A stretch of 64,000 nucleotides of DNA, from the NCBI GenBank assembly GCA_951799405.1, contig OX637332.1, forward strand, positions 4,097,001 to 4,161,000, given 5' to 3'. This DNA comes from Agapetus fuscipes. Its lineage: Eukaryota > Arthropoda > Insecta > Trichoptera > Glossosomatidae. Position numbers and translations under genes: made by a program. The notes beneath the pieces are model-generated. The model did not search any database and was not told the DNA's origin. It was given only the letters and a program-made list of their open reading frames with translations. Of the stretch, positions 1-64,000 are shown piece after piece (the stretch's first letter is position 1; every line of letters starts with the position of its first letter).

Positions 1-60
1 TATGGCCAGGCAGAATAGGTTAGTGAATTGCATTCCTCTTCACAAATTTATTATAAAAAA
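1..60 (+). repeat. Family C SINE, 3' end only
   Basis: The window opens inside the 3' end of a family C element: a GGCCAGGCAGAATAGGTT motif followed by TTGCATTCCTCTT and an A-rich run. The same order is seen at the end of the full copy at 60212-60445. Confidence 0.6.
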
Positions 61-75
61 AAGGTATGCCATCAA

Positions 76-237
76 GAAGACACGTAGAAGTTCGATCTTA
101 CAACATAAAAATACAAATCTCAAATGAGCATAAGCCCTGCAACCCTTAGCGACATTCCCTGAAACAGACGTAACATTGTTAGATGTGATTATATTTTAGC
201 AGTATAATCCGTCAACCTCAAACCAACCTATATCCAG
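76..237 (-). repeat. Family E copy, degenerate
   Basis: Minus-strand family E sequence: the CCCTGCAAC, CATTCCCTGAAACAG and CAACCTATA blocks appear in the family order. It is more diverged than most copies and lacks the TTAGA tail. Confidence 0.6.
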
Positions 238-429
238 CGATTAACATTATAATTTTAATGAGTTATTATGAACCATCAATAAATATTAATTAACAATTAT
301 GCAAGAAACACTGTTCCTGTTAATAATTAAAATTAATAACACAATTAATAATTAAAATAAATCGAATAAGCTATTTTAATATTCAATAATTTGTTAATTT
401 TTATGATTCAAATTCAACACTCTTTTATT

Positions 430-668
430 TTCACGTAAACAATTATTTATTTTTAAGCGTTTTCGATCTTTAAATTATCGTCAGGTATTAAAATTTTAAA
501 AAAAAGTCACAATGGTACCATAAAGTAATACAATCAAATACAGATCGAAAACGTTTGTAATTTTTTTTTAAATAAATAATTGTATACGTGAAAATAAAAC
601 AGTGTTTAATTTGAATCATAAAAATTAACAAATTATTGAATATTAATTTTCAGTGTTAATACACAAAC
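430..668 (-). repeat. Hammerhead-type palindromic element (H1), degraded core
   Basis: Inverted arms built on GTGAAAATAAAACAGTGTTT flank a central segment. On the minus strand, CTGACGA (484-478) is followed by GAAAACGC (464-457), but the intervening hairpin no longer pairs well. On the plus strand a second GAAAACGTTT stands at 547-556 without an upstream CTGA motif. The right end carries the shared terminal block CAGTGTTAATACACAAAC (651-668). It is probably a dead copy. Confidence 0.55.
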
Positions 669-689
669 TTTTTTTTTTTTTTAAATAAA

Positions 690-990
690 CTACACATATA
701 GTGTAACTTCTTGCCGCGTTATCCCCGAAGGGATCGCATGTGGCGAGTTGAACCTAATTATTTTTACAGGTAAGGGGGCCGGCCTTACGCCAACCACTTT
801 AGTTGAAGTGGGGGTTGCCCAGCTCCCGAGAGGGCTGGTACACATTTCTTGTGAAGGCTGAGTAAACCTTGCCGGTATTTTTATTATGGGGTTTGAAATA
901 AACACCGAAATAGGAAATCATTTCTGACACCCTCCTCGGTGGGATTCGAACCCGAGCTCACGGGGAAGAATGCAAGCACTGTCGACCGGA
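690..990 (-). repeat. Family A tRNA-derived SINE, near full length
   Basis: Read on the minus strand, a tRNA-like head (B box GGTTCGAATCC near 950) leads into the body with CTTCACAAGAAATG, the GTGGTTGGCGTAAGGCCGG block and the TTCGGGGATAACGCGGCAAG block. The head is partly deleted (the A-box stretch GAGCTAT is missing). Confidence 0.8.
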
Positions 991-1071
991 CAAACAATAC
1001 AAAATATTTTAATATTGGTAATTTATTCACATGCAGATTTAGTTTCATATTCCCACTTTAAAAAAATTGTA

Positions 1072-1211
1072 TTCCTTCACTAATAGGTTGGTATGAGGCT
1101 GACCTTCATACTGTAAAAAAATGGTTCAATTTTTCTAGTTACCCCGGTATCAGGGAAAGGCGATAGGAGTCATGTGAAGCTTGTTTTATTTTGTATGTAC
1201 CCATGTATGTA
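1072..1211 (+). repeat. Family E copy, 5' half
   Basis: AGGTTGGTATGAGGCTGACC, GGTTCA and ATCAGGGAAAGG are in family E order. The 3' half is missing where the family A copy at 1217 begins. Confidence 0.65.
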
Positions 1212-1216
1212 CACTG

Positions 1217-1510
1217 TTGGTTGAGGGCTTGCATTTCATGCCCAGAGCTCGGGTTCGAATCCCACCGACGATGTCAGAAATGATATCCGGTATTGATCTT
1301 TATTTCAAACCCAAAATATATACCGGCAAGGTGTACTGAGCCTTCACAAGAAATGAGATCCAGCCCTCTCGGAAATTGGGAAACCCCCACTTCAACTGAA
1401 GTGGTTGGCCCCCTTCACGTAAAAATAATTTGGTTCTGAATCGCCAAATGTGACTTTTTCGGGGATAATGCAGGCGAGAAGTAACACTAGATATATGTGC
1501 AGTTTAGTTG
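1217..1510 (+). repeat. Family A tRNA-derived SINE
   Basis: A plus-strand copy with the B box GGTTCGAATCCC at 1252-1263 and the conserved body through CAGTTTAGTTG. The A box is eroded. Confidence 0.75.
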
Positions 1511-1549
1511 AAAAAAACATGCGGTATGTGTGAGCGAACTTAAATGTCG

Positions 1550-1808
1550 CTCCCCCAGTTCTTGTTTATCGTATACGCCAATCTTGTTAAATATGACTTT
1601 TTCATGCAGTTGTCTTATGAATCAAATTCTACACAATCTGAGCTTAGAAAAACCGGTAAAACTCGATAATGTGAGAGTTCTTTTAAATATTTTTTAAATA
1701 AATTTCTTGTTTTTATAAGACACATTGGTCCAGTAGTACACATGCAAACATTGCTCATGTAAAAAATTTTCAATGACGTATACGATAAACAAGAACTAAG
1801 GCAGCGAT
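1550..1808. mobile_element. Family D MITE
   Basis: Terminal inverted repeats: GCTCCCCCAGTTCTTGTTTA on the left and an inverted CAAGAACTAAGGCAGC on the right. The interior shares ACATTCTACACAATCTGAGC-type and CATTGGTCCAGTA blocks with the copies at 22052, 43487 and 51585. There is no coding capacity. Confidence 0.7.
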
Positions 1809-1996
1809 GTGTCTACTGGTGGGCATGCATTAAATATGAGCCTTAAATGTCAACACATCAGTGCAACTTCGATTATTGATTGAAGTTTGGTTTTTCACGT
1901 GACAAATCCTTTTTCACGATTTGTTGTGTTGTAGTATATCGATTTTATCATTATTATTATTGGTATTGACATTTTGTATGAGGAACATTTCAGTGT

Positions 1997-2132
1997 AATC
2001 ATACTTATATTTTTTATTTCCCTACTAATTTACCTCGATTTATTGAAAACCATTTATTCCGACCAAACGTCAATAAAAAAAACTGACATTAAAAAAAACA
2101 AACATCAAATCAAACAGTAATAAATCTGTAGT
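1997..2132. repeat. Direct repeat, left copy
   Basis: A stretch of about 135 bp (from TAATCATACTTAT to AGTAATAAATCTGT) recurs almost unchanged at 2874-3002 in the same orientation. No coding potential or termini were recognised. Confidence 0.75.
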
Positions 2133-2265
2133 TATTCAAACACTGTTTTATTTTCACTCTTTATTATTTAATTATTTGCACACAAACGTTTTCGACTACA
2201 CAGTAGTCATCATCAGGTAATAATTAAATAATAAAGAGTGAAAATAAAACAGTGTTTGAATAACT
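2130..2265 (-). ncRNA. Hammerhead ribozyme-like palindromic element (H2)
   Basis: A near-perfect palindrome whose arms are AGTTATTCAAACACTG and its complement. On the minus strand the centre reads CTGATGA (2216-2210), one unpaired T, a 6-bp hairpin GACTAC/GTAGTC with loop TGT, then GAAA and palindromic AACGTT ending in T (2193-2184). Helix I is AC/GT next to the core, an internal loop, then about 16 A/T pairs. This is the hammerhead layout with cleavage predicted after the T at 2184 of the minus strand. One base between A9 and helix II is extra to the textbook core, and stem III has no loop, so a dimer may be needed. Activity is inferred. Confidence 0.7.
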
Positions 2266-2325
2266 AAAAATAAGATGAATTTTCACAGTGTTATAATGCA
2301 CCAACCATCCAAAATATTAGTAATA

Positions 2326-2589
2326 AATCTAATCTAATCTAATCTAATCTAAGCTGCAAAGATATATATCATTTAAGATTTATATTAAACGCATTCCCAC
2401 AAGCAGACATGTATAATTTCGCGCTAACACATGCCGCATGTGGACCTACAATATAAAAACCCAATCTCAAATGAACTTAAGCCCTGCAACTCTTGCCGTC
2501 CTTCCCTGAAACAGGGGTGACATTGGCAAAGTGAACCATTTTTTACAGTATGGGTGGTCAGCCGCATACCAACCTATAAGTCAAGGAAC
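2326..2589 (-). repeat. Family E copy, full length
   Basis: The minus-strand copy carries a five-unit TCTAA tail at its low-coordinate end and ends at ACCTATAAGTCAAGGA. Confidence 0.85.
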
Positions 2590-2761
2590 AATTTCAAGGA
2601 ACGGTTTCATTTTAAAATATATATTTTGGGGCCAGTTTTAATGCAATTCAATTGTGTTTCCCTCATAACAAGTGTCATTTAATAATTATAAAAGTTTCTT
2701 ATTATTTTACTCCTAAAAGTACAACTTCCTCAAAAAATTATAGGATTTATACCGTTTGATT

Positions 2762-2832
2762 TAGAGGGCTCTTGAGGTGTGATACACACAAAAACAGAGA
2801 AACAAATAAGTCATATTATTATTTTTATTATA
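2762..2832 (+). mobile_element. CR1-like LINE 3' tail insertion
   Basis: GGGCTCTTGAGGTGTGATAC, ACACAAAAACAG and an ATT-rich end match the 3' UTR of the LINE at 13276-13692. The piece is flanked by TTGATT at 2756-2761 and 2833-2838, a plausible target-site duplication, so it is probably an extremely 5'-truncated retrotransposition. Confidence 0.6.
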
Positions 2833-2873
2833 TTGATTCAAAGATGACTTTTCAATGAAAATCTCTGAATCTC

Positions 2874-3002
2874 GTAATCATACTTATTTTTATTTCCCTA
2901 CTAATTTACCTCGATTTATTGAAAACCATTTATTACTAGCAAGCGTCAATAAAAAACTGACATAAAAGAAAACAAACATCAAATCAAACAGTAATAAATC
3001 TG
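2874..3002. repeat. Direct repeat, right copy
   Basis: Second copy of the block at 1997-2132; the differences are mainly small indels in A runs. Confidence 0.75.
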
Positions 3003-3209
3003 TTGAGATATTGAATTTATAACGTAACAGCTCCGATACAAGTCTCACGCTACAGACAGCTTCAGCCCTTTTTATAGTATGATATAAGGATGGTTCTTCA
3101 AACATTGGGAACTGGAACATGCGTGATTTTGCCAGAATAATATATTTAGAATATTCGAGCGAATACTACACTATAGAACAAATACAAGTAGTTGCTGGAG
3201 TGATGCTTT

Positions 3210-3500
3210 CAGGGATCTGTTGCCGTGGTCTGTGGGAGCTGGAGCTTCCGGACGTTTCGCCCATTTCTACAATGGGCTTCTTCAGCGTGAAGTATGATGA
3301 TGATGATGATCTTGATGATGATGATCTTGATGATGATGATCTTGATGATGATGATCTTGATGATGATGATCTTGATGATGATGATCTAGCCCATCGTAGA
3401 AATGGGCGAAACGTCCGGAAGCTCCAGCTCCCACAGACCACGGCAAAAGATCCCGGAAAGCATCACTCCAGCATCATCAGCCGGCCGTGTAAGCCTAAAA
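3210..3500 (-). ncRNA. Hammerhead ribozyme-like palindromic element (H3) with internal minisatellite
   Basis: Long inverted arms (CCGTGGTCTGTGGGAGCTGG at 3223 and its complement near 3440) flank two GCCCAT/ATGGGC hairpins. The minus-strand left arm gives the best hammerhead in the window: helix I CTTCACG/CGGAAG (one bulge; 3292-3286 and 3250-3245), CTGAAGA (3285-3279), an extra A, helix II GCCCAT/ATGGGC, then GAAACGTC (3258-3251) with a GTC cleavage triplet. The right arm repeats the hairpin and GAAACGTC but has lost CTGANGA. The open frames across it read a repeated DDDDL or RSSSS and are not proteins. It ends near GCCGGCCGTG, as does the element at 55805. Confidence 0.72.
3311..3385 (+). 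repeat. 15-bp minisatellite, five units
   Basis: Five tandem copies of CTTGATGATGATGAT lie between the arms of the ribozyme element, just where the second CTGANGA would be expected. Confidence 0.9.
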
Positions 3501-3502
3501 CT

Positions 3503-3869
3503 CTTATTAAATACAAGTAGAATTATTTAAACACTTACATCTAGAGACACACACACACATACACTTCCGCACAAGTAAAAAAAATCGTAACAATCGTAAA
3601 GCGACGTATGGCATCGTACAGACGCGGATGTTGGGATAAGCTGGATCCTGTTACAGCTCTTTGATCCACCTTGCCGCGCTTTTGTCACGTGACTTCATTA
3701 AATTAAAGTCATCCCGCCAAAGTAAACGTCATCATTGTTTGTGCGAATGTGAAACTTGGTACAAAATAATTAGTATTGCATCTGAAGCCAAAGGTTTCCG
3801 AACTGTTCCGACATTTTCTACAAATAATAAAAAATGAACCCATCACAAACATTTGGAAAATCGATTTGT
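3503..3869. other. Non-repetitive DNA, no gene recognised
   Basis: Moderate GC, with a short CA run near 3550. Neither strand gives a convincing coding frame and no known repeat was recognised. Confidence 0.4.
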
Positions 3870-4072
3870 TCCTTGACTTGCAGGTTGGTGTGAGGCTGAC
3901 CACCCATACTTTAAAAAAATAGTTTCAGGGAAGGTCGGCAAAAGTTGCAGGGCTCATGTTTATTTAAAGTTTGGTTTTTGAATTGCAAGTACACATGCAG
4001 CATTTGTAAGCGCAAACTTACACGTGTCTGTTTTCGGGCATTCGTTATGAATATGAATTTTAAATATTTTTA
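3870..4072 (+). repeat. Family E copy, internally deleted
   Basis: It starts TTCCTTGACTTGCAGGTTGG. The block from TGGTTCACTTT to CCCCTG is deleted, after which the copy continues to a degraded tail. Confidence 0.75.
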
Positions 4073-4074
4073 AT

Positions 4075-4203
4075 GGTATTTCTATTAGCACAGTGAAAGT
4101 CCATTGTATTTTTTTATAAATTCAGTAGAAAAAACACAGTTTTAATTCACTTTTATTTACGTATATTTTGCTCAAACGTTTTCGCCTAATAAGGCATCTT
4201 CAT
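4075..4203 (-). ncRNA. Hammerhead-like element (H4), truncated core
   Basis: The minus strand shows TGAAGA, helix II GCCT/AGGC, then GAAAACGTTT (4183-4174) and one arm GTGAATTAAAACTGTGTTTT. The leading C of CTGAAGA is replaced exactly where a duplicated block (4201-4545) begins, so the ribozyme is broken at that junction. The shared terminal block TATTAGCACAGTGAAAG lies at 4084-4100. Confidence 0.55.
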
Positions 4204-4552
4204 TTTTTTGCATAGGAAATTTTTGACTTTTTTTGTATAGATTTCTTTGTAAGGTTTTGTTCTTTTTTATATTTAAATGTAATTTATTATTCATATTCCT
4301 TGACTTATAGGTTGGTATGAGGCTGACCACCCATACTGTAAAAAATGGTTCACTTTGCCAATGTCACCCCTGTTTCAGGGAAGGTCGGCAAAAGTTGTGG
4401 GGCTTATGTTCATTTGAGGTTTGGATTTATTTGTAAGTACACATTCAGCATTTGTAAGCGCGAACTACACTTGTTGGTTTGTGGGCATACATCTGAGAGC
4501 TTTAAATGAATATATCCTTGCAACTTAGATTATAGATTATTATAGATTATTC
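4201..4552 (+). repeat. Family E copy plus 5' flank, duplicated at 50737
   Basis: Family E runs from 4296 to 4552. The preceding 95 bp (CATTTTTTTGCATAGG onward) is also nearly identical to 50737-50830, so the pair shares about 345 bp. Confidence 0.85.
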
Positions 4553-4609
4553 AGGGGCATAATTGTTTTTGAATTGAGTTTTAAATGTAAATATTTTTTT
4601 TTTAATATT

Positions 4610-4735
4610 TAAAAAATTTAAATGGTAAAACATGGTTTTAATTCACTTTATTTTTTTTCTTTTAAAATAAAATAAAATGTTAATAAAGTGAATTAAAACC
4701 ATGTTTTACCATTTCAATTTTTTAAATATTTAAAA
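4610..4735. repeat. Palindrome with hammerhead-element arms, no core
   Basis: Arms reading AATGGTAAAACATGGTTTTA then ATTCACTTTA and the complement enclose an A/T spacer. The arms resemble those of H4, but CTGANGA and GAAA are absent, so this looks like a core-deleted derivative. Confidence 0.6.
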
Positions 4736-5082
4736 AATGTGCTTTCACTGCGTTAACAGATCAACACTAAAAAATATAGTAAATATATATATATTTACAA
4801 CTTTGATAATAGCTATGTATTTGAATAACTTAAAGAAGCAGAGAAAAAAATCGTTCGTAGTTAAAGCAAAAAGTTTGGGAACCGTCGTTCTAAACAATAT
4901 GGCAGATTAAACGTGCACTATATACGTAATATGATTATCAAAATCCGGCGTGTTTCACTACGCCATGTGAATCTTAATTATAAAACACGACGTTTAAGCT
5001 TAACAAAATGGTTTACAAAAAAATTCTGCAAAATATAACTGCCCTTGTATTTTGTAGAGACTTTACTTACCAGACGTGTCCA

Positions 5083-5634
5083 GTCTAGTGGTGAATAAAG
5101 TTCGTTCGCCTCGTAAGTGGAAGGTCGTAGTTTTGAATCCCGGCGAAGCACAAAAAAAAACCATTTAAAATTTTGAAGGTTGCTCTTCGGTGGTTTGAAA
5201 AATCATTGCCTTTACCAAAGACCGGTCACAAAAAGTCCATCCAGTCTTACAGCAATTAGATCTTGCTTGAAAATTGACGCTTTGTAGCGACGACTAAGCT
5301 CGTAAAAAGTCCGGTCGATCGCTCAGTATGAATGAATGAATGCTTGCATTCTATGCTGAGAGCAAGGGTTCGATCCCCACTGAGGGTGTCAGAAATGATT
5401 TCACGTTTCGGTGTTTATTTCAAACCCAAAATAAATACTGGCAAGGCTTACTCAACCTTCACAAGAAATGAGAACCAGCCCCCTCGGTAGCTGGGAAATC
5501 CCCACTTCAACTGAAGTGGTTGGCGTGAGGCCGGTCCCTTCACCCATAAAAATAAATAGATCGTAAATCGCCTCATGCGACCCCTTCGGGATAACGCTGG
5601 CAAGAAGTTACACTATATGTTGCTTAGTTGCGGC
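5083..5634 (+). repeat. Composite SINE: family B joined to family A
   Basis: 5083-5302 is family B (head with TTTTGAATCCCGGCG, body with CCAAAGACCGGTCAC, ending GACTAAGCTCG). It passes through TAAAAAGTCCGG directly into the family A head GTCGATCGCTCAG (5312 onward) and the family A body up to TGCTTAGTTGCGG. The same B-A junction occurs at 23734 and 25726, so the pair probably moved as one unit. Confidence 0.8.
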
Positions 5635-5713
5635 TTTAGACACTATTCTTTGAATAGGATGAAATTAAAAAATAAATTACTTTTACCAGTTTGGTGGTCA
5701 ACTTTATTGCTAC

Positions 5714-5999
5714 TAAGCGTCACATATAGTGAAACTTCTTTCCGCGTTTTCTCCGAAGTAGTCGCATGTGGCGAGTGCACCAATTTATTTTTACAGGTAA
5801 GAGGGCCAGCGTTACGCCAACAACTTCTGTTCAAGTGGGGGTTTCCGAGCTCCCGAGCTCTCGAGGGGACTGGTACTCATGTCGTGTGAAGGCTGAGCAA
5901 GCCGTGCCGGTATTTCATCTTAGATTTGAAATAAATACAGATACGGAAAATCATTTCTGACACCTTTAGTGGGATTCGAACCCGAGCTTCTTCCAACTG
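5714..5999 (-). repeat. Family A SINE, inverted next to the composite
   Basis: Minus-strand family A: the 3' end at CACATATAGTG, the head at 5970-5999 with GGGATTCGAACCCGAGC. It lies tail to tail with the preceding copy, about 80 bp apart. Confidence 0.75.
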
Positions 6000-6287
6000 A
6001 AGACTATAGGGGAAAAGCAAGAAATGTCAGCAAAAATAAGAAAATAATCTACTAATTTGATTTAGTGGCATTTATATGTGTATCTTAAGCTCTGAAAAAT
6101 TTGTAATGCAACAACAGTTGCCATCACAGTTTATGGCGGTATTTCCGGCTCTTTTCGATAATAACTATGAGAAAAACAGACTTTCAAATTATATAATTTT
6201 GATTTCCTCAAAATGTTCTTCAACTGGCATTCCTTGTTCTTCCCCTGTAGTCTTCAATTGATCCATCGACCAGAATTCTCACCAAAA

Positions 6288-6893
6288 ATATATTAAACAT
6301 TCCACAAACGTTACAATAACACACAGAATTCTGTAATTTTTAATCACTTTTGTTAAGGTTCACGGCTACCCTAAACCTAACATGCCACAAACGTTACAAT
6401 AACACACAAAATTCTGTAACTTTTCATCAGTTTTGTTAGGGTTCACGGCTATCCTAAACCTTACATGCCACAAACGTTACAATAACACACAAAATGCTGT
6501 AACTTTTCATCAGTTTTGTTAGGGTTCACGGCTATCCTAAACCTTACATGCCACAAACGTTACAATAACACATAAAATGCTGTAATTTTTCATTAGTTTT
6601 GTCAGGGTTCACGGCTACCCTAAACCTAACATGCCACAAACGTTACAATAACACACAAAATGCTGTAATTTTTCAGCATTTTTGTTAGGGTTCACGGCTA
6701 TCCTAAACCTTACATGCCACAAACGTTGCAATAACACACAAAATGCTGTAATTTTTCATTAGTTTTGTTAGGGTTCACGGCTACCCTAAACCTAACATGC
6801 CACAACCGTTACAATAACATGCCACAAACGTTACAATAACACACAAAATGCTGTAATTTTTCAGCAGTTTTGTTAGGGTTCACGGCTACCTTA
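6288..6893 (+). repeat. 83-bp minisatellite, about seven units
   Basis: ACAAACGTTACAATAACACA recurs at exact 83-bp steps (CATGCC or CATTCC at 6298, 6381, 6464, 6547, 6630, 6713 and 6796), then once after only 23 bp. Each unit holds an interrupted inverted repeat TTAGGGT...ACCCTAA followed by CCTAA. Units differ by a few substitutions only. Confidence 0.92.
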
Positions 6894-7060
6894 TTTATGA
6901 CTAAATGAGCAGAAGGGCCGCTCATCTTGGGGTCATGGAGTATGACCACTCTCGGACCGACCCTAGTCCTTCGGGATTAAAGCAAATAGCCGCAGGGTAT
7001 GATTAAAATTAATAATACACGAACAGTGAATGCGTAACGTCCTTCATAAACTGTCAATTA
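6894..7060. repeat. Repeat piece related to the outer region of family C
   Basis: AATAGCCGCAGGGTATGAT resembles ACAGCCGCAGGGCTAGTAAT at about 8748, next to a family C copy. No frame or boundary is clear. Confidence 0.35.
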
Positions 7061-7105
7061 AGCATGTCACTCTTGTAAGGTGTAGCTTGGAATTACGGTA
7101 GCAAA

Positions 7106-7410
7106 AACGCAACTAAGCTTCACATATACTGTAACTTCTTGCGGCGTTATCCCCGAAGGGGTCGCATGTGGCGAGTTGAACCTATTTATTTTTACGCCAA
7201 CCACTTCAGTTGAAGTGGGGGTTTCCCAGCTCCCGATAGGGCTGATACTAATTTCTTGCGAAGGCTGAGTAAACCTTGCCGGTTTTTTATTTTGGGGTTT
7301 GAAATAAACACCGAAACGGGAAATCATTTCTGACACCCTCCTCGGTGAGATTCGAACCCGAGCTCACGGGATGGAATGCAAGCACTCTACCAACTGAGCT
7401 ATCAACCGGA
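7106..7410 (-). repeat. Family A SINE
   Basis: Near full length on the minus strand; the head retains the A-box region (CAACTGAGCTATC) and the B box (GATTCGAACCCGAG). It lacks the GTAAGGGGGCCGGCC stretch. Confidence 0.82.
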
Positions 7411-7529
7411 GAATCGGACGGTCGTTTGACATATTTACAATAATCATAACTAAAATATATAAAAAATTGTGACACCTGCGCTTAGGAAATGATTAATAAA
7501 TTATTGATTTGAATGGCTAAGGTTGCAAC

Positions 7530-7780
7530 TTCCTTGACTTATAGGTTGGTATGCGGCTGACCACCCATGCTGTAAAAAATGGTTCACTTTGCCAATGTCA
7601 CTCCTGTTTCGGGGAAGGACGGCAAGAGTTGCAGGGTGTATGTCCATTTGGGTTTTTTGTTGTAGGTTCACATGCGGCATGTGCAAGCGCGAACGTGTAA
7701 GTGTATGCTTGTGAAAATGCATATAATGTGAATCCCCAATGTTACATATCTTTGTAACTTAGATTAGATTAGATTAGATA
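7530..7780 (+). repeat. Family E copy, GTATGCGG/GTGTATG subfamily
   Basis: It reads GGTATGCGGCTGACC and GGGTGTATGTCCATTTG and ends in four TTAGA units. The same variant set is at 48911, 53876 and 62889. Confidence 0.88.
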
Positions 7781-7944
7781 ACTACACAGTTAAAAAAAAT
7801 GATCGTATATTACACGAAACGATATAAGAGAGCTTAAATTATTCTCATACATTATTCCGATCGAAAGAAAATTAACATTATAGTTATAATTATATGTCAC
7901 TCTTGCATTTGGTATTCCTTATTGACAGTTCCAGCCTGTTGGAC

Positions 7945-8770
7945 AGTTTTTTTTTTTTAAATAGATTTGTGAAGTTGAATGCAATTCGCCAAACTATTCT
8001 GCCTGGCCAGAAACAGGTATTAATATCTTACTTACTTACTTATTCAGCCACTTCTTATCCACTGCTGGACATAGGCCTCCCCCATATCTCTCCAGGCGTC
8101 TCTGTCCTGGGCTCTCTGCATCCAGTCACCAGCAACTCTTTTGATATCATTTGACCATCGTGTAAGAGGCCTTCCTCTTGTTCTTTTGTCTTCACGAGGT
8201 CTCCATTCTACCACTCTTTTTGTCCATCTTTGCTCGCTCAATCTGGCTACATGCCCTGCCCACGACCACTTCTGCTTTGCCACTCTTTTGACTATGTCAG
8301 TAACTCCCGATCTTCTACGTATTTCGGTATTTCGTATTCGATCTGATAGTCTTATGTGTAGCATAGCTCTTTCGTGCTTTCGTTGTGCTACACGAAGTTT
8401 CCTGATAGTCATTTTGGTGAGAGTTAGTGTCTCTGCTCCGTAAGTCATAACTGGCAGGACACACTGGTCGTACATTTTCCGTTTCAGGCAGGCAGGTATT
8501 AATATCATCATTTAATAATTCATTATTGTTTATTATTAATGAATTATTAAATAATAATTACCCAATAACATCTGTTGAACCAGGGTCAAAGTTAAAGTCA
8601 AGTGACCCAAGCGGGGATCGAACCAACGTTGTTCCATTCGAAACACGCTAGAAAGATCAGCCCTCTTGGCCCCCGCGGCTATAACCCGGACTAAACAACT
8701 GTTTTTTAAACTATATGTCATCACAGGTTCCTCGAGAATAAAACGAACAGCCGCAGGGCTAGTAATCATG
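7945..8770 (-). repeat. Family C element split by an RTE LINE insertion
   Basis: Its 3' end (TTGCATTC / GCCTGGCCAGAAACAGG) is at 7970-8013. The rest resumes at 8507 with the A/T region, GAACCAGGGTCAAAG and a tRNA-like B box, GGATCGAACCAACG. The interruption carries a 14-bp target-site duplication. Confidence 0.8.
8028..8492 (-). mobile_element. 5'-truncated RTE-type LINE with target-site duplication
   Basis: The minus-strand frame encodes the C-terminal end of an RTE-clade reverse transcriptase: CVLPVMTYGAETLTLTK, then an R-rich stretch, KWSWAGHVARL, WRPREDKRTRGRPLTRW, and a final GEAYVQQWIRSG, about 150 residues of an ORF normally near 1000. CAGGTATTAATATC flanks it at 8014-8027 and 8493-8506. 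The 3' end is a TAAG-type tail (rc of CTTACTTACTTATTC at 8028-8042). The open frame is intact at the end, so the insertion is fairly young, yet it can encode no functional enzyme. Confidence 0.88.
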
Positions 8771-8875
8771 ATCCGTCGATCAGCTAGGAATTAAATGTTG
8801 CATGAATAACAGTTAAAGATACTTATTGTTTTTTTATTTGATACTTTCTCATCAAAGTATTTTTTTTCTGTGCAC

Positions 8876-9078
8876 ATACGTCACTTTAGTGCTTGTTTGG
8901 CTTATTTTCAAAAGAGGTAATTTCACATGAGAAATTTTTGCATGTGTACTGAAACATTGTGTCTTCTGAAAACTGGAATTGATTTTAAATATATCTAAAA
9001 ACAACTCTCACATTATCGTGTTTTACTCGTTTTTCTTTGAAAAAAATGGTAGATGAGCCAAACTGGAGGACGAATACA
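8876..9078. mobile_element. Family D MITE, inverted and shortened
   Basis: It starts CACTTTAGTGCTTGTTTGGC and ends GAGCCAAACTGGAGGACG. The internal CTCTCACATTATCGTGTTTT is the inverse of the same block in the copy at 22052. Confidence 0.6.
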
Positions 9079-9113
9079 CAAACTCTAAAACGTTTATTCG
9101 ACATTATCCTCTC

Positions 9114-9360
9114 TTCCTTGACTTATAGGTTGGTATGAGGCTGACCACCCATACTGTAAAAAATGGTTCACTTTGCCAATGTCACACCTGGTTAAGGGAA
9201 GGTCCGCAAGAGTTGCAGGGCTTATGTTCATTTGAGATTGGGTGTTTATATTGTAGGTTCACATGCGGCATGTGTTAGCGCGAAGTTATACATGTCTGCT
9301 TGCGAGAATGCATTAAATGTGAATCTTAAATAATATATATTTGCAGCTTAGATTTAGATT
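9114..9360 (+). repeat. Family E copy
   Basis: Full length, ending GCTTAGATTTAGATT. Confidence 0.85.
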
Positions 9361-9392
9361 CTTTTAATCACAAAACGCTTCAGGGAAATACA

Positions 9393-9456
9393 TGCAAAAA
9401 TGGCACGCAAAAATGGCACGCAAAAATTGCACGCCAAAAATGGCACGCCAAAATTG
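9393..9456 (+). repeat. Short minisatellite of about 13 bp
   Basis: Five imperfect tandem units of ATGGCACGCAAAA, the later ones with CC. Confidence 0.8.
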
Positions 9457-9623
9457 GCGTTCATAGGGAACGATACGCACACTGAGCGGATGTTCACAAA
9501 TAGATTATTGTAACTTTTTGATATATTATTCAAAACAGGGCAACTTTTTTCGCAATATCAAAGCAACTACTAATGATTTTTACAAGGTTTTTGTTATTCT
9601 TCTTAAGACAAGAAAATTGTAGA

Positions 9624-9883
9624 TAAATCTAAAATCTAATCTAAATCTAAGCTGCAAAGATATATATCATTTAAGATTCATGTTAAACGCATTCCCACAA
9701 GCAGACATGTATGTGTTCGCGCTAACACATGCCGCATGTGGACTTACAATATAAAACCCCAATCTCAAATGAACATAAGCCCTGCAACTCTTGCCGACCT
9801 TCCCTGAAACAGGGGTGACATTGGCAAAGTGAACCATTTTTTACAGTTTGGGTGTTCAGCCTCATACCAACCTATAAGTCAAA
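9624..9883 (-). repeat. Family E copy
   Basis: Full length on the minus strand from AAATCTAAGCTGC to CCTATAAGTC. Confidence 0.85.
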
Positions 9884-9916
9884 AAATTATTAGCTAAATT
9901 AATTGAAAACCTATAT

Positions 9917-9987
9917 AATCTATGCTGCAAAGGTATATTCATATACTCGTATAATGCTCGCCCACAAGCAGACACATGTGATATCAT
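9917..9987 (-). repeat. Family E 3' fragment
   Basis: CTATGCTGCAAAGGTATAT and CCCACAAGCAGACACATGTG only. Confidence 0.55.
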
Positions 9988-10079
9988 GATTTTCTATCAC
10001 ACATTTTACGTGGGCAGGTATCAAAATGAAAACTCAAACATAAAATGAACGTAAAACAACAAAGACACCCAAGATTTCA

Positions 10080-10415
10080 GGGGCTTTAGGGGTCTATAAC
10101 ACTTTTTGTAGCTCCGCAGAGGTGTTGTTTACGAGCTTCAGTGTCAATACTCAAGCAAGACCCCTTTAGAGGGCTCTTGAGGTGTGATACACACAATAAC
10201 AGCGCTCACCAAATAAATCATCATAATATTATTACTATTATTATTAAGACCCAGTTGCTGTAAGGCTGGATGGGTTTTTAGTGACCGGTCTTTGGTTTCA
10301 TGAATTTGTCAACCCAGCAAAGAGCATATTTGAAAATTTAAATGGTATATTTTTTTTCCTCCTCCGGGATTCGAACCCAAAACCTTCCATTTACGAGTTC
10401 GAAGTGTTGCCAAGT
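10080..10415 (-). repeat. Family B SINE, type-2 tail, split by a LINE-tail insertion
   Basis: The head is at 10370-10415 (GGGATTCGAACCCAAAACC; CTTCCATTTACGAG) and the body runs down to 10253. After the interruption it resumes at 10163 with the second type of 3' tail (GGGGTCTATAACAC; CCGCAGAGGTG). Confidence 0.75.
10164..10245 (+). mobile_element. CR1-like LINE 3' tail insertion with 7-bp duplication
   Basis: 82 bp of LINE 3' UTR (GAGGGCTCTTGAGGTGTGAT through an ATT repeat) lie between AAGACCC at 10157-10163 and again at 10246-10252, inside a family B element. This shows directly that the tail alone can be inserted by target-primed reverse transcription. Confidence 0.85.
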
Positions 10416-10664
10416 ATTAATTTTCCTTTGGCCTTGACGTGGAGCTTCACAATTTTGTTCTCTTTAGAATTTGCGCTATTCGGTTTTGAAAAAAAAGAAT
10501 TCAACAAAAAAATGTAAAAAAAACTAAGGGTAAGTTGTGTAGCCCCGAGGAGAGAGCCATTCCTTTTCCTGCGACGAAAGGATGGAGAAATGAAAATTTT
10601 CCCTGCAGCTGTATCCGTTCCATTTTTTTCACTCACTTCCGTTTCTTCCCAATCATTCATATCC

Positions 10665-10921
10665 TATCTAATCTAATCTAAGTTGCAAAGATATGTTAAA
10701 TTGGAGATTCGCATTACATGCGTTTTCACAACCAGACACGAAAATACAAATTCGCGATTGCACGTGCCGCATGTGACCCTACAACATAAAAACCAAGTCT
10801 CAAATGGACATACACCCTGCAACTCTTGCCGTCCTTCCCTGAAACAGGGGTGACATTGGCAAAGTGAACCATTTTTACAGTATGGATGGTCAGCCGCATA
10901 ACAAACTTTAAAAGTCAAGGA
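10665..10921 (-). repeat. Family E copy
   Basis: Three TCTAA units at the tail, then the complete body to AAAAGTCAAGGA. Confidence 0.85.
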
Positions 10922-10941
10922 ACATCTATATTCTTTCGTTC

Positions 10942-11390
10942 TATAATCTAAGTTGCGAAGATGAAATACATTTAATACTCATATTAAATGCATTCCCATA
11001 AAGAGATACTTACAAAAGGAAAACAGTTAAAACATTTTTATTTACGATTACCTTGAGTATATTTTAATTCCACAACCGGTTTCGCAAACATCCGTTTGCA
11101 TCATCAGGTGTTTAAATTAATACTAAATGGCTTAGAAACGAAATCAATCTTAGAGGGTGTCATTGTTTGAGGGTATGAGGGAGGGAGGGGGTGCAAGACA
11201 ATGAAATAGATACTTATAAATTCGCGCTTACACATGCCGCATGTGGACTTACAACAGAAAACTCAATCTCAAATAAACCTAAGCCCTGCAAATCTTGCCG
11301 AACTTCCCTGAAACAGGGGTGACATTGGCAAAATGAACCTTTTTTTACAGTATGGGTGGTCAGCCTCATACCAACCTTTGAGTGAAGGAA
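10942..11390 (-). repeat. Family E copy split by a hammerhead element
   Basis: The 3' part is 10942-11012 and the 5' part 11209-11390. GATACTTA is repeated at both junctions. Confidence 0.82.
11013..11208 (-). ncRNA. Mobile hammerhead ribozyme-like element (H5), 196 bp
   Basis: It is bounded by an 8-bp duplication, GATACTTA (11005-11012 and 11209-11216). On the minus strand: helix I CAC/GTG plus TTTAA/TTAAA around a 1x3 internal loop, CTGATGA (11107-11101), an extra T, helix II GCAAAC/GTTTGC with a short loop, then GAAA and ACCGGT ending in T (11083-11074). All hammerhead core positions (CUGAUGA, GAAA, UH) are present; the predicted cut follows the minus-strand T at 11074. There is no open frame, so it must move in trans. 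The right part has G-rich GAGGGAGGGAGGGGG. Confidence 0.78.
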
Positions 11391-11550
11391 TTGATTGTTC
11401 TTCTCTAATTTGTTGACCAGTCTTCAAAAAATAAATGTTTACGCTTTCGACGCATGAAAATGTGTAGAGTTCTTGTCCAACAGAGCAAAAAGATATATAT
11501 CCTTTCTGTAATTTATTATGTGAGTTAATAAAAAAATAAGAAAATATACG

Positions 11551-11699
11551 ATTCATATTTAATACACCGTCACAAACAGATACGTGTCGTACATGTGCAC
11601 TTACAAAATAAATTCTCAAACTGCAAATGAACATTCACCCTGCAACTCTTGTCGCCTTTTGCTAAACAGGATCGGCATTAGCATTTTTTACAGAATGAA
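11551..11699 (-). repeat. Family E copy, degenerate
   Basis: Minus-strand blocks CACAAACAGATACGTGT, CCCTGCAACTCTTGTCG and TTTTTTACAGAATG. It abuts the 5' end of the next copy head to head. Confidence 0.65.
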
Positions 11700-11703
11700 T
11701 AGT

Positions 11704-11950
11704 ATTCCTTGACTTATAGGTTGGTATGAGGCTGACCACCCATACTGTAAAAAATGGTTCACTTTGCCAATGTCACCCCTGTTTCAGGGAATGTCGGCAG
11801 GAGTTGCAGGGCTTATGTTCATTTGAGTTTGGATTTTATTTGTAAGTACACAATCAGCATTTGTAAGCGCGAACTACACGTGTTTGTTTGTGGGCATACA
11901 TCTGAGAGCTTTAAATGAATATATCCTTGCAACTTAGATTATAGATAGTT
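11704..11950 (+). repeat. Family E copy, TTATAGA-tail subfamily
   Basis: Full copy with TACATCTGAGAGCTTTAAAT and the TTAGATTATAGATAG tail. Confidence 0.88.
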
Positions 11951-12069
11951 TATAGAATAGTCAGCTCATACCTACCTATACACAAAGACATACATATAAC
12001 TGAAAAACGGCTCCATATATATACTCTCATTTGTGAAGGTATATTGGTGGTCAGCTTCATACAATTTAA

Positions 12070-12211
12070 ACGCAACTAAGCTACACGCTTAGCGTAATTT
12101 CTTGCCGCTCTATCCCCGAAGAGGTCGCATGTGGTGGTTGAAACCTATTTATTTTTACAAGTAATGGGATCGGCTTTACTCCAACCACTTCAGTTGAAGT
12201 AGGGTGGGCCA
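12070..12211 (-). repeat. Family A SINE, 3' half
   Basis: From CGCAACTAAGCTACACG to AACCACTTCAGTTGAAGT; the tRNA head is missing. Confidence 0.75.
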
Positions 12212-12233
12212 TTGAATATTTTCAGATTACTTT

Positions 12234-12483
12234 TTCCTTGACTTATAGGTTGGTATGAGGCTTACCACCTATACTGTAAAAAATGGTTTACTTTTTCAAT
12301 GTCACCTTTGTTTCAGGGAAGGACAGCAAGAGTTGCAGGGCTTATGTTCATTTGAGATTGGGTTTTACATTGTAGGTTCAGATGCGGCATGTTTAAGCGC
12401 GAACTAAACGTGTGTACTTGTGGGAATACATTTAATATAAATCTTAACTGTAATACATCTTTGCAACTTTGATTATGGATTAT
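12234..12483 (+). repeat. Family E copy
   Basis: Complete; the tail is reduced to TTTGATTATGGATTA. Confidence 0.85.
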
Positions 12484-12754
12484 TAAAGACTTTTGCCTAT
12501 CTCCTTAAACAGGGGTGGCATTAGCGAAAGAGAATAAAATGAAAAAAAAAACTCGTATTTGAAGTTAACCTTCTGCTCAGTCTGTTGGGACTTCTAAAAG
12601 GGAAAATATATTTTATGCTAATAAAATGGGTTCTAATTACACCCAGGAGACATTGCGGAACATTTCGTTGGTAACATTATTACAACGTTGCCTCTACGGG
12701 GAGAATGTCTCTGCCACTGGAGGCTGCATTAAAATTAGAAGTAACAAATGAAGA

Positions 12755-12825
12755 CAAGTCGCAGATTCGTCTTGTCGTTTTGTAATCGAAAGTTACAGGG
12801 TTCGATTCCCGGTGGGGCCCCTTAA
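12755..12825 (+). repeat. tRNA-like sequence, probably another SINE head
   Basis: The B-box-like GGGTTCGATTCCCGGTGG at 12799-12816 follows a degenerate A-box region. There is no convincing acceptor stem, so it is not called as a tRNA gene. Confidence 0.35.
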
Positions 12826-13189
12826 AGTCATCAAATCATTTTCATATTCCCTCTTTTATCCAGCAATGGAAGCAATGAAATCATATATTTTTAATTTTGA
12901 ACTTATCGTCAAAAGTCAAGTCGTCAGTCTTGTATTGGAGTGTTATCGTTAGCAACGAATAACAAAATAGTTGTATGCCTTTTTCCTATCAACCGGGCTG
13001 GGTGACGACACGATATATTCTTGTGCGGACCTCATTTGAATTCAAAACTTAAGACTAGCCCGTGAAAGCAAAAGTAGGTCTCAAAAGAATTTTGACAAAT
13101 AAAAAAACGTTTTATTTTTTAAAAATACTAGATGTAAGTAGGTAATATTTTTCTAATGTCTGTTCAACTCTCCAAAATTTTTCGATTTT

Positions 13190-13255
13190 TTTTAAAGAGG
13201 AATGCAATTCACCAATCTTTTTCGACCAGGTTATAAACAAGTATTCACATTATCA
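13190..13255 (-). repeat. Family C 3' fragment
   Basis: AGGAATGCAATTCACCAA followed by a diverged CCAGGTTATAAACAAG. It contributes the first residues of the open frame that continues into the LINE piece. Confidence 0.5.
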
Positions 13256-13275
13256 ACCAATATTTCCACAATATA

Positions 13276-13692
13276 TGATATAGGCTTTCTTTTCCCGGAG
13301 AGGGTGGTCTACCGTGTTTGTGTGATGGTATATAAAGCCATCAATGGCTTGGCTCCACCTTATATGACTGACATGATGTTGCCTGTTGAAATGGGTGTAA
13401 GGAGGCAGACACTCAGATCCGCGGGCGATGAAGTAGTCAATTCGGTTCAGCCACGCCGTCAGATTCGTACAAATTTCGGAGACCGCGCTTTCCGTGTTGC
13501 GGGTCCGGTGGAGTGGAACATACTGCCACCCGGAGTGAAGAACTCAAAATCTGTGAGTGTATTTCGCGAAGCACTCAAGACACACCTATTTAGAAAGTCT
13601 TATCCTTGATCGGAGAGGCCTCTTGAGCTGTGACACACACAAAAACGGCGCTCGCTTATTATTTGTAATTTAAAATAAATTATTATTATTAA
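13276..13692 (+). mobile_element. CR1-like LINE, 3'-terminal piece with 3' UTR
   Basis: The frame ending at the TGA at 13607-13609 encodes about 110 residues typical of the extreme C-terminus of CR1/L2-type LINE polyproteins: AINGLAPPYMTD, RRQTLRSAGDE, FGDRAFRVAGPVEWNILPPG and FREALKTHLFRKSYP. The catalytic reverse transcriptase and endonuclease are missing, so this is a 5'-truncated copy. The 3' UTR (CCTCTTGAGCTGTGACACAC, AAAAACGGCGCTC, then an ATT repeat) matches the 3' tail of family B SINEs and the bare tail insertions at 2762 and 10164. Confidence 0.82.
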
Positions 13693-14257
13693 GCTTCGGG
13701 AATCCTTCCAACTGTGTGGTTTTTACTAGTTTTATATTTAAAAAGGACATTTTTTCAAGCGTTTCTATAATTGGAAATTGTATTGTTTTGTTTTATTGTA
13801 CTTTTTCATAGTTTTAATAAAATAATTTAAAAAAAAACATGTAGGAAAATCATATTCATATTTCTATTTTACTGAAAAATTTTATACACTTAAATATATT
13901 TCGTTGTCTCTTCGAAATATTTAATTTGTGAAGCGTTAATTGCTTTTCAATCAATCCTTCATTATTCATTGTTAATCATCATCTAAAATTTTGACTACAA
14001 ACAATTTTCGTTAATTTTCTTATGTTTTTCAAGCAAAAATGTGGGCGGCAGTTTTTGGTTACTAATTAACTGTAATAATAAAATTAATATTGGAAAATCA
14101 TTGACACAAAATTAAAATTAATAATGATGTATTTTGTAACAGTTATGAAATTATGTTGTTTTCCATTTCAAAGTATGCCTTCTTATGTTTTATGAATTTA
14201 TTCTCCATGTATGGTTTTGTGTTATGTATCTAGATTTCTATTTATTTTGTAACTTAG
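13693..14257. other. AT-rich DNA upstream of PMCA, likely intron
   Basis: No repeat family or coding frame was recognised. Because a splice acceptor closes it at 14257, at least its distal part is probably intron within the 5' UTR of the PMCA gene. Confidence 0.4.
14242..14257 (+). promoter_or_regulatory. Predicted 3' splice site before the PMCA exon
   Basis: A T-rich stretch followed by TTTTGTAACTTAG ends in AG at 14256-14257, 27 bp before the start codon. The upstream non-coding exon was not identified. Confidence 0.5.
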
Positions 14258-14284
14258 GCGCTGGTGTACCAATTGAGAAGTAAG

Positions 14285-17200
14285 ATGACAACGGCCGCGC
14301 CCATCAGCAGGCCCAAGCAGTATGGCGTGTCCTTGCGGGAACTGCGAGAGGTCATGGATCTCCGTGGCCAGGAGGGAATGGATAAGGTCAAAGCCTTGGG
14401 TGGAGTTCAAGAAATCTGTCAGAAACTGCGCACCTCCAAGAGCAACGGAATCTCTGATACTGCACTAGAACTGGAATATCGGAAGGAGACCTTCGGATCC
14501 AATGTTATTCCCCCCAAACCACCTAAGACCTTCCTCCATCTGGTATGGGAAGCCCTTCAAGATATTACTTTGATAATCCTGGAGATAGCGTCTTTGATTT
14601 CCCTTGGTCTTGCATTCTACACTCCCTCTGATGATGGCTCCGGGAACGAGGAAGGTGAATCCCATCACCGCTGGATTGAAGGAGCAGCCATTCTAGTATC
14701 GGTTATCGTTGTGGTGATTGTAACAGCTTGCAATGATTACACCAAGGAGAGACAGTTTCGGGGACTTCAGAGCAGGATTGAGGGAGAGCACAAGTTTGCT
14801 GTTATTCGAAATGGCGAAATGAATGAAGTCCCGATTGCCGAGATCTTAGTTGGCGACATCTGTCAAGTGAAGTACGGCGACTTGCTTCCGGCAGATGGTA
14901 TACTCATACAAAGTAATGATCTTAAAGTTGATGAATCATCCTTAACTGGAGAATCTGATCATGTCAAAAAAGGTGACAGTGTTGATCCACTGCTGCTATC
15001 TGGTACTCATGTCATGGAAGGAAGCGGCAAGATGGTGGTAACTGCTGTGGGAGTCAACTCGCAAGCTGGGATTATTTTCACACTTTTGGGAGCTACTGTG
15101 GATGAGCGCGATACTAAAAAATATAAAGATATGAAGAAGAAGAAAGGCAGCACGAGCGAAGAAACTGGTAACAGTAATAGTCAAGTTACTTCTCCCATTA
15201 TCATAGAGGAAGATGTACCGATCGCTAGCGATATTCCTCTTGAAAACACAAGCAAGAAAGAAAAATCTGTATTACAAGGTAAACTGACTAAATTAGCAAT
15301 TCAAATTGGCTACGCAGGATCAACAATAGCAGTTCTCACGGTTATTATGCTCGGAATTCAATTCAGCATCAAAACGTTTGTCATCAATCAAAAGCACTGG
15401 AAAAATTATTACATTAATTATTTTGTGCAACATTTTATCATCGGAGTCACTGTTCTAGTTGTTGCTGTTCCTGAAGGCCTTCCTCTCGCGGTGACCTTGT
15501 CGCTCGCTTACTCTGTGAAGAAGATGATGAAGGACAATAATCTAGTACGGCACTTGGATGCCTGTGAAACAATGGGTAACGCGACTGCAATTTGTTCTGA
15601 TAAAACCGGAACCCTGACCACTAATCGGATGACTGTTGTGGAATCGTTTGTGTGTGAAAAACTGAGAAAATCAATACCTAAGTATTCCGAACTGCCAGCA
15701 TTTGTCGGAAACTTACTGGTTGAAGGAATATGCGTCAACTCTGCATACACATCTAAAATTATCGAATCAAAAGATCCATCCGAATTTCCATTGCAAGTTG
15801 GAAATAAGACTGAATGTGCTCTTCTAGGATTTGTAAAAGCTCTCGGAAGAAATTATCAAACCATTCGAGATAGTATTCCCGAGGAAGTATTCACTAAAGT
15901 CTATACTTTCAATTCTGTGCGCAAATCAATGAGTACTGTGATTCCTTTGAAAAACGGAGGATTCCGACTCTATACAAAAGGAGCATCGGAAATTGTTATG
16001 AATAAATGTAGCTACATATGTGGACATAATGGTAAGATTGAAAAACTTACTCGGGATATGCAAGACAGGTTGCTCCGTCAAGTGATTGAGCCCATGGCGA
16101 GTGATGGTCTCCGAACCATATCGATTGCCTATCGTGACTTTGTTCCTCACAAACTAGAAAACAATCAAGAACTTATTGATGATATTCCTAACTGGGATGA
16201 CGAAGAAAATATTGTTAAAAACTTGACTTGCTTGTGTGTCGTAGGAATTGAAGATCCAGTCCGAGAAGAAGTTCCGGAAGCTATAAAGCAATGTCAAAAA
16301 GCAGGAATTACGGTGCGAATGGTTACTGGAGATAATGTTAACACAGCTCGATCGATTGCTATAAAATGCGGAATATTGAAACCAAACGATGATTTTCTGG
16401 TTTTGGATGGTAAAGAATTTAACAGGAGAATCAGAGACGCCAACGGCGTTGTTCAACAAAGTCTTTTGGATAAAATTTGGCCTAACCTACGGGTCCTAGC
16501 TCGTTCATCTCCAATAGACAAATACACTCTTGTAAAAGGAATCATTGACAGTAAACTGTCACCCAATCGTGAAGTCGTTGCTGTGACAGGAGATGGAACT
16601 AATGATGGACCTGCTCTAAAAAAAGCTGATGTTGGTTTTGCCATGGGCATTGCTGGTACAGATGTTGCCAAAGAAGCATCTGATATTATTTTGACTGACG
16701 ATAATTTCAGCAGCATTGTGAAAGCTGTTATGTGGGGAAGAAATGTATACGACAGTATCGCCAAGTTTTTACAATTCCAACTGACAGTCAACGTGGTTGC
16801 TGTTGCAGTTGCTTTTATTGGTGCATGTTCTGTTCAAGATAGCCCGTTGAAGGCCGTTCAGATGCTTTGGGTCAATTTGATAATGGATACTCTTGCTTCA
16901 CTTGCTTTGGCAACTGAAATGCCCACTGAAGAGTTGCTACTCCGAAAGCCATATGGTCGAACTAAGCCACTGATTTCTCGTACAATGATGAAAAATATTC
17001 TCGGTCAAGCTTTTTACCAGTTGATTGTAATCTTTACTCTACTTTTCTACGGAGAACGCATTTTCGATATCGGATCAGGACGTGGCGCTGATTTAGGATC
17101 TGCTCCAACTCAACATTTCACAATTATTTTTAATGCTTTCGTTATGATGACACTTTTTAACGAATTGAATGCTAGGAAAATTCATGGACAAAGAAACATA

Positions 17201-17779
17201 TTCAAAGGACTTTTGACCAACCCTATCTTCTACACTATTTGGATTTTAACATTTATCGCTCAAGTTCTCATTACTGAATTTGGAAGAGTAGCATTTGCTA
17301 CAAGATCTCTCTCTATGGAACAATGGATGTGGTGTTTATTCTTCGGCCTTGGAACACTTGTTTGGGGACAGATCATAACAAGCATACCCACGAATACAAT
17401 TCCAAAGAGCATGACATGGGGACGCGGACAATCTGGAGACTACGATGATGGAACAGGAGATGATAGCTACAGTGGTGAACCAGAAAAAACTCCTGCTGGT
17501 AGGATTCTATGGATCAGGGGGCTGACTCGCTTGCAGACACAACTCCGTGTCATCCGTGCTTTCAAGTCCACATTGGAAGATCTGCGCTCTGTGCACAGCT
17601 TGAATAGTCTTCGCAGCTCTCGCAGTCATCAAGGACCTTACCTAGACGAGGATGCCCACACAGTGAAGTCCACAACTCACTCACCCAATCTGACAGCGAT
17701 GGCTTCTCACCGCCTGCACCCCAACACTCCACACTCCAGCGGATACATGCCCAAACCACTACACGAGACCAGGATTTAA
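14285..17779 (+). CDS. PMCA: Plasma-membrane calcium-transporting ATPase (PMCA), single coding exon
   Basis: P2B-type ATPase that exports cytosolic Ca2+ in exchange for protons using ATP; 1164 residues, the normal family length. Visible: TM1-2 (about 93-150), TGES actuator loop 221-224, a basic lipid-binding loop ([11 protein letters not shown], about 278), TM4 with PEGLP 396-400 (E397 a Ca2+ ligand), DKTGT with phosphorylated Asp439, KGAS 565-568 (nucleotide site), TGDGTND 768-774 (hinge), TM6 with N864 and D868 (Ca2+ ligands), ten membrane segments in all, a calmodulin-binding autoinhibitory helix starting [11 protein letters not shown] at 1072, and a C-terminal ETRI that fits a class I PDZ ligand. 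I start at the ATG at 14285; the open frame extends seven codons upstream to a GTG, but animal initiation and the conserved N-terminus ([13 protein letters not shown]) favour the ATG, which has A at -3. No intron interrupts the frame, unusual for this family. Confidence 0.96.
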
Positions 17780-18751
17780 ATCAACACGTTATATCATAGA
17801 GATTTTGATTATACAATCACTCAATATATTTCTGAATTGATTGTTGTTACTGACATTGTAAGGCAAGTTGAGACATCATGTACATCTCCAATGCCAAGTC
17901 TTTTGTTTATCAGTATGCTCGTCTTAGCACTTTTGCCACGACATATTTTTAAACTTTTTAACGGCTCTAACGCCTCTTTTTAAATCTGCTATATCAGATG
18001 AGATATTTACTACTCGAAATGCGTATCTAATCTAATCTAATCTAAGTTGCAAAGGTATGTTAAATTGGAGATATACTTCTTGATATTGTATGCCTCAAAC
18101 TTTGTATGTATAAAAAACTTGATTTAATGGAGTCGAGTTAAACATAAAATTCTCAATGACGTGTTTCACACATATTTTACTTAAAATCTGATGCGAAATC
18201 TTTGAGATGTTAAACAACAATTTGCAAAAAAGTTTTCTATATTTCGCACAAGTACTACTCCATTGAAAAAAATCAAATGATAAAAATTTACATCTTAAAC
18301 ATTTTCAAGCTCATTTTACAATTAAGAATTGAATAATTTCGGGTTGAACCCTTTCGAATCCTATTTTAGAATTTTTCGACAAATATAAAAGTCTAAAATG
18401 AAAATCAAAATTACAGGAATACAAATTAATGTCTATTAACAATTTAAACTTTTACTGTATTAGATTTTAGCGTTGAAATTTAATTAAATGTCATTAAGTC
18501 ATTATATAAATTTGACATTCAAACGATTCGTATTAATTTATATTCTACAATATTTTATTTCGATGAAATGGTTATCGAACTTTGTAAATTACGTATGAAC
18601 TTGTATGTCACAATGATTCAGTGCCATAATTAGTTATGATATTTAAATCGCATAAAACCAAAGGTGGCAACCTAGGGTATTTACGAAAAGTAAATTTATA
18701 CATAGAAATTGATTTCTCGTGTTTTAGTATATTTATCTCATTTTAAATAAA
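17780..18751 (+). other. Probable PMCA 3' UTR region
   Basis: Largely unique AT-rich sequence follows the stop. A canonical AATAAA stands at 18746-18751, but several other A/T signals exist, so the true cleavage site is unknown. A family E tail fragment lies inside it at 18025-18075. Confidence 0.35.
18025..18075 (-). repeat. Family E tail fragment
   Basis: Three TCTAA units then GTTGCAAAGGTATGTTAAAT, and nothing further. Confidence 0.65.
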
Positions 18752-19326
18752 TATCCTAGATTGCTGACTTTGATTGTAAAAGACTCGTATGTATAATAAT
18801 TTAGTAATAATTCTTGTAAAATTCAATGATTTGTATGGAAACCATTGAGAAGATGAAGTCTAACTTCCTCCTTCGAAGTACCAATTAAGTATACCATTGT
18901 CTTGATACGGAAATGTGTCGGGAGTAGCTTGTGTTTCATATAGTGAGGCATTTAAAAAGGGTATGGTCAGAGAGTTGAAAACGTTAGGAATGTTTTGTTT
19001 GTTTATAGTATGGACATAATTTGAGTACTTATTATATTATTGTTTATAATGTTTTTTTTATTTTAAGTTGCTCTTTCATTTTTTTTGCCAAGTAATGGAA
19101 AAAAAAATTATGAAAAGAAGCCACAGTAAGAGATAATTCATTAGAATGGAATTAAATATACGAGTACGTTGTAACAAAATAAAACTGAGTTTTAAACTGA
19201 AAAACCATAATCAATTTATACATAAGTGTTTCGAATCTGAACTAAAAATCAACAAAAATAAAATTACAATCAATAATCATACACGTAACGTATCGTAAAT
19301 TAAAATTAAAAATTAAAAATAAAATC
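18752..19326. other. AT-rich DNA, no gene recognised
   Basis: Only short interrupted frames; no repeat family identified. Confidence 0.4.
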
Positions 19327-19327
19327 T

Positions 19328-19403
19328 CACTATCGGTGAGATTACAACTCGAGCTCTCGGCGTGGAATGCAACCACTATACCAATTGAGCTATCAACCGG
19401 ACT
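19328..19403 (-). repeat. Family A SINE, tRNA head only
   Basis: GAGCTCTCGGCGTGGAATGC and CCAATTGAGCTATC cover just the tRNA-like head. Confidence 0.65.
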
Positions 19404-20254
19404 TATGCAGCCTGATGCAAATAAATGTTTTTATTTTCGAAATAGGTTTAAAATAAACCCCAAAATATAACAAATTTAATAAAATGTTTTAAACCCCCTC
19501 TTCAGCACAAACATTTTTTGTATTTGTAAATCTTTTCCGATTTCGAATCAAGTTTCGATTGATAAAAGGAAATAAAGTTCGAAACACATTAAACCTGAAT
19601 CGTACTCAAAAATATCGTACAAATAGATATCTGTACAAAGTACTTAATCAGTATTTAACCTTAAATATAAATTTTGTATATAAGTTGATTCCATACCTAC
19701 ATTCCATTTTTTATTTTATAAGTTTTTTTTTCTGATATTTTAAAATATTTTTAATCGAAAATACAACTTTTTTATTATTTATTTGCAAATTTTTTTTAAT
19801 GCAGTTTTCACTCTCTGAATGCATCCCCTTTTTCTATAGGAGTGCATCTGTGATTATGCTTTAGCACTTAAACGAAATCTAACTTTTCAATACTGAAAAA
19901 AAAAGACTTCTCTTTCATCTCTAACCATAACCTACCTAACTTTTAAAGAGACCAATTTAAAATGAAGTAGCAGCAACCGATTTGTGCGAAAAATGTACGA
20001 TTACCTAGATTAGCGTTTTAAATGGTATGAATAAGAGACACTAGGATTCGCCAGCGTATGTTTTTTACAATGTGAAAATAGACGCTTTTTTTTCATTTCG
20101 TTCATCCCTCAAATTTCGTTTATTGATAAAAAAAAATTAAACACTTTTTTACGGTACACATCATTTCTAGTTCTATTCTAGAAGTATTATTTCTAATTCT
20201 AGAGTATTTTATTGAAAAAAAATCTACAGTATCTTTTGCATTTTTTTTCATAGA
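19404..20254. other. AT-rich DNA, no gene recognised
   Basis: Nothing supported on either strand. Confidence 0.4.
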
Positions 20255-20470
20255 TTCTTTAAGAGAAATGAAATTCATCAACTTATATTGCCTGGCCAGA
20301 AACAAGGGTAAATAATTCATTATTTAATATTTTAATGAATTATTCATTGATAATTACCCAATGACATCTGCTGAACCAGGGTCAAAGTTATTGTCGATAT
20401 GACACGGCGCAGGCGGGGTTTGAATTTGCGATTGTTACAATACCGTGACAGCTAAACACATCAGTGTATA
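20255..20470 (-). repeat. Family C element
   Basis: It runs from ATTGCCTGGCCAGAAACA through AATTACCCAATGACATCTG and GAACCAGGGTCAAAG to GGCGCAGGCGGGGTTTGAA, the inverse of a tRNA-like B box. Confidence 0.75.
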
Positions 20471-20759
20471 TTTTATAACAAAAATAAGCTACCATTTTTA
20501 TGTGTTTACAGAGACAAAAAATAAGTAAAAACCTATATTATCGATGTAAATACAGCAATTATTGCACGTTATTTATTTTAAAAATCATATCGATATAAAA
20601 GCACATAATAGTAATCACATCACAGAAAAGAATGAATAAACTTAATTTTTATTTCCCATATGTAATAACTAATTTAGACGTATAAAAGATTAATTTCCGT
20701 TTTTATTGATTGTAGCTAGGCATTCACTTTGTAATCATTCATCTTTAAAGATAAAAAAT

Positions 20760-20870
20760 AAAACATTTTTTTTATATTACGGCGAGTACCGAGGATGCAA
20801 ACGGATCGTTTGCGAAATCGGTTATGGAACTTAAATATACGCCATAATAAAAAACATAGTTATTTTATTT
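20760..20870 (+). ncRNA. Hammerhead-like element (H6), inactivated
   Basis: A relative of the element at 11013: helix II GCAAAC/GTTTGC and GAAATCGGTT (20814-20823) are kept, but the catalytic motif reads CCGAGGA (20789-20795), with U4 changed to C. The flank shares the TGGAAC..AAATATAC order with the minus strand of the 11013 element. Confidence 0.5.
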
Positions 20871-21587
20871 CTTATCCATTTATTTTCGTATTTATTCGCG
20901 TTTTCAGTCAATTCAGTATTCAAACATGAAAATGCAATAATAAATAATGAAGACGCAGTATGTCAAAAAACATTAACTTCTCAACCATATATAAAGCTTT
21001 TAGGGAAGTTTCTGTGTTTGCCAAAATATGTAATTGGTTTTTTTATGCTGTATTGCATCTTTCTTCATCACCATAAAATTGAATTCTTTGTTATTTTCCG
21101 TACAAAATAAACTTGAAACAGCTACTGATTGTGCACCTTTTTGTACAAAAAAAAATTGTGTTGTATTGTCTTTCATCCACTCACTCATATTTTTTAATGC
21201 GTACGTAATTCCTAACTGCAGTATTAATGAGGCTGAATCGAAAGGTCCATTTTCTTTTTAATTTTCAATTTTAGGCTGTACTCTTAACAAATTATGTATT
21301 TTTCTATGACTGTATAACCTCCCACTTGTCCTATTCATGAAACCTTATACCTTATGTAATGTGTAGAGAGCGGATTATGAAATGCATTGCATAAACCCTG
21401 AATATGCCATGTTTTTGTATGTTTATAATTGAAACCAATAAATAAGTTTTCTTATTTAAAATAACTTAAACAAATCCTAAAGTAATAATTTCTGTCTTTT
21501 AAAAACATCAAAATCAGGGAAAATTTACTTGTTTGTCAGAAAAAGTGTCAATATACACATAAAATTGTTCAAATGCATTTCTTGGAC
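20871..21587. other. AT-rich DNA, no gene recognised
   Basis: Overlapping short frames on both strands around 21000-21260 have no recognisable domain and low-complexity composition. Confidence 0.4.
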
Positions 21588-21884
21588 CGGTCCGTAGTCC
21601 AGTGGCTACACCTCGGACTCGTAAAGGTTGTGGATTCGAATCCCGGTGGAGCACAAAAATTTACCATTTATATTTCCAAATGTGCTCTTCGCTGGGTTGA
21701 AAAAATTCATAAACCTTTACCAAAGACCGGTCACTGAAAGGTCCATCCAACCTTACAACAATTTGGTGTTGCTTGAGAATTAGCGCTTTCTACAGCGACG
21801 ACCAAGCTCGCAGAGGGCTTTTGAGGTGGGATACACACAAAAACAGCGCTCACCAAATAAATCATCCTAATATTATTATTATTA
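21588..21884 (+). repeat. Family B SINE, full length with LINE-type tail
   Basis: The tRNA-like head CCGTAGTCCAGTGG...GGATTCGAATCCCGG (21592-21646) is followed by AAAGACCGGTCACTGAAAGG, the GACGACCAAGCTCGCAGAGG block and the LINE-like 3' end ACACACAAAAACAGCGCTCA with an ATT repeat. Confidence 0.88.
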
Positions 21885-22051
21885 AATGCATATAATCCGC
21901 TTTTTAGTGACGACTGTACCTTCTTTCATGTATTCTCTGGAGAAATAAGACATATCTTATATTGGTGCAGTATTAATCTATATGCAACCTTTTTAATCAT
22001 TTTCTGTAAAAAAAAAAAAATTGACCTATTTTTTATTAAGTATTTAAATAT

Positions 22052-22305
22052 TCCGTCCCCTCAGTGCTTGTTTGGCTTATTCAAAGATGACCTTTCAATG
22101 AGATTTCTTAACAATCACATTCTACACAATCTGAGCTAAGATAACAACGTAAAACACGATAACGTGAAAGTTGTTTTAATTTTTTTTAAACATAAATTTC
22201 CAGTTTTTATAAGACGCAATGGTCCAGTGCGCACACAAACATTGCTCATGTGAAATTATCTCTGATGGGCATAAGACAAACAACACCGAAGGGGATGATT
22301 TACTA
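22052..22305. mobile_element. Family D MITE
   Basis: GTCCCCTCAGTGCTTGTTTG at the left end and GACAAACAACACCGAAGGGG at the right form imperfect inverted termini; the interior has ATTCTACACAATCTGAGC. Confidence 0.72.
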
Positions 22306-22384
22306 ATTGACGGTCGATAAGAAAATATCAAATATTAGTATTTTACTTAGAAAGGGAAACATAAAAGATTAATCGATTCTTAAA

Positions 22385-22435
22385 TATATGTTTTTTTAAT
22401 AAATTTGTTACAAGGAATGCAATTCACCAACATAT
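22385..22435 (-). repeat. Family C 3' fragment
   Basis: AAATTTGTTACAAGGAATGC followed by AATTCACCAACATATTAAG. Confidence 0.5.
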
Positions 22436-23733
22436 TAAGTTATTCTTACTCAAGCTGTCAAATATTTAATTGAAAATTTTAACGTTTTTATTTTATCTTG
22501 TACAGATCATTTTTTTGATTACATTAAAAAAACATTTCTCTTGAAATACGTAAAAATTGACAGAGCTTTGTCGCACATGATTTATATAAACTTTTTTTAG
22601 TCAATGTACTCTATTTTGTAATTGGATTAATACTCACCAATAATCTTTTTTGTATTAATAAAATTTCGACTTGAAGAGGCTAGCTCTTTATTATATTTAA
22701 AAAGAAAAAAAAGTACTTATAAACCTTGGACAACACATTGTACCTTTGATAAAAAATGATTTATTTATCAACCCTTGCGGGTCGTAACTTAGACCTATAT
22801 CTGTCTCTATCCTATTGAAATCAAAACATTAATCCTTTGTGTATGAATCAAATATACCTATATTTTTTATTGTGTACCTACTTGCCTCTAAATCCTAAAA
22901 CCAATCTATCTTTACAAAAATATTTTTTACTTCCTTTATAAGTAAAACTTTTATAAAAATAGTGGATTTTTTTAAGTCTATCATCCATGGGTACGTTTTA
23001 GCATCAACTATTTTTGTATCTAAAAAGGTACCTATTTATGTGATTTTTGGACAACAATGTATCCCTAAAATTCTAACCCCTTATTATTCGTATTCTCCTA
23101 CTATTGTATTATAATATATTTTATACACTTCTACAATTCTTTCTTACCTCTTTAATGAATAATCATATTTTGATGTAATTTTAATAGATATACCAAACGT
23201 AAAGAAAATTTTCAAATGTAAACATATTGTTGTTAATATTCATAGATCGTAATGGAATAAATGTTTAGTTTTAAGGTTTGAATAACTTCGCGTAGATAGC
23301 ACTTCTTTAAAATGTAAGAAATAACTTTTAAGAATTCTCGAAAACCTTCATTGTTTAAAACAAGAATATCAGTCAATATTTGTGTAAAAAATAGTTTAGA
23401 GTATTATGAAAATATAAATTTAACTTTTTCAGCCTATGTCACGTAAACCGAGTGTGTACTTTAATTCTTAAATTTCAGTATTAAATTGATTTTAAATTGC
23501 TCGGTGTACAAGTATCATGTGTAAGAGATTTTCGTCGCTAGGAAGTTTCTAACTTGGGTGGAAGTCTCGACGGCCGTCGGTTGGTCTTACCGTACATATT
23601 TGAAGATAGGACGAAATGAAACACGGCGGTGTCTGAACAACCGATTGTTGTTTCATATAAAGTTGATCGGCTTTTGATAAACCGCAATGTTTTATTAAGT
23701 CCTACCTCCGAATAGATACGGTAAAATCTATTG
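22436..23733. other. AT-rich DNA, no gene recognised
   Basis: No frame or repeat was recognised. A more GC-balanced part near 23560-23700 is unique here and interrupts the AT-rich background. Confidence 0.4.
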
Positions 23734-24230
23734 ACGGTCGTAGTCTAGTGGTAACACTTCAGACTCGTAAATGGAAGGTGATGCGTTCGAATCTCGGCGG
23801 AGCACAAAAAATATACCATTTATATTTTAAAATTTGCTGTTTGTTGAGTTAAAAATGCATACACCTTTACTAAAGACCGGTCTTCTAAAGGTTCATCCAT
23901 CCTTAAAACAACTGGGTCTTGCTTGAGAATTGGCGCTTTGTAGTGACGACCAAGCTCGTAAAAAGTCCGATCGATAGCTCAATTGGTAGAATGCTTGCAT
24001 TCCATGCCGAGAGCAAGTGTTCGATCCCAAGGCTTACTCAAACTTCACAAGAAATGAGAACCAGCCCCCCCGGGAGCTGGAAAACCCCCACTTCAACTGA
24101 AAGTGGTTGGTGTGAGGCCGGCCCTCTTGCCCGTACAAAATAAATAGGTCCAGGAATGCCACATGCGTCACCTTTGGGGATAACGCAGGCAAGAAGTTAC
24201 ACTATATGTGTAGCTTACTTGCGTTTGCGT
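23734..24230 (+). repeat. Composite SINE: family B joined to family A
   Basis: Family B head (CGTAGTCTAGTGG; GCGTTCGAATCTCGG) and body to GACCAAGCTCG, then TAAAAAGTCCGATCGATAG into the family A head, with an internal deletion between GTTCGATCCC and AAGGCTTACTC. It ends with two TTGCGT units. Confidence 0.82.
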
Positions 24231-25725
24231 CGAGACTTCCGCTCCAGACTTTATTATGCTAAAGATAGAAAGTAAGGATTAAGAGTTTTGTGTTTGGTAG
24301 GTAATGCGTCGTATGGACTCTAAACATATATTGATTATCGTATAATAATATTGCGTTTGCATAAATTTCAACCTATAAATTTATGCAAATTTAAAATATA
24401 ATATTAAACTTTGTCTTATGTTCCTCAAAATTCATTAACAGAAAATAATAATATGCGAAACGAGATTTAGATCTTACAAATTGTTCAAATTTAAACTTTG
24501 CGAATTACAACTACAAAATTTGAACTCGTCATATCATTTTTGCTATCATATGTATTTGTTATCAGATTATACGGAACTCCTTTAATTTATATGTGTGTTT
24601 GGAAAAGATTTGAAAAAAAATGCAAAATATCATCAAGAGAGGCTCCGAGCCCCGTTATTTATTTTTCAAATTAGATATTGTATTGAACTTCTCTTTTTAT
24701 TTTCTCTATGAAGAAATTATCATGAAAGTTTATTATCATCCAAAAACTGATTTTGGGCAATTGGAGTGTCGTTTTTTAATAGACGAAATGTACTTAGACT
24801 AATTAAATATGTATTTGATCAACAAAAAAACCTTGAACAAACGATTCTAAAAAATCTAATAACGCTAAGTTTAGCTTGCATGAATATCGTTGATTTTAAA
24901 ATAATATAAATGTTAGTATTTGACAATATATTTGGACTCTCAATATATATTTCAACACATTAAAACTACATCTAAAAACATGCGATTTATGATTCTTTTC
25001 GAATCAATAATAGAGCATTGGTTTTCGTATTGGAACGATTCGAGATATTATACGGAAAAATTGTAGCTAGCCGTGTGAAAAAATAGTTGGAAATAAAAAT
25101 TGTAACTTATTTAATGAGAATAACCAAGTTAAATGGAATTTCTTTTTTTGGTTTTATATATGTTTATTGTTAATAAGATATCATATTGAGCTACGTGGAT
25201 TTTTTTTACATTGAGTAATGCAATATATATCATCAGAAAATGTAAGCCCTTTTCCTTCTTATTTACATATCAAAATTACAAAACGAGTTCAATGTGCTGA
25301 AATTCTGAATTTATCTCGTTTTTGAGTTCGTTTTTTTTTGCTATGAGAAGTGATTACATATTTAAAAACCTGTTGAATAAACATTAAACATATTTTAGGA
25401 AGTCTGTTTTTACACTGAAAAAAAAATGAAACTCATCTCGAAATTATTGTGTTATCTTCTCTGACGCATTTAACATTTTTCAAATCCATAAATCAGTCCT
25501 TGGATCAAGTAAATAATAAAACAACCTCTAAGTTCAACAGGTACTAGTGTTATTTCTGATAACAACTAGTTAACGACTAAAATATGAAAATTTGCCACCT
25601 TAATTGGGAAAGTGAAAACATAAATTTGATGAAGTGAATCTAGACTGGTGAATCAGTAAATTATTACTTGAATTACATTGTTTTTTTTTTAACTAGTTAA
25701 AGTTAGTTAAAAAATATAAATTATT
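24231..25725. other. AT-rich DNA, no gene recognised
   Basis: Long A/T runs and only short meaningless frames; no repeat family identified. Confidence 0.45.
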
Positions 25726-26116
25726 GCCTTGTTATCCCCGAAGGGGTCGCATGTGGCGATTCGGGACCTATTTATTTTTACGGGTAAGGGGGCCAACCTC
25801 ACACGAACCACTTTCAGTTGTAGTGGGGGTTTCCCAGCTCCCGGGGAGGCTGGTTCTCATTTCTTGTGAAGGCTGAGTAAACCTTGAGATCGAACCCTTG
25901 CTCTCGGCATGGAATGCAAGCATTCTACCAATTGAGCTATCGACCTTTTTACGAACTTGGTCGCCGTCGTTACAAAGCGCCAATTCTCAAGCAAGACCCA
26001 GTTGCTGTAAGGCTGGATGGACCTTTGGTGACCGGTCATTGGTAAAGGTTTATGCATTTTTCAACCTAGCGAAGAGCCAATTCTCAAACAAGACCCTGTT
26101 GCTGTAAGGCTGGTTT
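25726..26116 (-). repeat. Composite SINE: family B joined to family A, with a partial B repeat
   Basis: The minus-strand order is family B, then GACCAAGTTCGTAAAAAGG, then the family A head (GATAGCTCAATTGG) and body, ending at TTCGGGGATAACAAGG. At 26077-26116 the stretch AATTCTCAAACAAGACCCTG is a second, partial family B piece. Confidence 0.8.
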
Positions 26117-26788
26117 GAAAGAAATAAATTTGCAGCGTGAATGTTAAAGAAGGAAATGATAAAAGGATTGGTATGAATAAATGGAGAATCATTATTCAAT
26201 GATAAAAAGTTGTGAAGGCAACTCTGCAGAGGCTCTGGCCGCCCCTTGCGAAATTGTAACAGAATTACGGTAATAGAATCATATTTTTGCAAGATGTACC
26301 AAGTTTGCTCACAATAAAACGGTCTCTTCGAACTCAAAATGCCTTTATTTTTTCAGTAAAAACACTATTGAAAAATGAGGTAGGACAACGTGAATTTTTT
26401 TTGAAAATCTACAATATTCAAATTCATGCATTCCATACAAATTCATACGTTACACTCCCACTCGTCTTTTACCTCACGGAAATAATTTATGACGTTTTTA
26501 GTACACTGAATTCAAGATCTGAATTATTAAGAGATTTTTCAGGTGTGAGTAGGTGGACTGAATTTTCACAATAAAATCAATAAACGAGGCTGTATGTTTG
26601 TATATTTCTAATGATCAGAATATATATTTTTTTTAATTTTATCCAAAAAATGGTATCTGTTTTTTTTTTTTAATATATTACTTATTTACACAAAACTGGA
26701 ATTCTTATCAAATGATCTTGAAGATATTTTTAAATTATGGAGACAATTAAAATAAAATAGAATTGTACAGGAGCAATAAAATTTCATA
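26117..26788. other. No gene recognised
   Basis: A minus-strand frame near 26141-26337 with PEPLQSCLHN is moderately complex but unidentified; the remainder is AT-rich. Confidence 0.35.
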
Positions 26789-27067
26789 CGTAACTGAGCT
26801 ACACATTCTTGTCGCGCGTTGGCCGTAAGGGTTGCACGTAGCGAGTGGAACCTATTTTTTTTGCAGGTAAGGGGGCCGGCCTTACGCCAACCACTTCAAT
26901 TTATGTGGGAGTTTCTCAGCTTCCGAGGGGCTGGTACTCATTTCTTTTGAAGGCTGAGTAATACTATAAACACCGAAACGGAAAACCATTTGTGACACCG
27001 TCGGTGGGATTCGAGCCTGAGTTCTCGGCATGGAATGCAAGAACTCTATTATATGAGCTATCGACAG
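26789..27067 (-). repeat. Family A SINE, diverged
   Basis: It keeps GTAAGGGGGCCGGCCTTACG, a GTGGGATTCGAGCCTGAG head and TATGAGCTATCGACAG. Confidence 0.75.
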
Positions 27068-28300
27068 AAATTTTTTTTTTTGTATTTTTTCTTAGTCACC
27101 ATCGAAATCAAATAATTTGCTGAATTACCATTGTTCACGTGAATATTTTTTTGTAAAAATCATCACCAGATTTTAATTAATTAACAATGTTGAAAATATT
27201 TACATTATTAGTTAAAATATAAATTATATGTGAAATCAATAAGTAAACTGATTTACAAAAAAATAAATAATAAAGAACAGAAAAATAAAAGGTACATTCT
27301 CTGTTTACAAAGCAAATCACACGGAGTGTGTTGCGGTAAGGGCAGTCAGAGTGAAAAAAAATTACAGGAATAGATGACAGAGTCCACAGTGGGGTAGAGT
27401 GCCCTCTTCACTCTGGAGTGTAGACCCCACACACTCTTATGAGAACATTGTCACCCTTTTTTTTTCTATTTTTACATTCCACAATGCATACACCACTTCT
27501 CCTTCTATTTGCTTTTATTCTCATTAAAAATTTCCCGCTCCTCACAATATTTCAAAGCAGGGAAATCTTTTTTTTTTGCATTCTCTACGGAATCAAATTA
27601 TTATTTTTCAATGACGCAAGATATCGATTTGATTTTGTATTTAAAAAAAACATTAACTTTTTCAAAATTTGTTGGAATTTAAAATTAAAAAAAATAAAAC
27701 ATAATTAAAATAAAATTGAAAAATAATAAATTGTGTAAAATGATAGCGTTTTTTTAATTTATATTCATGTTGGTTTTACGAGAATTCCTTGGTTTTCTTT
27801 CCTCAAAATGTTAGAATTTGAAAGCTTGAAAAAGATTTTTAAAACAAATAAAAAATTACTTAAATGTGTATCACATTTTTTATTATTCATATTTTGTTTT
27901 AATATATTCTTGAATTAATGCAAAAATACACCGAAATGTTTACGTGAAAAATGGAAATGTAAAAAAATCAATTTCTATAAAATAAGATCAATTTGAATAT
28001 GAATGAAAAATAGGAAAATTATTATAATAATAATGGCTGGAATGGAAAAGCTGTCTTGTTTTGAAGGGCGTTTTGAATGGAACGAACCTACACAATTTTT
28101 CAATCTAAGGACTCATTTATAGAAGGAAAAAAAAATTCAAGATGACAAATTTTCATGAATATTTTTTTTTATTGACGTGACGAGTTCACAGCGGTTTTTC
28201 CTTACAATCACAATCATAATTTTCATTTCATTTAAAAAAAAAAAATTATAATTACATTTCTTTTAAATTTATATTTTTGGTAGACATTTGGTAGACATCA
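27068..28300. other. AT-rich DNA, no gene recognised
   Basis: Includes a GC-richer patch at 27300-27440. An 89-codon frame at 27439-27708 is dominated by F, I, L and N from T-rich DNA and is not considered coding. Confidence 0.4.
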
Positions 28301-28556
28301 TTTCCTTGACTTATAGGTTGGTATGAGGCTGACCATCCATACTGTAAAAAATGGTTCAATTTGCCAATGTCACCCCTGTTTCAGGGAATGTCGGCAAGAG
28401 TTGCAGGGCTTATGTTCATTTGAGGTTTGGATTTTATTTGTAAGTACACAATCAGCATTTGTAAGCGCGAACTACACGTGTTTGTTTGTGGGCATACATC
28501 TGAGAGCTTTGAATGAATATATCCTTGCAACTTAGATTATAGTTTATATTATAGAT
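28301..28556 (+). repeat. Family E copy, TTATAGA-tail subfamily
   Basis: Almost identical to the copies at 11704 and 29426, including CACAATCAGCATTTGTAAGC. Confidence 0.9.
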
Positions 28557-29074
28557 CAGTACTTTTGTATTTCCATGTGAATTGGAGTAAACCAAAGTGG
28601 TATTACACAAAGTTTTTTGTTTAATTTTTAGAAAATAATTTTTATTGTTTTTTTAAAAATAAATCTATATTTAATTTAATTTAATTTGAAAATTATTTTG
28701 TTACTTTCATGTTAGTTTTTAATTTATGAAGCACAACTATCTTGTTTAAACAAAACAGCGTAAAGCAATTTTATGTTATAGGTGTACGAATTATTTTACC
28801 AAAGAAAAGCGTAGTTATAATTTTAAGTACATAATTAAATTAAAAATATATACTTTAATGCTATCAAATGGATGTTAAAGATTATTACTTCAGTTTTTGC
28901 CATCAATCAAGAATATATATGTAAATGTATGCAAATCATTCAAGTATAAAATAATGTTATAGGTAGGCAAGGGAAAAAAGAGACACCAGATAACAGCATC
29001 ATACGTCATAAAAAGAGTTGTAAAATAACAACGATTTATGTTTTACAGTTCTCTTTGACGGTTCGCTTGGACAC

Positions 29075-29390
29075 TGACTGTTATTGTAACTGTAACTCTG
29101 TCGCCATTCCGCTAGAGATGTCCGGAAGCTCTGCAGATTTGTCGCTATTATTTCCTATCCTTGCATACCTAAAATCATTCATATCCATCAATTTTTTCAA
29201 ACATTTCCTTCCTTTATATTCGCTTTGTACATCCCATTTTTTTTACAATTTTACCAATCTGATTCTGCCATTCTTTTCTTATTGTTTCCTTTCCTATTTT
29301 CTCCGTCACATTTACTCTGCATATATACTTTTGCAATTCTTTAATCATCCATTCTTTCTACATGTCCAAACCATCTCATCACATTCTCTT
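29075..29390 (-). pseudogene. Degraded LINE C-terminal piece (RTE-like)
   Basis: With frameshifts and stops, the minus strand reads RWFGHVERMDD and later lysine/arginine-rich stretches before MDMN, as in the C-terminal end of RTE-like reverse transcriptases. The same block occurs at 34960, 42098 and 59222. Confidence 0.65.
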
Positions 29391-29425
29391 GTTTTAAATT
29401 ACACTATGTATTGTACTATGTATTA

Positions 29426-29671
29426 TTCCTTGACTTATAGGTTGGTATGAGGCTGACCACCCATACTGTAAAAAATGGTTCACTTTGCCAATGTCACCCC
29501 TGTTTCAGGGAATGTCGGCAAGAGTTGCAGGGCTTATGTTCATTTGAGTTTGGATTTTATTTGTAAGTACACAATCAGCATTTGTAAGCGCGAACTACAC
29601 GTGTTTGTTTGTGGGCATACATCTGAGAACTTTGAATGGATATATCCTTGCAACTTAGATTATAGATTATA
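29426..29671 (+). repeat. Family E copy, TTATAGA-tail subfamily
   Basis: Full length, with a clean GATTATAGATTATAG tail. Confidence 0.9.
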
Positions 29672-29844
29672 GATTGTACCTTTATTTAAACTTACTCTTA
29701 AATTACATTTTTCTGTTGATCGATGGTTTTTGCACATTTGTATATTTTACTGAGATATATTTTGTACAATAATTGACGCACACATAACCATATACTTACA
29801 AATTACAAACATGTTTGTATCATTTCAGGGAAATGTAAGAATTG

Positions 29845-29935
29845 ATGTATAGTAGGAAACAAACATTTAATAAATATTTATTATTTAATTTTACAAACGT
29901 TTTCGATAATATATCATCGTCAGGTATACAAAAAT
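29845..29935 (-). ncRNA. Hammerhead ribozyme-like element (H7)
   Basis: Minus strand: CTGACGA (29923-29917), an extra T, helix II GATA/TATC with loop TAT, GAAA and AACGTT ending in T (29904-29895). The first two helix I pairs (AC/GT) are kept. One arm only is recognisable, so the long palindrome seen in other members is lost or was never complete. Confidence 0.62.
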
Positions 29936-30969
29936 TCAATATATATTTTGTAATGTAATAAGCCAAACTTATTGTCAATATTTCTACCTTTTTATAATGA
30001 GAAGGATATATTTAATAGAGTGGTGTTATTATAAAATGGAAAAGTGTAGAAGTAATTTACTAGAAATTATGAAAATTCTTGAGATTATAGATTTGAACGA
30101 GGAGTTTTGCTTGTTGTATTTAAAGAAAAAATTAAAATAAAATTTGATAATAAAAAAATATTGTGATCCCCTCCTCTAGATTGGTGCACTATTAAATATT
30201 CCGTAGGAGTTTTATATAGATAAAAAAAAGTAAATATATTGACATTAAAAAAACAAAGATAATGTTAAAAAAAGGTTTGTAGACACGTATGAAATATCTG
30301 GAATAGAACGAAAATTGTGATTGATTAAATTCTATTTAATTATCAACTATTAGAAAAAAAAGAACTAAAAAAAAAAGTTATTCAGAAATGTTTAGAAAAA
30401 AACAGTGTGTATTATTTAGGAAAGTTTTTTATTAATTAATTAAGAATACTTCATTTCAAATATTAATGTATAATATATTAATTATAAACTTCAAAATGAA
30501 AATTGAAAGCACTGTCATACTGCCCTTGTAAAATGTTAGGGGGAGTCTTGTATTTTTCATTTTACATTGTCGACTGAAGAATTTCATTGTTGAATCAAAT
30601 TTCTGTAAAATAAAAATAAAATTATAATTGAATTTCTAAATGTTGACTTTTAACATATGTAGTATTAAGTCAGTATTATATAATAGAATATTCCAATTGT
30701 CTGATGTAATACTTTTCAATGTAATATCATATGCTCGTACTTATTTATTTTTTGTTTACAAAATGTTTCTGTTTACGTTATTGGAAATCATTAAAATATA
30801 TTTATTGATAATTACAACTATTGGAATTTTTGTTTCGAATCAATTAAATATATTTTACATAAAACCATATTAAATTACACATTTTTGGATTCAGAGAATA
30901 CCATTTTATTTCATTGTGTCGATAATATAGCCATTCGGAATACCTTCTTCATTATTTGAAATTATTAGA
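29936..30969. other. AT-rich DNA, no gene recognised
   Basis: No supported feature. Confidence 0.45.
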
Positions 30970-31178
30970 TTCCTTAACTAATAGGTTGGTATGAGATTGA
31001 CCCCCCATGCTGTAAAAACTTGTTTTATTTTTATCAATGCCACCCTGGTTTCAGGGAAAGGCGGCAGGAGTTGTAAAATTTATTTTCATTAGAGGTATGG
31101 ATTATTTTACACATTCGCGAATGCATTAAATGTGAGCCTTAAATCTCAATATATCTTTGCAACTCACATTAAAGATGA
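30970..31178 (+). repeat. Family E copy, diverged
   Basis: It starts TTCCTTAACTAATAGGTTGG and ends TTTGCAACTCACATTAAAG, with a deletion of the AGCGCGAAC block. Confidence 0.75.
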
Positions 31179-31989
31179 GAAGTTCAGTCATTATTATTTT
31201 TTTAATGAATTGATTGTACGAATCATGGTGTGGAAAGATCGGGTTTCTCAATGCTCAAAAAACCTAAACTCTTAAAGGAAGTTGACAGTTTTTCTCTACT
31301 CTGCGGTTCTGAATATACATTTTTTTTAATTCCATACAAAAATTGGAGTAACTTCATAAACATTTTTTTTTCATATTTCATTTAGAAATAATCATAAAAT
31401 TTTATCAATAGAAGGCAATTTTTTATTTTTTTTTTCATAAAAAAGTTAATATTATTCTGCATTTAAACCCTAAACAAGCCCTAAAATAATGGTGATGTTA
31501 AGACATTATAACTTAAATAACTATATTATCGACAAAATTTATGGTTTTCTCTTTATTTACTCATCATTGACGCAAAAATGTAATAAAAACATGAAAAACC
31601 ATTTCCGACAATATCATTACGTATTATTTTTACAAAAACAAAAACTCAGGGTTTGTAATAATTAATAATTTAAATGTTTTGAACGTTGAACAAATCTGTA
31701 GATTATGAAAGTAGAAAACAAAATTATGTAGTCACTTAATATATTTAAAATGAAATTACAAAATGTTTATTACGTAATTGTTTATTTAATATTATGTTGT
31801 TAATTGTTATATTTTTAATAAAGTCATACTATGATTACAAATAAAATTCCAACATTTTTTTATTTCTTATTCTGAATCTTTAATTCACATTAAAATAATT
31901 TCTCATTGGTCACATTTGTTTCAAATTATTTTTACTTGAAACTTTCCTTAATTTAGTAAAATAAAAATAAAAACATTTATATTTTGTAT
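31179..31989. other. AT-rich DNA, no gene recognised
   Basis: No supported feature. Confidence 0.45.
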
Positions 31990-32212
31990 TGTTTGTGTAT
32001 TAGCACTGTGAAAATTCATATTTATTAATACTTTTAATTTTAAGGATCAATTCCAATAAAGCACTGCTTTATTTTCATTTATATATAATTTATTTAAAAA
32101 TATATATTTACTAACGTTTTCGATATATTATCATCGTCAGGTTATTTTTTTTTTTTAATAAATTATTTATAAGTGAAAATAAAGCAGTGTTTTATTGGAA
32201 TTGATCCATAAA
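31990..32212 (-). ncRNA. Hammerhead ribozyme-like palindromic element (H8)
   Basis: It begins with the shared end block GTTTGTGTATTAGCACTGTG (31991-32010). Arms GGATCAATTCCAATAAAGCA and complement (32044 and 32207) surround a minus-strand core: CTGACGA (32140-32134), an extra T, helix II GATA/TATC with loop ATA, GAAA plus AACGTT ending in A (32121-32112), and helix I AC/GT continuing into A/T arms. It is structurally the same as H7. Confidence 0.68.
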
Positions 32213-32694
32213 ATTAACAACATTAATTTATCTTGACCAGAAGTTTTCAACATTGAGCGCTTTTGACGTTATTAACTTGCTTTTCTTAATAAAATAACAA
32301 AAATAATAATTAAACGCTACAAACAGACAAAATATGTTCTCGTTTGAGTCTGAAGGTGCCACGATGAGGTTAAAATTATTTAACTTTGCACATTCACAAT
32401 GTTGCCATTTTACTTATGTCTAAGAATTTCATTTATTTCCAGGGCACCTAGTTTTTGCTTAAAATCTATGTTTGATTTATATTTAATTCAATAGAAATTA
32501 ATCTTCACAATTTGTATATTATACAAACATTAAGACTTTTAAAGATTTCTCGTTATTCAAGGCAATTTTTCTTATTTTAAATTAGAATACATACATATGT
32601 GTTTGTGTACAGTTTGAACAATTTTGCGCGATATTATATTTTAATATATATTTTTTTTATTTCTTTTAATATTTCCAGCTTGGCAGAAGTCTCC
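32213..32694. other. AT-rich DNA, no gene recognised
   Basis: No supported feature. Confidence 0.4.
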
Positions 32695-32865
32695 ACTTTT
32701 CAAGTGATCGTATCGATAGATAGTAAGAGACAAAACATGGCCGCGAGTGAACAGCTGATCAGGTAATCACATGTCTTGATAGAAATGGTAAAAAAAAATA
32801 TCGTCCGCTGGCTATTCACGCGCGGCCATGTTCTATCGCTTGCTATCTAACGAAACAACCGTTAT
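32695..32865. repeat. Imperfect palindrome, MITE-like
   Basis: GATAGATAGTAAGAGACAAA, ACATGGCCGCGAGTGA on the left and TCACGCGCGGCCATGT, TCTATCGCTTGCTATC on the right are inverted relatives. No terminal duplication was identified. Confidence 0.5.
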
Positions 32866-32995
32866 GAATATCTAGAATCTTTTGCGATTGTTTTATGAAA
32901 ACAATAACATAAAAAAGTGGCATTTGCGTGCGTCATCAATGTTTACTTTTGCAAGCGTTTTTATTATACTAATCAAAAGAATTTCCTTATCTCCA

Positions 32996-33236
32996 ATGTA
33001 ATTTGCAAAGATATGCTAACATTTAAGATTCACATTAAGTGCATGTCCACAAATAGACACGTGTAAGTTGGCACTTACGAATGCTGCATGTGTACCTAAA
33101 CATTTAAATCCAAACCTCAATAAACATAAACCCTGCAACTTTTGTAGACCTTCCCTGAAACAGGGGTGACATTGGCAAAGTGAACAATTTTTAAACAGTA
33201 TGGCTGGTCAGCCTCATACCAACCTATATGTCAAAG
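32996..33236 (-). repeat. Family E copy
   Basis: Full length, from TAATTTGCAAAGATATGC to ACCTATATGTCAAAG. Confidence 0.82.
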
Positions 33237-33511
33237 ATAATTATTTATAATAATAAATTACTTAATTCATAGTTTATTGATGTATGTTCTTACTAAGACA
33301 ATATATTAGTTACAGTTCGAACCAAGTGGTTAACATCACCGACTTTCTTTCTCAGAGTACAAAGTTCAATCATAGATAGTGATCGTTAACTATTTTTCGA
33401 TCTAAGCATGATTTTTTTTCCCGTCTGACGATCTGTCAGAAAAACTCCCCTCGCCTCACATCAAACAGGGTTGGTTTGAGATAGCCCCTTTATGTTATTA
33501 GTATCTATTTA

Positions 33512-33800
33512 CAATCTAAGTTGCAAGGGCATATTTCAAATTAAAATTCAGGTTAAATGTACACCCACAAACCGACAGACACGTGTAATAATTATATTAA
33601 TATATTTTGGTGGGCGCTGTTTTTTGTATACATCACACCTAAAAAGCCCCGTGAGTTTGCGCTTACACATATTGCACATGTATTAACAAAATACGTGTGC
33701 AATATTACATGCAGCATGTGTGAGCGCAACTTACACGTGTCTGCTTGTGGACAAGCAATAAATATGAATCTGAAATGTTAAAATAAATCTTCGAAAGTAA
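33512..33800. repeat. Inverted family E halves around a LINE-tail piece
   Basis: 33512-33588 is the minus-strand 3' part of family E; 33589-33652 is a minus-strand CR1-like LINE or family B tail (GGTGGGCGCTGTTTTTTGTA); GTTTGCGCTTACACATATTG resumes family E; from about 33690 plus-strand family E sequence follows (GCATGTGTGAGCGCAACTTA). Confidence 0.6.
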
Positions 33801-34330
33801 ATTTTCGATTCAAGATTCAAAAGTTCTTTTATGGCTCTTTTCAATAGGGCCTGTATTTCAAAATATGTATATTTTTTTCTCAAAAATATCCTTGAAATAT
33901 TTTGTTTCAAATTAGAACTAAAAAAAAAAAAAAAATCTGTAATGATATTTTAAAATGGTTTTATTATTTGGAACTATTCCTTACCAGAAATTTATGTAAT
34001 TTATTAGAAAAAATATTTTTTTGTAGATAATAAACAATATTGTTGAGTCATTATTTAAGTATTGAATACACATTATTGCATTGCTTTTGTTATTGTTATT
34101 GATTGTACGAGTTTTTATTGAACTATTATTAAACAGTCTTTACGTTTCATGAATAATTGCATGTCTATTATCCGATAATAAAGAAAAAAAAGTAAACAAA
34201 AATGTACTTTTATTTGTTTTCATACTTTAACTGCCCTTATAATTAAAATAACGAATGCACACGGCACAAAATTAAATAAAAATTGTGATGTCACTTGGCT
34301 GGGTTGTCAGGGATAATATTTTATTATTGG

Positions 34331-34860
34331 TTCCTTGTCTAATATGTTGTATGAGACTGACCCCTCATGCTGTACAAACTTTGGTAACTTTTGCCAATGC
34401 CTCCTCGTTTTCAGGTAAAAGCTGCAGGAGAAGCTGCAAGGCTGATTTTCGTGCGAGGTTTTGTTTATTTTTCAAAAAAATGTGTGAGAGCGAATTTACA
34501 GGTCAATAAATATAAACCCTCATTGTCAACATATTACCTTTGGGGCCGTCCATAAATTACGTCATCGATTTTGGCAGATTTTCGATCCCCCCCCCCCCTT
34601 ACAATCATCCTATAGTCATTATCTAACGACCCCCTCCCCCCCTCTTGCTGTAATAATGGATGAGCTTAATAATTAATAATGTAATATTACTTACATAATA
34701 TTTTGTATATTTTGTAGAAATTGGTATTTACAAGAACGACGTCACTTTTGGTACTCGTACATCATTTGCCATCATCCGCAGACCAGACTCCCCCCCCCTC
34801 TTAATGCGAATGACGCTATATATGGACAGCCCCTTTGCAACTTTGATTATGGATTTTATA
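34331..34860 (+). repeat. Family E copy split by a MITE
   Basis: A diverged 5' part (TTCCTTGTCTAATATGTTG) runs to 34541. The tail TTTGCAACTTTGATTATGG resumes at 34834 after the MITE. Confidence 0.65.
34542..34833. mobile_element. MITE with GGGGCCGTCCATAAATTACG termini
   Basis: The left terminus GGGGCCGTCCATAAATTACG is mirrored by ATATATGGACAGCCCC on the right; TTT flanks both ends. The interior has poly-C runs (about 34589 and 34790) and no frame. Such termini are widespread in arthropods; its superfamily is not assigned here. Confidence 0.7.
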
Positions 34861-34959
34861 GGCAGCTGAGGATGCAAAAAAACCTAAAAAAAAAAAATCC
34901 TTTTCATCCTTTTACCATCCATGAATCCCTTTACCCCGAGTAGCATTTCCTAAATACTC

Positions 34960-35230
34960 AAACATCGTGCTGTAACTGGAACTCTGTCGCCATTTCCGGT
35001 GGTGGCGCGAGAGCCTCTACATATTTACTTCCATTTTTTCCTATCCTTGGATACCTCTTTCAATTCAATCATATCCATCACCTTTTTCATCAATTTCCTT
35101 CTTTTACAATCACTTTATGTATCCCATTCTTTCACAATTTTACCTATCTGATTACAGTTACAGTTTACAGTGATCCAGCCATACTTTTCTCGGTCTTCCC
35201 TTCCACATTTTCTCTGTTATGCTATTTTTT
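34960..35230 (-). pseudogene. Degraded LINE C-terminal piece (RTE-like)
   Basis: Minus-strand pieces KRRKLMKKVMDMI and KEVSKDRK match the block at 42098. A short TTACAG duplication near 35155 breaks the frame. Confidence 0.65.
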
Positions 35231-35502
35231 TAACAATCCTTTTATTTATGCACCTCTTGATACAAAAAAAGCTTAAAAATCAATGAAAATAAACTGGATT
35301 AATTTAAAATACATATGAAATGCAAAAACACTAAATAATCATTGGCATTGCAAGCGACCTACTTGAAGTCTTATCATTTTCATATCGTAAAATATTTAGC
35401 GATCAAAGTATTTTGAATAATGGGCCAGGGAAGTGAGTAGGTACGCAGAATGAATAATAATTATCATACAATGCTATTCATGTAAGTATAAACTTAAAAA
35501 AC

Positions 35503-35991
35503 CCACCCCACATCAGACGCAAGGGGGTTTCGAGAGTCGAGAGGCAGAAGGCTCTAACGTGCACACAGCACTGCATTTACGGAAGTGGCTTTTCATCACA
35601 GCAGCGCCTGAAGTCGAGACACAGCTTCCTTAGTTCCGTGCAGCTCTTGTCTACGGATCCAGTGGCGGAGAGATTGCGAATGTGGAAAGAGGAATGCCCT
35701 GAGAGCTTTGTGCAGCCTGCAGAGAACCTACCTCCAGGAAAGAACCTCGAGTGGCCCGTGTGGAAATCTATGAACAGATTGAGGACCAATGTTGGAAGAG
35801 CCCGGGCCAACATGTTGACCTGGGGATTTCTGGGACGGGAGGACTCTACACTATGTGAGTGTGGAGCTCAGCAAACTATGGAGCACCTGCGGTGTTGTCC
35901 CTCCTGTCCGACAAGCTGCTCCATGGATGATCTCTTTGCGGGAAACCAAAGAGCTGTAGACATTGCTCGTTACTGGGCCAATACGGTGTGA
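35503..35991 (+). pseudogene. LINE-type ORF terminus with RTNVGRARANM...CECG motif
   Basis: An open frame of about 160 codons ending at the TGA at 35989-35991. It contains EWPVWKSMNRLRTNVGRA, MLTWGF and a Cys/His cluster CECGAQQTMEHLRCCPSC. This arrangement (R-T-x-x-G-R, then C-x-C-G...T-M-x-H) is typical of the C-terminal domain of arthropod non-LTR retrotransposon polyproteins. No upstream reverse transcriptase is present. It carries no stop across this length, so it may be fairly recent. Confidence 0.6.
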
Positions 35992-36024
35992 AGCTGACAC
36001 GAAGAAGAATAAGAACTTTAAAAA

Positions 36025-36110
36025 AATATAGAGTTTTATTTTCACACATTTAACATTTATTTCACCGTAAGTACTTTCGTCATTTTCAAGAGGACACTGT
36101 TACAAAATCG
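36025..36110 (-). ncRNA. Hammerhead-like element (H9), variant core
   Basis: One arm (GTGTGAAAATAAAACTC, minus) and GAAA with AGTACT ending in T (36078-36069) are clear, but the catalytic side reads CTTGAAAATGAC and helix II has collapsed. Probably not self-cleaving. Confidence 0.45.
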
Positions 36111-36379
36111 ACGAGAGAAAAAGCAGGAAGCAGCAGGAATCTGAACATTGATCAAATTATAAGAATTTCAATTGTTATCTTTACGTATTTCCAAAATCTC
36201 ACGTGTGTTTCAGGTCAACCGTGGAGTGAACTATTTCATTTTCTTATTCATTCTCCTTCAGACGTTGAAAGTATTCTAGAAAAAAAATCAACTATTCCTC
36301 AACCTTCAACCTTCAACTATTTGTATACAGAAATACACAGCGTTATCGCTACCTTAAAGGTAAAACTGAATTAGTACTT

Positions 36380-36626
36380 AATCTATATCTAAGCTGCAAA
36401 GATTTATATTAATTGAGATTCATATTTAACGCATTCCCACAAGCAGACATGTATAAGTTCACGCTAACAGATGCCGCATGAGGACCTACAATATAAAAAC
36501 CCAATCTCAAATGAACATAAGCCCTGCAACTCTTGCCGACCTTCCCTGAAACAGGGGTGACATTGGCGAAGTGAACCATTTTTTACAGTATGGGTGGTCA
36601 GCCTCATACCAACCTATAAGTCAAGT
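36380..36626 (-). repeat. Family E copy
   Basis: Full length on the minus strand. Confidence 0.88.
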
Positions 36627-36868
36627 AATACTGATTCACTGATTTGTGAAATCGTGGATTACACATTTTATTGTGTGTAACTTCTCACAGTAAGTAAATA
36701 AGCAAGTGCTCTGAAAACTTCTGCAGGGTTTTTACATTTTTTGTGTTTTCTCTTGTAGAAAATATAAAAAAATGTGCATTTATCTGAGAAACCCATGTTG
36801 GCTTGATATCTCTTCTTCAATTTTACCTAAGGTGTCGATATGTACGTATTGAGTTAATTTACATTTAA

Positions 36869-36935
36869 CTAGCAGACTGACCGTGCTGCGCACGGTTGTC
36901 TGCTAGGCCCTTCGGGCAGTGTAAGTCTGGCTTCG
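36869..36935 (-). mobile_element. Possible Helitron 3' end
   Basis: On the minus strand a GC-rich hairpin CCGTGC-GCA-GCACGG (36895-36881) is followed by eight bases and CTAG (36872-36869), then T: the order of a Helitron 3' terminus (hairpin, CTRR, insertion before T). Just upstream is a second small hairpin, GCCCGAAGGGC. The 5' TC end was not found. Confidence 0.4.
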
Positions 36936-37033
36936 CAATAATTTTTCCTCACACCTCCTTCATAGTAATGAAATGCTTTAAGAAGTAATTTGAAAAAAAA
37001 ATTGCGGTAAAAGGGTTATTTAGTTCTTTCATG

Positions 37034-38540
37034 TTCTGAGTATCTTGTATGAAGCATGAGGTATGAGGCTGACCTCCCATACCTAAAAAATGTTCACTGA
37101 ACGAATGTTTCTTTGTTCCTGAAAAGGTCGGCAAAATTGCAGGGCTTATGGTCAAGAGAGGCTGAAATTTTTATTTGTAATTACACATGCAGCGTTTGTA
37201 AGCGCAAACTCACTCATGTCTGCTTGGGGGCATGCATTCAATATGAATTATAAAATGTATGTATGCAACTTAGATTTATATTCTAAAATTAAAAACATCA
37301 AGTGCCACAATTATATGTTAGCGTGAAAGAACATTTGCCAGCTTGTGGGTGTGCATTGTATTTGAATCATCAAAACTCTTTTTGCAACTTAAGATTATAA
37401 ATTAAGATAACCGTTGTTTAAGGATTTTTCAAACCCAAACTCCTTGACCTAAGGGTTAGTATGAGGCTTACCACCCATATCGCATAAATGGGTTCACTTA
37501 ACTAATGTTCCCCCTCTTTCTGAATAGGTCGGCAAAAGTTGCATGGCTTATGGTTATGAGAGGCTGAAATTTTTATTTGTAATTACACATGCAGCATTTG
37601 TAAGCGCTAAGTCACTCATGTCTGCTTGGGGGCATGCATTGAATATGAATTATAAAATGTATGTATGCAACTTAGATTTATATTCTAAAATTAAAAACAT
37701 CAAGTGCCACAATTAAATGTTAGCGTGAAATGACATTTGCCAGTTTGTGGGCGTGCATTCAATTTGAATCATCAAATAACTTTTTTTGCAACTTTAGATT
37801 ATAAATTAAATTTAACATTGTTGAAGGATTTTTTAAACTCAAATCCTTGACGGATAGGTAAGTATGAGCTTGAATACCCATATCGCAAAAAATGGTTCAC
37901 TTGACAAATGTTTCCCCTGTTTTTGAAAAGGTTGGCAAAAGTTGCAGGGCTTATGTTCATTAGAGGCCTTAATTTTAATTTGTAAGTTAACATGCAGCAT
38001 TTATAAGCGCGAACCCACTCATGTCTCCAGGGGGGCATGCATTGAATATGAATTATAAAAGTTATTGTATCTGTGCAACTTAGATTATATATTCTAATAT
38101 TTAAAAAAAATCAAGCGCCACAACTATATGTTAGCGTGAAATGACATTTGCCAGTTTGTGGGCGTGCATTCAATTTGAATCATCAAATAACTTTTTTTGC
38201 AACTTTAGATTATAAATTAAGATTACCATTGTTTAAGAATTTTTCAAACTCAAATTCCTTGACTTAAGGGTTAGTATGAGGCTTACCACCCATATCGCAT
38301 AAATGGGTTCACTTAACAAATGTGTCCCCTGTTTCTGAAAAGGTCAGCAAAAGTTGCAGGGCTTATGGTCATGAGAGGCTGAAATTTTTATTTGTAAATA
38401 CACATGCAGCATTTGTAAGCGCAAACTCACTCGTGTCTCCGTGCAGGAGTGCATTGAATATAAATTATAAAATATGTTAATGCGTCTATGCAACTTAGAT
38501 TGTATATTGTAATAATACTTTAAAAAAATTAAATGCCGCA
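37034..38540 (+). repeat. Tandem array of a family E-derived unit, about 402-418 bp
   Basis: Each unit has a family E relative (GGGTTAGTATGAGGCTTACC; TCGGCAAAAGTTGCA; ACTCATGTCTGCTTGGGGGC) plus a spacer with CAAGTGCCACAATTA and TTTGCCAGTTTGTGGGCGTG. The spacer block recurs at 37301, 37703, 38114 and 38532, about 3.5 units. The shared changes show that the array grew by local duplication rather than by separate insertions. Confidence 0.85.
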
Positions 38541-38920
38541 ATAAGTACGGTTTCATATAAAAAGTTGACCGAATCGATCATTATTTCTAAAAAATACATG
38601 TTATAACTGGTTGAAGTATAATTTTGAAATAAATAAAGAATATAGGTAGGTACTCAACGGAATTCAACCGAAAAATAATCGACTTGGCAATGGCAACGAT
38701 GGCAACTTTGAAGCCTGTTGAAGTGCTGGCAATTTATTTGAAATTCGAATGTCAAAATGAGTTTTGTTTCTCGCATAGGTTTTACATAAAAAGGTGTTGT
38801 GATTGATCATGTTTATTTATTTAAAAAACAACAATTTAAAATCTACTAATGATGAGGAAGCACATCCCAAGTCCTGAACAATATTTGTTGTGAATATGAC
38901 GTGCATCTGTTTAGGAGTTC
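38541..38920. other. No gene recognised
   Basis: AT-rich sequence before the mariner remnant. Confidence 0.35.
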
Positions 38921-39308
38921 TTCAGTTTGAATGCCATTAACGCACAACTATTTTGTATGGGGAGGCCGTTGCATTTTATAAAGATAAGGGATTACAGTAC
39001 ATATGTGCCATTTTGTTCGTAGGCTATCTGCCATCTTGTAGGTAGAGATTTAATAAATTAAGAGAGTTTGGCTGGGAGGTGTTAATGAATCCGCCATATA
39101 GCTCTGACCTTGCACCTTCAGATTTTCACCTGTTTTGGTCTCTTTTTTAAGCTGTGTCAGGTTAACATCAAGAGAGGACTGCCAAAACCACTTGTTGCGT
39201 TTTTTTGATCAGAAGTCCCAATTTTTTTACAGCAACGGGATCATGTCTCTACTTATAAGATGACAGATAGTCTACGAACAAACAAATAGGCATATATGTA
39301 CTGTAATT
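38921..39308 (+). pseudogene. mariner transposase remnant with internal inverted repeats
   Basis: In one frame 39053-39150 reads LREFGWEVLMNPPYSSDLAP then SDFHLFWSLF, the conserved mariner block around the last catalytic Asp (PPYSPDLAPSD). Fragments resembling the preceding INAQL region lie near 38950. Around it, CAGTACATATGTGCC (38995) and its complement (ending 39303), continued by TTCGTAGGCTATCTG-type matches, form inverted repeats flanked by TA on both sides. It is a dead deletion derivative with several stops. Confidence 0.7.
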
Positions 39309-39389
39309 CAATGTAAATTAACTTGGAAAAAAAAATACTTGAATTTTCATATAAAATGCGAAGACACTTTTCCCCCAACTTATTATGAT

Positions 39390-39540
39390 TTTTGTGCTCA
39401 CCCCGGAATCGAATCCACGATCTTCCATTTTAGAGGCTGAAGTGATAACCACTAGACTATGGACTGATCAACAAATGGTAAATAGTACGGGCTCGTAAAC
39501 GGAAGGTTGTACGTGCAATTCTCGGAGGAGCAGTAAATGA
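39390..39540. repeat. Two family B head fragments in opposite orientation
   Basis: 39390-39472 is the minus-strand head (GGAATCGAATCCACGATC; AACCACTAGACTATGGAC). 39483-39540 is a plus-strand piece (GGCTCGTAAACGGAAGGTTG; AATTCTCGGAGGAGCA). Confidence 0.65.
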
Positions 39541-40018
39541 AAAAATTATGTTCCACCTGAAAATAACAAAAATTTAAACAAACTCTTATTACATTTATAA
39601 GAGGATCACATTTTCTTCTATGAATTATTGTTCTCAGAAGAAACTCTTTACTTCTCTTCCAGCTGGATAATAGGTTCTTCAGTACCCCGAGTGTAAAACT
39701 TTGCGCAAACTTACTTCATCGAAAAAAATGTATGAAAAGTAAGTCACTCTCTAGGAGTGCCGTGGTACATTCCGCTCATTTTCGATTTACGCAATAGAGG
39801 TACGTTTTACTCAATGTCTTATACTTGGAGTACTGTAGGGAGGTACTTAGCTTTGTTATGGCAGTGCACTGGGGAAACTTGACTGAAGACATTGTGATAT
39901 TAAATTAAAGGCAAGGCTACCTGAAGGAATAGAGCAGTAAGAAATGGAGAAAAGGAGAAAGTAAGTAAGTGCCTTTACCTACATTAGCTCTGAAAGCATG
40001 TGGTCTAGAGCATGTATA
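39541..40018. other. No gene recognised
   Basis: Mixed composition; no frame or repeat family identified. Confidence 0.4.
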
Positions 40019-40019
40019 A

Positions 40020-40348
40020 CGCAAACGTTTCCAAGCTTCAGGTACAGTGTAACTTCTTGCCCCGTTATCCCCGAAGTGTTTCGCACATGGCGAGTGGAAC
40101 CTGTGTATTTTTTACAGGTAAGGACGCCGGCGTTACACCAACCACTTCAGTTAAAGTGGGGGTTTTCCAGCTCCCGAGGTGGCTGGTACACATTTCTCAC
40201 GAAGGCTGAGCAAACCTTGCCGGTATTTTATTGTGGGTTTTGAAATAAACACCGAAACGGGAAATCGTTTCTGACACCCTCGGTGGGATTCAAACCCGAG
40301 CACACGGCATGGAATGCAAGCACTCTACTAACTGAGCCATCGACCGGA
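40020..40348 (-). repeat. Family A SINE, full length
   Basis: Complete from GTAACTTCTTGCCCCG to the head (GGGATTCAAACCCGAGC; CTAACTGAGCCATCGACCGG). Confidence 0.85.
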
Positions 40349-40397
40349 CTGTGTGACATGTGAAATTTTAATACACAAAGCTACGGTAATTGCAACT

Positions 40398-40590
40398 TAA
40401 CTGCACTCATTGTGTAACTTTTAACCAATCTGTCCCAGAAAGGATCGCATGTTGTGAGTGAAAACTGTTTCTTTCCAGAAATAAGAAGTTTGACCTTATG
40501 CCATGCACTTCACTTGAAGAGGGATTTTCCTTCTTCGAGAGCACAGGCTCTCGTTTATTTATTAAGGCTGAGTAAACCTTCAAATTTCTT
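40398..40590 (-). repeat. Family A SINE, old and diverged
   Basis: ATCGCATGTTGTGAGTG, TTATGCCATGCACTTCACTT and AAGGCTGAGTAAACCTT are recognisable. Confidence 0.5.
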
Positions 40591-40648
40591 ACTCTATTGT
40601 TGAAGGTTAAACCTTAACCTCGGTTTTGAACCAGATAACTACAATGAT

Positions 40649-40887
40649 TACTAAGGTTGGTATGAGGCTGACCACCCATACTGTAAAAAATGGTTCACTT
40701 TGCCAATGTCACCCCTGTGTCAGGGAAGGTCGGCCAAAGTTGTAGGGCTTATGTTCATTTGAGGTTTGGATTTTATTCGTAAGTTCACATTTAGCATTTG
40801 TAAGCGCGAACTACACGTGTTTGTTTTTGGGCATACATTTGAGAGCTTCAAATGAATATATCCTTGCAACTTAGATTATAGATTACT
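40649..40887 (+). repeat. Family E copy
   Basis: Lacks the first 10-15 bp; otherwise full, TTATAGA tail. Confidence 0.85.
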
Positions 40888-41290
40888 AAATTCCTCTTGT
40901 ATTTTATCACAGAAATTAAAACAACAACAAAAAAATAACTGTGTCAAACATTATTTGAATAAACAATTAAAATTGTTCATCGAAGTACACTTTTATTTTA
41001 CATAGAAGCTATTTCCATTAAATTTTCCAATTTCATTTGTAGAAAAGCTTTTTTGAAAAGCATTATATTCCTGTACGAGACAATTTCAATTTAAATTTTT
41101 CATAGCGCATTAAAAATAGAACCTTATCTCTTTGTACTGATTGAAAGACGGGTTCACGTTTATAAAATACATACATAGCTATATATAATAATTTAATGTA
41201 TAGCTTGCAAAAACACATTGTATAAGCGAGGTATTTGTATAAAAGAAAACGGGGGAAGTATTTAAATTTAGAAATGTAATTTAAAAAAAA

Positions 41291-41615
41291 AAACGCAACT
41301 AAGTTACACATATAGTGTAACTTCTTGCCGCTTTATCCCCGAAGGGGTCGCATGTGGCGAGTTGAACCTTTTTAATTTTATAGGTAAGGAGGTCGGCCTT
41401 ACGCCAACCACTTCAGTTGAAGTGGGGGTTTCCCAGCTCCTGAGAGGGATGGTACTCATTTCTTGTGAAGGCTGAGTAAGCCTTGCCGGTATTTTATTTC
41501 GGGGTTTGAAATAAACACCGAAACGGGAAATCATTTCTGACACCCTCGGTGGGATTCGAACCCGAGCTCACGGCGTGGAATGCAAGCACTCTACCAACTG
41601 AGCTATCGACCGGAC
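41291..41615 (-). repeat. Family A SINE, full length
   Basis: Well-preserved copy with an intact head (CTACCAACTGAGCTATCGAC; GGGATTCGAACCCGAGC) and a 3' end AAACGCAACTAAG. Confidence 0.88.
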
Positions 41616-41656
41616 TTTACTTAAGTGTATATAATATATATATATTTTTTTTTTAA

Positions 41657-41962
41657 GAACCCCTGTGCGGGAGACCCCTAGATTCTAGAGACTCTAGGGG
41701 TCTATGACACTTGTTGTAGTGCCGCAGAGGTGTACGAGCTTGGTCGTCGCTACAAATCGCCAATACTCAAGCAAGACCCAGTTGCTGTAAGGCTGGATGG
41801 ACCTTTGGTGACCGGTCATTGGTAAAGGTTTATGAATTTTTCAACCCAGCGAAGAGCGAATTTGAAAATATAAATGGTATATATTTTGTGCTTCGCCGGG
41901 ATTCGACCCACAACCTTCCCATTCAGAGTCCGCAGTGTTACCACTGAGCTACGGACCGGTCT
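41657..41962 (-). repeat. Family B SINE with type-2 tail
   Basis: The head is at 41895-41962 and the body down to GTACGAGCTTGG. The 3' end is the alternative tail CTCTGCGGCACTACAACAAG ... CTCCCGCACAGGGG followed by an A-rich run. It has no LINE-like tail. Confidence 0.82.
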
Positions 41963-41987
41963 CAATAATGGTGAGTTTATAGCTTCC

Positions 41988-42091
41988 TTAGAGCCCCATT
42001 TCGTAATGCAGTCAATTCAAGGGCGCTTGTGCATATCTAATCTAATCTAATCTAAGATTAGATTAGATTATTACAAAATGGGGCTCTAAGA
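41988..42091. repeat. Inverted repeat with opposed TCTAA/TTAGA tails
   Basis: TAGAGCCCCATTTCGTAAT and ATTACAAAATGGGGCTCTA enclose three TCTAA units running straight into TTAGA units (42036-42075). It looks like a short foldback element whose spacer includes two opposed family E tails. Confidence 0.6.
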
Positions 42092-42097
42092 AAGCTT

Positions 42098-42275
42098 ACC
42101 TCTTTCCTGACATACCTCTTTCAATTCATTCATATCCATCACCTTTTTCATGCATTTTTTTCTTTTGCGCTCACTTTGTATATCCCATTCTTTCACAATC
42201 TCCTCAATCAGATCACTCCATACTTTTCTCGGTCGTCCCTTCCTTCTTTTTCCTTTCACACATTCTTCGTTTGGA
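42098..42275 (-). pseudogene. LINE C-terminal piece (RTE-like), uninterrupted
   Basis: The minus strand gives an open stretch ECVKGKRRKGRPRKVWSDLI, EEIVKEWD and KKVMDMNELKEV, the least damaged of the four copies of this block. It resembles the GKRRRGRPRKRW region near the end of RTE-like polyproteins. Confidence 0.7.
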
Positions 42276-43486
42276 GAGTCGGTAAAGATTTTATTTTAAG
42301 TTTTTTGTGTGATTCTAAAATATGACCAGTCACTGTGTGTTTACTTAAATTTAAAAAAAGTCGCATTAAAAAACATTTTTAATGTAATCGCATTGTTTAT
42401 TTTCTTAAAATAATATATTGTGTAAGGGTATAAAAATATTGGCAAAATACTGAGTAAAAAAATAATAAACAAAAGCTTCCATAATGTAATACGATAAACA
42501 AGTTCGTGTAAGCCTGGTATATTTTTAAACTGTGGAAATTCCTTCGAAATCCATGTATACTCAGTTTAAAATCAACAGTATACCAAGTATAAAATTGCTA
42601 TAAGTATAACGACGCAACAAAGTCTTCGAGTATTTTAAATTTTATAGGAAAAATTATAGAGGCAATTTTTCAGTTTCATACAAAACTTTAATCACTCGAT
42701 GACTTTCTTACATCGTAAAAGTAAATTTTTTAACTTGATAAGATTCTTATAGGACACGAAAGTCATCGAATTTCAAATTTTACACGAAAAGTTAAAGGGT
42801 CGCTTTACATTTTTTAATACAAATTCGGAATACTCGATAACTTCTTTCCGTCGCAAAAATTTATACTGAAGATACAGTGAGAAATTTAACAGAGTACAAG
42901 AAAAAAGATTACTGTGTTAAGGGTTCTTAAATATAACATATCATTAATGTTTTGACTGTGATGGAAAAAAAAACAAATAAAAGTAAAGTTTTTTTCTTAA
43001 TAGTACAAATATAATAATAATTTATCAAAAGTTGTAGCTTTTTATTAACGTAGATTAATTAAAAAAGCCTTATTCATAATTCATGACTAACTTTTCATGT
43101 CTCTAAAAAATATATATTTACATGTTATTGATCTAAGGCACTTAATTTAATTTTGTTATCGCCTCATTCTTGAATAAGGCTTAGTGGAAAATTTAATAAT
43201 AGATTGTAAGCACCATTTTGTAGACAAGATTTTGGTAAAATCATCTACACAAAAAAAATATATAATATAAACTAGAATAACATAAAAGTTATATGGATGA
43301 AATGTTTTTACACTTAGTCCGAATACGATATAGTATAGGGATTAGTCTAGGAGTAATGCAGTACTTAATACTTAGTTTTGTGAATTCACGGGCATTTTCT
43401 TATGGTAAGAAAAGAATTACGATAAATTAGTTCTCCAATCAGAAAATATAGGAAATATGCTATGTGAGCATCACCTTGTCAACTCA
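42276..43486. other. AT-rich DNA, no gene recognised
   Basis: A short inverted repeat (TGGTATA / TATACCA) lies at 42517-42586; otherwise nothing. Confidence 0.4.
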
Positions 43487-43712
43487 TTCCCCCAGTACTT
43501 GTTTGGCGTATCAACCATTTGATTCAAAGATGTTCTTAAAATGAAATTGTCTTAAGAATCACATTCTACACAATCTGAGCAAAGAAAAAAATCGTTATAC
43601 GCTTTAGTATGAGAGCTTCTTAGTATGTTTTAAAAATACATATCCAGTTTTCTTAATCCACATTGGTCCAGTACACATACAAACATTGCTCATGTGAAAT
43701 TAATTCTGTTGG
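43487..43712. mobile_element. Family D MITE, right end eroded
   Basis: It starts TCCCCCAGTACTTGTTTGGC; internal CATTCTACACAATCTGAGC and CACATTGGTCCAGTACACAT. The right inverted terminus is not recognisable. Confidence 0.65.
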
Positions 43713-44023
43713 AGAGCACTTAGGTGACAATCTTACATAAATGGAACAGTAAACATATATAAACATATCGATACCTTAAAGGTAAAAAAAACTGAATTAT
43801 TTTCACATTAAGCTAACATGGGTTTCTCAAATCAATGCACATTTTTCCCATTCTCTATGAGAGAAATACACAAAAAAGTAGAAATCGTATTGTTAAGAAG
43901 TTTTTCATGAACATTTTCTTATTATTAGTTCACTTACTACGAGAAGTTACTCCCAATAATATGTTTTATCTACGATTTCTCAAATCTGTGATTCAGTATA
44001 TAATATTCATTAGATTTTGTAGG

Positions 44024-44165
44024 GTTTGTGTATTCATACAGTGAAAATTCATTTGATTTAAAATAAAATTATTTGTTTCTAAAACGTAGTTTTATTTTCA
44101 CAATAATATTTTATACCTCGAGCACTTTCGACCTTCAATACTCAGGTCATTATCAAGAGTATATA
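44024..44165 (-). ncRNA. Hammerhead-like element (H10), variant core
   Basis: It starts with the shared end block GTTTGTGTATTCATACAGTG. On the minus strand the catalytic side is CTTGATAATGACC, helix II GACC/GGTC, then GAAA and AGTGCTC (44129-44120). CTTGATAA is not the canonical CTGANGA, although the same variant pattern recurs at 36069 and 63650. Confidence 0.5.
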
Positions 44166-44193
44166 ATATTCAGTTATATAATATTCAGTAATA

Positions 44194-44433
44194 TTCCTTG
44201 ACTTATAGGTTGGTATGAGGCTGACCACCCATATTGTAAAAAATGGTTCACTTTGCCAATGTCACCCCTGTGTCAGGGAAGGTCGGCAAAAGTTGTATTC
44301 ATTTAAGGTTTGGATTTTATTTGTAAGTACCAATTCAGCATTTGTAAGCGCGAACTACACATGCTTGTTTGTGGGCATACATTTGAGAGCTTTAAATGAA
44401 TATATCCTTGCAACTTAGATTATAGATTATAGA
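44194..44433 (+). repeat. Family E copy
   Basis: A small deletion removes GGGGCTTATG; TTATAGA tail. Confidence 0.87.
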
Positions 44434-44571
44434 TATATAGTCGTTATCCCTTAGGAATGTTTTAACAATGTACGTAGTACGAAGTCCAGTTAAGTTAATG
44501 AATTACGACCTATTTTTTTTTTTTAAATACATTGACAAATTGTTCATAATGTGGTCAACAATAGTTATTTA

Positions 44572-44691
44572 TGCCACTGCCTAGTAATGATAGTCTTTGT
44601 AACACGAGTGCTAGTTTGTGCCATGAGGCGCAGCCGAATGGCACAATAGACAGCAAGAGTGTTACAAAGACTAATTACGTGCAGTGGCATA
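44572..44691. repeat. Foldback element, about 120 bp
   Basis: TGCCACTGC, TAGTCTTTGTAACAC on the left and GTGTTACAAAGACTA, GCAGTGGCA on the right make a nearly complete hairpin flanked by TA-rich DNA. Confidence 0.75.
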
Positions 44692-44820
44692 CAATACTTT
44701 TTCTACGACCATGAAATAAATAACAAAATAGTAAATAATAGTCATTATAATGTACTCGTCCATTTGAAGTAATTAATACCCCACCTTTGTCAAACCGTGT
44801 AATTTATCATTCCCCTCGAT

Positions 44821-45054
44821 TATCTAATCTAATCTGCAAAGATATATTACATTTGGGATTCATTTTAAATTTATGCCCACAAGCAGACACATATAAGGTT
44901 GCGCTTATACATGCCGCATATAATGGTTAATATTCAAACCCAAAACTCAAATAAGCATAAGCTCTGCAACCGCTGAAGCAGGGGTGTCATTGGCAAAGTG
45001 AACCAAGTTTTTACAGCTAGATGGTAAACCTCATACCGACCTATTAGCCAAGTA
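44821..45054 (-). repeat. Family E copy
   Basis: Minus strand; lacks the CTTTGCAACTCTTGCCG stretch partly. Confidence 0.75.
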
Positions 45055-45762
45055 ACTGTTTATGTTTGTTTTTTTTTTGCGGTGCAAATATTTTGCATTA
45101 TTTACTTTCAAGCCTTCTGTTTTCCTTCGAAAAAAGGAAAGCTACAATTTGGAGTATTTTGTTAATAACCTTGATGAATTATTACACTTTTAACAATTTT
45201 TATTTGACTCTACGCATAAAACATACTAATTTTCATTTGAACAAAGATTGAACATAGTGGGGAGGAACTATCAATAAATTGAAAATATTCATGTAATGGC
45301 TGACGTTTAAACGTGGTTTCTATGGAAACGGCCAATAATAGTTTGTTATCGGTCGCTTAGAAGGATAGCCTCATACAAGATTGATACTCGAAATTCATAA
45401 ATAGTTCCATTTCTGACAATGCGCATGCGCACATTTTCATTTCAACACCGTTATCAGTTGCGTAATGTAACATTACGCAACGGGTGTGGAAATGTATAGC
45501 CTTGTGATTGCGTTAGCCGTTTTGTAATTAGTAAATTACCAAATGGGAGTAGAAAAAGAAATATTCGATTCGTTTTCTTCATTTGAGTAAATGCAACATT
45601 TTTTTTATAACTTGATTTCTTTCCTTGTAAGTGCCCTTTAACTAACAAATTTTTGTGAAACAAACCATCCATACTGTAAAAAATGGTTTACTTGTGAGAG
45701 AAAAAGTTAACCTCCAAAGGTGGTGAAATTCACAGTGCTTTCATTCATGTCTATAATAATGT
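45055..45762. other. No gene recognised; contains a perfect 12-bp palindrome
   Basis: GTTGCGTAATGT and its complement lie around one base at 45457-45481. No transposon ends or coding frame identified. Confidence 0.4.
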
Positions 45763-46095
45763 ATAATCTAAGCTGCAAAGATATGTTAACATTTAAGGCT
45801 CATATTAAATGCATGCCCACAGACAGGCACATGTAGGTTCGCGCCTACACATTCTGCATGTATGCATACAAATAAAAAAAACTCACATGAATATAAATCT
45901 TGCAACTCCTTTCCCTGAAACCGGGGTGGCATTGGCAAAAGTGAACCAATTTTTACAGCACGGGAGGTCAACCTCATATCAACCTATCAGTCAGATTTGC
46001 TTTTATGAGTGCACATCCAGCACATGTAAGCTTGTTTGTTCATGTGCATTAAGAATGAACTTAAAATGTCGTCCTTGCAACATTTTTATTGATTA
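45763..46095. repeat. Two family E pieces, opposite orientation
   Basis: 45763-45993 is a minus-strand copy. From about 46003 to 46095 a plus-strand 3' piece follows (GTGCACATCCAGCACATGTA). Confidence 0.7.
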
Positions 46096-46239
46096 GAAAT
46101 ATTGAAAATTGGAGCAAACATGCAAAAATTAATTTCAAACATAGTATCGAATATATTATACGCAAAACCTGTATAACTTTTCCTTCATAAAATTGTAAAT
46201 TATTGCATGCAGACTTTGTTATAAAATACGTACTCAATT

Positions 46240-46468
46240 CAGTGGCAAAGGGTGCCATACAAGCCGGTTCGCATCGGCTTCCCTTTTAAAATGATGTAAC
46301 AAAGTAGTTAAAAAATATAGGCAGAAAGTAAAAAAATACATTTAAAACCAAAGAAACAATACGTATTTTTCCCCCATTGAAACCATACAGTCTACTTTAT
46401 TATCATTTTTGCCTCGTTTTAAACGGGAAACAGATGGGAATCGGCTTGTATGGCACCTTTTGCCACTG
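46240..46468. mobile_element. hAT-like MITE with CAGTGGCAAA termini
   Basis: Left CAGTGGCAAAGGGTGCCATA and right TATGGCACCTTTTGCCACTG inverted termini extend about 40 bp. GTACTCA occurs at 46230-46236 and 46469-46475, three bases away from the left terminus, so the duplication is slightly imperfect. Confidence 0.7.
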
Positions 46469-46635
46469 GTACTCATATCTGGGGTGCAATTTCGACAGTA
46501 GTCCTAGCGGGTGTATTTACTTTCAATGGATGTATCCCTCTTCCTCAGTTGCTTACTTTCAATGTATCCATGTCTCTCTCTCGTGAAAATCGCTTAGTGA
46601 CAGCAAAGAGTTGGGATCTCTTTAACTGTCACTAA

Positions 46636-47063
46636 GGCCCGGTATTTTGAAGTATCGTAAAGTTAACTAAAATGCAATTTTAGTTAAATTACCATAATAT
46701 TATATTTCACTCACTAGAATTTCGCCAGTAAATATTTATGTAGTTACTTTAACTTACGATTTTCAAGATGGCGTCGTCTTCACTGACAGCAGCTGTTCTT
46801 TTTTAATGTAAGGATACATCAAAGTTGTTGCAAACTGAACATTTTTTTGTTGTTTTCCAGCTTTATAAAGGTTAGGCATTTGATTTTTATAAACAGTTGT
46901 TTGTTTCAAAGCTATTAAATGGCATTGTAATTATTTCCAAGATTTGGGGCAAGGCTTGTCGCTTCGGTAATTCTTGGTTTTAGTTAAATCGAGCTTGAGT
47001 ATTTTGAATAATAGTTCAAGTAATAGTTAACTAAAATATTACTAAACTTGAATATACCGGGCC
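46636..47063. mobile_element. Harbinger-like MITE, 428 bp
   Basis: GGCCCGGTATTTTGAAGTAT and a right-end inverse (TTGAATATACCGGGCC) are flanked by TAA at 46633-46635 and 47064-47066. A 3-bp TAA duplication with GGCCCGG ends fits PIF/Harbinger. No transposase frame is inside. Confidence 0.75.
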
Positions 47064-47066
47064 TAA

Positions 47067-47708
47067 GTAATTGTCGCGATAAAGAAGAATGGATGCATTG
47101 AAAGTAAGCAAGTGCGAGGTAGACACACAACAAAACGATACACTATCACGAATGGTTTATTAAAGTTTGTTGAAACGGAATATAATGCATCGGTAGATTG
47201 CTTTGACAGCGTGTGTAAAAATAAAAATGTTCTTAAATAATTATGTATTAGTTAAATACTGCCGCTAAGAATGCTACCAAAATGCGGTCCTAGATTGTGA
47301 TTATTTTAGCTGTCACTAAGCAATTTTTGCCAAGAATAGGGATGGATGGATCGAAAATAAGCAAGTGCGAGAGAGAAAAATAACAAAAGAAAAAACTACA
47401 CAAATTCTCGACTAATAAAATGTACATGTATTTGTAAAAAATACACTCTCTAATGCTTACACACTGACTCTAGGGGTGCTAATAAAATTGCAGCCCTGGA
47501 TTTAGCGCTTACGTTGTATGGGATGGATGGTAAAATGTTTTACAAAGTCGGGGTGTCTTTTACACAGGGAATTGCAAATTACCTTCCCACTGCAATAATA
47601 ATAATAATATTATCCAGGACAATGCATCTTCGATATAAGGAACTTTATGTTACGCAAGACAAGGTTAGTTACCCAACATATATAATATAATATATAATAT
47701 AATCTATA
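47067..47708. other. No gene recognised
   Basis: Includes CTGTCACTAAG-type words near both 46628 and 47311; otherwise undistinguished. Confidence 0.35.
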
Positions 47709-47946
47709 TAATCTAAGTTGCAAGGATATATTCATTCAAAGCTCTCAGATGTATGCCCACAAACAAACACGTGTAGTTCGCGCTTACAAATGCTGATTGT
47801 GTACTTACAAATAAAATCCAAACCTCAAATGAACATAAGCCCTGCAACTCTTGCCGACATTCCCTGAAACAGGGGTGACATTGGCAAAGTGAACCATTTT
47901 TTACAGTATGGGTGGTCAGCCTCATACCAACCTATAAGTCAAGGAA
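47709..47946 (-). repeat. Family E copy, TTATAGA-type subfamily
   Basis: Well-preserved minus-strand copy, preceded by an ATATAATATAATATA run. Confidence 0.88.
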
Positions 47947-48037
47947 TACGAGTCAATACATAACATCAATGGTTTTTTTCATTTTTCGCTTTTGTCATGG
48001 TTAATTATATATGGTACAATGTGTTTTATTATTTTTG

Positions 48038-48450
48038 TTCCTTGACTTCTAAGTTAGTATAAGGCTGATCAATTAAACTGAAAAAAATTATTCACTTTGA
48101 CAATGTCCCCCTCGTTTCAGAGAAGGTCAGCAAAAGTTGCAGGCCATCATATGTAATGATAAATGAAAATACAGGATTTTTTCCGTTTTTGAAAACAGCC
48201 TCATAGAAACTTTTTTTTTCAAGCGCTTCCTTTTGCCAACCTGCATTTGCGGCGGATTCAATGTATTCCGTTCCTTTCTTATTATTTTTTATTATATTTT
48301 TCATGCTACGGTTTGTTTCACTTTGCCAATGTCACCCCTGTTTCAGGGAAGGACGGCAAGAGTTGCAGGGTGTATGTCCATTTGAGATTGGGTTTTTATG
48401 TCGTAAGTGCACATGCGGCATGTGTAAGCGCGAACTTTATTAGATTATAG
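48038..48450 (+). repeat. Family E copy split into two parts
   Basis: 48038-48146 is a diverged 5' part ending GCAAAAGTTGCAGGCC. 48309-48450 is a better-kept copy from TTCACTTTGCCAATG to AGCGCGAACTTT. The differing divergence suggests two separate insertions rather than one split copy. Confidence 0.65.
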
Positions 48451-48910
48451 ATCATAGTTAATCCAATTTGAGATGCTTTTTTTATACCTTACAAGCAATA
48501 TACAAAAAAACGTAGAGTTCAATTGAAGGAAAAATATAAAATACTTATTTTGTCCATAACACAAAGATCAAATGATACGTATTGTTCGTTTTATAAAATT
48601 TCTTTACAAGGAAGTCCCTTACAATTCAAGTAGGAAGTAGTCAAGTTACACTCGCGAAGTTTAAGTACTGAAAATGCCCCTCTAGTCTGAATTCGCGATA
48701 CAATACGACTCAACTTTGTTTGAAATTTGATAGAAAACATGAAGCAATTTATGATTCATCAATAGTTGATCACAAGGAAAGTCTATGCGACTTACATTGT
48801 TGCTCGCGGGCTTACAAAGGAAAGGTTACGTTATTTTTGCGTCAATAATTCTTCAATAAATTGTTATTTCATTATATTGATATTTAAAAAAATGTTATTT
48901 GTCCTACATG

Positions 48911-49171
48911 TTCCTTGACTTATGGTTGGTATGCGGCTGACCACCCATGCTGTAAAAATGATTCACTTTGCCAATGTCACCTCTGTCTCAGGGAAGGACG
49001 GCAAGAGTTGCAGGGTGTATGTCCATTTGAGATTTGGTTTTTATGTTGTAGGTTCACATGAGGCATGTGCAAGCGCGAACTTGAACGTGTCTGGTTGTGA
49101 GAATGCATGTAATGTGAATCTCCAATGAAACATATCTTTGCAACTTAGATTAGATTAGATATGCTTATTTG
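48911..49171 (+). repeat. Family E copy, GTATGCGG/GTGTATG subfamily
   Basis: Full length with TTAGA units at the tail. Confidence 0.88.
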
Positions 49172-49286
49172 TTGTGCAAAATTACTTGAATGACAATTTT
49201 TATTTATTTATTTACAAATATAAAAAAAAACATATTCAACAAAAACGGATAAATGTAATTTTCAACTTGAATCATCCTTTTTTATT

Positions 49287-49516
49287 TCCTCGTTGGTATG
49301 AGTCTGACTCCACATGCTGTAAAAATTGGTTCACTTGTCGATGCCAACCGGGTTTCAGAGAAAGTGCGGCAGGAGTGGATGTGAGTTTTGGTTAATTTTG
49401 TTTGAACACATGCATCACGTGTTAGCGCGAACCTACATGTGCCTGCTTGTGGCATGCATACAATATGAGCCTTAAATGTCAATATATTTTTGCAAGTTAG
49501 ATTTTAGATTTTAGAC
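49287..49516 (+). repeat. Family E copy, diverged
   Basis: Its tail (ATTTTAGATTTTAGAC) was the landing site of the hAT-like element at 49517. Confidence 0.75.
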
Positions 49517-49946
49517 CAGTGGTTCCCAAACTATGGTACGCGTACCACCAGTGGTACGCGACGCTTCTTAAGGTGGTACGCAAGCAGCCATGGCCATAGG
49601 AAATACATAGTAAATAATAAGATAAAACGTTGTTCAATTTTGCGCTTCAAGTTAAGTACAACTGAGCCAAATATTTCCTCTTTTGTTTCAAACATGCAGC
49701 ACCATTTTTCAGACTAAGACAGGCCTGTCTCACCACGATTACAAAAATATTAATGTTGGACACCCCTGCACTAAGAGTATTGTATTTTTTTTCTATAATA
49801 AATAAATAAGCATAATGTTTTCATTAACAGTTGCAGTTTTTATTACTTTATCATTTGAAGATTTTTTAACTGTTGCACTTCAGTGGTACGACACTGATTT
49901 ATAATTTCATTAGTGGTACGCAAAATTAAAAGTTTGGGAACCACTG
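49517..49946. mobile_element. Non-autonomous hAT element with perfect 8-bp duplication
   Basis: Termini CAGTGGTTCCCAAACT and its exact complement AGTTTGGGAACCACTG; TTTTAGAC at 49509-49516 and 49947-49954. Subterminal TGGTACGC repeats occur near both ends, typical of hAT transposase binding sites. 430 bp, no transposase. Confidence 0.92.
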
Positions 49947-50089
49947 TTTTAGACTATAAAGCGATTTTCCATAAGTATTATAGAAATATATAAATATATG
50001 AATTAATAATTTCCATATTCCTCTTTTCAATGCAAAGTGCAACATGGACATCTTTTTTATTACAAAAAGGTTTAGTTACAAAAAGCTAC

Positions 50090-50228
50090 GCAACTAAGCT
50101 ACACGTATAGTGTAATTTCCTGCCGCATTATCCCCGAAGGGTTTCGTATGTGACTAAAGGAACCTATTTATTTTTACAAATAAGGGGGCCGGCCTTACGC
50201 CAACCACTTCAGTTTAAGTGGGGGTGAG
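50090..50228 (-). repeat. Family A SINE, 3' half
   Basis: From CGCAACTAAGCTACACG to CACTTCAGTTTAAGTGGGGG; head absent. Confidence 0.75.
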
Positions 50229-50576
50229 GCTGTTCTTGAAATTTGAAAATAATGTGTGCAGATTAGGGAAAAATTATAAACAGAATATTGATACTTTCTT
50301 TCTAAAAATTAAATAAAAAATGTTTCAAGATTTCAGAACAAAATGTTAAATTAAGAACAGCAATGAGGAATTTAACAATAACAAATGTAAATTAAAGAAT
50401 GGTTTTTTTTCTCAAAATGTTGGTGGACACAACGAACATTCATATGGTTAGTGCTATCACTTATTAACTGCATATAAAAATAAGAGTATGTATTCACTTC
50501 CTTCAGATCGATCTCAACAAGCATCATTTAGTTCCAACACTCAGAAAATAACACTTTTAAATTGTATTTTTTTTTT
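50229..50576. other. AT-rich DNA, no gene recognised
   Basis: No supported feature. Confidence 0.4.
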
Positions 50577-50625
50577 CTTTTTTAAATAGATTTATTAAGA
50601 GGAATGCAATTCACCATCCTATACT
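50577..50625 (-). repeat. Family C 3' fragment
   Basis: AAATAGATTTATTAAGAGGA followed by ATGCAATTCACCATCC. Confidence 0.5.
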
Positions 50626-50736
50626 TGTATGAAAAAGGTTATGACTCTGGATGAAATGAAAGAAGTATGCAAGGACAGGAAGAAGTGGCGGCTAATCTGC
50701 AATGTTGATTTCTAATGTTGGTGTATTCATTTGCTA
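50626..50736 (+). pseudogene. LINE ORF terminus (RTE-like)
   Basis: The frame from 50641 reads MTLDEMKEVCKDRKKWRLIC, the kind of short motif that ends many RTE-like polyproteins and that follows MDMNELKEV in the copies at 34960 and 42098. Only about 25 codons remain. Confidence 0.6.
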
Positions 50737-51090
50737 CATTTTTTTGCATAGGAAATTTTTGACTTTTTTTGTATAGATTTCTTTGTAAGGTTTTGCTCTT
50801 TTTTATATTTAAATGTAATTTATTATTCATATTCCTTGACTTATAGGTTGGTATGAGGCTGACCACCCATACTGTAAAAAATGGTTCACTTTGCCAATGT
50901 CACCCCTGTTTCAGGGAAGGTCGGCAAAAGTTGTGGGGCTTATGTTCATTTGAGGTTTGGATTTTATTTGTAAGTACACATTCAGCATTTGTAAGCGCGA
51001 ACTACACTTGTTGGTTTGTGGGCATACATCTGAGAGCTTTAAATGAATATATCCTTGCAACTTAGATTATAGATTATAGATTATAGATTC
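50737..51090 (+). repeat. Family E copy plus 5' flank, duplicate of 4201
   Basis: Family E starts at 50831. Upstream 95 bp and family E both match 4201-4545 with very few differences (for example TTTTGTTC versus TTTTGCTC). Confidence 0.87.
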
Positions 51091-51500
51091 TGCTTGGCCA
51101 GAAACAGGTATTAATATCATCAATTAATAATTCATTACTGTTTATTTTCAAGAATCATTAATTCAAAATTACCTAATAACATATGTTGAACCAGGGTCAA
51201 AGTTGTGGTCAAATGACCCACCCAGGCGGGGATCGAACCAATGATGATGATGGATGATTTCTTTCCTGTGGCGCCATTTAATGGTCCAGGACCATCTCAA
51301 GAGCGCCATGGCTTCTGGAGAAAAGTAGTGTCTTGAGTTCCTTTCTGAAGGTGGTGGTAGGCTGGTTCGCGCGAACACCGATGGACAAATTGTTCCAGGC
51401 CACCGGCCCAGCCACCGCAAAGCTGTTAATGTTATTCTATTCCAAATACGCTAGAAAGATCGGCCACTTGGCCCCCTCGGCCATAACACTGACCATTCAA
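51088..51500 (-). repeat. Family C element split by a LINE piece
   Basis: 3' end CTTGGCCAGAAACAGGTATT at 51093, body to GGCGGGGATCGAACCAA (51224-51240). It resumes at about 51426 with ATTCCAAATACGCTAGAAAG, the same order as the copy at 8507. Confidence 0.72.
51241..51425 (-). mobile_element. CR1-like LINE 3' terminus (second lineage)
   Basis: The minus strand reads AVAGPVAWNNLSIGVRANQP then TTTFRKELKTLLFSRSHG, homologous to the end of the LINE at 13276 (RVAGPVEWNILPPGVKN...FREALKTHLF) but clearly different in sequence. The 3' end is a run of ATC/ATG triplets at 51241-51255. It is inserted in family C, 5'-truncated. Confidence 0.72.
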
Positions 51501-51584
51501 AAACTGTTTTGTTTAATTTAAAAACGTTTATACTAACTGGAAAACTAAACAATTTAAGTTAGTTGGTTTTCTCAATTATTCGTC

Positions 51585-51836
51585 CCCCTAGTGTTTGTTT
51601 GGTTTATCTACCATTTGATGCAATAATGAACTTTCAATGAAATTGACTTAAAAAAACACATTCTACACAATCTGAGCCAAGAAAGACATGTAAAACACAA
51701 TAATGCGAGAGTTGTTTTAAATATTTTTAAAATTAATTTCCAATTTTCATCATACACATTGGTTCAGTACACATACAAACATTCCTCATGTGAAATTATC
51801 TCTGATGGACATAAAATAAACAAGCACTAAAGGGAC
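51585..51836. mobile_element. Family D MITE, best-preserved copy
   Basis: Left TCCCCCTAGTGTTTGTTTGG and right AAATAAACAAGCACTAAAGG form the inverted ends; both sides end CGTCCC/GGGACG. Confidence 0.75.
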
Positions 51837-52148
51837 GCATTGTCAAGACTGCCTGAAGAGCATAGCAGGCAACTGGACGTAGCACAGGTAGGCAGTACAA
51901 TTTAAAAATAATGTATAACTTAATGTCTTTTTAGTAGACTCATTCTCGATTTCACCATCACTTCTAAAATTTCACGGTTTATTTAAAAATTTAAATAAAA
52001 TCTTTTTTTGGACACAAACCATCCTACATACATCGTTTTTTTTTCAGATTAATGGTGTCACAAGGCAAAAATATGTTGCTATGAATTTAATATATCATTG
52101 AATAATTTCTATACATGCAATGTGTTATTAAACTGCCATAACGCACAG

Positions 52149-52277
52149 AGAGCACAAGTCCCTGTTTCGAGACGCAGCACCCAAGGTCCAAATTACAATC
52201 ACAGATCTTCGATAGAAGTGGCACCAAAAGACGAAGAAGAACTTAAAGAGGTTTTAACAACAAAATTAGAGGCAGGA
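52149..52277 (+). CDS. Candidate internal exon, unidentified gene
   Basis: A 43-codon open stretch lies between a CAG acceptor (52146-52148) and a GTATGT donor (52278 onward), phase 0 at both ends. It reads RAQVPVSRRSTQG, then HRSSIEVAPKDEEELKEVLT and ends TKLEAG: hydrophilic and acidic, unlike the repeat translations nearby. I do not recognise a family. The upstream pyrimidine tract is weak. It lies on the strand opposite to the Shroom-like gene, beyond its stop codon. It could equally be chance. Confidence 0.28.
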
Positions 52278-52392
52278 GTATGTGACACCAACCAAATAGG
52301 TTCCACTCACCACATACGAAACCATTTGGGGATAACGCAGCAAGAATTTAGACTATGGGCCTGTTGCACAAACCTCCAATCAATATTTGATT

Positions 52393-52532
52393 GACTTCAA
52401 CTGAAGTGGTTGGCGTAAGGCCGGTCCCCTTACCTGTAAAAATAAATAGGTTAAACTCGCCACATGCGACCCCTTCGGGGATAATGCGGCAAAAAGTTAC
52501 ACTATATGTGTAGCTTAGTTGCGTTTGCGTTT
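52393..52532 (+). repeat. Family A SINE, 3' half, nested
   Basis: From CTTCAACTGAAGTGGTTGG to GCTTAGTTGCGTTTGCGTTT, showing the TTGCGT repeat tail. Confidence 0.82.
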
Positions 52533-52550
52533 ACATCATATTATTCCGTA

Positions 52551-52797
52551 TTCCTTGACTTATAGGTTGGTATGAGGCTGATCACCCATACTGTAAAAAA
52601 TGGTTCACTTTGCCAATGTCACCCCTGTGTCAGGGAAGGTCGGCAAAAGTTGTAGGGCTTATGTTCATTTGAGGTTCGGATTTCATTTGTAAGTACACAG
52701 TATTTGTAATCGCGAACTACACGTGTTTGTTTGTGGGCATGCATTTGAGAGCCTTAAATGTAAATATATTTCTACAACTTAGATTATAGATTATAGA
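52551..52797 (+). repeat. Family E copy, nested in the TIR element
   Basis: Full length, TTATAGA tail; lies 19 bp after the nested family A piece. Confidence 0.87.
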
Positions 52798-53058
52798 TCA
52801 AATTTGATTGCTTAATTCTGGTAAAGACCTCGGTTAAATATTTCTCGGAAGTGGGTAATCATATGATGAAATTTGAATAGGAAAGATGGCGTGCATCAGC
52901 TGACTTACATTTACTCACTTAATTTTGATTTTTGTGTGATAGGAGTTTGGTGCAACAGGCCCTATATTATGTGTAGCTTAGTTGCGTAGCACTTTGAATG
53001 AATTGAAATTTCAGAGTTTATACTCGTAGTTCAATCGGGAATGGTAGTTTTGCATTTT

Positions 53059-53295
53059 CTAAACAATCAAGTCTAAGATTTTCTCGCACAGATCCAGCCT
53101 CTCCTGGACGTCTCTGGTGTATATGGCCAGCCTGACTTTGGTGCTGATGAAGCCGCGGTACTTCTTTGTCCCTTCGTCGCCCAGTTGTTGGGCCAGAGAA
53201 AGGGACAGGGTCCTCCCCCTGAGGTCGATTCCAGTCTTGAGCTGCTTCGCTTCCGCAAGTTTACCCTCGAGTTTGGTCCTCTTCGAGATAAATGA
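53059..53295 (-). CDS. Shroom-like gene, last coding exon (ASD2/SD2 C-terminal half)
   Basis: Shroom proteins bind Rho kinase through a C-terminal coiled-coil domain (ASD2, also SD2) and drive apical actomyosin contraction in epithelia. This exon starts after an acceptor TTTTATTTTCAG (rc of 53296 upward) and codes 78 residues to a TAG at 53061-53059: SFISKRTKLEGKLAEAKQLK, TGIDLRGRTLSLSLAQQL, then KYRGFISTKVRLAIYTRDVQ and ERLDLCEKILDLIV. The K-R-x-x-L, A-K-x-L-K, D-x-R-x-R, a Y-x-x-F-I and a final L-x-x-x-L pattern follows the vertebrate ASD2 end (AKELKENLDRRER...YEHFVKMK), though sequence identity is low. Phase 0 at the acceptor matches the exon at 57528. It is a weaker match than the PMCA call. 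Confidence 0.62.
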   Translation of the reverse strand, partial: SFISKRTKLEGKLAEAKQLKTGIDLRGRTLSLSLAQQLGDEGTKKYRGFISTKVRLAIYTRDVQERLDLCEKILDLIV

Positions 53296-53387
53296 CTGAA
53301 AATAAAAAAAATAAACAAATTAGTGAATGAAATTTCATTGATTATAGAGGCATTCGATTTGTAAGCTTTTTATTTAAATATAAGTTT

Positions 53388-53577
53388 TTGGTTTGTATGA
53401 GGCTGACACCCATCCTGTAACACTTTTGCTAATGCCACTTTGGTGTCAAGGAAAGGTGGCAGGAGTTGCAAGGCTTATGTTATGCAAATATACGTGTGTC
53501 TGCTTGTGAGCGTGCATTAAAAATATAAGTCCCTAATGTATGTATCTTTGTAACTCAAATTATAAATTCTAGATATA
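53388..53577 (+). repeat. Family E copy, shortened
   Basis: Truncated 5' end and a deletion of the ACATGCGGCATG region. Confidence 0.65.
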
Positions 53578-53654
53578 TACATTTGCCTCCATCCAGTGTT
53601 TTTCTTTTATTTAGTTTGTACATAAATAAACTTATTTTTTAAATCAACTGTTGT

Positions 53655-53755
53655 AAAAAAATTACACAGTTTTTGTTCACTTTTATATTTGAAAAAAATA
53701 TGTATTGCTGAAATATTTTCGCCTTAAAAGGCAGCTTCAAATTGATTTTATACAA
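53655..53755 (-). ncRNA. Hammerhead-like element (H11), degraded
   Basis: Minus strand: TTGAAGCTGCC, helix II GCCTT/AAGGC and GAAAATATTT; the arm GTGAACAAAAACTGTG is kept. Both the CTGA motif and the AACGTT palindrome are mutated. A sister of H4. Confidence 0.45.
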
Positions 53756-53875
53756 ACTAAATACAATGAAATTTCACTGTGTGAACCACCAGATCTTAAC
53801 AAATATAATTTTTATTTTATTTTGGTTTATTCGCCTCATCTGGATTCAAATATTGTACTTATTGTGAGATGCATG

Positions 53876-54136
53876 TTCCTTGACTTATAGGTTGGTATGC
53901 GGCTGACCACCCATGCTGTAAAAATGGTTCACTTTGCCAATGTCACCCCTGTCTCAGGGAAGGACGGCAAGAGTTGCAGGGTGTATGTCTATTTGAGATT
54001 TGGTTTTTATGTTGTAGGTTCACATGAGGCATGTGCAAGCGCGAACTTGTACGTGTCTGGTTGTGAGAATGCATGTAATGTGAATCTCCAATGTAACATA
54101 TCTTTGCAACTTAGATTAGATTAGATTAGATTAGAC
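53876..54136 (+). repeat. Family E copy, GTATGCGG/GTGTATG subfamily
   Basis: Nearly identical to 48911, with a longer TTAGA tail. Confidence 0.88.
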
Positions 54137-54185
54137 ATCATTCAACCAAATGACCCAAATCCTTTACTAATTTTTATGTATTTAC

Positions 54186-55068
54186 TAGGGATGGGCAGAA
54201 GTTCGTTTCACATTCGGTTAAACCGAATTTCGGCAGCTTGTGCCGAACATTCGGTTTAAGAAAAAGTAAAACAAATACCTTCTTGCACCATTTCGACTGT
54301 TATAATCGGATATCATAGTATATTTTATAAACGTAAAATAAAAATTAGGTCTTTATTTACACAGTTATGGTCATTTCTTTTAGTAGGAACAAGTGAATAA
54401 GTTGATAAAAATTAAAAAACACCTCTGCGGCACTACAACAAGTGTCATAGACCCCTAGAGTATTTAGAATCTAGGGAGTCTCCCGCACAGGATTTCTTAA
54501 AAAAAAAAAATGTTCTTCTACCCCGTTTAATATATAGATTATCATCAGATTCAAACAAAAATTAAATAAATGTAGTATTTTTCTAACAAATAACAGTAAC
54601 TAGAAAGTATAATGCGTAACTTTTTAACCGAACCGAATTTTAGCCGAACGCAAACGCAAACGCAACTAAGCTACACATATAGTGTAACGTCTTGCCGCGT
54701 CATCCCCGAAGGGGTCGCATGTGGCAAGTTGAACCTATTTATTTTTACAGGTAAGGGGGCCGGCCTTACACCAACCACTTCAGTTGAAGTGGGGGTTTCC
54801 CAGCTCCCGAGGGGGCTGGTACTCATTTCTTGTGAAGGCTGAGTAAACCTTGCCGGTATTTTTATTATGGGGTTTGAAATAAACACCGAAATAGGGAATC
54901 ATTACTGACACCCTCCTCGGTGGGATTCGAACCCGAGCTCACGGGGTAGAATGCAAGCACTCTACCAACTGAGCTATCGACCGGACGAACTTCGGGCGAA
55001 ATTTTTATTTTAACCGAATGCTCGGCCGAAGCTCGTATTCGCTTCAAACCACATTCGGCCCATTCCTA
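54186..55068. mobile_element. hAT-like element with perfect 8-bp duplication and nested SINE
   Basis: Ends TAGGGATGGGC and GGCCCATTCCTA with repeated ATTCGG/CCGAAT words inside each end; GTATTTAC at 54178-54185 and 55069-55076. 883 bp, of which 344 bp is a family A SINE. 54421-54500 matches the type-2 tail of family B. No transposase frame. Confidence 0.82.
54643..54986 (-). repeat. Family A SINE, full length, nested in the hAT-like element
   Basis: The 3' tail is CGCAAACGCAAACGCAACT, three TTGCGT units. Head intact (CAACTGAGCTATCGACCGG). CGAAC occurs at both junctions, a possible short duplication. Confidence 0.88.
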
Positions 55069-55346
55069 GTATTTACATGTTTGGTGACATCTATAGCTAG
55101 TTGCCGCAAAACAAGAAAAAAGTCTCATGAAAATATGCATGTCAGTTGAAATAAAAACACACTAAGCTCAGCTGCGATCGCATCAAAGAGAAATTCAAAT
55201 TGCAAGCTTTTTATGCAAAAAAACTTTTACCAGCTGCTAACAACTCTATAAAAACCGTTCTCTTCAAAGACGTCTCATTTAATTAGTAGGAATATTTACT
55301 GAGGCTCAAACGAGCTCCTTGGTTGCTATCCGTAGTACATAGTACT

Positions 55347-55622
55347 TGGACCGGTCCGTAGTCTAGTGGCAACACTTCGGAATCGTAAATGGATGGTTGT
55401 GGATTCGGATCCCGGCGGAGCACAAAAAAATATACCATTTATATTTCGAATGTGCTCTTCGCTGAGTTGAAAAATTCATAAACCTTTACCAAAGACCGGT
55501 CACTGAAAGGTCCTTCAAACCTTACAACAACTGGGTGTTGCTTGAGAATTGGCGCTTTCTACAGCGACGACCAAGCTCGCAAGCGCTCACTAAATAAATC
55601 ATCCTAATATTATTATTATTAT
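55347..55622 (+). repeat. Family B SINE with LINE-type tail
   Basis: Head CCGTAGTCTAGTGGCAACAC to GATTCGGATCCCGGCGG; the GAGGGCTCTTGAGG part of the tail is deleted but AGCGCTCACTAAATAAATC and ATT units remain. Confidence 0.85.
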
Positions 55623-55744
55623 CTGTAAAAAATACACTTTTTTTAAAAAACTTTTAGAATGTCTACTAGCCGTGTTTGAGTTAATGATCATCATTTCAGT
55701 GAGTCATCAACATCATCATGAGCTTTACAGCTCTTGGTGATTTA

Positions 55745-56215
55745 CAGTTGGTATGAGGTTGACCACTCATACTGTAAATAAATTATTCACTTTGCCAATG
55801 TAACTTTGACATAACAATCACTTTTTTCGGGCTATGTAGCCGTGGTCTGGTTGATACATTCCGGATAGTTTCGCCCATTGCTCCGATGGGCATTATCAGC
55901 GGTTGGCTAGTCGTTCTAATCTTCCGGAATGTATCAACCAGACCACGGATACATAGCCCGAAAAAAGTGATTGTTATGTCAACAAGTACCGGCCGTGAAA
56001 GCTTCAATGTACAATGTAACCCCTGTTTCAGGGAACGTCGGCAAGAGTTGCAGGTTTTATGTTCATTTGAGATTAGGTTTTAATATTATAAGTCCACATG
56101 TGGCATGTGTAAGCGTGAACTTATACATGTCCGCTTGTGTGAGAATACGTATAATATGATATGATCTTAAATGTAACGTTTATTTGCAACTTAGATTAAA
56201 GATTATGGATTCATA
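55745..56215 (+). repeat. Family E copy split by a hammerhead element
   Basis: 5' part to 55804, 3' part from 56012; CAATGTAAC is repeated at both junctions. Confidence 0.82.
55805..56011 (-). ncRNA. Mobile hammerhead-like palindromic element (H12), 207 bp, core mutated
   Basis: Bounded by the 9-bp duplication CAATGTAAC (55796-55804, 56012-56020). Arms of about 60 bp (TTGACATAACAATCACTTTT, and GGCTATGTAGCCGTGGTCTG) pair with the right half. Minus-strand core: helix I CCG/CGG, CTGATAA (55899-55893, the essential G8 replaced by A), helix II GCCCAT/ATGGGC, GAAACTATC. Sister of the element at 3210, including the GCCGGCCGTGAAAGC-like end (ACCGGCCGTGAAAGC). Lies in the Shroom-like intron. Predicted inactive. 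Confidence 0.75.
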
Positions 56216-56261
56216 AGTTCAAGAGAAGAATTGTAAGTTAGAATTAAGTTAAAGTTAAGAA

Positions 56262-56345
56262 ACCTCGTGTAAACATAAGCCCGTCAACTCTCCGTGACCT
56301 TCCATGAAACATGTCTGACATTGGCAAAATTGAATAAAAATTTTC
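56262..56345 (-). repeat. Family E fragment
   Basis: AACATAAGCCCGTCAACTCT and GACATTGGCAAAATTGAA. Confidence 0.55.
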
Positions 56346-56627
56346 CAACCTTCAATAAGGGTGGCTTTAAAAGATGAAGGTGTCATAAATAATTTTCTCG
56401 TGGAGATGTTTTTCTTACTCCGATATTGGTGAGATCAAGTTTCTCCCCGCCTTTGTAATAAATGAGATTCCGCCCCAATAGATTGTTTTACGTAAGAATG
56501 ATTTACTTCTAGGGAAAATATGCTAATACTCTCCATCTGCGATGAAATACTAAATAGCTGTATTGCGAGTTTTATGATGATCTAATGTGATGTAATTTCG
56601 AAAAGAAACTCGTGGTTTAGATTCTTA

Positions 56628-56869
56628 CGGGGCTATTCTTAGACATTTTAGTCGTCGGTTAAGCTCACGCTTTGACAAACTAATGATGCGTTTGTATGAA
56701 GACCTGGCAATCCAAGATGGCCGCAAGTGAACAACTGATTTGTCTTCATACAAATATTAAAAATTCGGTAGGTAAGAATGACCGTGGTGATTAAATTTTC
56801 AGACCGGGCACCATTTGTTTATCAAAGCGTGGGCTCAACCGACGACTAAAATGTCTAAGAATAGCCCCG
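56628..56869. mobile_element. MITE with GGGGCTATTCTTAG termini
   Basis: GGGGCTATTCTTAGACATTT continuing to AGTCGTCGGTTAAGC is mirrored at 56834-56868. Flanks TTA and ATA may be a diverged 3-bp duplication. Confidence 0.72.
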
Positions 56870-56887
56870 ATAATCTATACGTATAAA

Positions 56888-57105
56888 ACGCCACTAAGCT
56901 ACACATATAGTGTAACTTCTTGCCTGCGTTATCCCCGAAGGAGTAGAAACCATAGGTCCATAGGTAAGCCTTACATCAACTGGGTCTTGCTTGAGAATTG
57001 GCGTTTGCTACAGCGACGACCAATCTCGCAAAGTTTTTGAGGAGTGATTCACACAAAAACAGCGCTCACCAAATGAATCATCTTAATATTATCATTATTA
57101 TGGTT
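56888..57105. repeat. Family A fragment followed by family B 3' half
   Basis: 56888-56943 is a minus-strand family A 3' end; 56971-57105 is plus-strand family B from ACTGGGTCTTGCTTGAG through the LINE-like tail. Confidence 0.7.
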
Positions 57106-57521
57106 GAAAAGATGTCATTTGTCAATTATTAATTAATAATTCATTCAAATATATATTAATGGATTACTTAGTGATTATGTTCATACCAATTTCTGGCAAG
57201 GCAAAATATGTTAATGACTTTCATTTTATGTCTCTTCTTACGGGGATGGTAAATTCATTTGTATTTAATTTTTCACAGATGCAAAAAGAAAGACAGAAAA
57301 ATACTTTGAATTTCGTTCCTCTTTTGTTTTTATAACTTAGTATATGCTCAAACCCTCCTCATACCCGTCCTGTAGGTACGCGTCATGAAGACCCACAGCA
57401 CATGGACGCTCATGCAAAGCTATATATTTTCTGAAGTGGCGGAAGGCCTTCTCCGACAAACAAGAACCTCTAGTTCAGAGGCGTGCCCATGACTCTAAAA
57501 GTAGTAGTAATCGTTTTTTAT
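57106..57521. other. Intronic DNA, no feature recognised
   Basis: AT-rich to 57300, then a GC-balanced part of unknown origin. Confidence 0.35.
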
Positions 57522-57527
57522 ACTCAC

Positions 57528-57758
57528 TCCATGCTGGTCAGGGACATCTCCTCCTGGTCGCGCTAGCCTTGTCACCAGCGACGCCATGAGCGCGCTGACC
57601 AGTCCCAGGTCTTGCGCGTATCGTGCTAAGCGCGCACCTGGAGCGCGCGCGGCGAGGAGCGAGCCCGTGGCCTCGTTTCGAGCACCGGCCGCTTCCAAAG
57701 CGTCCAGCTGCAAGCGCAGGGACGAGTCTAAAGAACGAAGACTGGCACGCGCTTGGCT
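57528..57758 (-). CDS. Shroom-like gene, internal exon (start of ASD2/SD2)
   Basis: 77 codons, phase 0 at both ends, between an acceptor TTTTTTGTCCGCAG (just above 57758) and a GTGAGT donor (57527-57522). It reads SQARASLRSLDSSLRLQLDA, LEAAGARNEATGS, an alanine/arginine-rich linker, then DLGLVSALMASLVTRLARPG and GDVPDQHG. This aligns with the Shroom segment that contains REAQ..LxxDVRANEAL and LLSLSGRLARVENAL. GC-rich, in contrast to the surrounding introns. Joined in frame to the exon at 53059-53295, whose KR-x-x-L-x motif continues the helix. The alanine-rich linker is unusual for the family. Confidence 0.62.
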
Positions 57759-58149
57759 CTGCGGACAAAAAACAGTATGAAATGCATATGGTTAAGATTT
57801 ACAGGTTCAATTTAATAAAAACTTCAGGTAATTTATTTTAAGGTTTCGTTCGCATTTGGTTCTTTCACAGAGTTAACTTCGCAACACGGTCGCTTGACTA
57901 CTTATTAGACACACAATTACACATTCGTAGCAATACCATGACAAATCACACAAGTAGGTTTTTGTTCTCCCGTTTCGTATTTTACGCAAAGAAAAACCTC
58001 AAACCATAATATAAAGCCGTTCATTCTTACAGGTAATTTAGTAATGATCTTTTCGAAACGGATTAACTCTCCTATAATGAAATTATTTTTAACAGTTTCA
58101 TGGCAAAAGATACAACATTTTAATTTTTATTGAATTTTTTTGGGCTTAC

Positions 58150-58260
58150 TTGTTCGATCGCGGTAGTGCACAGACTTGTCACCATCGCAGTATTCATCGC
58201 GCGCGACAGAAGGAAGAAAAGTGCGAACAACGCGACCAGTGCTCCGCGAAGAAGCCATCC
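58150..58260 (-). CDS. Shroom-like gene, possible upstream exon
   Basis: A GTAAGC donor (58149-58144) follows a minus-strand frame ending MNTAMVTSLCTTAIEQ, phase 0, compatible with the next exon. Its upstream limit is unclear: the frame stays open through a hydrophobic GALVALFALFFLL stretch to about 58325, but a pyrimidine tract within that stretch and an AG near 58175 could make a much shorter exon. The 3' boundary is better supported than the 5' one. Confidence 0.35.
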
Positions 58261-58567
58261 ATTGGAGATCAAGGTGAGTCTCGAATAATTTCCGTGATTC
58301 CTATCCCCTTTCTCCTTTGCTTAGCTGCCTGGGCAGATTTGCTGGGCAGTTCGCTCGAACGCGATTTATGGAGAACCAGTGCGGTTAAAAAACCCTCTCC
58401 ACGCTTCACATGGTAAAGCCAGACTTGGCGTTATCATAATTTTGGTTTAATTATTAGTGAATTTTATTGCATTTTTTTTTATAGAGTTGTGACTCTTTAA
58501 TTCAGTATATCTTTGCAACTTACATATGTTATAGATTATGGCCTCGTACTATCCATAAACTTATGGT

Positions 58568-58870
58568 ATTATAAATAATATTAGGATGATTTATTTGGTG
58601 AGCGCTGTTTTTGTGTGTTATCACACCTCAAAAGCCCTCTGCGAGCTTGGTCGTCGCTGTAGAAAGCGCCAATTCTCAAACAAGACCCAGTTGTTATAAG
58701 GTTGGATGGACCTTTCAGTGACCGGTCTTTGGTAAAGGTTTATGAATTTTTCAACCCAGCGAAGAGCACATTTGGAAATACAAATGGTATATTTTTGTGC
58801 TCCGCCGTGATTCGAATCCACAACCTTCCATTTACGAGTCCGAAGTGTTTCCACTGGACTACGGACCGCT
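58568..58870 (-). repeat. Family B SINE, full length with LINE-type tail
   Basis: Complete head (GTGATTCGAATCCACAACC; CCACTGGACTACGGACCG) and tail ATTATTTATAATACC / GGTGAGCGCTGTTTTTGTG. Confidence 0.88.
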
Positions 58871-59221
58871 ACAAAAGGTATGGTGTGTGTATCATACTTT
58901 TGTTTTATTTGCGTTTTAAATTGTATATTTACAGATATCTGTTAATTATCTTCAGGTGGTAATGACAATACCATCAGAGACAATATGGGTGAAGATGAGG
59001 AAATTCTATCTCTTTAGTGTTGGTCGCCACCGGGGGCCCTGGACTCGCTATAATTGTGTCGAAGCCAGCAACACGTGTATGTGGCTGAGCTGTGATGAAC
59101 GAGCAAATGCAAATGAGAAAATGGAATTCTCCTAAGCATTCGCGCCAAACATTTGAACCAAAAATTAACTTCACTTGGGTATTTTTTTTTTTACTGCAAC
59201 AGCAGCAGCATCGCGTGAGTT

Positions 59222-59400
59222 CTTCTCAATACAGAGGAAAAGTAAAAATAAAAAGGAAAGGGAAGACCGAGAAGAGTACGGCTGGATCAGATTGTTGTTA
59301 TACAATGCTAAAGCTTATTATTAATTATTTTACTATTTAAAGCAAAAGAAGGAAATTTATGAAAAAAGTGATGGATATGAATGAATGGAAACACGTATAT
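59222..59400 (+). pseudogene. Degraded LINE C-terminal piece (RTE-like)
   Basis: Plus-strand KRKGKTEKS and later KKRRKFMKKVMDMNEW, with frameshifts; same block as 29075, 34960 and 42098. Confidence 0.6.
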
Positions 59401-59438
59401 TTCATTCATTTTTCCATTTACCCATTCTATGAGTCTAT

Positions 59439-59690
59439 TTCTTGACTTGTAGGTTGATTTGAGGCTGATAAAAAATGCTGTGTACTGTAAAAAATGGTTC
59501 ACTTTGCCAATTTCACCCCAGATCTAGAGAAGGTCGGCAAGAGTTGCAGGGCTTGTGTTAATTTGAGACTGGGTTTTTTATATTGTTGCTCCACATGCGG
59601 CTTGTGTTAGCGCGAACTTAAACGTGTGTGCTTGTGGGAATCCATTTCATGTAAATCTTAAATGTAATATGTCTTTGCAACTAAGATTAT
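59439..59690 (+). repeat. Family E copy
   Basis: Full length with an insertion (AAAAATGCTGTGTACTG) near the 5' end. Confidence 0.82.
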
Positions 59691-60211
59691 ATGACAATTC
59701 ACCCAATGTTTTATGCTCGGGGTAAGATGGTTTGAATGACAAAATAAAATAACATTCAATTTACTATTAAAAGTACCTACACGTTTTTCTAAAATGTATC
59801 ATTATTTGTTTTAATGTATTTTTTTCAGATTTTGTCCGGTGAAGCTTTAATGGACGCTTGGCCAATAGTTCAATATTCGATTTATTTTTAAATTATGCCT
59901 CAGTTTAATTCACAAAAAATATGTATATATTTAAGTTTCACATTCGATACAACCACCAAAATCCTCTGACTCTGTTTTGATTTGAAATGTAATTGTTTAA
60001 ATTAGCATTATTTTGCTACAATAAAAATAAAAAAAAATAAAAAAATGACAAATTTTTCCTAACAAAAGAAATTTTGAGCTTCAAATGTACAAACAACGCA
60101 ACGGTAAATAGTTTTTGTTAATTTACATAAACAAGGGTGGCAAAAATAATAATGGACCTTTTATTAGCATATTATTGATAATTTATTTTAAAAGCAATCA
60201 TAATAAACATG
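59691..60211. other. AT-rich DNA, no gene recognised
   Basis: No supported feature. Confidence 0.4.
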
Positions 60212-60445
60212 CTCGAGCGGATGAGGCGTCGAATTTGCGCTATTGAAATAATTGCCAGTTCGAACCCCGCCTGCGCCGTGCACTATCGACAATAGCTTTA
60301 ACCCTGGTTCAACAGATGTCATCGGGTTAGTAATACTTAACAATTCATTAAAATTTAAAACAATGAATTATTAATCGGTCATACCTGTTTGCGGCCAGGC
60401 AAACTAGGTTGGTAAATTGCATCCTCTTAACAAAACTATTTTTTT
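60212..60445 (+). repeat. Family C SINE, full length
   Basis: The tRNA-like head GCTCGAGCGGATGAGGCGTC with B box CAGTTCGAACCCCGCC (60253-60268) is followed by CTTTAACCCTGGTTCAACAG, an A/T spacer and CTGTTTGCGGCCAGGCAAAC. The head resembles a class II (Leu/Ser-type) tRNA A box. Confidence 0.8.
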
Positions 60446-60473
60446 TAATGCATTACATAGTACGGTCGATAGC

Positions 60474-60790
60474 TCAGTTGGTAGAGTGCTTGCATTCCAT
60501 TCCGTCAGCTCGGTTTCGAATCACGCCGAGGGTGTCAGTAATGATTTCCCGTTTCGGTGTTTATTTCAAACCCCAATATAAAAACCGGCAAGGTTTACTC
60601 AGCCTTCACAAGAAATAAGTACCAGCCCTCTCGGGAGCTAAGAAACCCCCACTTCAACTGAAGTGGTTGGCGTAAGGCCGGCCCCCTTACCTGTAAAATT
60701 AAATAGGTTCAACTCGCCACATGCGACCCCTTCGGGGATAACGCGGGAAGAAGTTACACTATATGTGAAGCTTAGTTGCGTTGTGTTGCG
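60474..60790 (+). repeat. Family A SINE, full length
   Basis: Head GGTCGATAGCTCAGTTGGTA with B box GGTTTCGAATCAC, complete body and TTGCGTTGTGTTGCG tail. It begins 28 bp after the family C copy. Confidence 0.9.
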
Positions 60791-61019
60791 TATTGCGTTG
60801 TTAAGAGTAAATGTTTTTTTCCATGAAAAGAAAACGCAGAATTTGTAAATGACGTTTAAAACCCTCGATGGCCATCTAAACCAAACCTTATGCTTCAAAA
60901 CGCACGCATTCTACTAACAAGTCTACTGCTATTTACAAGGCAATACAATCTTATGTTCTGTATCACTGATCTTCAACTTTAGCCAGTGAGGTTGCCCTTA
61001 AAACATACAAGTAGGCATG

Positions 61020-61490
61020 GAAGTATATTCAATGGAAGGGCTATGAATATGATTTAGTACCAATCGACATGATGCAACGTCTTTGACACCATACATTGTT
61101 AATAGTGCTGTCTCGCTCACGACATATGAAATGTTTTTGTTATTTTCTATGGAAGCAACGTGTCTCTACTCCGTATTCAATCTATTTACACAATCACCAT
61201 GAAATCACCATGGCAACGGACTTTGTTACTAGTGTTGTTGAAAGCATGGAGGAAGTATTAAATGGAGGGGTCGTACATGTGATTTAGTACCAATCAACAT
61301 GATTCACCGTCTTTGACACCATACTTTGTTTATAATGCTGTCTCGCTCACGACATATGAAATGTTTTTCTCATTTTCTATGTAAGCAACGTGTCTCTACT
61401 CCGTCTTCAATCTATTTACAAATCACCAAGGAAACACATGAAATCACTGTGGTAACGGATTTGTTAGTAGTGTTGTTGCAAGTATGAAGA
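61020..61490 (+). repeat. Tandem duplication, 230-bp unit, two copies
   Basis: GATTTAGTACCAATC at 61051 and 61281; both units contain GCTGTCTCGCTCACGACATA and GCAACGTGTCTCTACTCCGT. Confidence 0.85.
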
Positions 61491-62420
61491 TATCTGATAA
61501 ATTCCGAATTCAAAAATGTTCCCACCTCATTGTGTACGGGATGATTTCCACAAGTATCTATTACCGCGAGCATAGAAGTTACATACTTGAAGAAGCAAGT
61601 ACCTATATATTTGAACATCACTAGTTCTACAAATGGCTGTTACTTTCGCGAACAAAATATTTCGACAAACGAAAAATAAATTTTATCAACGTAATCATAT
61701 AGAATAGTGATTAAAGTGAAATATTATTCCATGTTCTATAACACATTTACTCTCATTTGTTGGCAGGTTTAGAAAATACCCAGTTTGGCCTTTAAATGTA
61801 TTCTTTTTCCAATTAGGTAACACACCTGTTCACAGTTGGAAGGTTACCGATATACTGAATTTAGATTTTTGTGTGATGAGTGGGGTAGCGTATTTCTAAT
61901 TCTCAAAGGATTGATTTCTTAGCCCATCCAGTTCTATATATCCATGGTTGAAAGTATTAAAATATCTGATAAATTCCGAATTCAAAAATGTTCCGACCTC
62001 ATTATGTACGGGATGATTTTCACAAGTATCTATTACCGCGAGCATAGAAATTACATACTTGAATAAGGAAGTACCTACATACTTGAATATCACTAGTTCT
62101 AAAACTGGCTGTCACTTTCGCGAGCAAAATATTTCGACAAATGAAAAATAAGTTTTATGAAAGTAATCATACAAAATAATTTTTTCAAGTGATATATTAT
62201 TCTACTTTTTTTACAACATTGATTTTATTTTGTTAACACGTTTAGAAAATATTTAGTTTGGCATGTATATGTTTGTTTTCCAATTAGATAACACACCTGT
62301 TGACAGTTGGAAGGTTACCGATAGACTGAATTTGTATTTTTGTGTGATGAGTGGGTTAGCGCATTTCTAATTCTCAAATGATTGATTTCGTAGCCCATCC
62401 AGTTGTTAAATATCGATGTT
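61490..62420 (+). repeat. Tandem duplication, 472-bp unit, two copies
   Basis: TATCTGATAAATTCCGAATT at 61491 and 61963; both units end near TAGCCCATCCAGTT. Open frames in each copy are short and interrupted, so no gene is called. Confidence 0.88.
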
Positions 62421-62888
62421 CCATACTGTATATACATATATATATCCATATTAATATGTAAGCATTGAACTAAACATTCTGCTGAACCAAATACGTGATT
62501 TGCACACAAATCCTGTGAACACACAAAGACAGAAAGTTGTACGGCCGGCAATAATAATTGCCCTTGACTTTGTATGTAGCCCACGTTTGTGCACAGATAC
62601 ATACAATAAGTTAATCAGGATCCGGTAAAAGCAAAGTTTCCAATTATCCGATACGAAACAATTCGAGAAAAAGTCGGATAATCAATTATTCGGATTTATC
62701 GAAACGTACAAAGAAAAATCTGCCGTGCTTAGGGAGAAAATAGTCAGCTATATCAATAAACTGCTATAACTTTATTACAAATTAAAGTTAATTTATTATT
62801 ATTTGGTATTTGGTATTATCTGGTTTAGTTTTGATGTCCATACGTGTTATTATTTATTGATTTAAAAAACTGTAATGTGTCGTGTATG
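62421..62888. other. No gene recognised
   Basis: AATTATCCGA/TCGGATAAT words near 62640-62690 form small inverted repeats; otherwise AT-rich. Confidence 0.35.
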
Positions 62889-63117
62889 TTCCTTGACTTA
62901 TAGGTTGATATGCTGTAAAAATGGTTCACTTGGCATTGTCACCCCTGTTTCAGGGAAGGACGGCAACAGTTGCAGGGGGTATGTCCATTTGAGATTTGGT
63001 TTTTATGTTGTAGGTTCACATGCGGCATGTGCAAGAGCGAACTTGTACGTGTCTGCTTGTGAGAATGCATATAATGTGAATCTCCAATGTAACAAATCTT
63101 TGCAACTTAGATTAGAT
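62889..63117 (+). repeat. Family E copy, GTATGCGG/GTGTATG subfamily
   Basis: It has an internal deletion after AGGTTGATATG; TTAGA tail joins the next copy. Confidence 0.83.
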
Positions 63118-63562
63118 TGATATAAGGGTGACCCCCCGTACTGTAAATATGGTTCACTTTGCCAATGTCACCTCTGTTTCAGGGAAGGTCGGCAAGAGTT
63201 GCAGGGCTTATCTTCATTTGAGATTGCGCTTTTTTATTGTAGGTTCACATGCGGCATATTTTAGCGCGAACTGATACGTGTCTGCTTGTGGGAATGCGTT
63301 TAATATTAATCTTAAATGATATATTTATAAATGTTTAATTTTAGGTTTTCACGGATATTATACATGTTGATAGGTTTTCGGGTAGTCCGATAATTTGCTA
63401 TTTTCTAGGCGACGTTTTGGATCGGTATCACACAGAAGAACCGCTCTGATGAAGGATCGTGATACCGATCCGAAACGTTGGCTAGAAAATAGCAAATTAA
63501 CGGATTACCCGAAAACCTATCAACATATATATATTTTTACAGCTTAGATTTAGATTTAGACG
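63118..63562 (+). repeat. Family E copy split by a hammerhead palindrome
   Basis: 5' part to 63326, tail TTTTTACAGCTTAGATTTAG from 63533. An ATATATTT repeat at the junctions may be the duplication, but the A/T sequence makes it uncertain. Confidence 0.75.
63327..63528 (+). ncRNA. Hammerhead ribozyme-like palindrome (H13), two arms
   Basis: Arms ATGTTGATAGGTTTTCGGGT and TTTGCTATTTTCTAG with their complements. Plus-strand core: CTGATGA (63446-63452), an extra A, helix II GGATCG/CGATCC (63454-63471), GAAA and ACGT ending in T (63472-63479); helix I is weak beside the core (GCT/GGC). The opposite arm on the minus strand keeps the helix II sequence but has CAAAACGTC, so only the plus strand looks competent. 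Confidence 0.65.
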
Positions 63563-63564
63563 CA

Positions 63565-63780
63565 AAAATAAAAACAAAGTTATTTTTCACGCATTGGTTT
63601 ATTTCCTCAATCGCTTTCGGCGTGTTAAACGCACCATCATCTATAGGACAACTTAATGATGGTGTGATTGGCACTCTGAAAGCGCTCAAGGAACGAAATC
63701 AACTCGTGAAGAAAAACATTGTTTTGTATTTTTACGTTTTAAATTTTTAAAAATCATCACAGTGTCAACACACAAATAAT
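63565..63780. ncRNA. Hammerhead-like element (H14), variant core on both arms
   Basis: Minus arm: GATGATGGT, helix II GCGT/ACGC, GAAAGCGATT (63618-63609). Plus arm: CTTAATGATGGTG, hairpin GTG/CAC, GAAA plus AGCGCTC (63678-63687). Ends in the shared block CACAGTGTCAACACACAAA (63758-63776). The catalytic motif differs from CTGANGA in both arms. Confidence 0.48.
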
Positions 63781-63972
63781 GAAAGAGAGTAGGAGTGTGT
63801 TGTTTTTCCCCCCTTTTTAATTACTGTATAGGACATTCAAAATTTTAATTATTTTCCATCCTAGTATTGAGGAATTTTCAACGAGTATTTAATTAAAGAT
63901 GCGCGAATTAATTGAATTATGCGTTTCGAGAGAAGAATTTCCATAAAAGTTAATATAAATGCGATTAGAATG
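63781..63972. other. No gene recognised
   Basis: AT-rich; no supported feature. Confidence 0.35.
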
Positions 63973-64000
63973 CAGTCTAATCTAATCTAAGTTGCAAAGA
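63973..64000 (-). repeat. Family E tail at window edge
   Basis: AGTCTAATCTAATCTAAGTTG begins a minus-strand copy that continues outside the window. Confidence 0.7.

Follow-up and report, generated by a model that had tools for sequence, protein, structure and literature searches.

Minimal hammerhead ribozymes have reportedly been described from Penelope-like elements (PLEs) by Cervera and de la Pena in 2014 and by Luense et al. in 2017. The passages on PLE ribozymes in PMC6155905 give a CTGANGA...GAAA core and a nearly absent helix III, and a self-complementary stem III suits dimers. The closest described insertions are Pen2a and Pen3a of A. vaga (PMC3846280) and Poseidon PAc of Anolis (PMC11167929). 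In the insertion descriptions of these two papers, pseudo-LTRs (pLTRs) lie inverted and head to head, with a single tail, short target duplications (8–10 bp), and a reverse transcriptase (RT) plus GIY-YIG frame in full copies. Those descriptions report a hammerhead for PAc and mention none for A. vaga. Metazoan non-LTR retrozymes (PMC7229834) are short and non-coding, carry a type I hammerhead, are proposed to depend on PLEs, and consist of tandem direct repeats.

In the window (the whole 64-kb stretch of caddisfly DNA that we analyzed), pieces of short hammerhead repeats occur in at least 12 places, eight of which are mirror-image pairs (Table 1). As in the published PLE insertion signature, we see inverted paired units with varying junctions, a tail that is usually on one arm, and direct repeats of 8–14 bp, and PLE genes in the same genome are surrounded by a like layout. 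Very probably, the D-type repeats are hammerhead-bearing pLTRs of PLEs, with the other types likely to be so too, and the palindromes likely stem from two joined cDNAs. Unlike Pen2a/Pen3a and PAc, the window copies have no ORF; they are best read as ORF-less PLE insertions, and are likely passive. The direct repeats reach 12–14 bp, longer than the published ones, and unlike the retrozymes, the units form inverted pairs.

Table 1. Hammerhead-related repeats in the window, in order of position (IR, inverted repeat).
Feature	Position	Strand	Description
Element A	376..682		Head-to-head pair; IR 376–646. Minus unit: degenerate hammerhead, C3 484, no tail. Plus partner: starts inside stem II; tail 643–668
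B, left direct repeat	2116..2127		AGTAATAAATCT (target duplication)
Element B	2128..2318	-	Hammerhead unit without tail; C3 2216; predicted cut between 2184 and 2183. Plus partner: begins ~7 nt past predicted cut site; tail present
B, right direct repeat	2319..2330		AGTAATAAATCT
C, left direct repeat	3180..3191		AAATACAAGTAG
Element C	3192..3508	-	Full hammerhead; C3 3285, H17 3251. Plus partner: no CTGANGA; 35 nt extra 3' sequence at 3474–3508, from its position a probable tail. Inter-arm sequence (TGATGATGATGATCT)n; open frame MGETSGSSSS... extends through tail
C, right direct repeat	3509..3520		AAATACAAGTAG
D1	4051..4203	-	Single tailed D-type unit; A replaces C at C3; 5' side adjoins 350-bp repeat, 98% like 50734–51089
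D2	4595..4778		Head-to-head D-type pair without core; plus-strand tail; flanked by GTAAATAT (8 bp) at 4587–4594 and 4779–4786
E	11057..11107	-	Complete hammerhead, single copy; C3 11107, H17 11074; stem III ACCGGT
Relative of E	20791..20840		Degenerate
F	29880..29925	-	Complete hammerhead, single copy, A-like; C3 29923, H17 29895
Element G	31971..32237	-	IR 32024–32227. Minus unit: complete hammerhead (C3 32140, H17 32112), tail 32018–31991. Plus partner: no tail
J	44010..44142	-	Single 5'-truncated unit (arm and tail, no core)
I	53590..53806	-	D-like degenerate hammerhead without tail; short plus partner with tail; inverted match weak (34 nt)
H1, candidate repeat	63319, 63529		ATATATTT, 8 bp, not unique
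H1	63327..63531	+	Complete hammerhead; C3 63446; IR 63359–63531; 3' half mirrored on minus
H2	63560..63785		Two degenerate hammerheads; IR 63560–63737; plus-strand tail (63752)

We defined a minimal hammerhead as CTGANGA, a stem II of at least 4 bp, GAAA, and a self-complementary stem III ending in T, with an H17 other than G and a stem I of at least 2 bp. Exactly six loci in the window pass this strict descriptor: B, C, E, F, and G on the minus strand and H1 on the plus strand. These are the six that the first-pass annotation had called catalytically complete (for the five minus-strand loci, its coordinates 2184, 3251, 11074, 29895, and 32112 are H17 positions). All six have CUGANGA, GAAA, and NUH in order, which none of 200 dinucleotide shuffles did; the shuffles averaged 0.135 matches with stem II only, 0.02 with stem III added, and 0 with stem I added. 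That annotation also described fourteen loci of one architecture. CTGANGA-N4..30-GAAA does have 14 matches in the window (one of them nested; 3.6 expected), but only six are complete, and the remainder are degenerate copies or chance. The observation is largely real, and the six read as minimal type I hammerheads that may self-cleave.

Stem II was said to vary in sequence while its pairing is kept, and this holds across 49 distinct cores, many of which are related copies: pair 2 is AT in 26, CG in 11, GC in 3, and TA in 3 (paired in 43/49). A palindromic stem III was the entry condition for this tally, so its self-complementarity there was selected for. H17 is G in 0/40 cores whose stem II has 3 or more pairs. 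Set against Pen2a/Pen3a and PAc, stem III here is mostly AACGTT, the commonest kind (26/40 cores); others include ACGT, ACCGGT, and AATATT. A core scan of viral contigs gave three matches, which we treated as chance: two (L001 and L003) lack a convincing stem II, and L002 has some complementarity.

Folding found strong palindromes at 2124, 32048, and 63366 (z of -12 to -17), but E and F have no long palindrome (z of +0.43 at 11107 and -1.00 at 29923), so they do not share the proposed architecture. Unlike the minimal PLE hammerheads described so far, those here are mirrored by the insertion structure, and in B and G the arms extend stem I to ~50–90 bp. Predicted dimer folds are 5–13 kcal/mol better than two monomers (7 loci), and not all of them are the double-hammerhead fold.

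A refuting check that the first-pass annotation had set beforehand, running the Rfam hammerhead models on the window, gave no match at the gathering cut-off or at E up to 10, which counts against the hammerheads. The Rfam models describe fuller forms of the ribozyme. The silence is probably because these are minimal hammerheads with a short stem III, the form reported for PLEs, and we judge the test insensitive to that form.

The palindromes consist of two copies of one unit (hammerhead, arm, and an optional 3' tail) placed head to head, with junctions that vary, so "insertion signature" is a better reading than "palindromic element." The first-pass annotation had given unit sizes of 130–220 bp, which suit the pairs, each of which is two units. 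Its recurring arm sequence, the 20-mer GTGAAAATAAAACAGTGTTT, has 8 matches in the window at up to 3 mismatches (0.06 expected) and 757 exact matches in the genome; the reversed control has 0. When we aligned the units by eye, all six readable window pairs (A, B, G, D2, I, and H2) had exactly one tail, and the no-tail arms of A, B, G, and D2 stop right before the tail.

To sample the genome, we took the first 60 loci with the exact 20-mer and called pairs by a blastn cut-off. An inverted repeat was found in 29 of these. One tail was present in 25 of the 29 pairs, both tails in 1, and none in 3 (24, 3, and 2 with a looser match). The other 31 loci have no pair at this cut-off; in some of them (L014, L062), inspection by eye shows a tail-bearing partner that is very short.

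Direct repeats of at least 8 bp flank 22/29 of the genome pairs, as compared to 11.5% of 451 control placements, and repeats of at least 12 bp flank 10/29, as compared to 1.1%. In the one-tail pairs, the tail is found on the long-distance side of the repeat, as expected, in 10/10 cases (12 bp or more) and in 8/10 (8–11 bp). Within the window, B and C have 12-bp repeats and D2 has 8 bp; the length seen at B occurs in ~0.5% of control placements, a fraction that is slightly low as its divisor is all 4000 draws, including skipped ones. Target-site duplications thus accompany the pairs overall, with none or an unclear one at A, G, H2, and the PLE locus L092 (7 bp only); we found nothing convincing at A, G, or H2, and H1 is ambiguous.

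These features also bear on two other kinds of element, both already disfavored. Animal retrozymes, whose tandem hammerhead repeats spread via circular RNA, resemble the units in size, low GC, type I hammerhead, and proposed PLE dependence (PMC7229834). But the window has no tandem array of units, and among the first 100 listed places with the 20-mer, the 12 pairs of close neighbors (under 300 bp) include 11 divergent, 1 convergent, and 0 same-strand, which makes retrozymes very unlikely. A MITE or fold-back DNA transposon with a chance hammerhead-like loop could account for the length of the inverted arms and for an arm 20-mer that recurs hundreds of times, but not for ends that are non-equivalent (one tail), junctions that vary among copies, direct repeats with no fixed length (8–14 bp), and D-type units that flank PLE genes. 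We give that explanation hardly any credence.

For a Penelope insertion, we suggest that at a staggered target cut, the element's machinery likely primes two cDNAs, one per side, which are then joined head to head to form the palindrome. One cDNA would start from a distal RT start site (and have the tail) and the other from a proximal site (and have none), and the 5' stopping point of each would vary, often falling within the ribozyme or a short way upstream of it. The hammerhead region would be mirrored because the two cDNA ends are joined there. In active parents, the ribozyme may trim tandem or read-through RNA; with a self-complementary stem III of 4–8 nt, it would act chiefly in dimeric form or aided by protein. 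G, B, and D2 had suggested that partner ends cluster at the cleavage site. The count did not bear this out: 28 elements were taken (4 from the window, and 24 from among the 29 genome pairs), 8 were dropped for lack of a core, and just 2 of the other 20 end within 5 nt. Partner ends are thus not concentrated at the predicted cut, and cleaved RNA as the template finds no support here.

Another route to an inverted arm is self-priming, in which a single cDNA folds back and is copied. This was put forward for the Penelope palindromes of A. vaga, in a form that, as set out in that proposal, required an antisense template (PMC3846280). The arms are 92–97% complementary within A, B, C, D2, and H1, which would fit. 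However, the tail in A, B, L090, and L093 is on the shorter arm and missing from the longer one, which has the core or the ORF, and this counts against simple fold-back because a sense-templated cDNA would not give this layout. In G and L091, it is the longer arm that is tailed; these two are neutral. Overall, we consider self-priming unlikely.

The genome contains at least 16 GIY-YIG matches (150 of 973 candidates were scored), and 7 of the 16 loci have D-type hammerheads (L076, L077, L079, L081–L083, and L085). One frame, L074, matches both RVT_1 (8.4e-13) and GIY-YIG (4.2e-6). Around it (L090), hammerheads flank the frame on both sides, with a 443-bp inverted repeat (97.7%), one tail, and a 14-bp repeat. 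L091 has a GIY-YIG frame with hammerheads on both sides, one tail, and a 13 bp repeat. L093 has RT-EN homology (39% over 440 amino acids to L074, broken by a stop), a single, D-type tail, a 454-bp inverted repeat, and a 13 bp repeat; a hammerhead scan of this locus found none. An RT plus GIY-YIG gene with D-type ends is thus represented by L091 (GIY-YIG) and L093 (RT-EN homology). D1 is 74–78% like units at GIY-YIG loci, and D2 is 91% identical over 94 nt to the unit adjoining GIY-YIG in L077/L091; among 21 PLE-region loci, some of which overlap, D1 matches 13 and D2 matches 12. The first-pass ribozyme reading and its tie to Penelope are supported, and the D-type link, with units head to head around GIY-YIG frames, is strong.

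Links for E, J, and A are likely. J is 89% identical over 131 nt to a unit in the GIY-YIG locus L087, where the GIY-YIG match has J-like units on either side, head to head. For E, the link is one remnant: E is 89% identical to L088, which has a GIY-YIG remnant 120 nt upstream. We rejected the E-like stretches in L073/L092, which are on the opposite strand to their GIY-YIG frame, and the L090 hammerhead has only the ACCGGT stem III in common with E (no blastn match). For A, L111 and L100 (2/30 loci) have same-strand GIY-YIG remnants upstream; the match in L088 was rejected as an A-type link, as it belongs to the adjacent E-type unit. An apparently fixed 5' end of type A (query position 340–342) had suggested a defined short element, which we dropped because other copies share sequence farther upstream and L111 has the GIY-YIG remnant there.

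The first-pass annotation saw no reverse transcriptase, which is true of PLE genes in the window but not of the genome. With tblastn, 15 PLE frames had no match in the window at E 1e-3, Pfam found no RT or GIY-YIG in 20 window frames, and the RT-related sequence in the window is LINE fragments only. The window also carries an intact Ca-ATPase frame, for which arthropods give the best matches; the best named one, from Artemia franciscana, stands at 72% and 66% in two stretches, and two other records reach 80–81%.

The SINE-like, non-autonomous lineage proposed at first is not borne out for D, E, J, or A, for which GIY-YIG relatives or remnants exist, but may hold for B. Type B, and perhaps others, could be a stand-alone short RNA that borrows the Penelope protein, with a hammerhead at the 5' end, an arm, and an RT-start tail. 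Among the 60 sampled loci, 28 units of type B have a core, and no coding parent for the type was found there; no coding relatives of types B, C, H1, or H2 were found among the sequences compared. The 15 PLE frames match none of the 60 loci (~600 bp on each side) except L020, which is A-type. Conservation upstream of the core falls from ~1 bit at -5 to 0.16 at -6 (some positions to -13 have 0.6–0.8 bits); two copies, L024 and L038, share ~34 nt upstream, and a longer shared stretch that we inspected, in L062, is the inverted partner. Also, the ATG frames in B, F, G, and D1 stop after 3–13 codons. On the other hand, type A seemed alike before the GIY-YIG remnants were seen, type D is clearly part of coding PLEs, and the loci were picked by the arm 20-mer and viewed over ~600 bp. 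We see a PLE-dependent SINE as a real possibility, though not the one we favor. More tentatively still, and with some doubt, type B might be a PLE-dependent micro-retroposon with an RNA of ~100–140 nt (5'-terminal hammerhead and RT-start tail) that inserts as head-to-head doublets; the one-tail rule (25/29) would then imply that in vivo the two target strands use different RT start sites for priming, even though no difference between strands was seen in an in vitro PLE assay.

Because some of the same repeat ends flank Penelope-type endonuclease/reverse-transcriptase genes in this genome, the pairs are likely shortened Penelope insertions and not a new kind of element. The doublets are a readable record of Penelope insertion, in a minimal ribozyme form that Rfam can miss. 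If the model of two joined cDNAs is true, each doublet keeps both priming events along with where RT started, where it stopped, and where the target was cut. This one genome (618 Mb) likely holds hundreds of doublets, so a little-known PLE mechanism becomes measurable in bulk, which could tell whether ribozyme cleavage matters for insertion and whether the choice of tail follows the strand.

In a descriptor scan of the window, all six loci that the first-pass annotation had called catalytically complete fit a minimal hammerhead, and stem II covaries across 49 cores from the window and the sampled genome loci. The Rfam covariance models, the check it had proposed, gave no hammerhead match in the window. 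According to the review PMC6155905, the hammerheads of Penelope-like elements (PLEs) are usually minimal, without helix III, which would explain why Rfam missed them. The six loci are predicted minimal hammerheads by descriptor; the precedent for this form is not proof of cleavage activity.

We defined the repeat unit from an alignment of 15 half-elements. From the core side, it contains CTGANGA, stem II, GAA with a palindrome (AACGTT or others), and the predicted cleavage position H17 (window 2184, 11074, and 32112 in B, E, and G); these are followed by a spacer, a GTGAAAATAAAACAGTGTTT-like arm, and the end, with or without a tail (TTTTCACAGTGTTAATACACAAAC plus an A-rich stretch). The palindromic elements are two units joined head to head. 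Their junctions vary: among 20 core-bearing pairs, similarity between the partners begins between the core and 40 nt beyond the cut site, and in 9 pairs it begins at core position C3 or at most 4 nt from it. The seam is hard to see in two sampled genome loci (L018 and L034) and in window element B because partner similarity begins near stem I.

Element C has (TGATGATGATGATCT)6 between its arms (3298-3387), occupying the expected site of the partner's CTGANGA. Open frames of 32–42 codons begin in or at the hammerheads of C (3251-3285) and H1 (63446-63475); such a frame start is also reported for PAc. The frames of B, F, G, and D1 end within 13 codons.

Three window elements are flanked by direct repeats: those of B and C are 12 bp long, for which the control rate per element is ~0.5%, and that of D2 is 8 bp long (control rate 4.4%). 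These repeats lie 1–2 nt from the end that lacks the tail and 35–52 nt from the opposite end. H1 has an ambiguous 8-bp candidate, and we saw no clear direct repeat at A, G, or H2.

To look across the genome, we used a recurrent 20-mer from the arm, which has 757 exact matches (0 for the reversed control). From 100 listed places of the 757, we sampled 60 loci, taking them in contig order from the first. A blastn comparison detects inverted pairing at the 20-mer in 29 of these; the other 31 show none. Exactly one arm carries the tail in 25 of the 29 pairs; both do in 1, and neither does in 3, although one of these three (L034) seems tailed by eye. If arms chose their tail state randomly, the chance of 25 or more one-tail pairs would be ~5e-5, by our arithmetic. 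Direct repeats of at least 8, 9, 10, 11, or 12 bp flank 22, 18, 11, 10, and 10 of the 29 pairs, versus 11.5, 6.0, 4.0, 2.4, and 1.1% of 451 control placements. The tail is on the side farther from the repeat in 10/10 cases with repeats of at least 12 bp, 8/10 with 8–11 bp, and 3/3 with 7 bp.

A similar arrangement surrounds PLE genes. The first-pass annotation saw no reverse transcriptase; this holds for the window, where none of 15 PLE frames finds a match at E 1e-3, but not for the genome. PF01541 has 16 genome matches (150 scored of 973 candidates), and L074 encodes a 480-aa frame with RVT_1 and GIY-YIG, whose relatives among the matches listed are reverse transcriptase proteins of ~340–840 aa, some from insects (Parnassius, Diabrotica). 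The search it had suggested, for Penelope-like reverse transcriptases with the same ends, was fruitful: of the 16 GIY-YIG loci, 7 contain hammerheads of the D type (the kind in window D1 and D2), and L087 contains a divergent one. We extended four GIY-YIG loci, reading their tails by eye: in L090, L091, and L093, the gene lies between long head-to-head repeats, one side carries a tail, and the direct repeats measure 14, 13, and 13 bp. L092 likewise has one tail, but its inverted repeat spans 101 bp and its direct repeat just 7 bp. The hammerhead scan found cores on both sides of the gene in L090 and L091, and no two-sided cores in L092 or L093.

We also compared the window units by blastn to 21 PLE-region loci, several of them overlapping (the 16 GIY-YIG loci, L088, and L090–L093). 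D1 matched 13, D2 12, I 9 (weakly), J 5, E 3, and F 1, while C, H1, and H2 matched none. A, B, and G had few matches, which we take as neighboring insertions. J-like units flank the GIY-YIG match of L087 on both sides, head to head. Window E is 89% similar to a hammerhead in L088 that lies 120 nt after a GIY-YIG remnant on the same strand. For type A, 2 of 30 loci (L111 and L100) have upstream GIY-YIG remnants on the same strand. At a GIY-YIG locus with a D-type hammerhead, L083, a B-like arm with tail (L083:2182-2275; 85% similar over 98 nt) follows that hammerhead after ~130 nt; it may be a neighbor or a variant end.

The window contains other features as well. The Ca-ATPase is 72% and 66% similar to that of Artemia franciscana over two stretches and 81% to another record; its intron-free frame is unlike what is known of animal homologs. 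In the four strong inverted repeats, the hammerhead scan found no core; they are possibly other fold-back or PLE-type insertions.

Other features of the window
Feature	Position	Strand	Remarks
Plasma-membrane Ca-ATPase	14285-17776	+	uninterrupted 1164-aa frame, no intron in it
~170-bp interspersed repeat	e.g. 2418-2588, 9715-9882, 11702-11876, 29424-29597, 47774-47966		~30 or more window matches
~170-bp repeat, at times in inverted pairs	9118-9340/9660-9882; 11258-11391/11704-11837		
Tandem array	37061-38473		402-bp unit, 3.5 copies
Tandem array	6296-6819		83-bp unit, 6.3 copies
Strong inverted repeats	55806-55982; 47841-48143; 56628-56869; 46240-46468		98%; 81%; 92%; 84%
Fragments like the LINE-like RT frame of L075	8122-8460; 35019-35270; 42095-42259; 50602-50706		
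MIR807 match, weak	32703-32863	-	31.5 bits vs. gathering 113; over 46-bp inverted repeat; likely chance

A comparable arrangement is described for Adineta vaga: in PMC3846280, Penelope insertions there have inverted pseudo-LTRs head to head, an optional 31-bp tail on one of them, and target site duplications of 8–10 bp. Its authors suggest self-priming on an antisense template, which remains a rival source of the inverted arms. In vitro, a purified PLE protein acted on both strands, cutting and extending each; its reverse transcription began at two sites, one on each side of the tail, with no strand difference in start site seen, and insertion still took place with mutant ribozymes (PMC11167929). 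We favor a route in which two cDNAs would be primed, one per side of the cut, and joined at their 5'-template ends. What we observe is the geometry of the pairs, the asymmetry of their tails, the flanking direct repeats, and the matching arrangement around PLE genes; the order of priming, the choice of start site, the joining, and any role of the ribozyme are our inferences.

Among the papers listed by our searches of the open-licence PMC literature, we saw no report of inverted hammerhead doublets without ORFs, which does not prove that there is none. The elements belong to a known kind, the ends of PLEs, displayed here unusually well; type B may be a lineage of its own, a PLE-dependent SINE. 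The most useful new point is the tail asymmetry, which exceeds what the lack of a strand difference in vitro would suggest.
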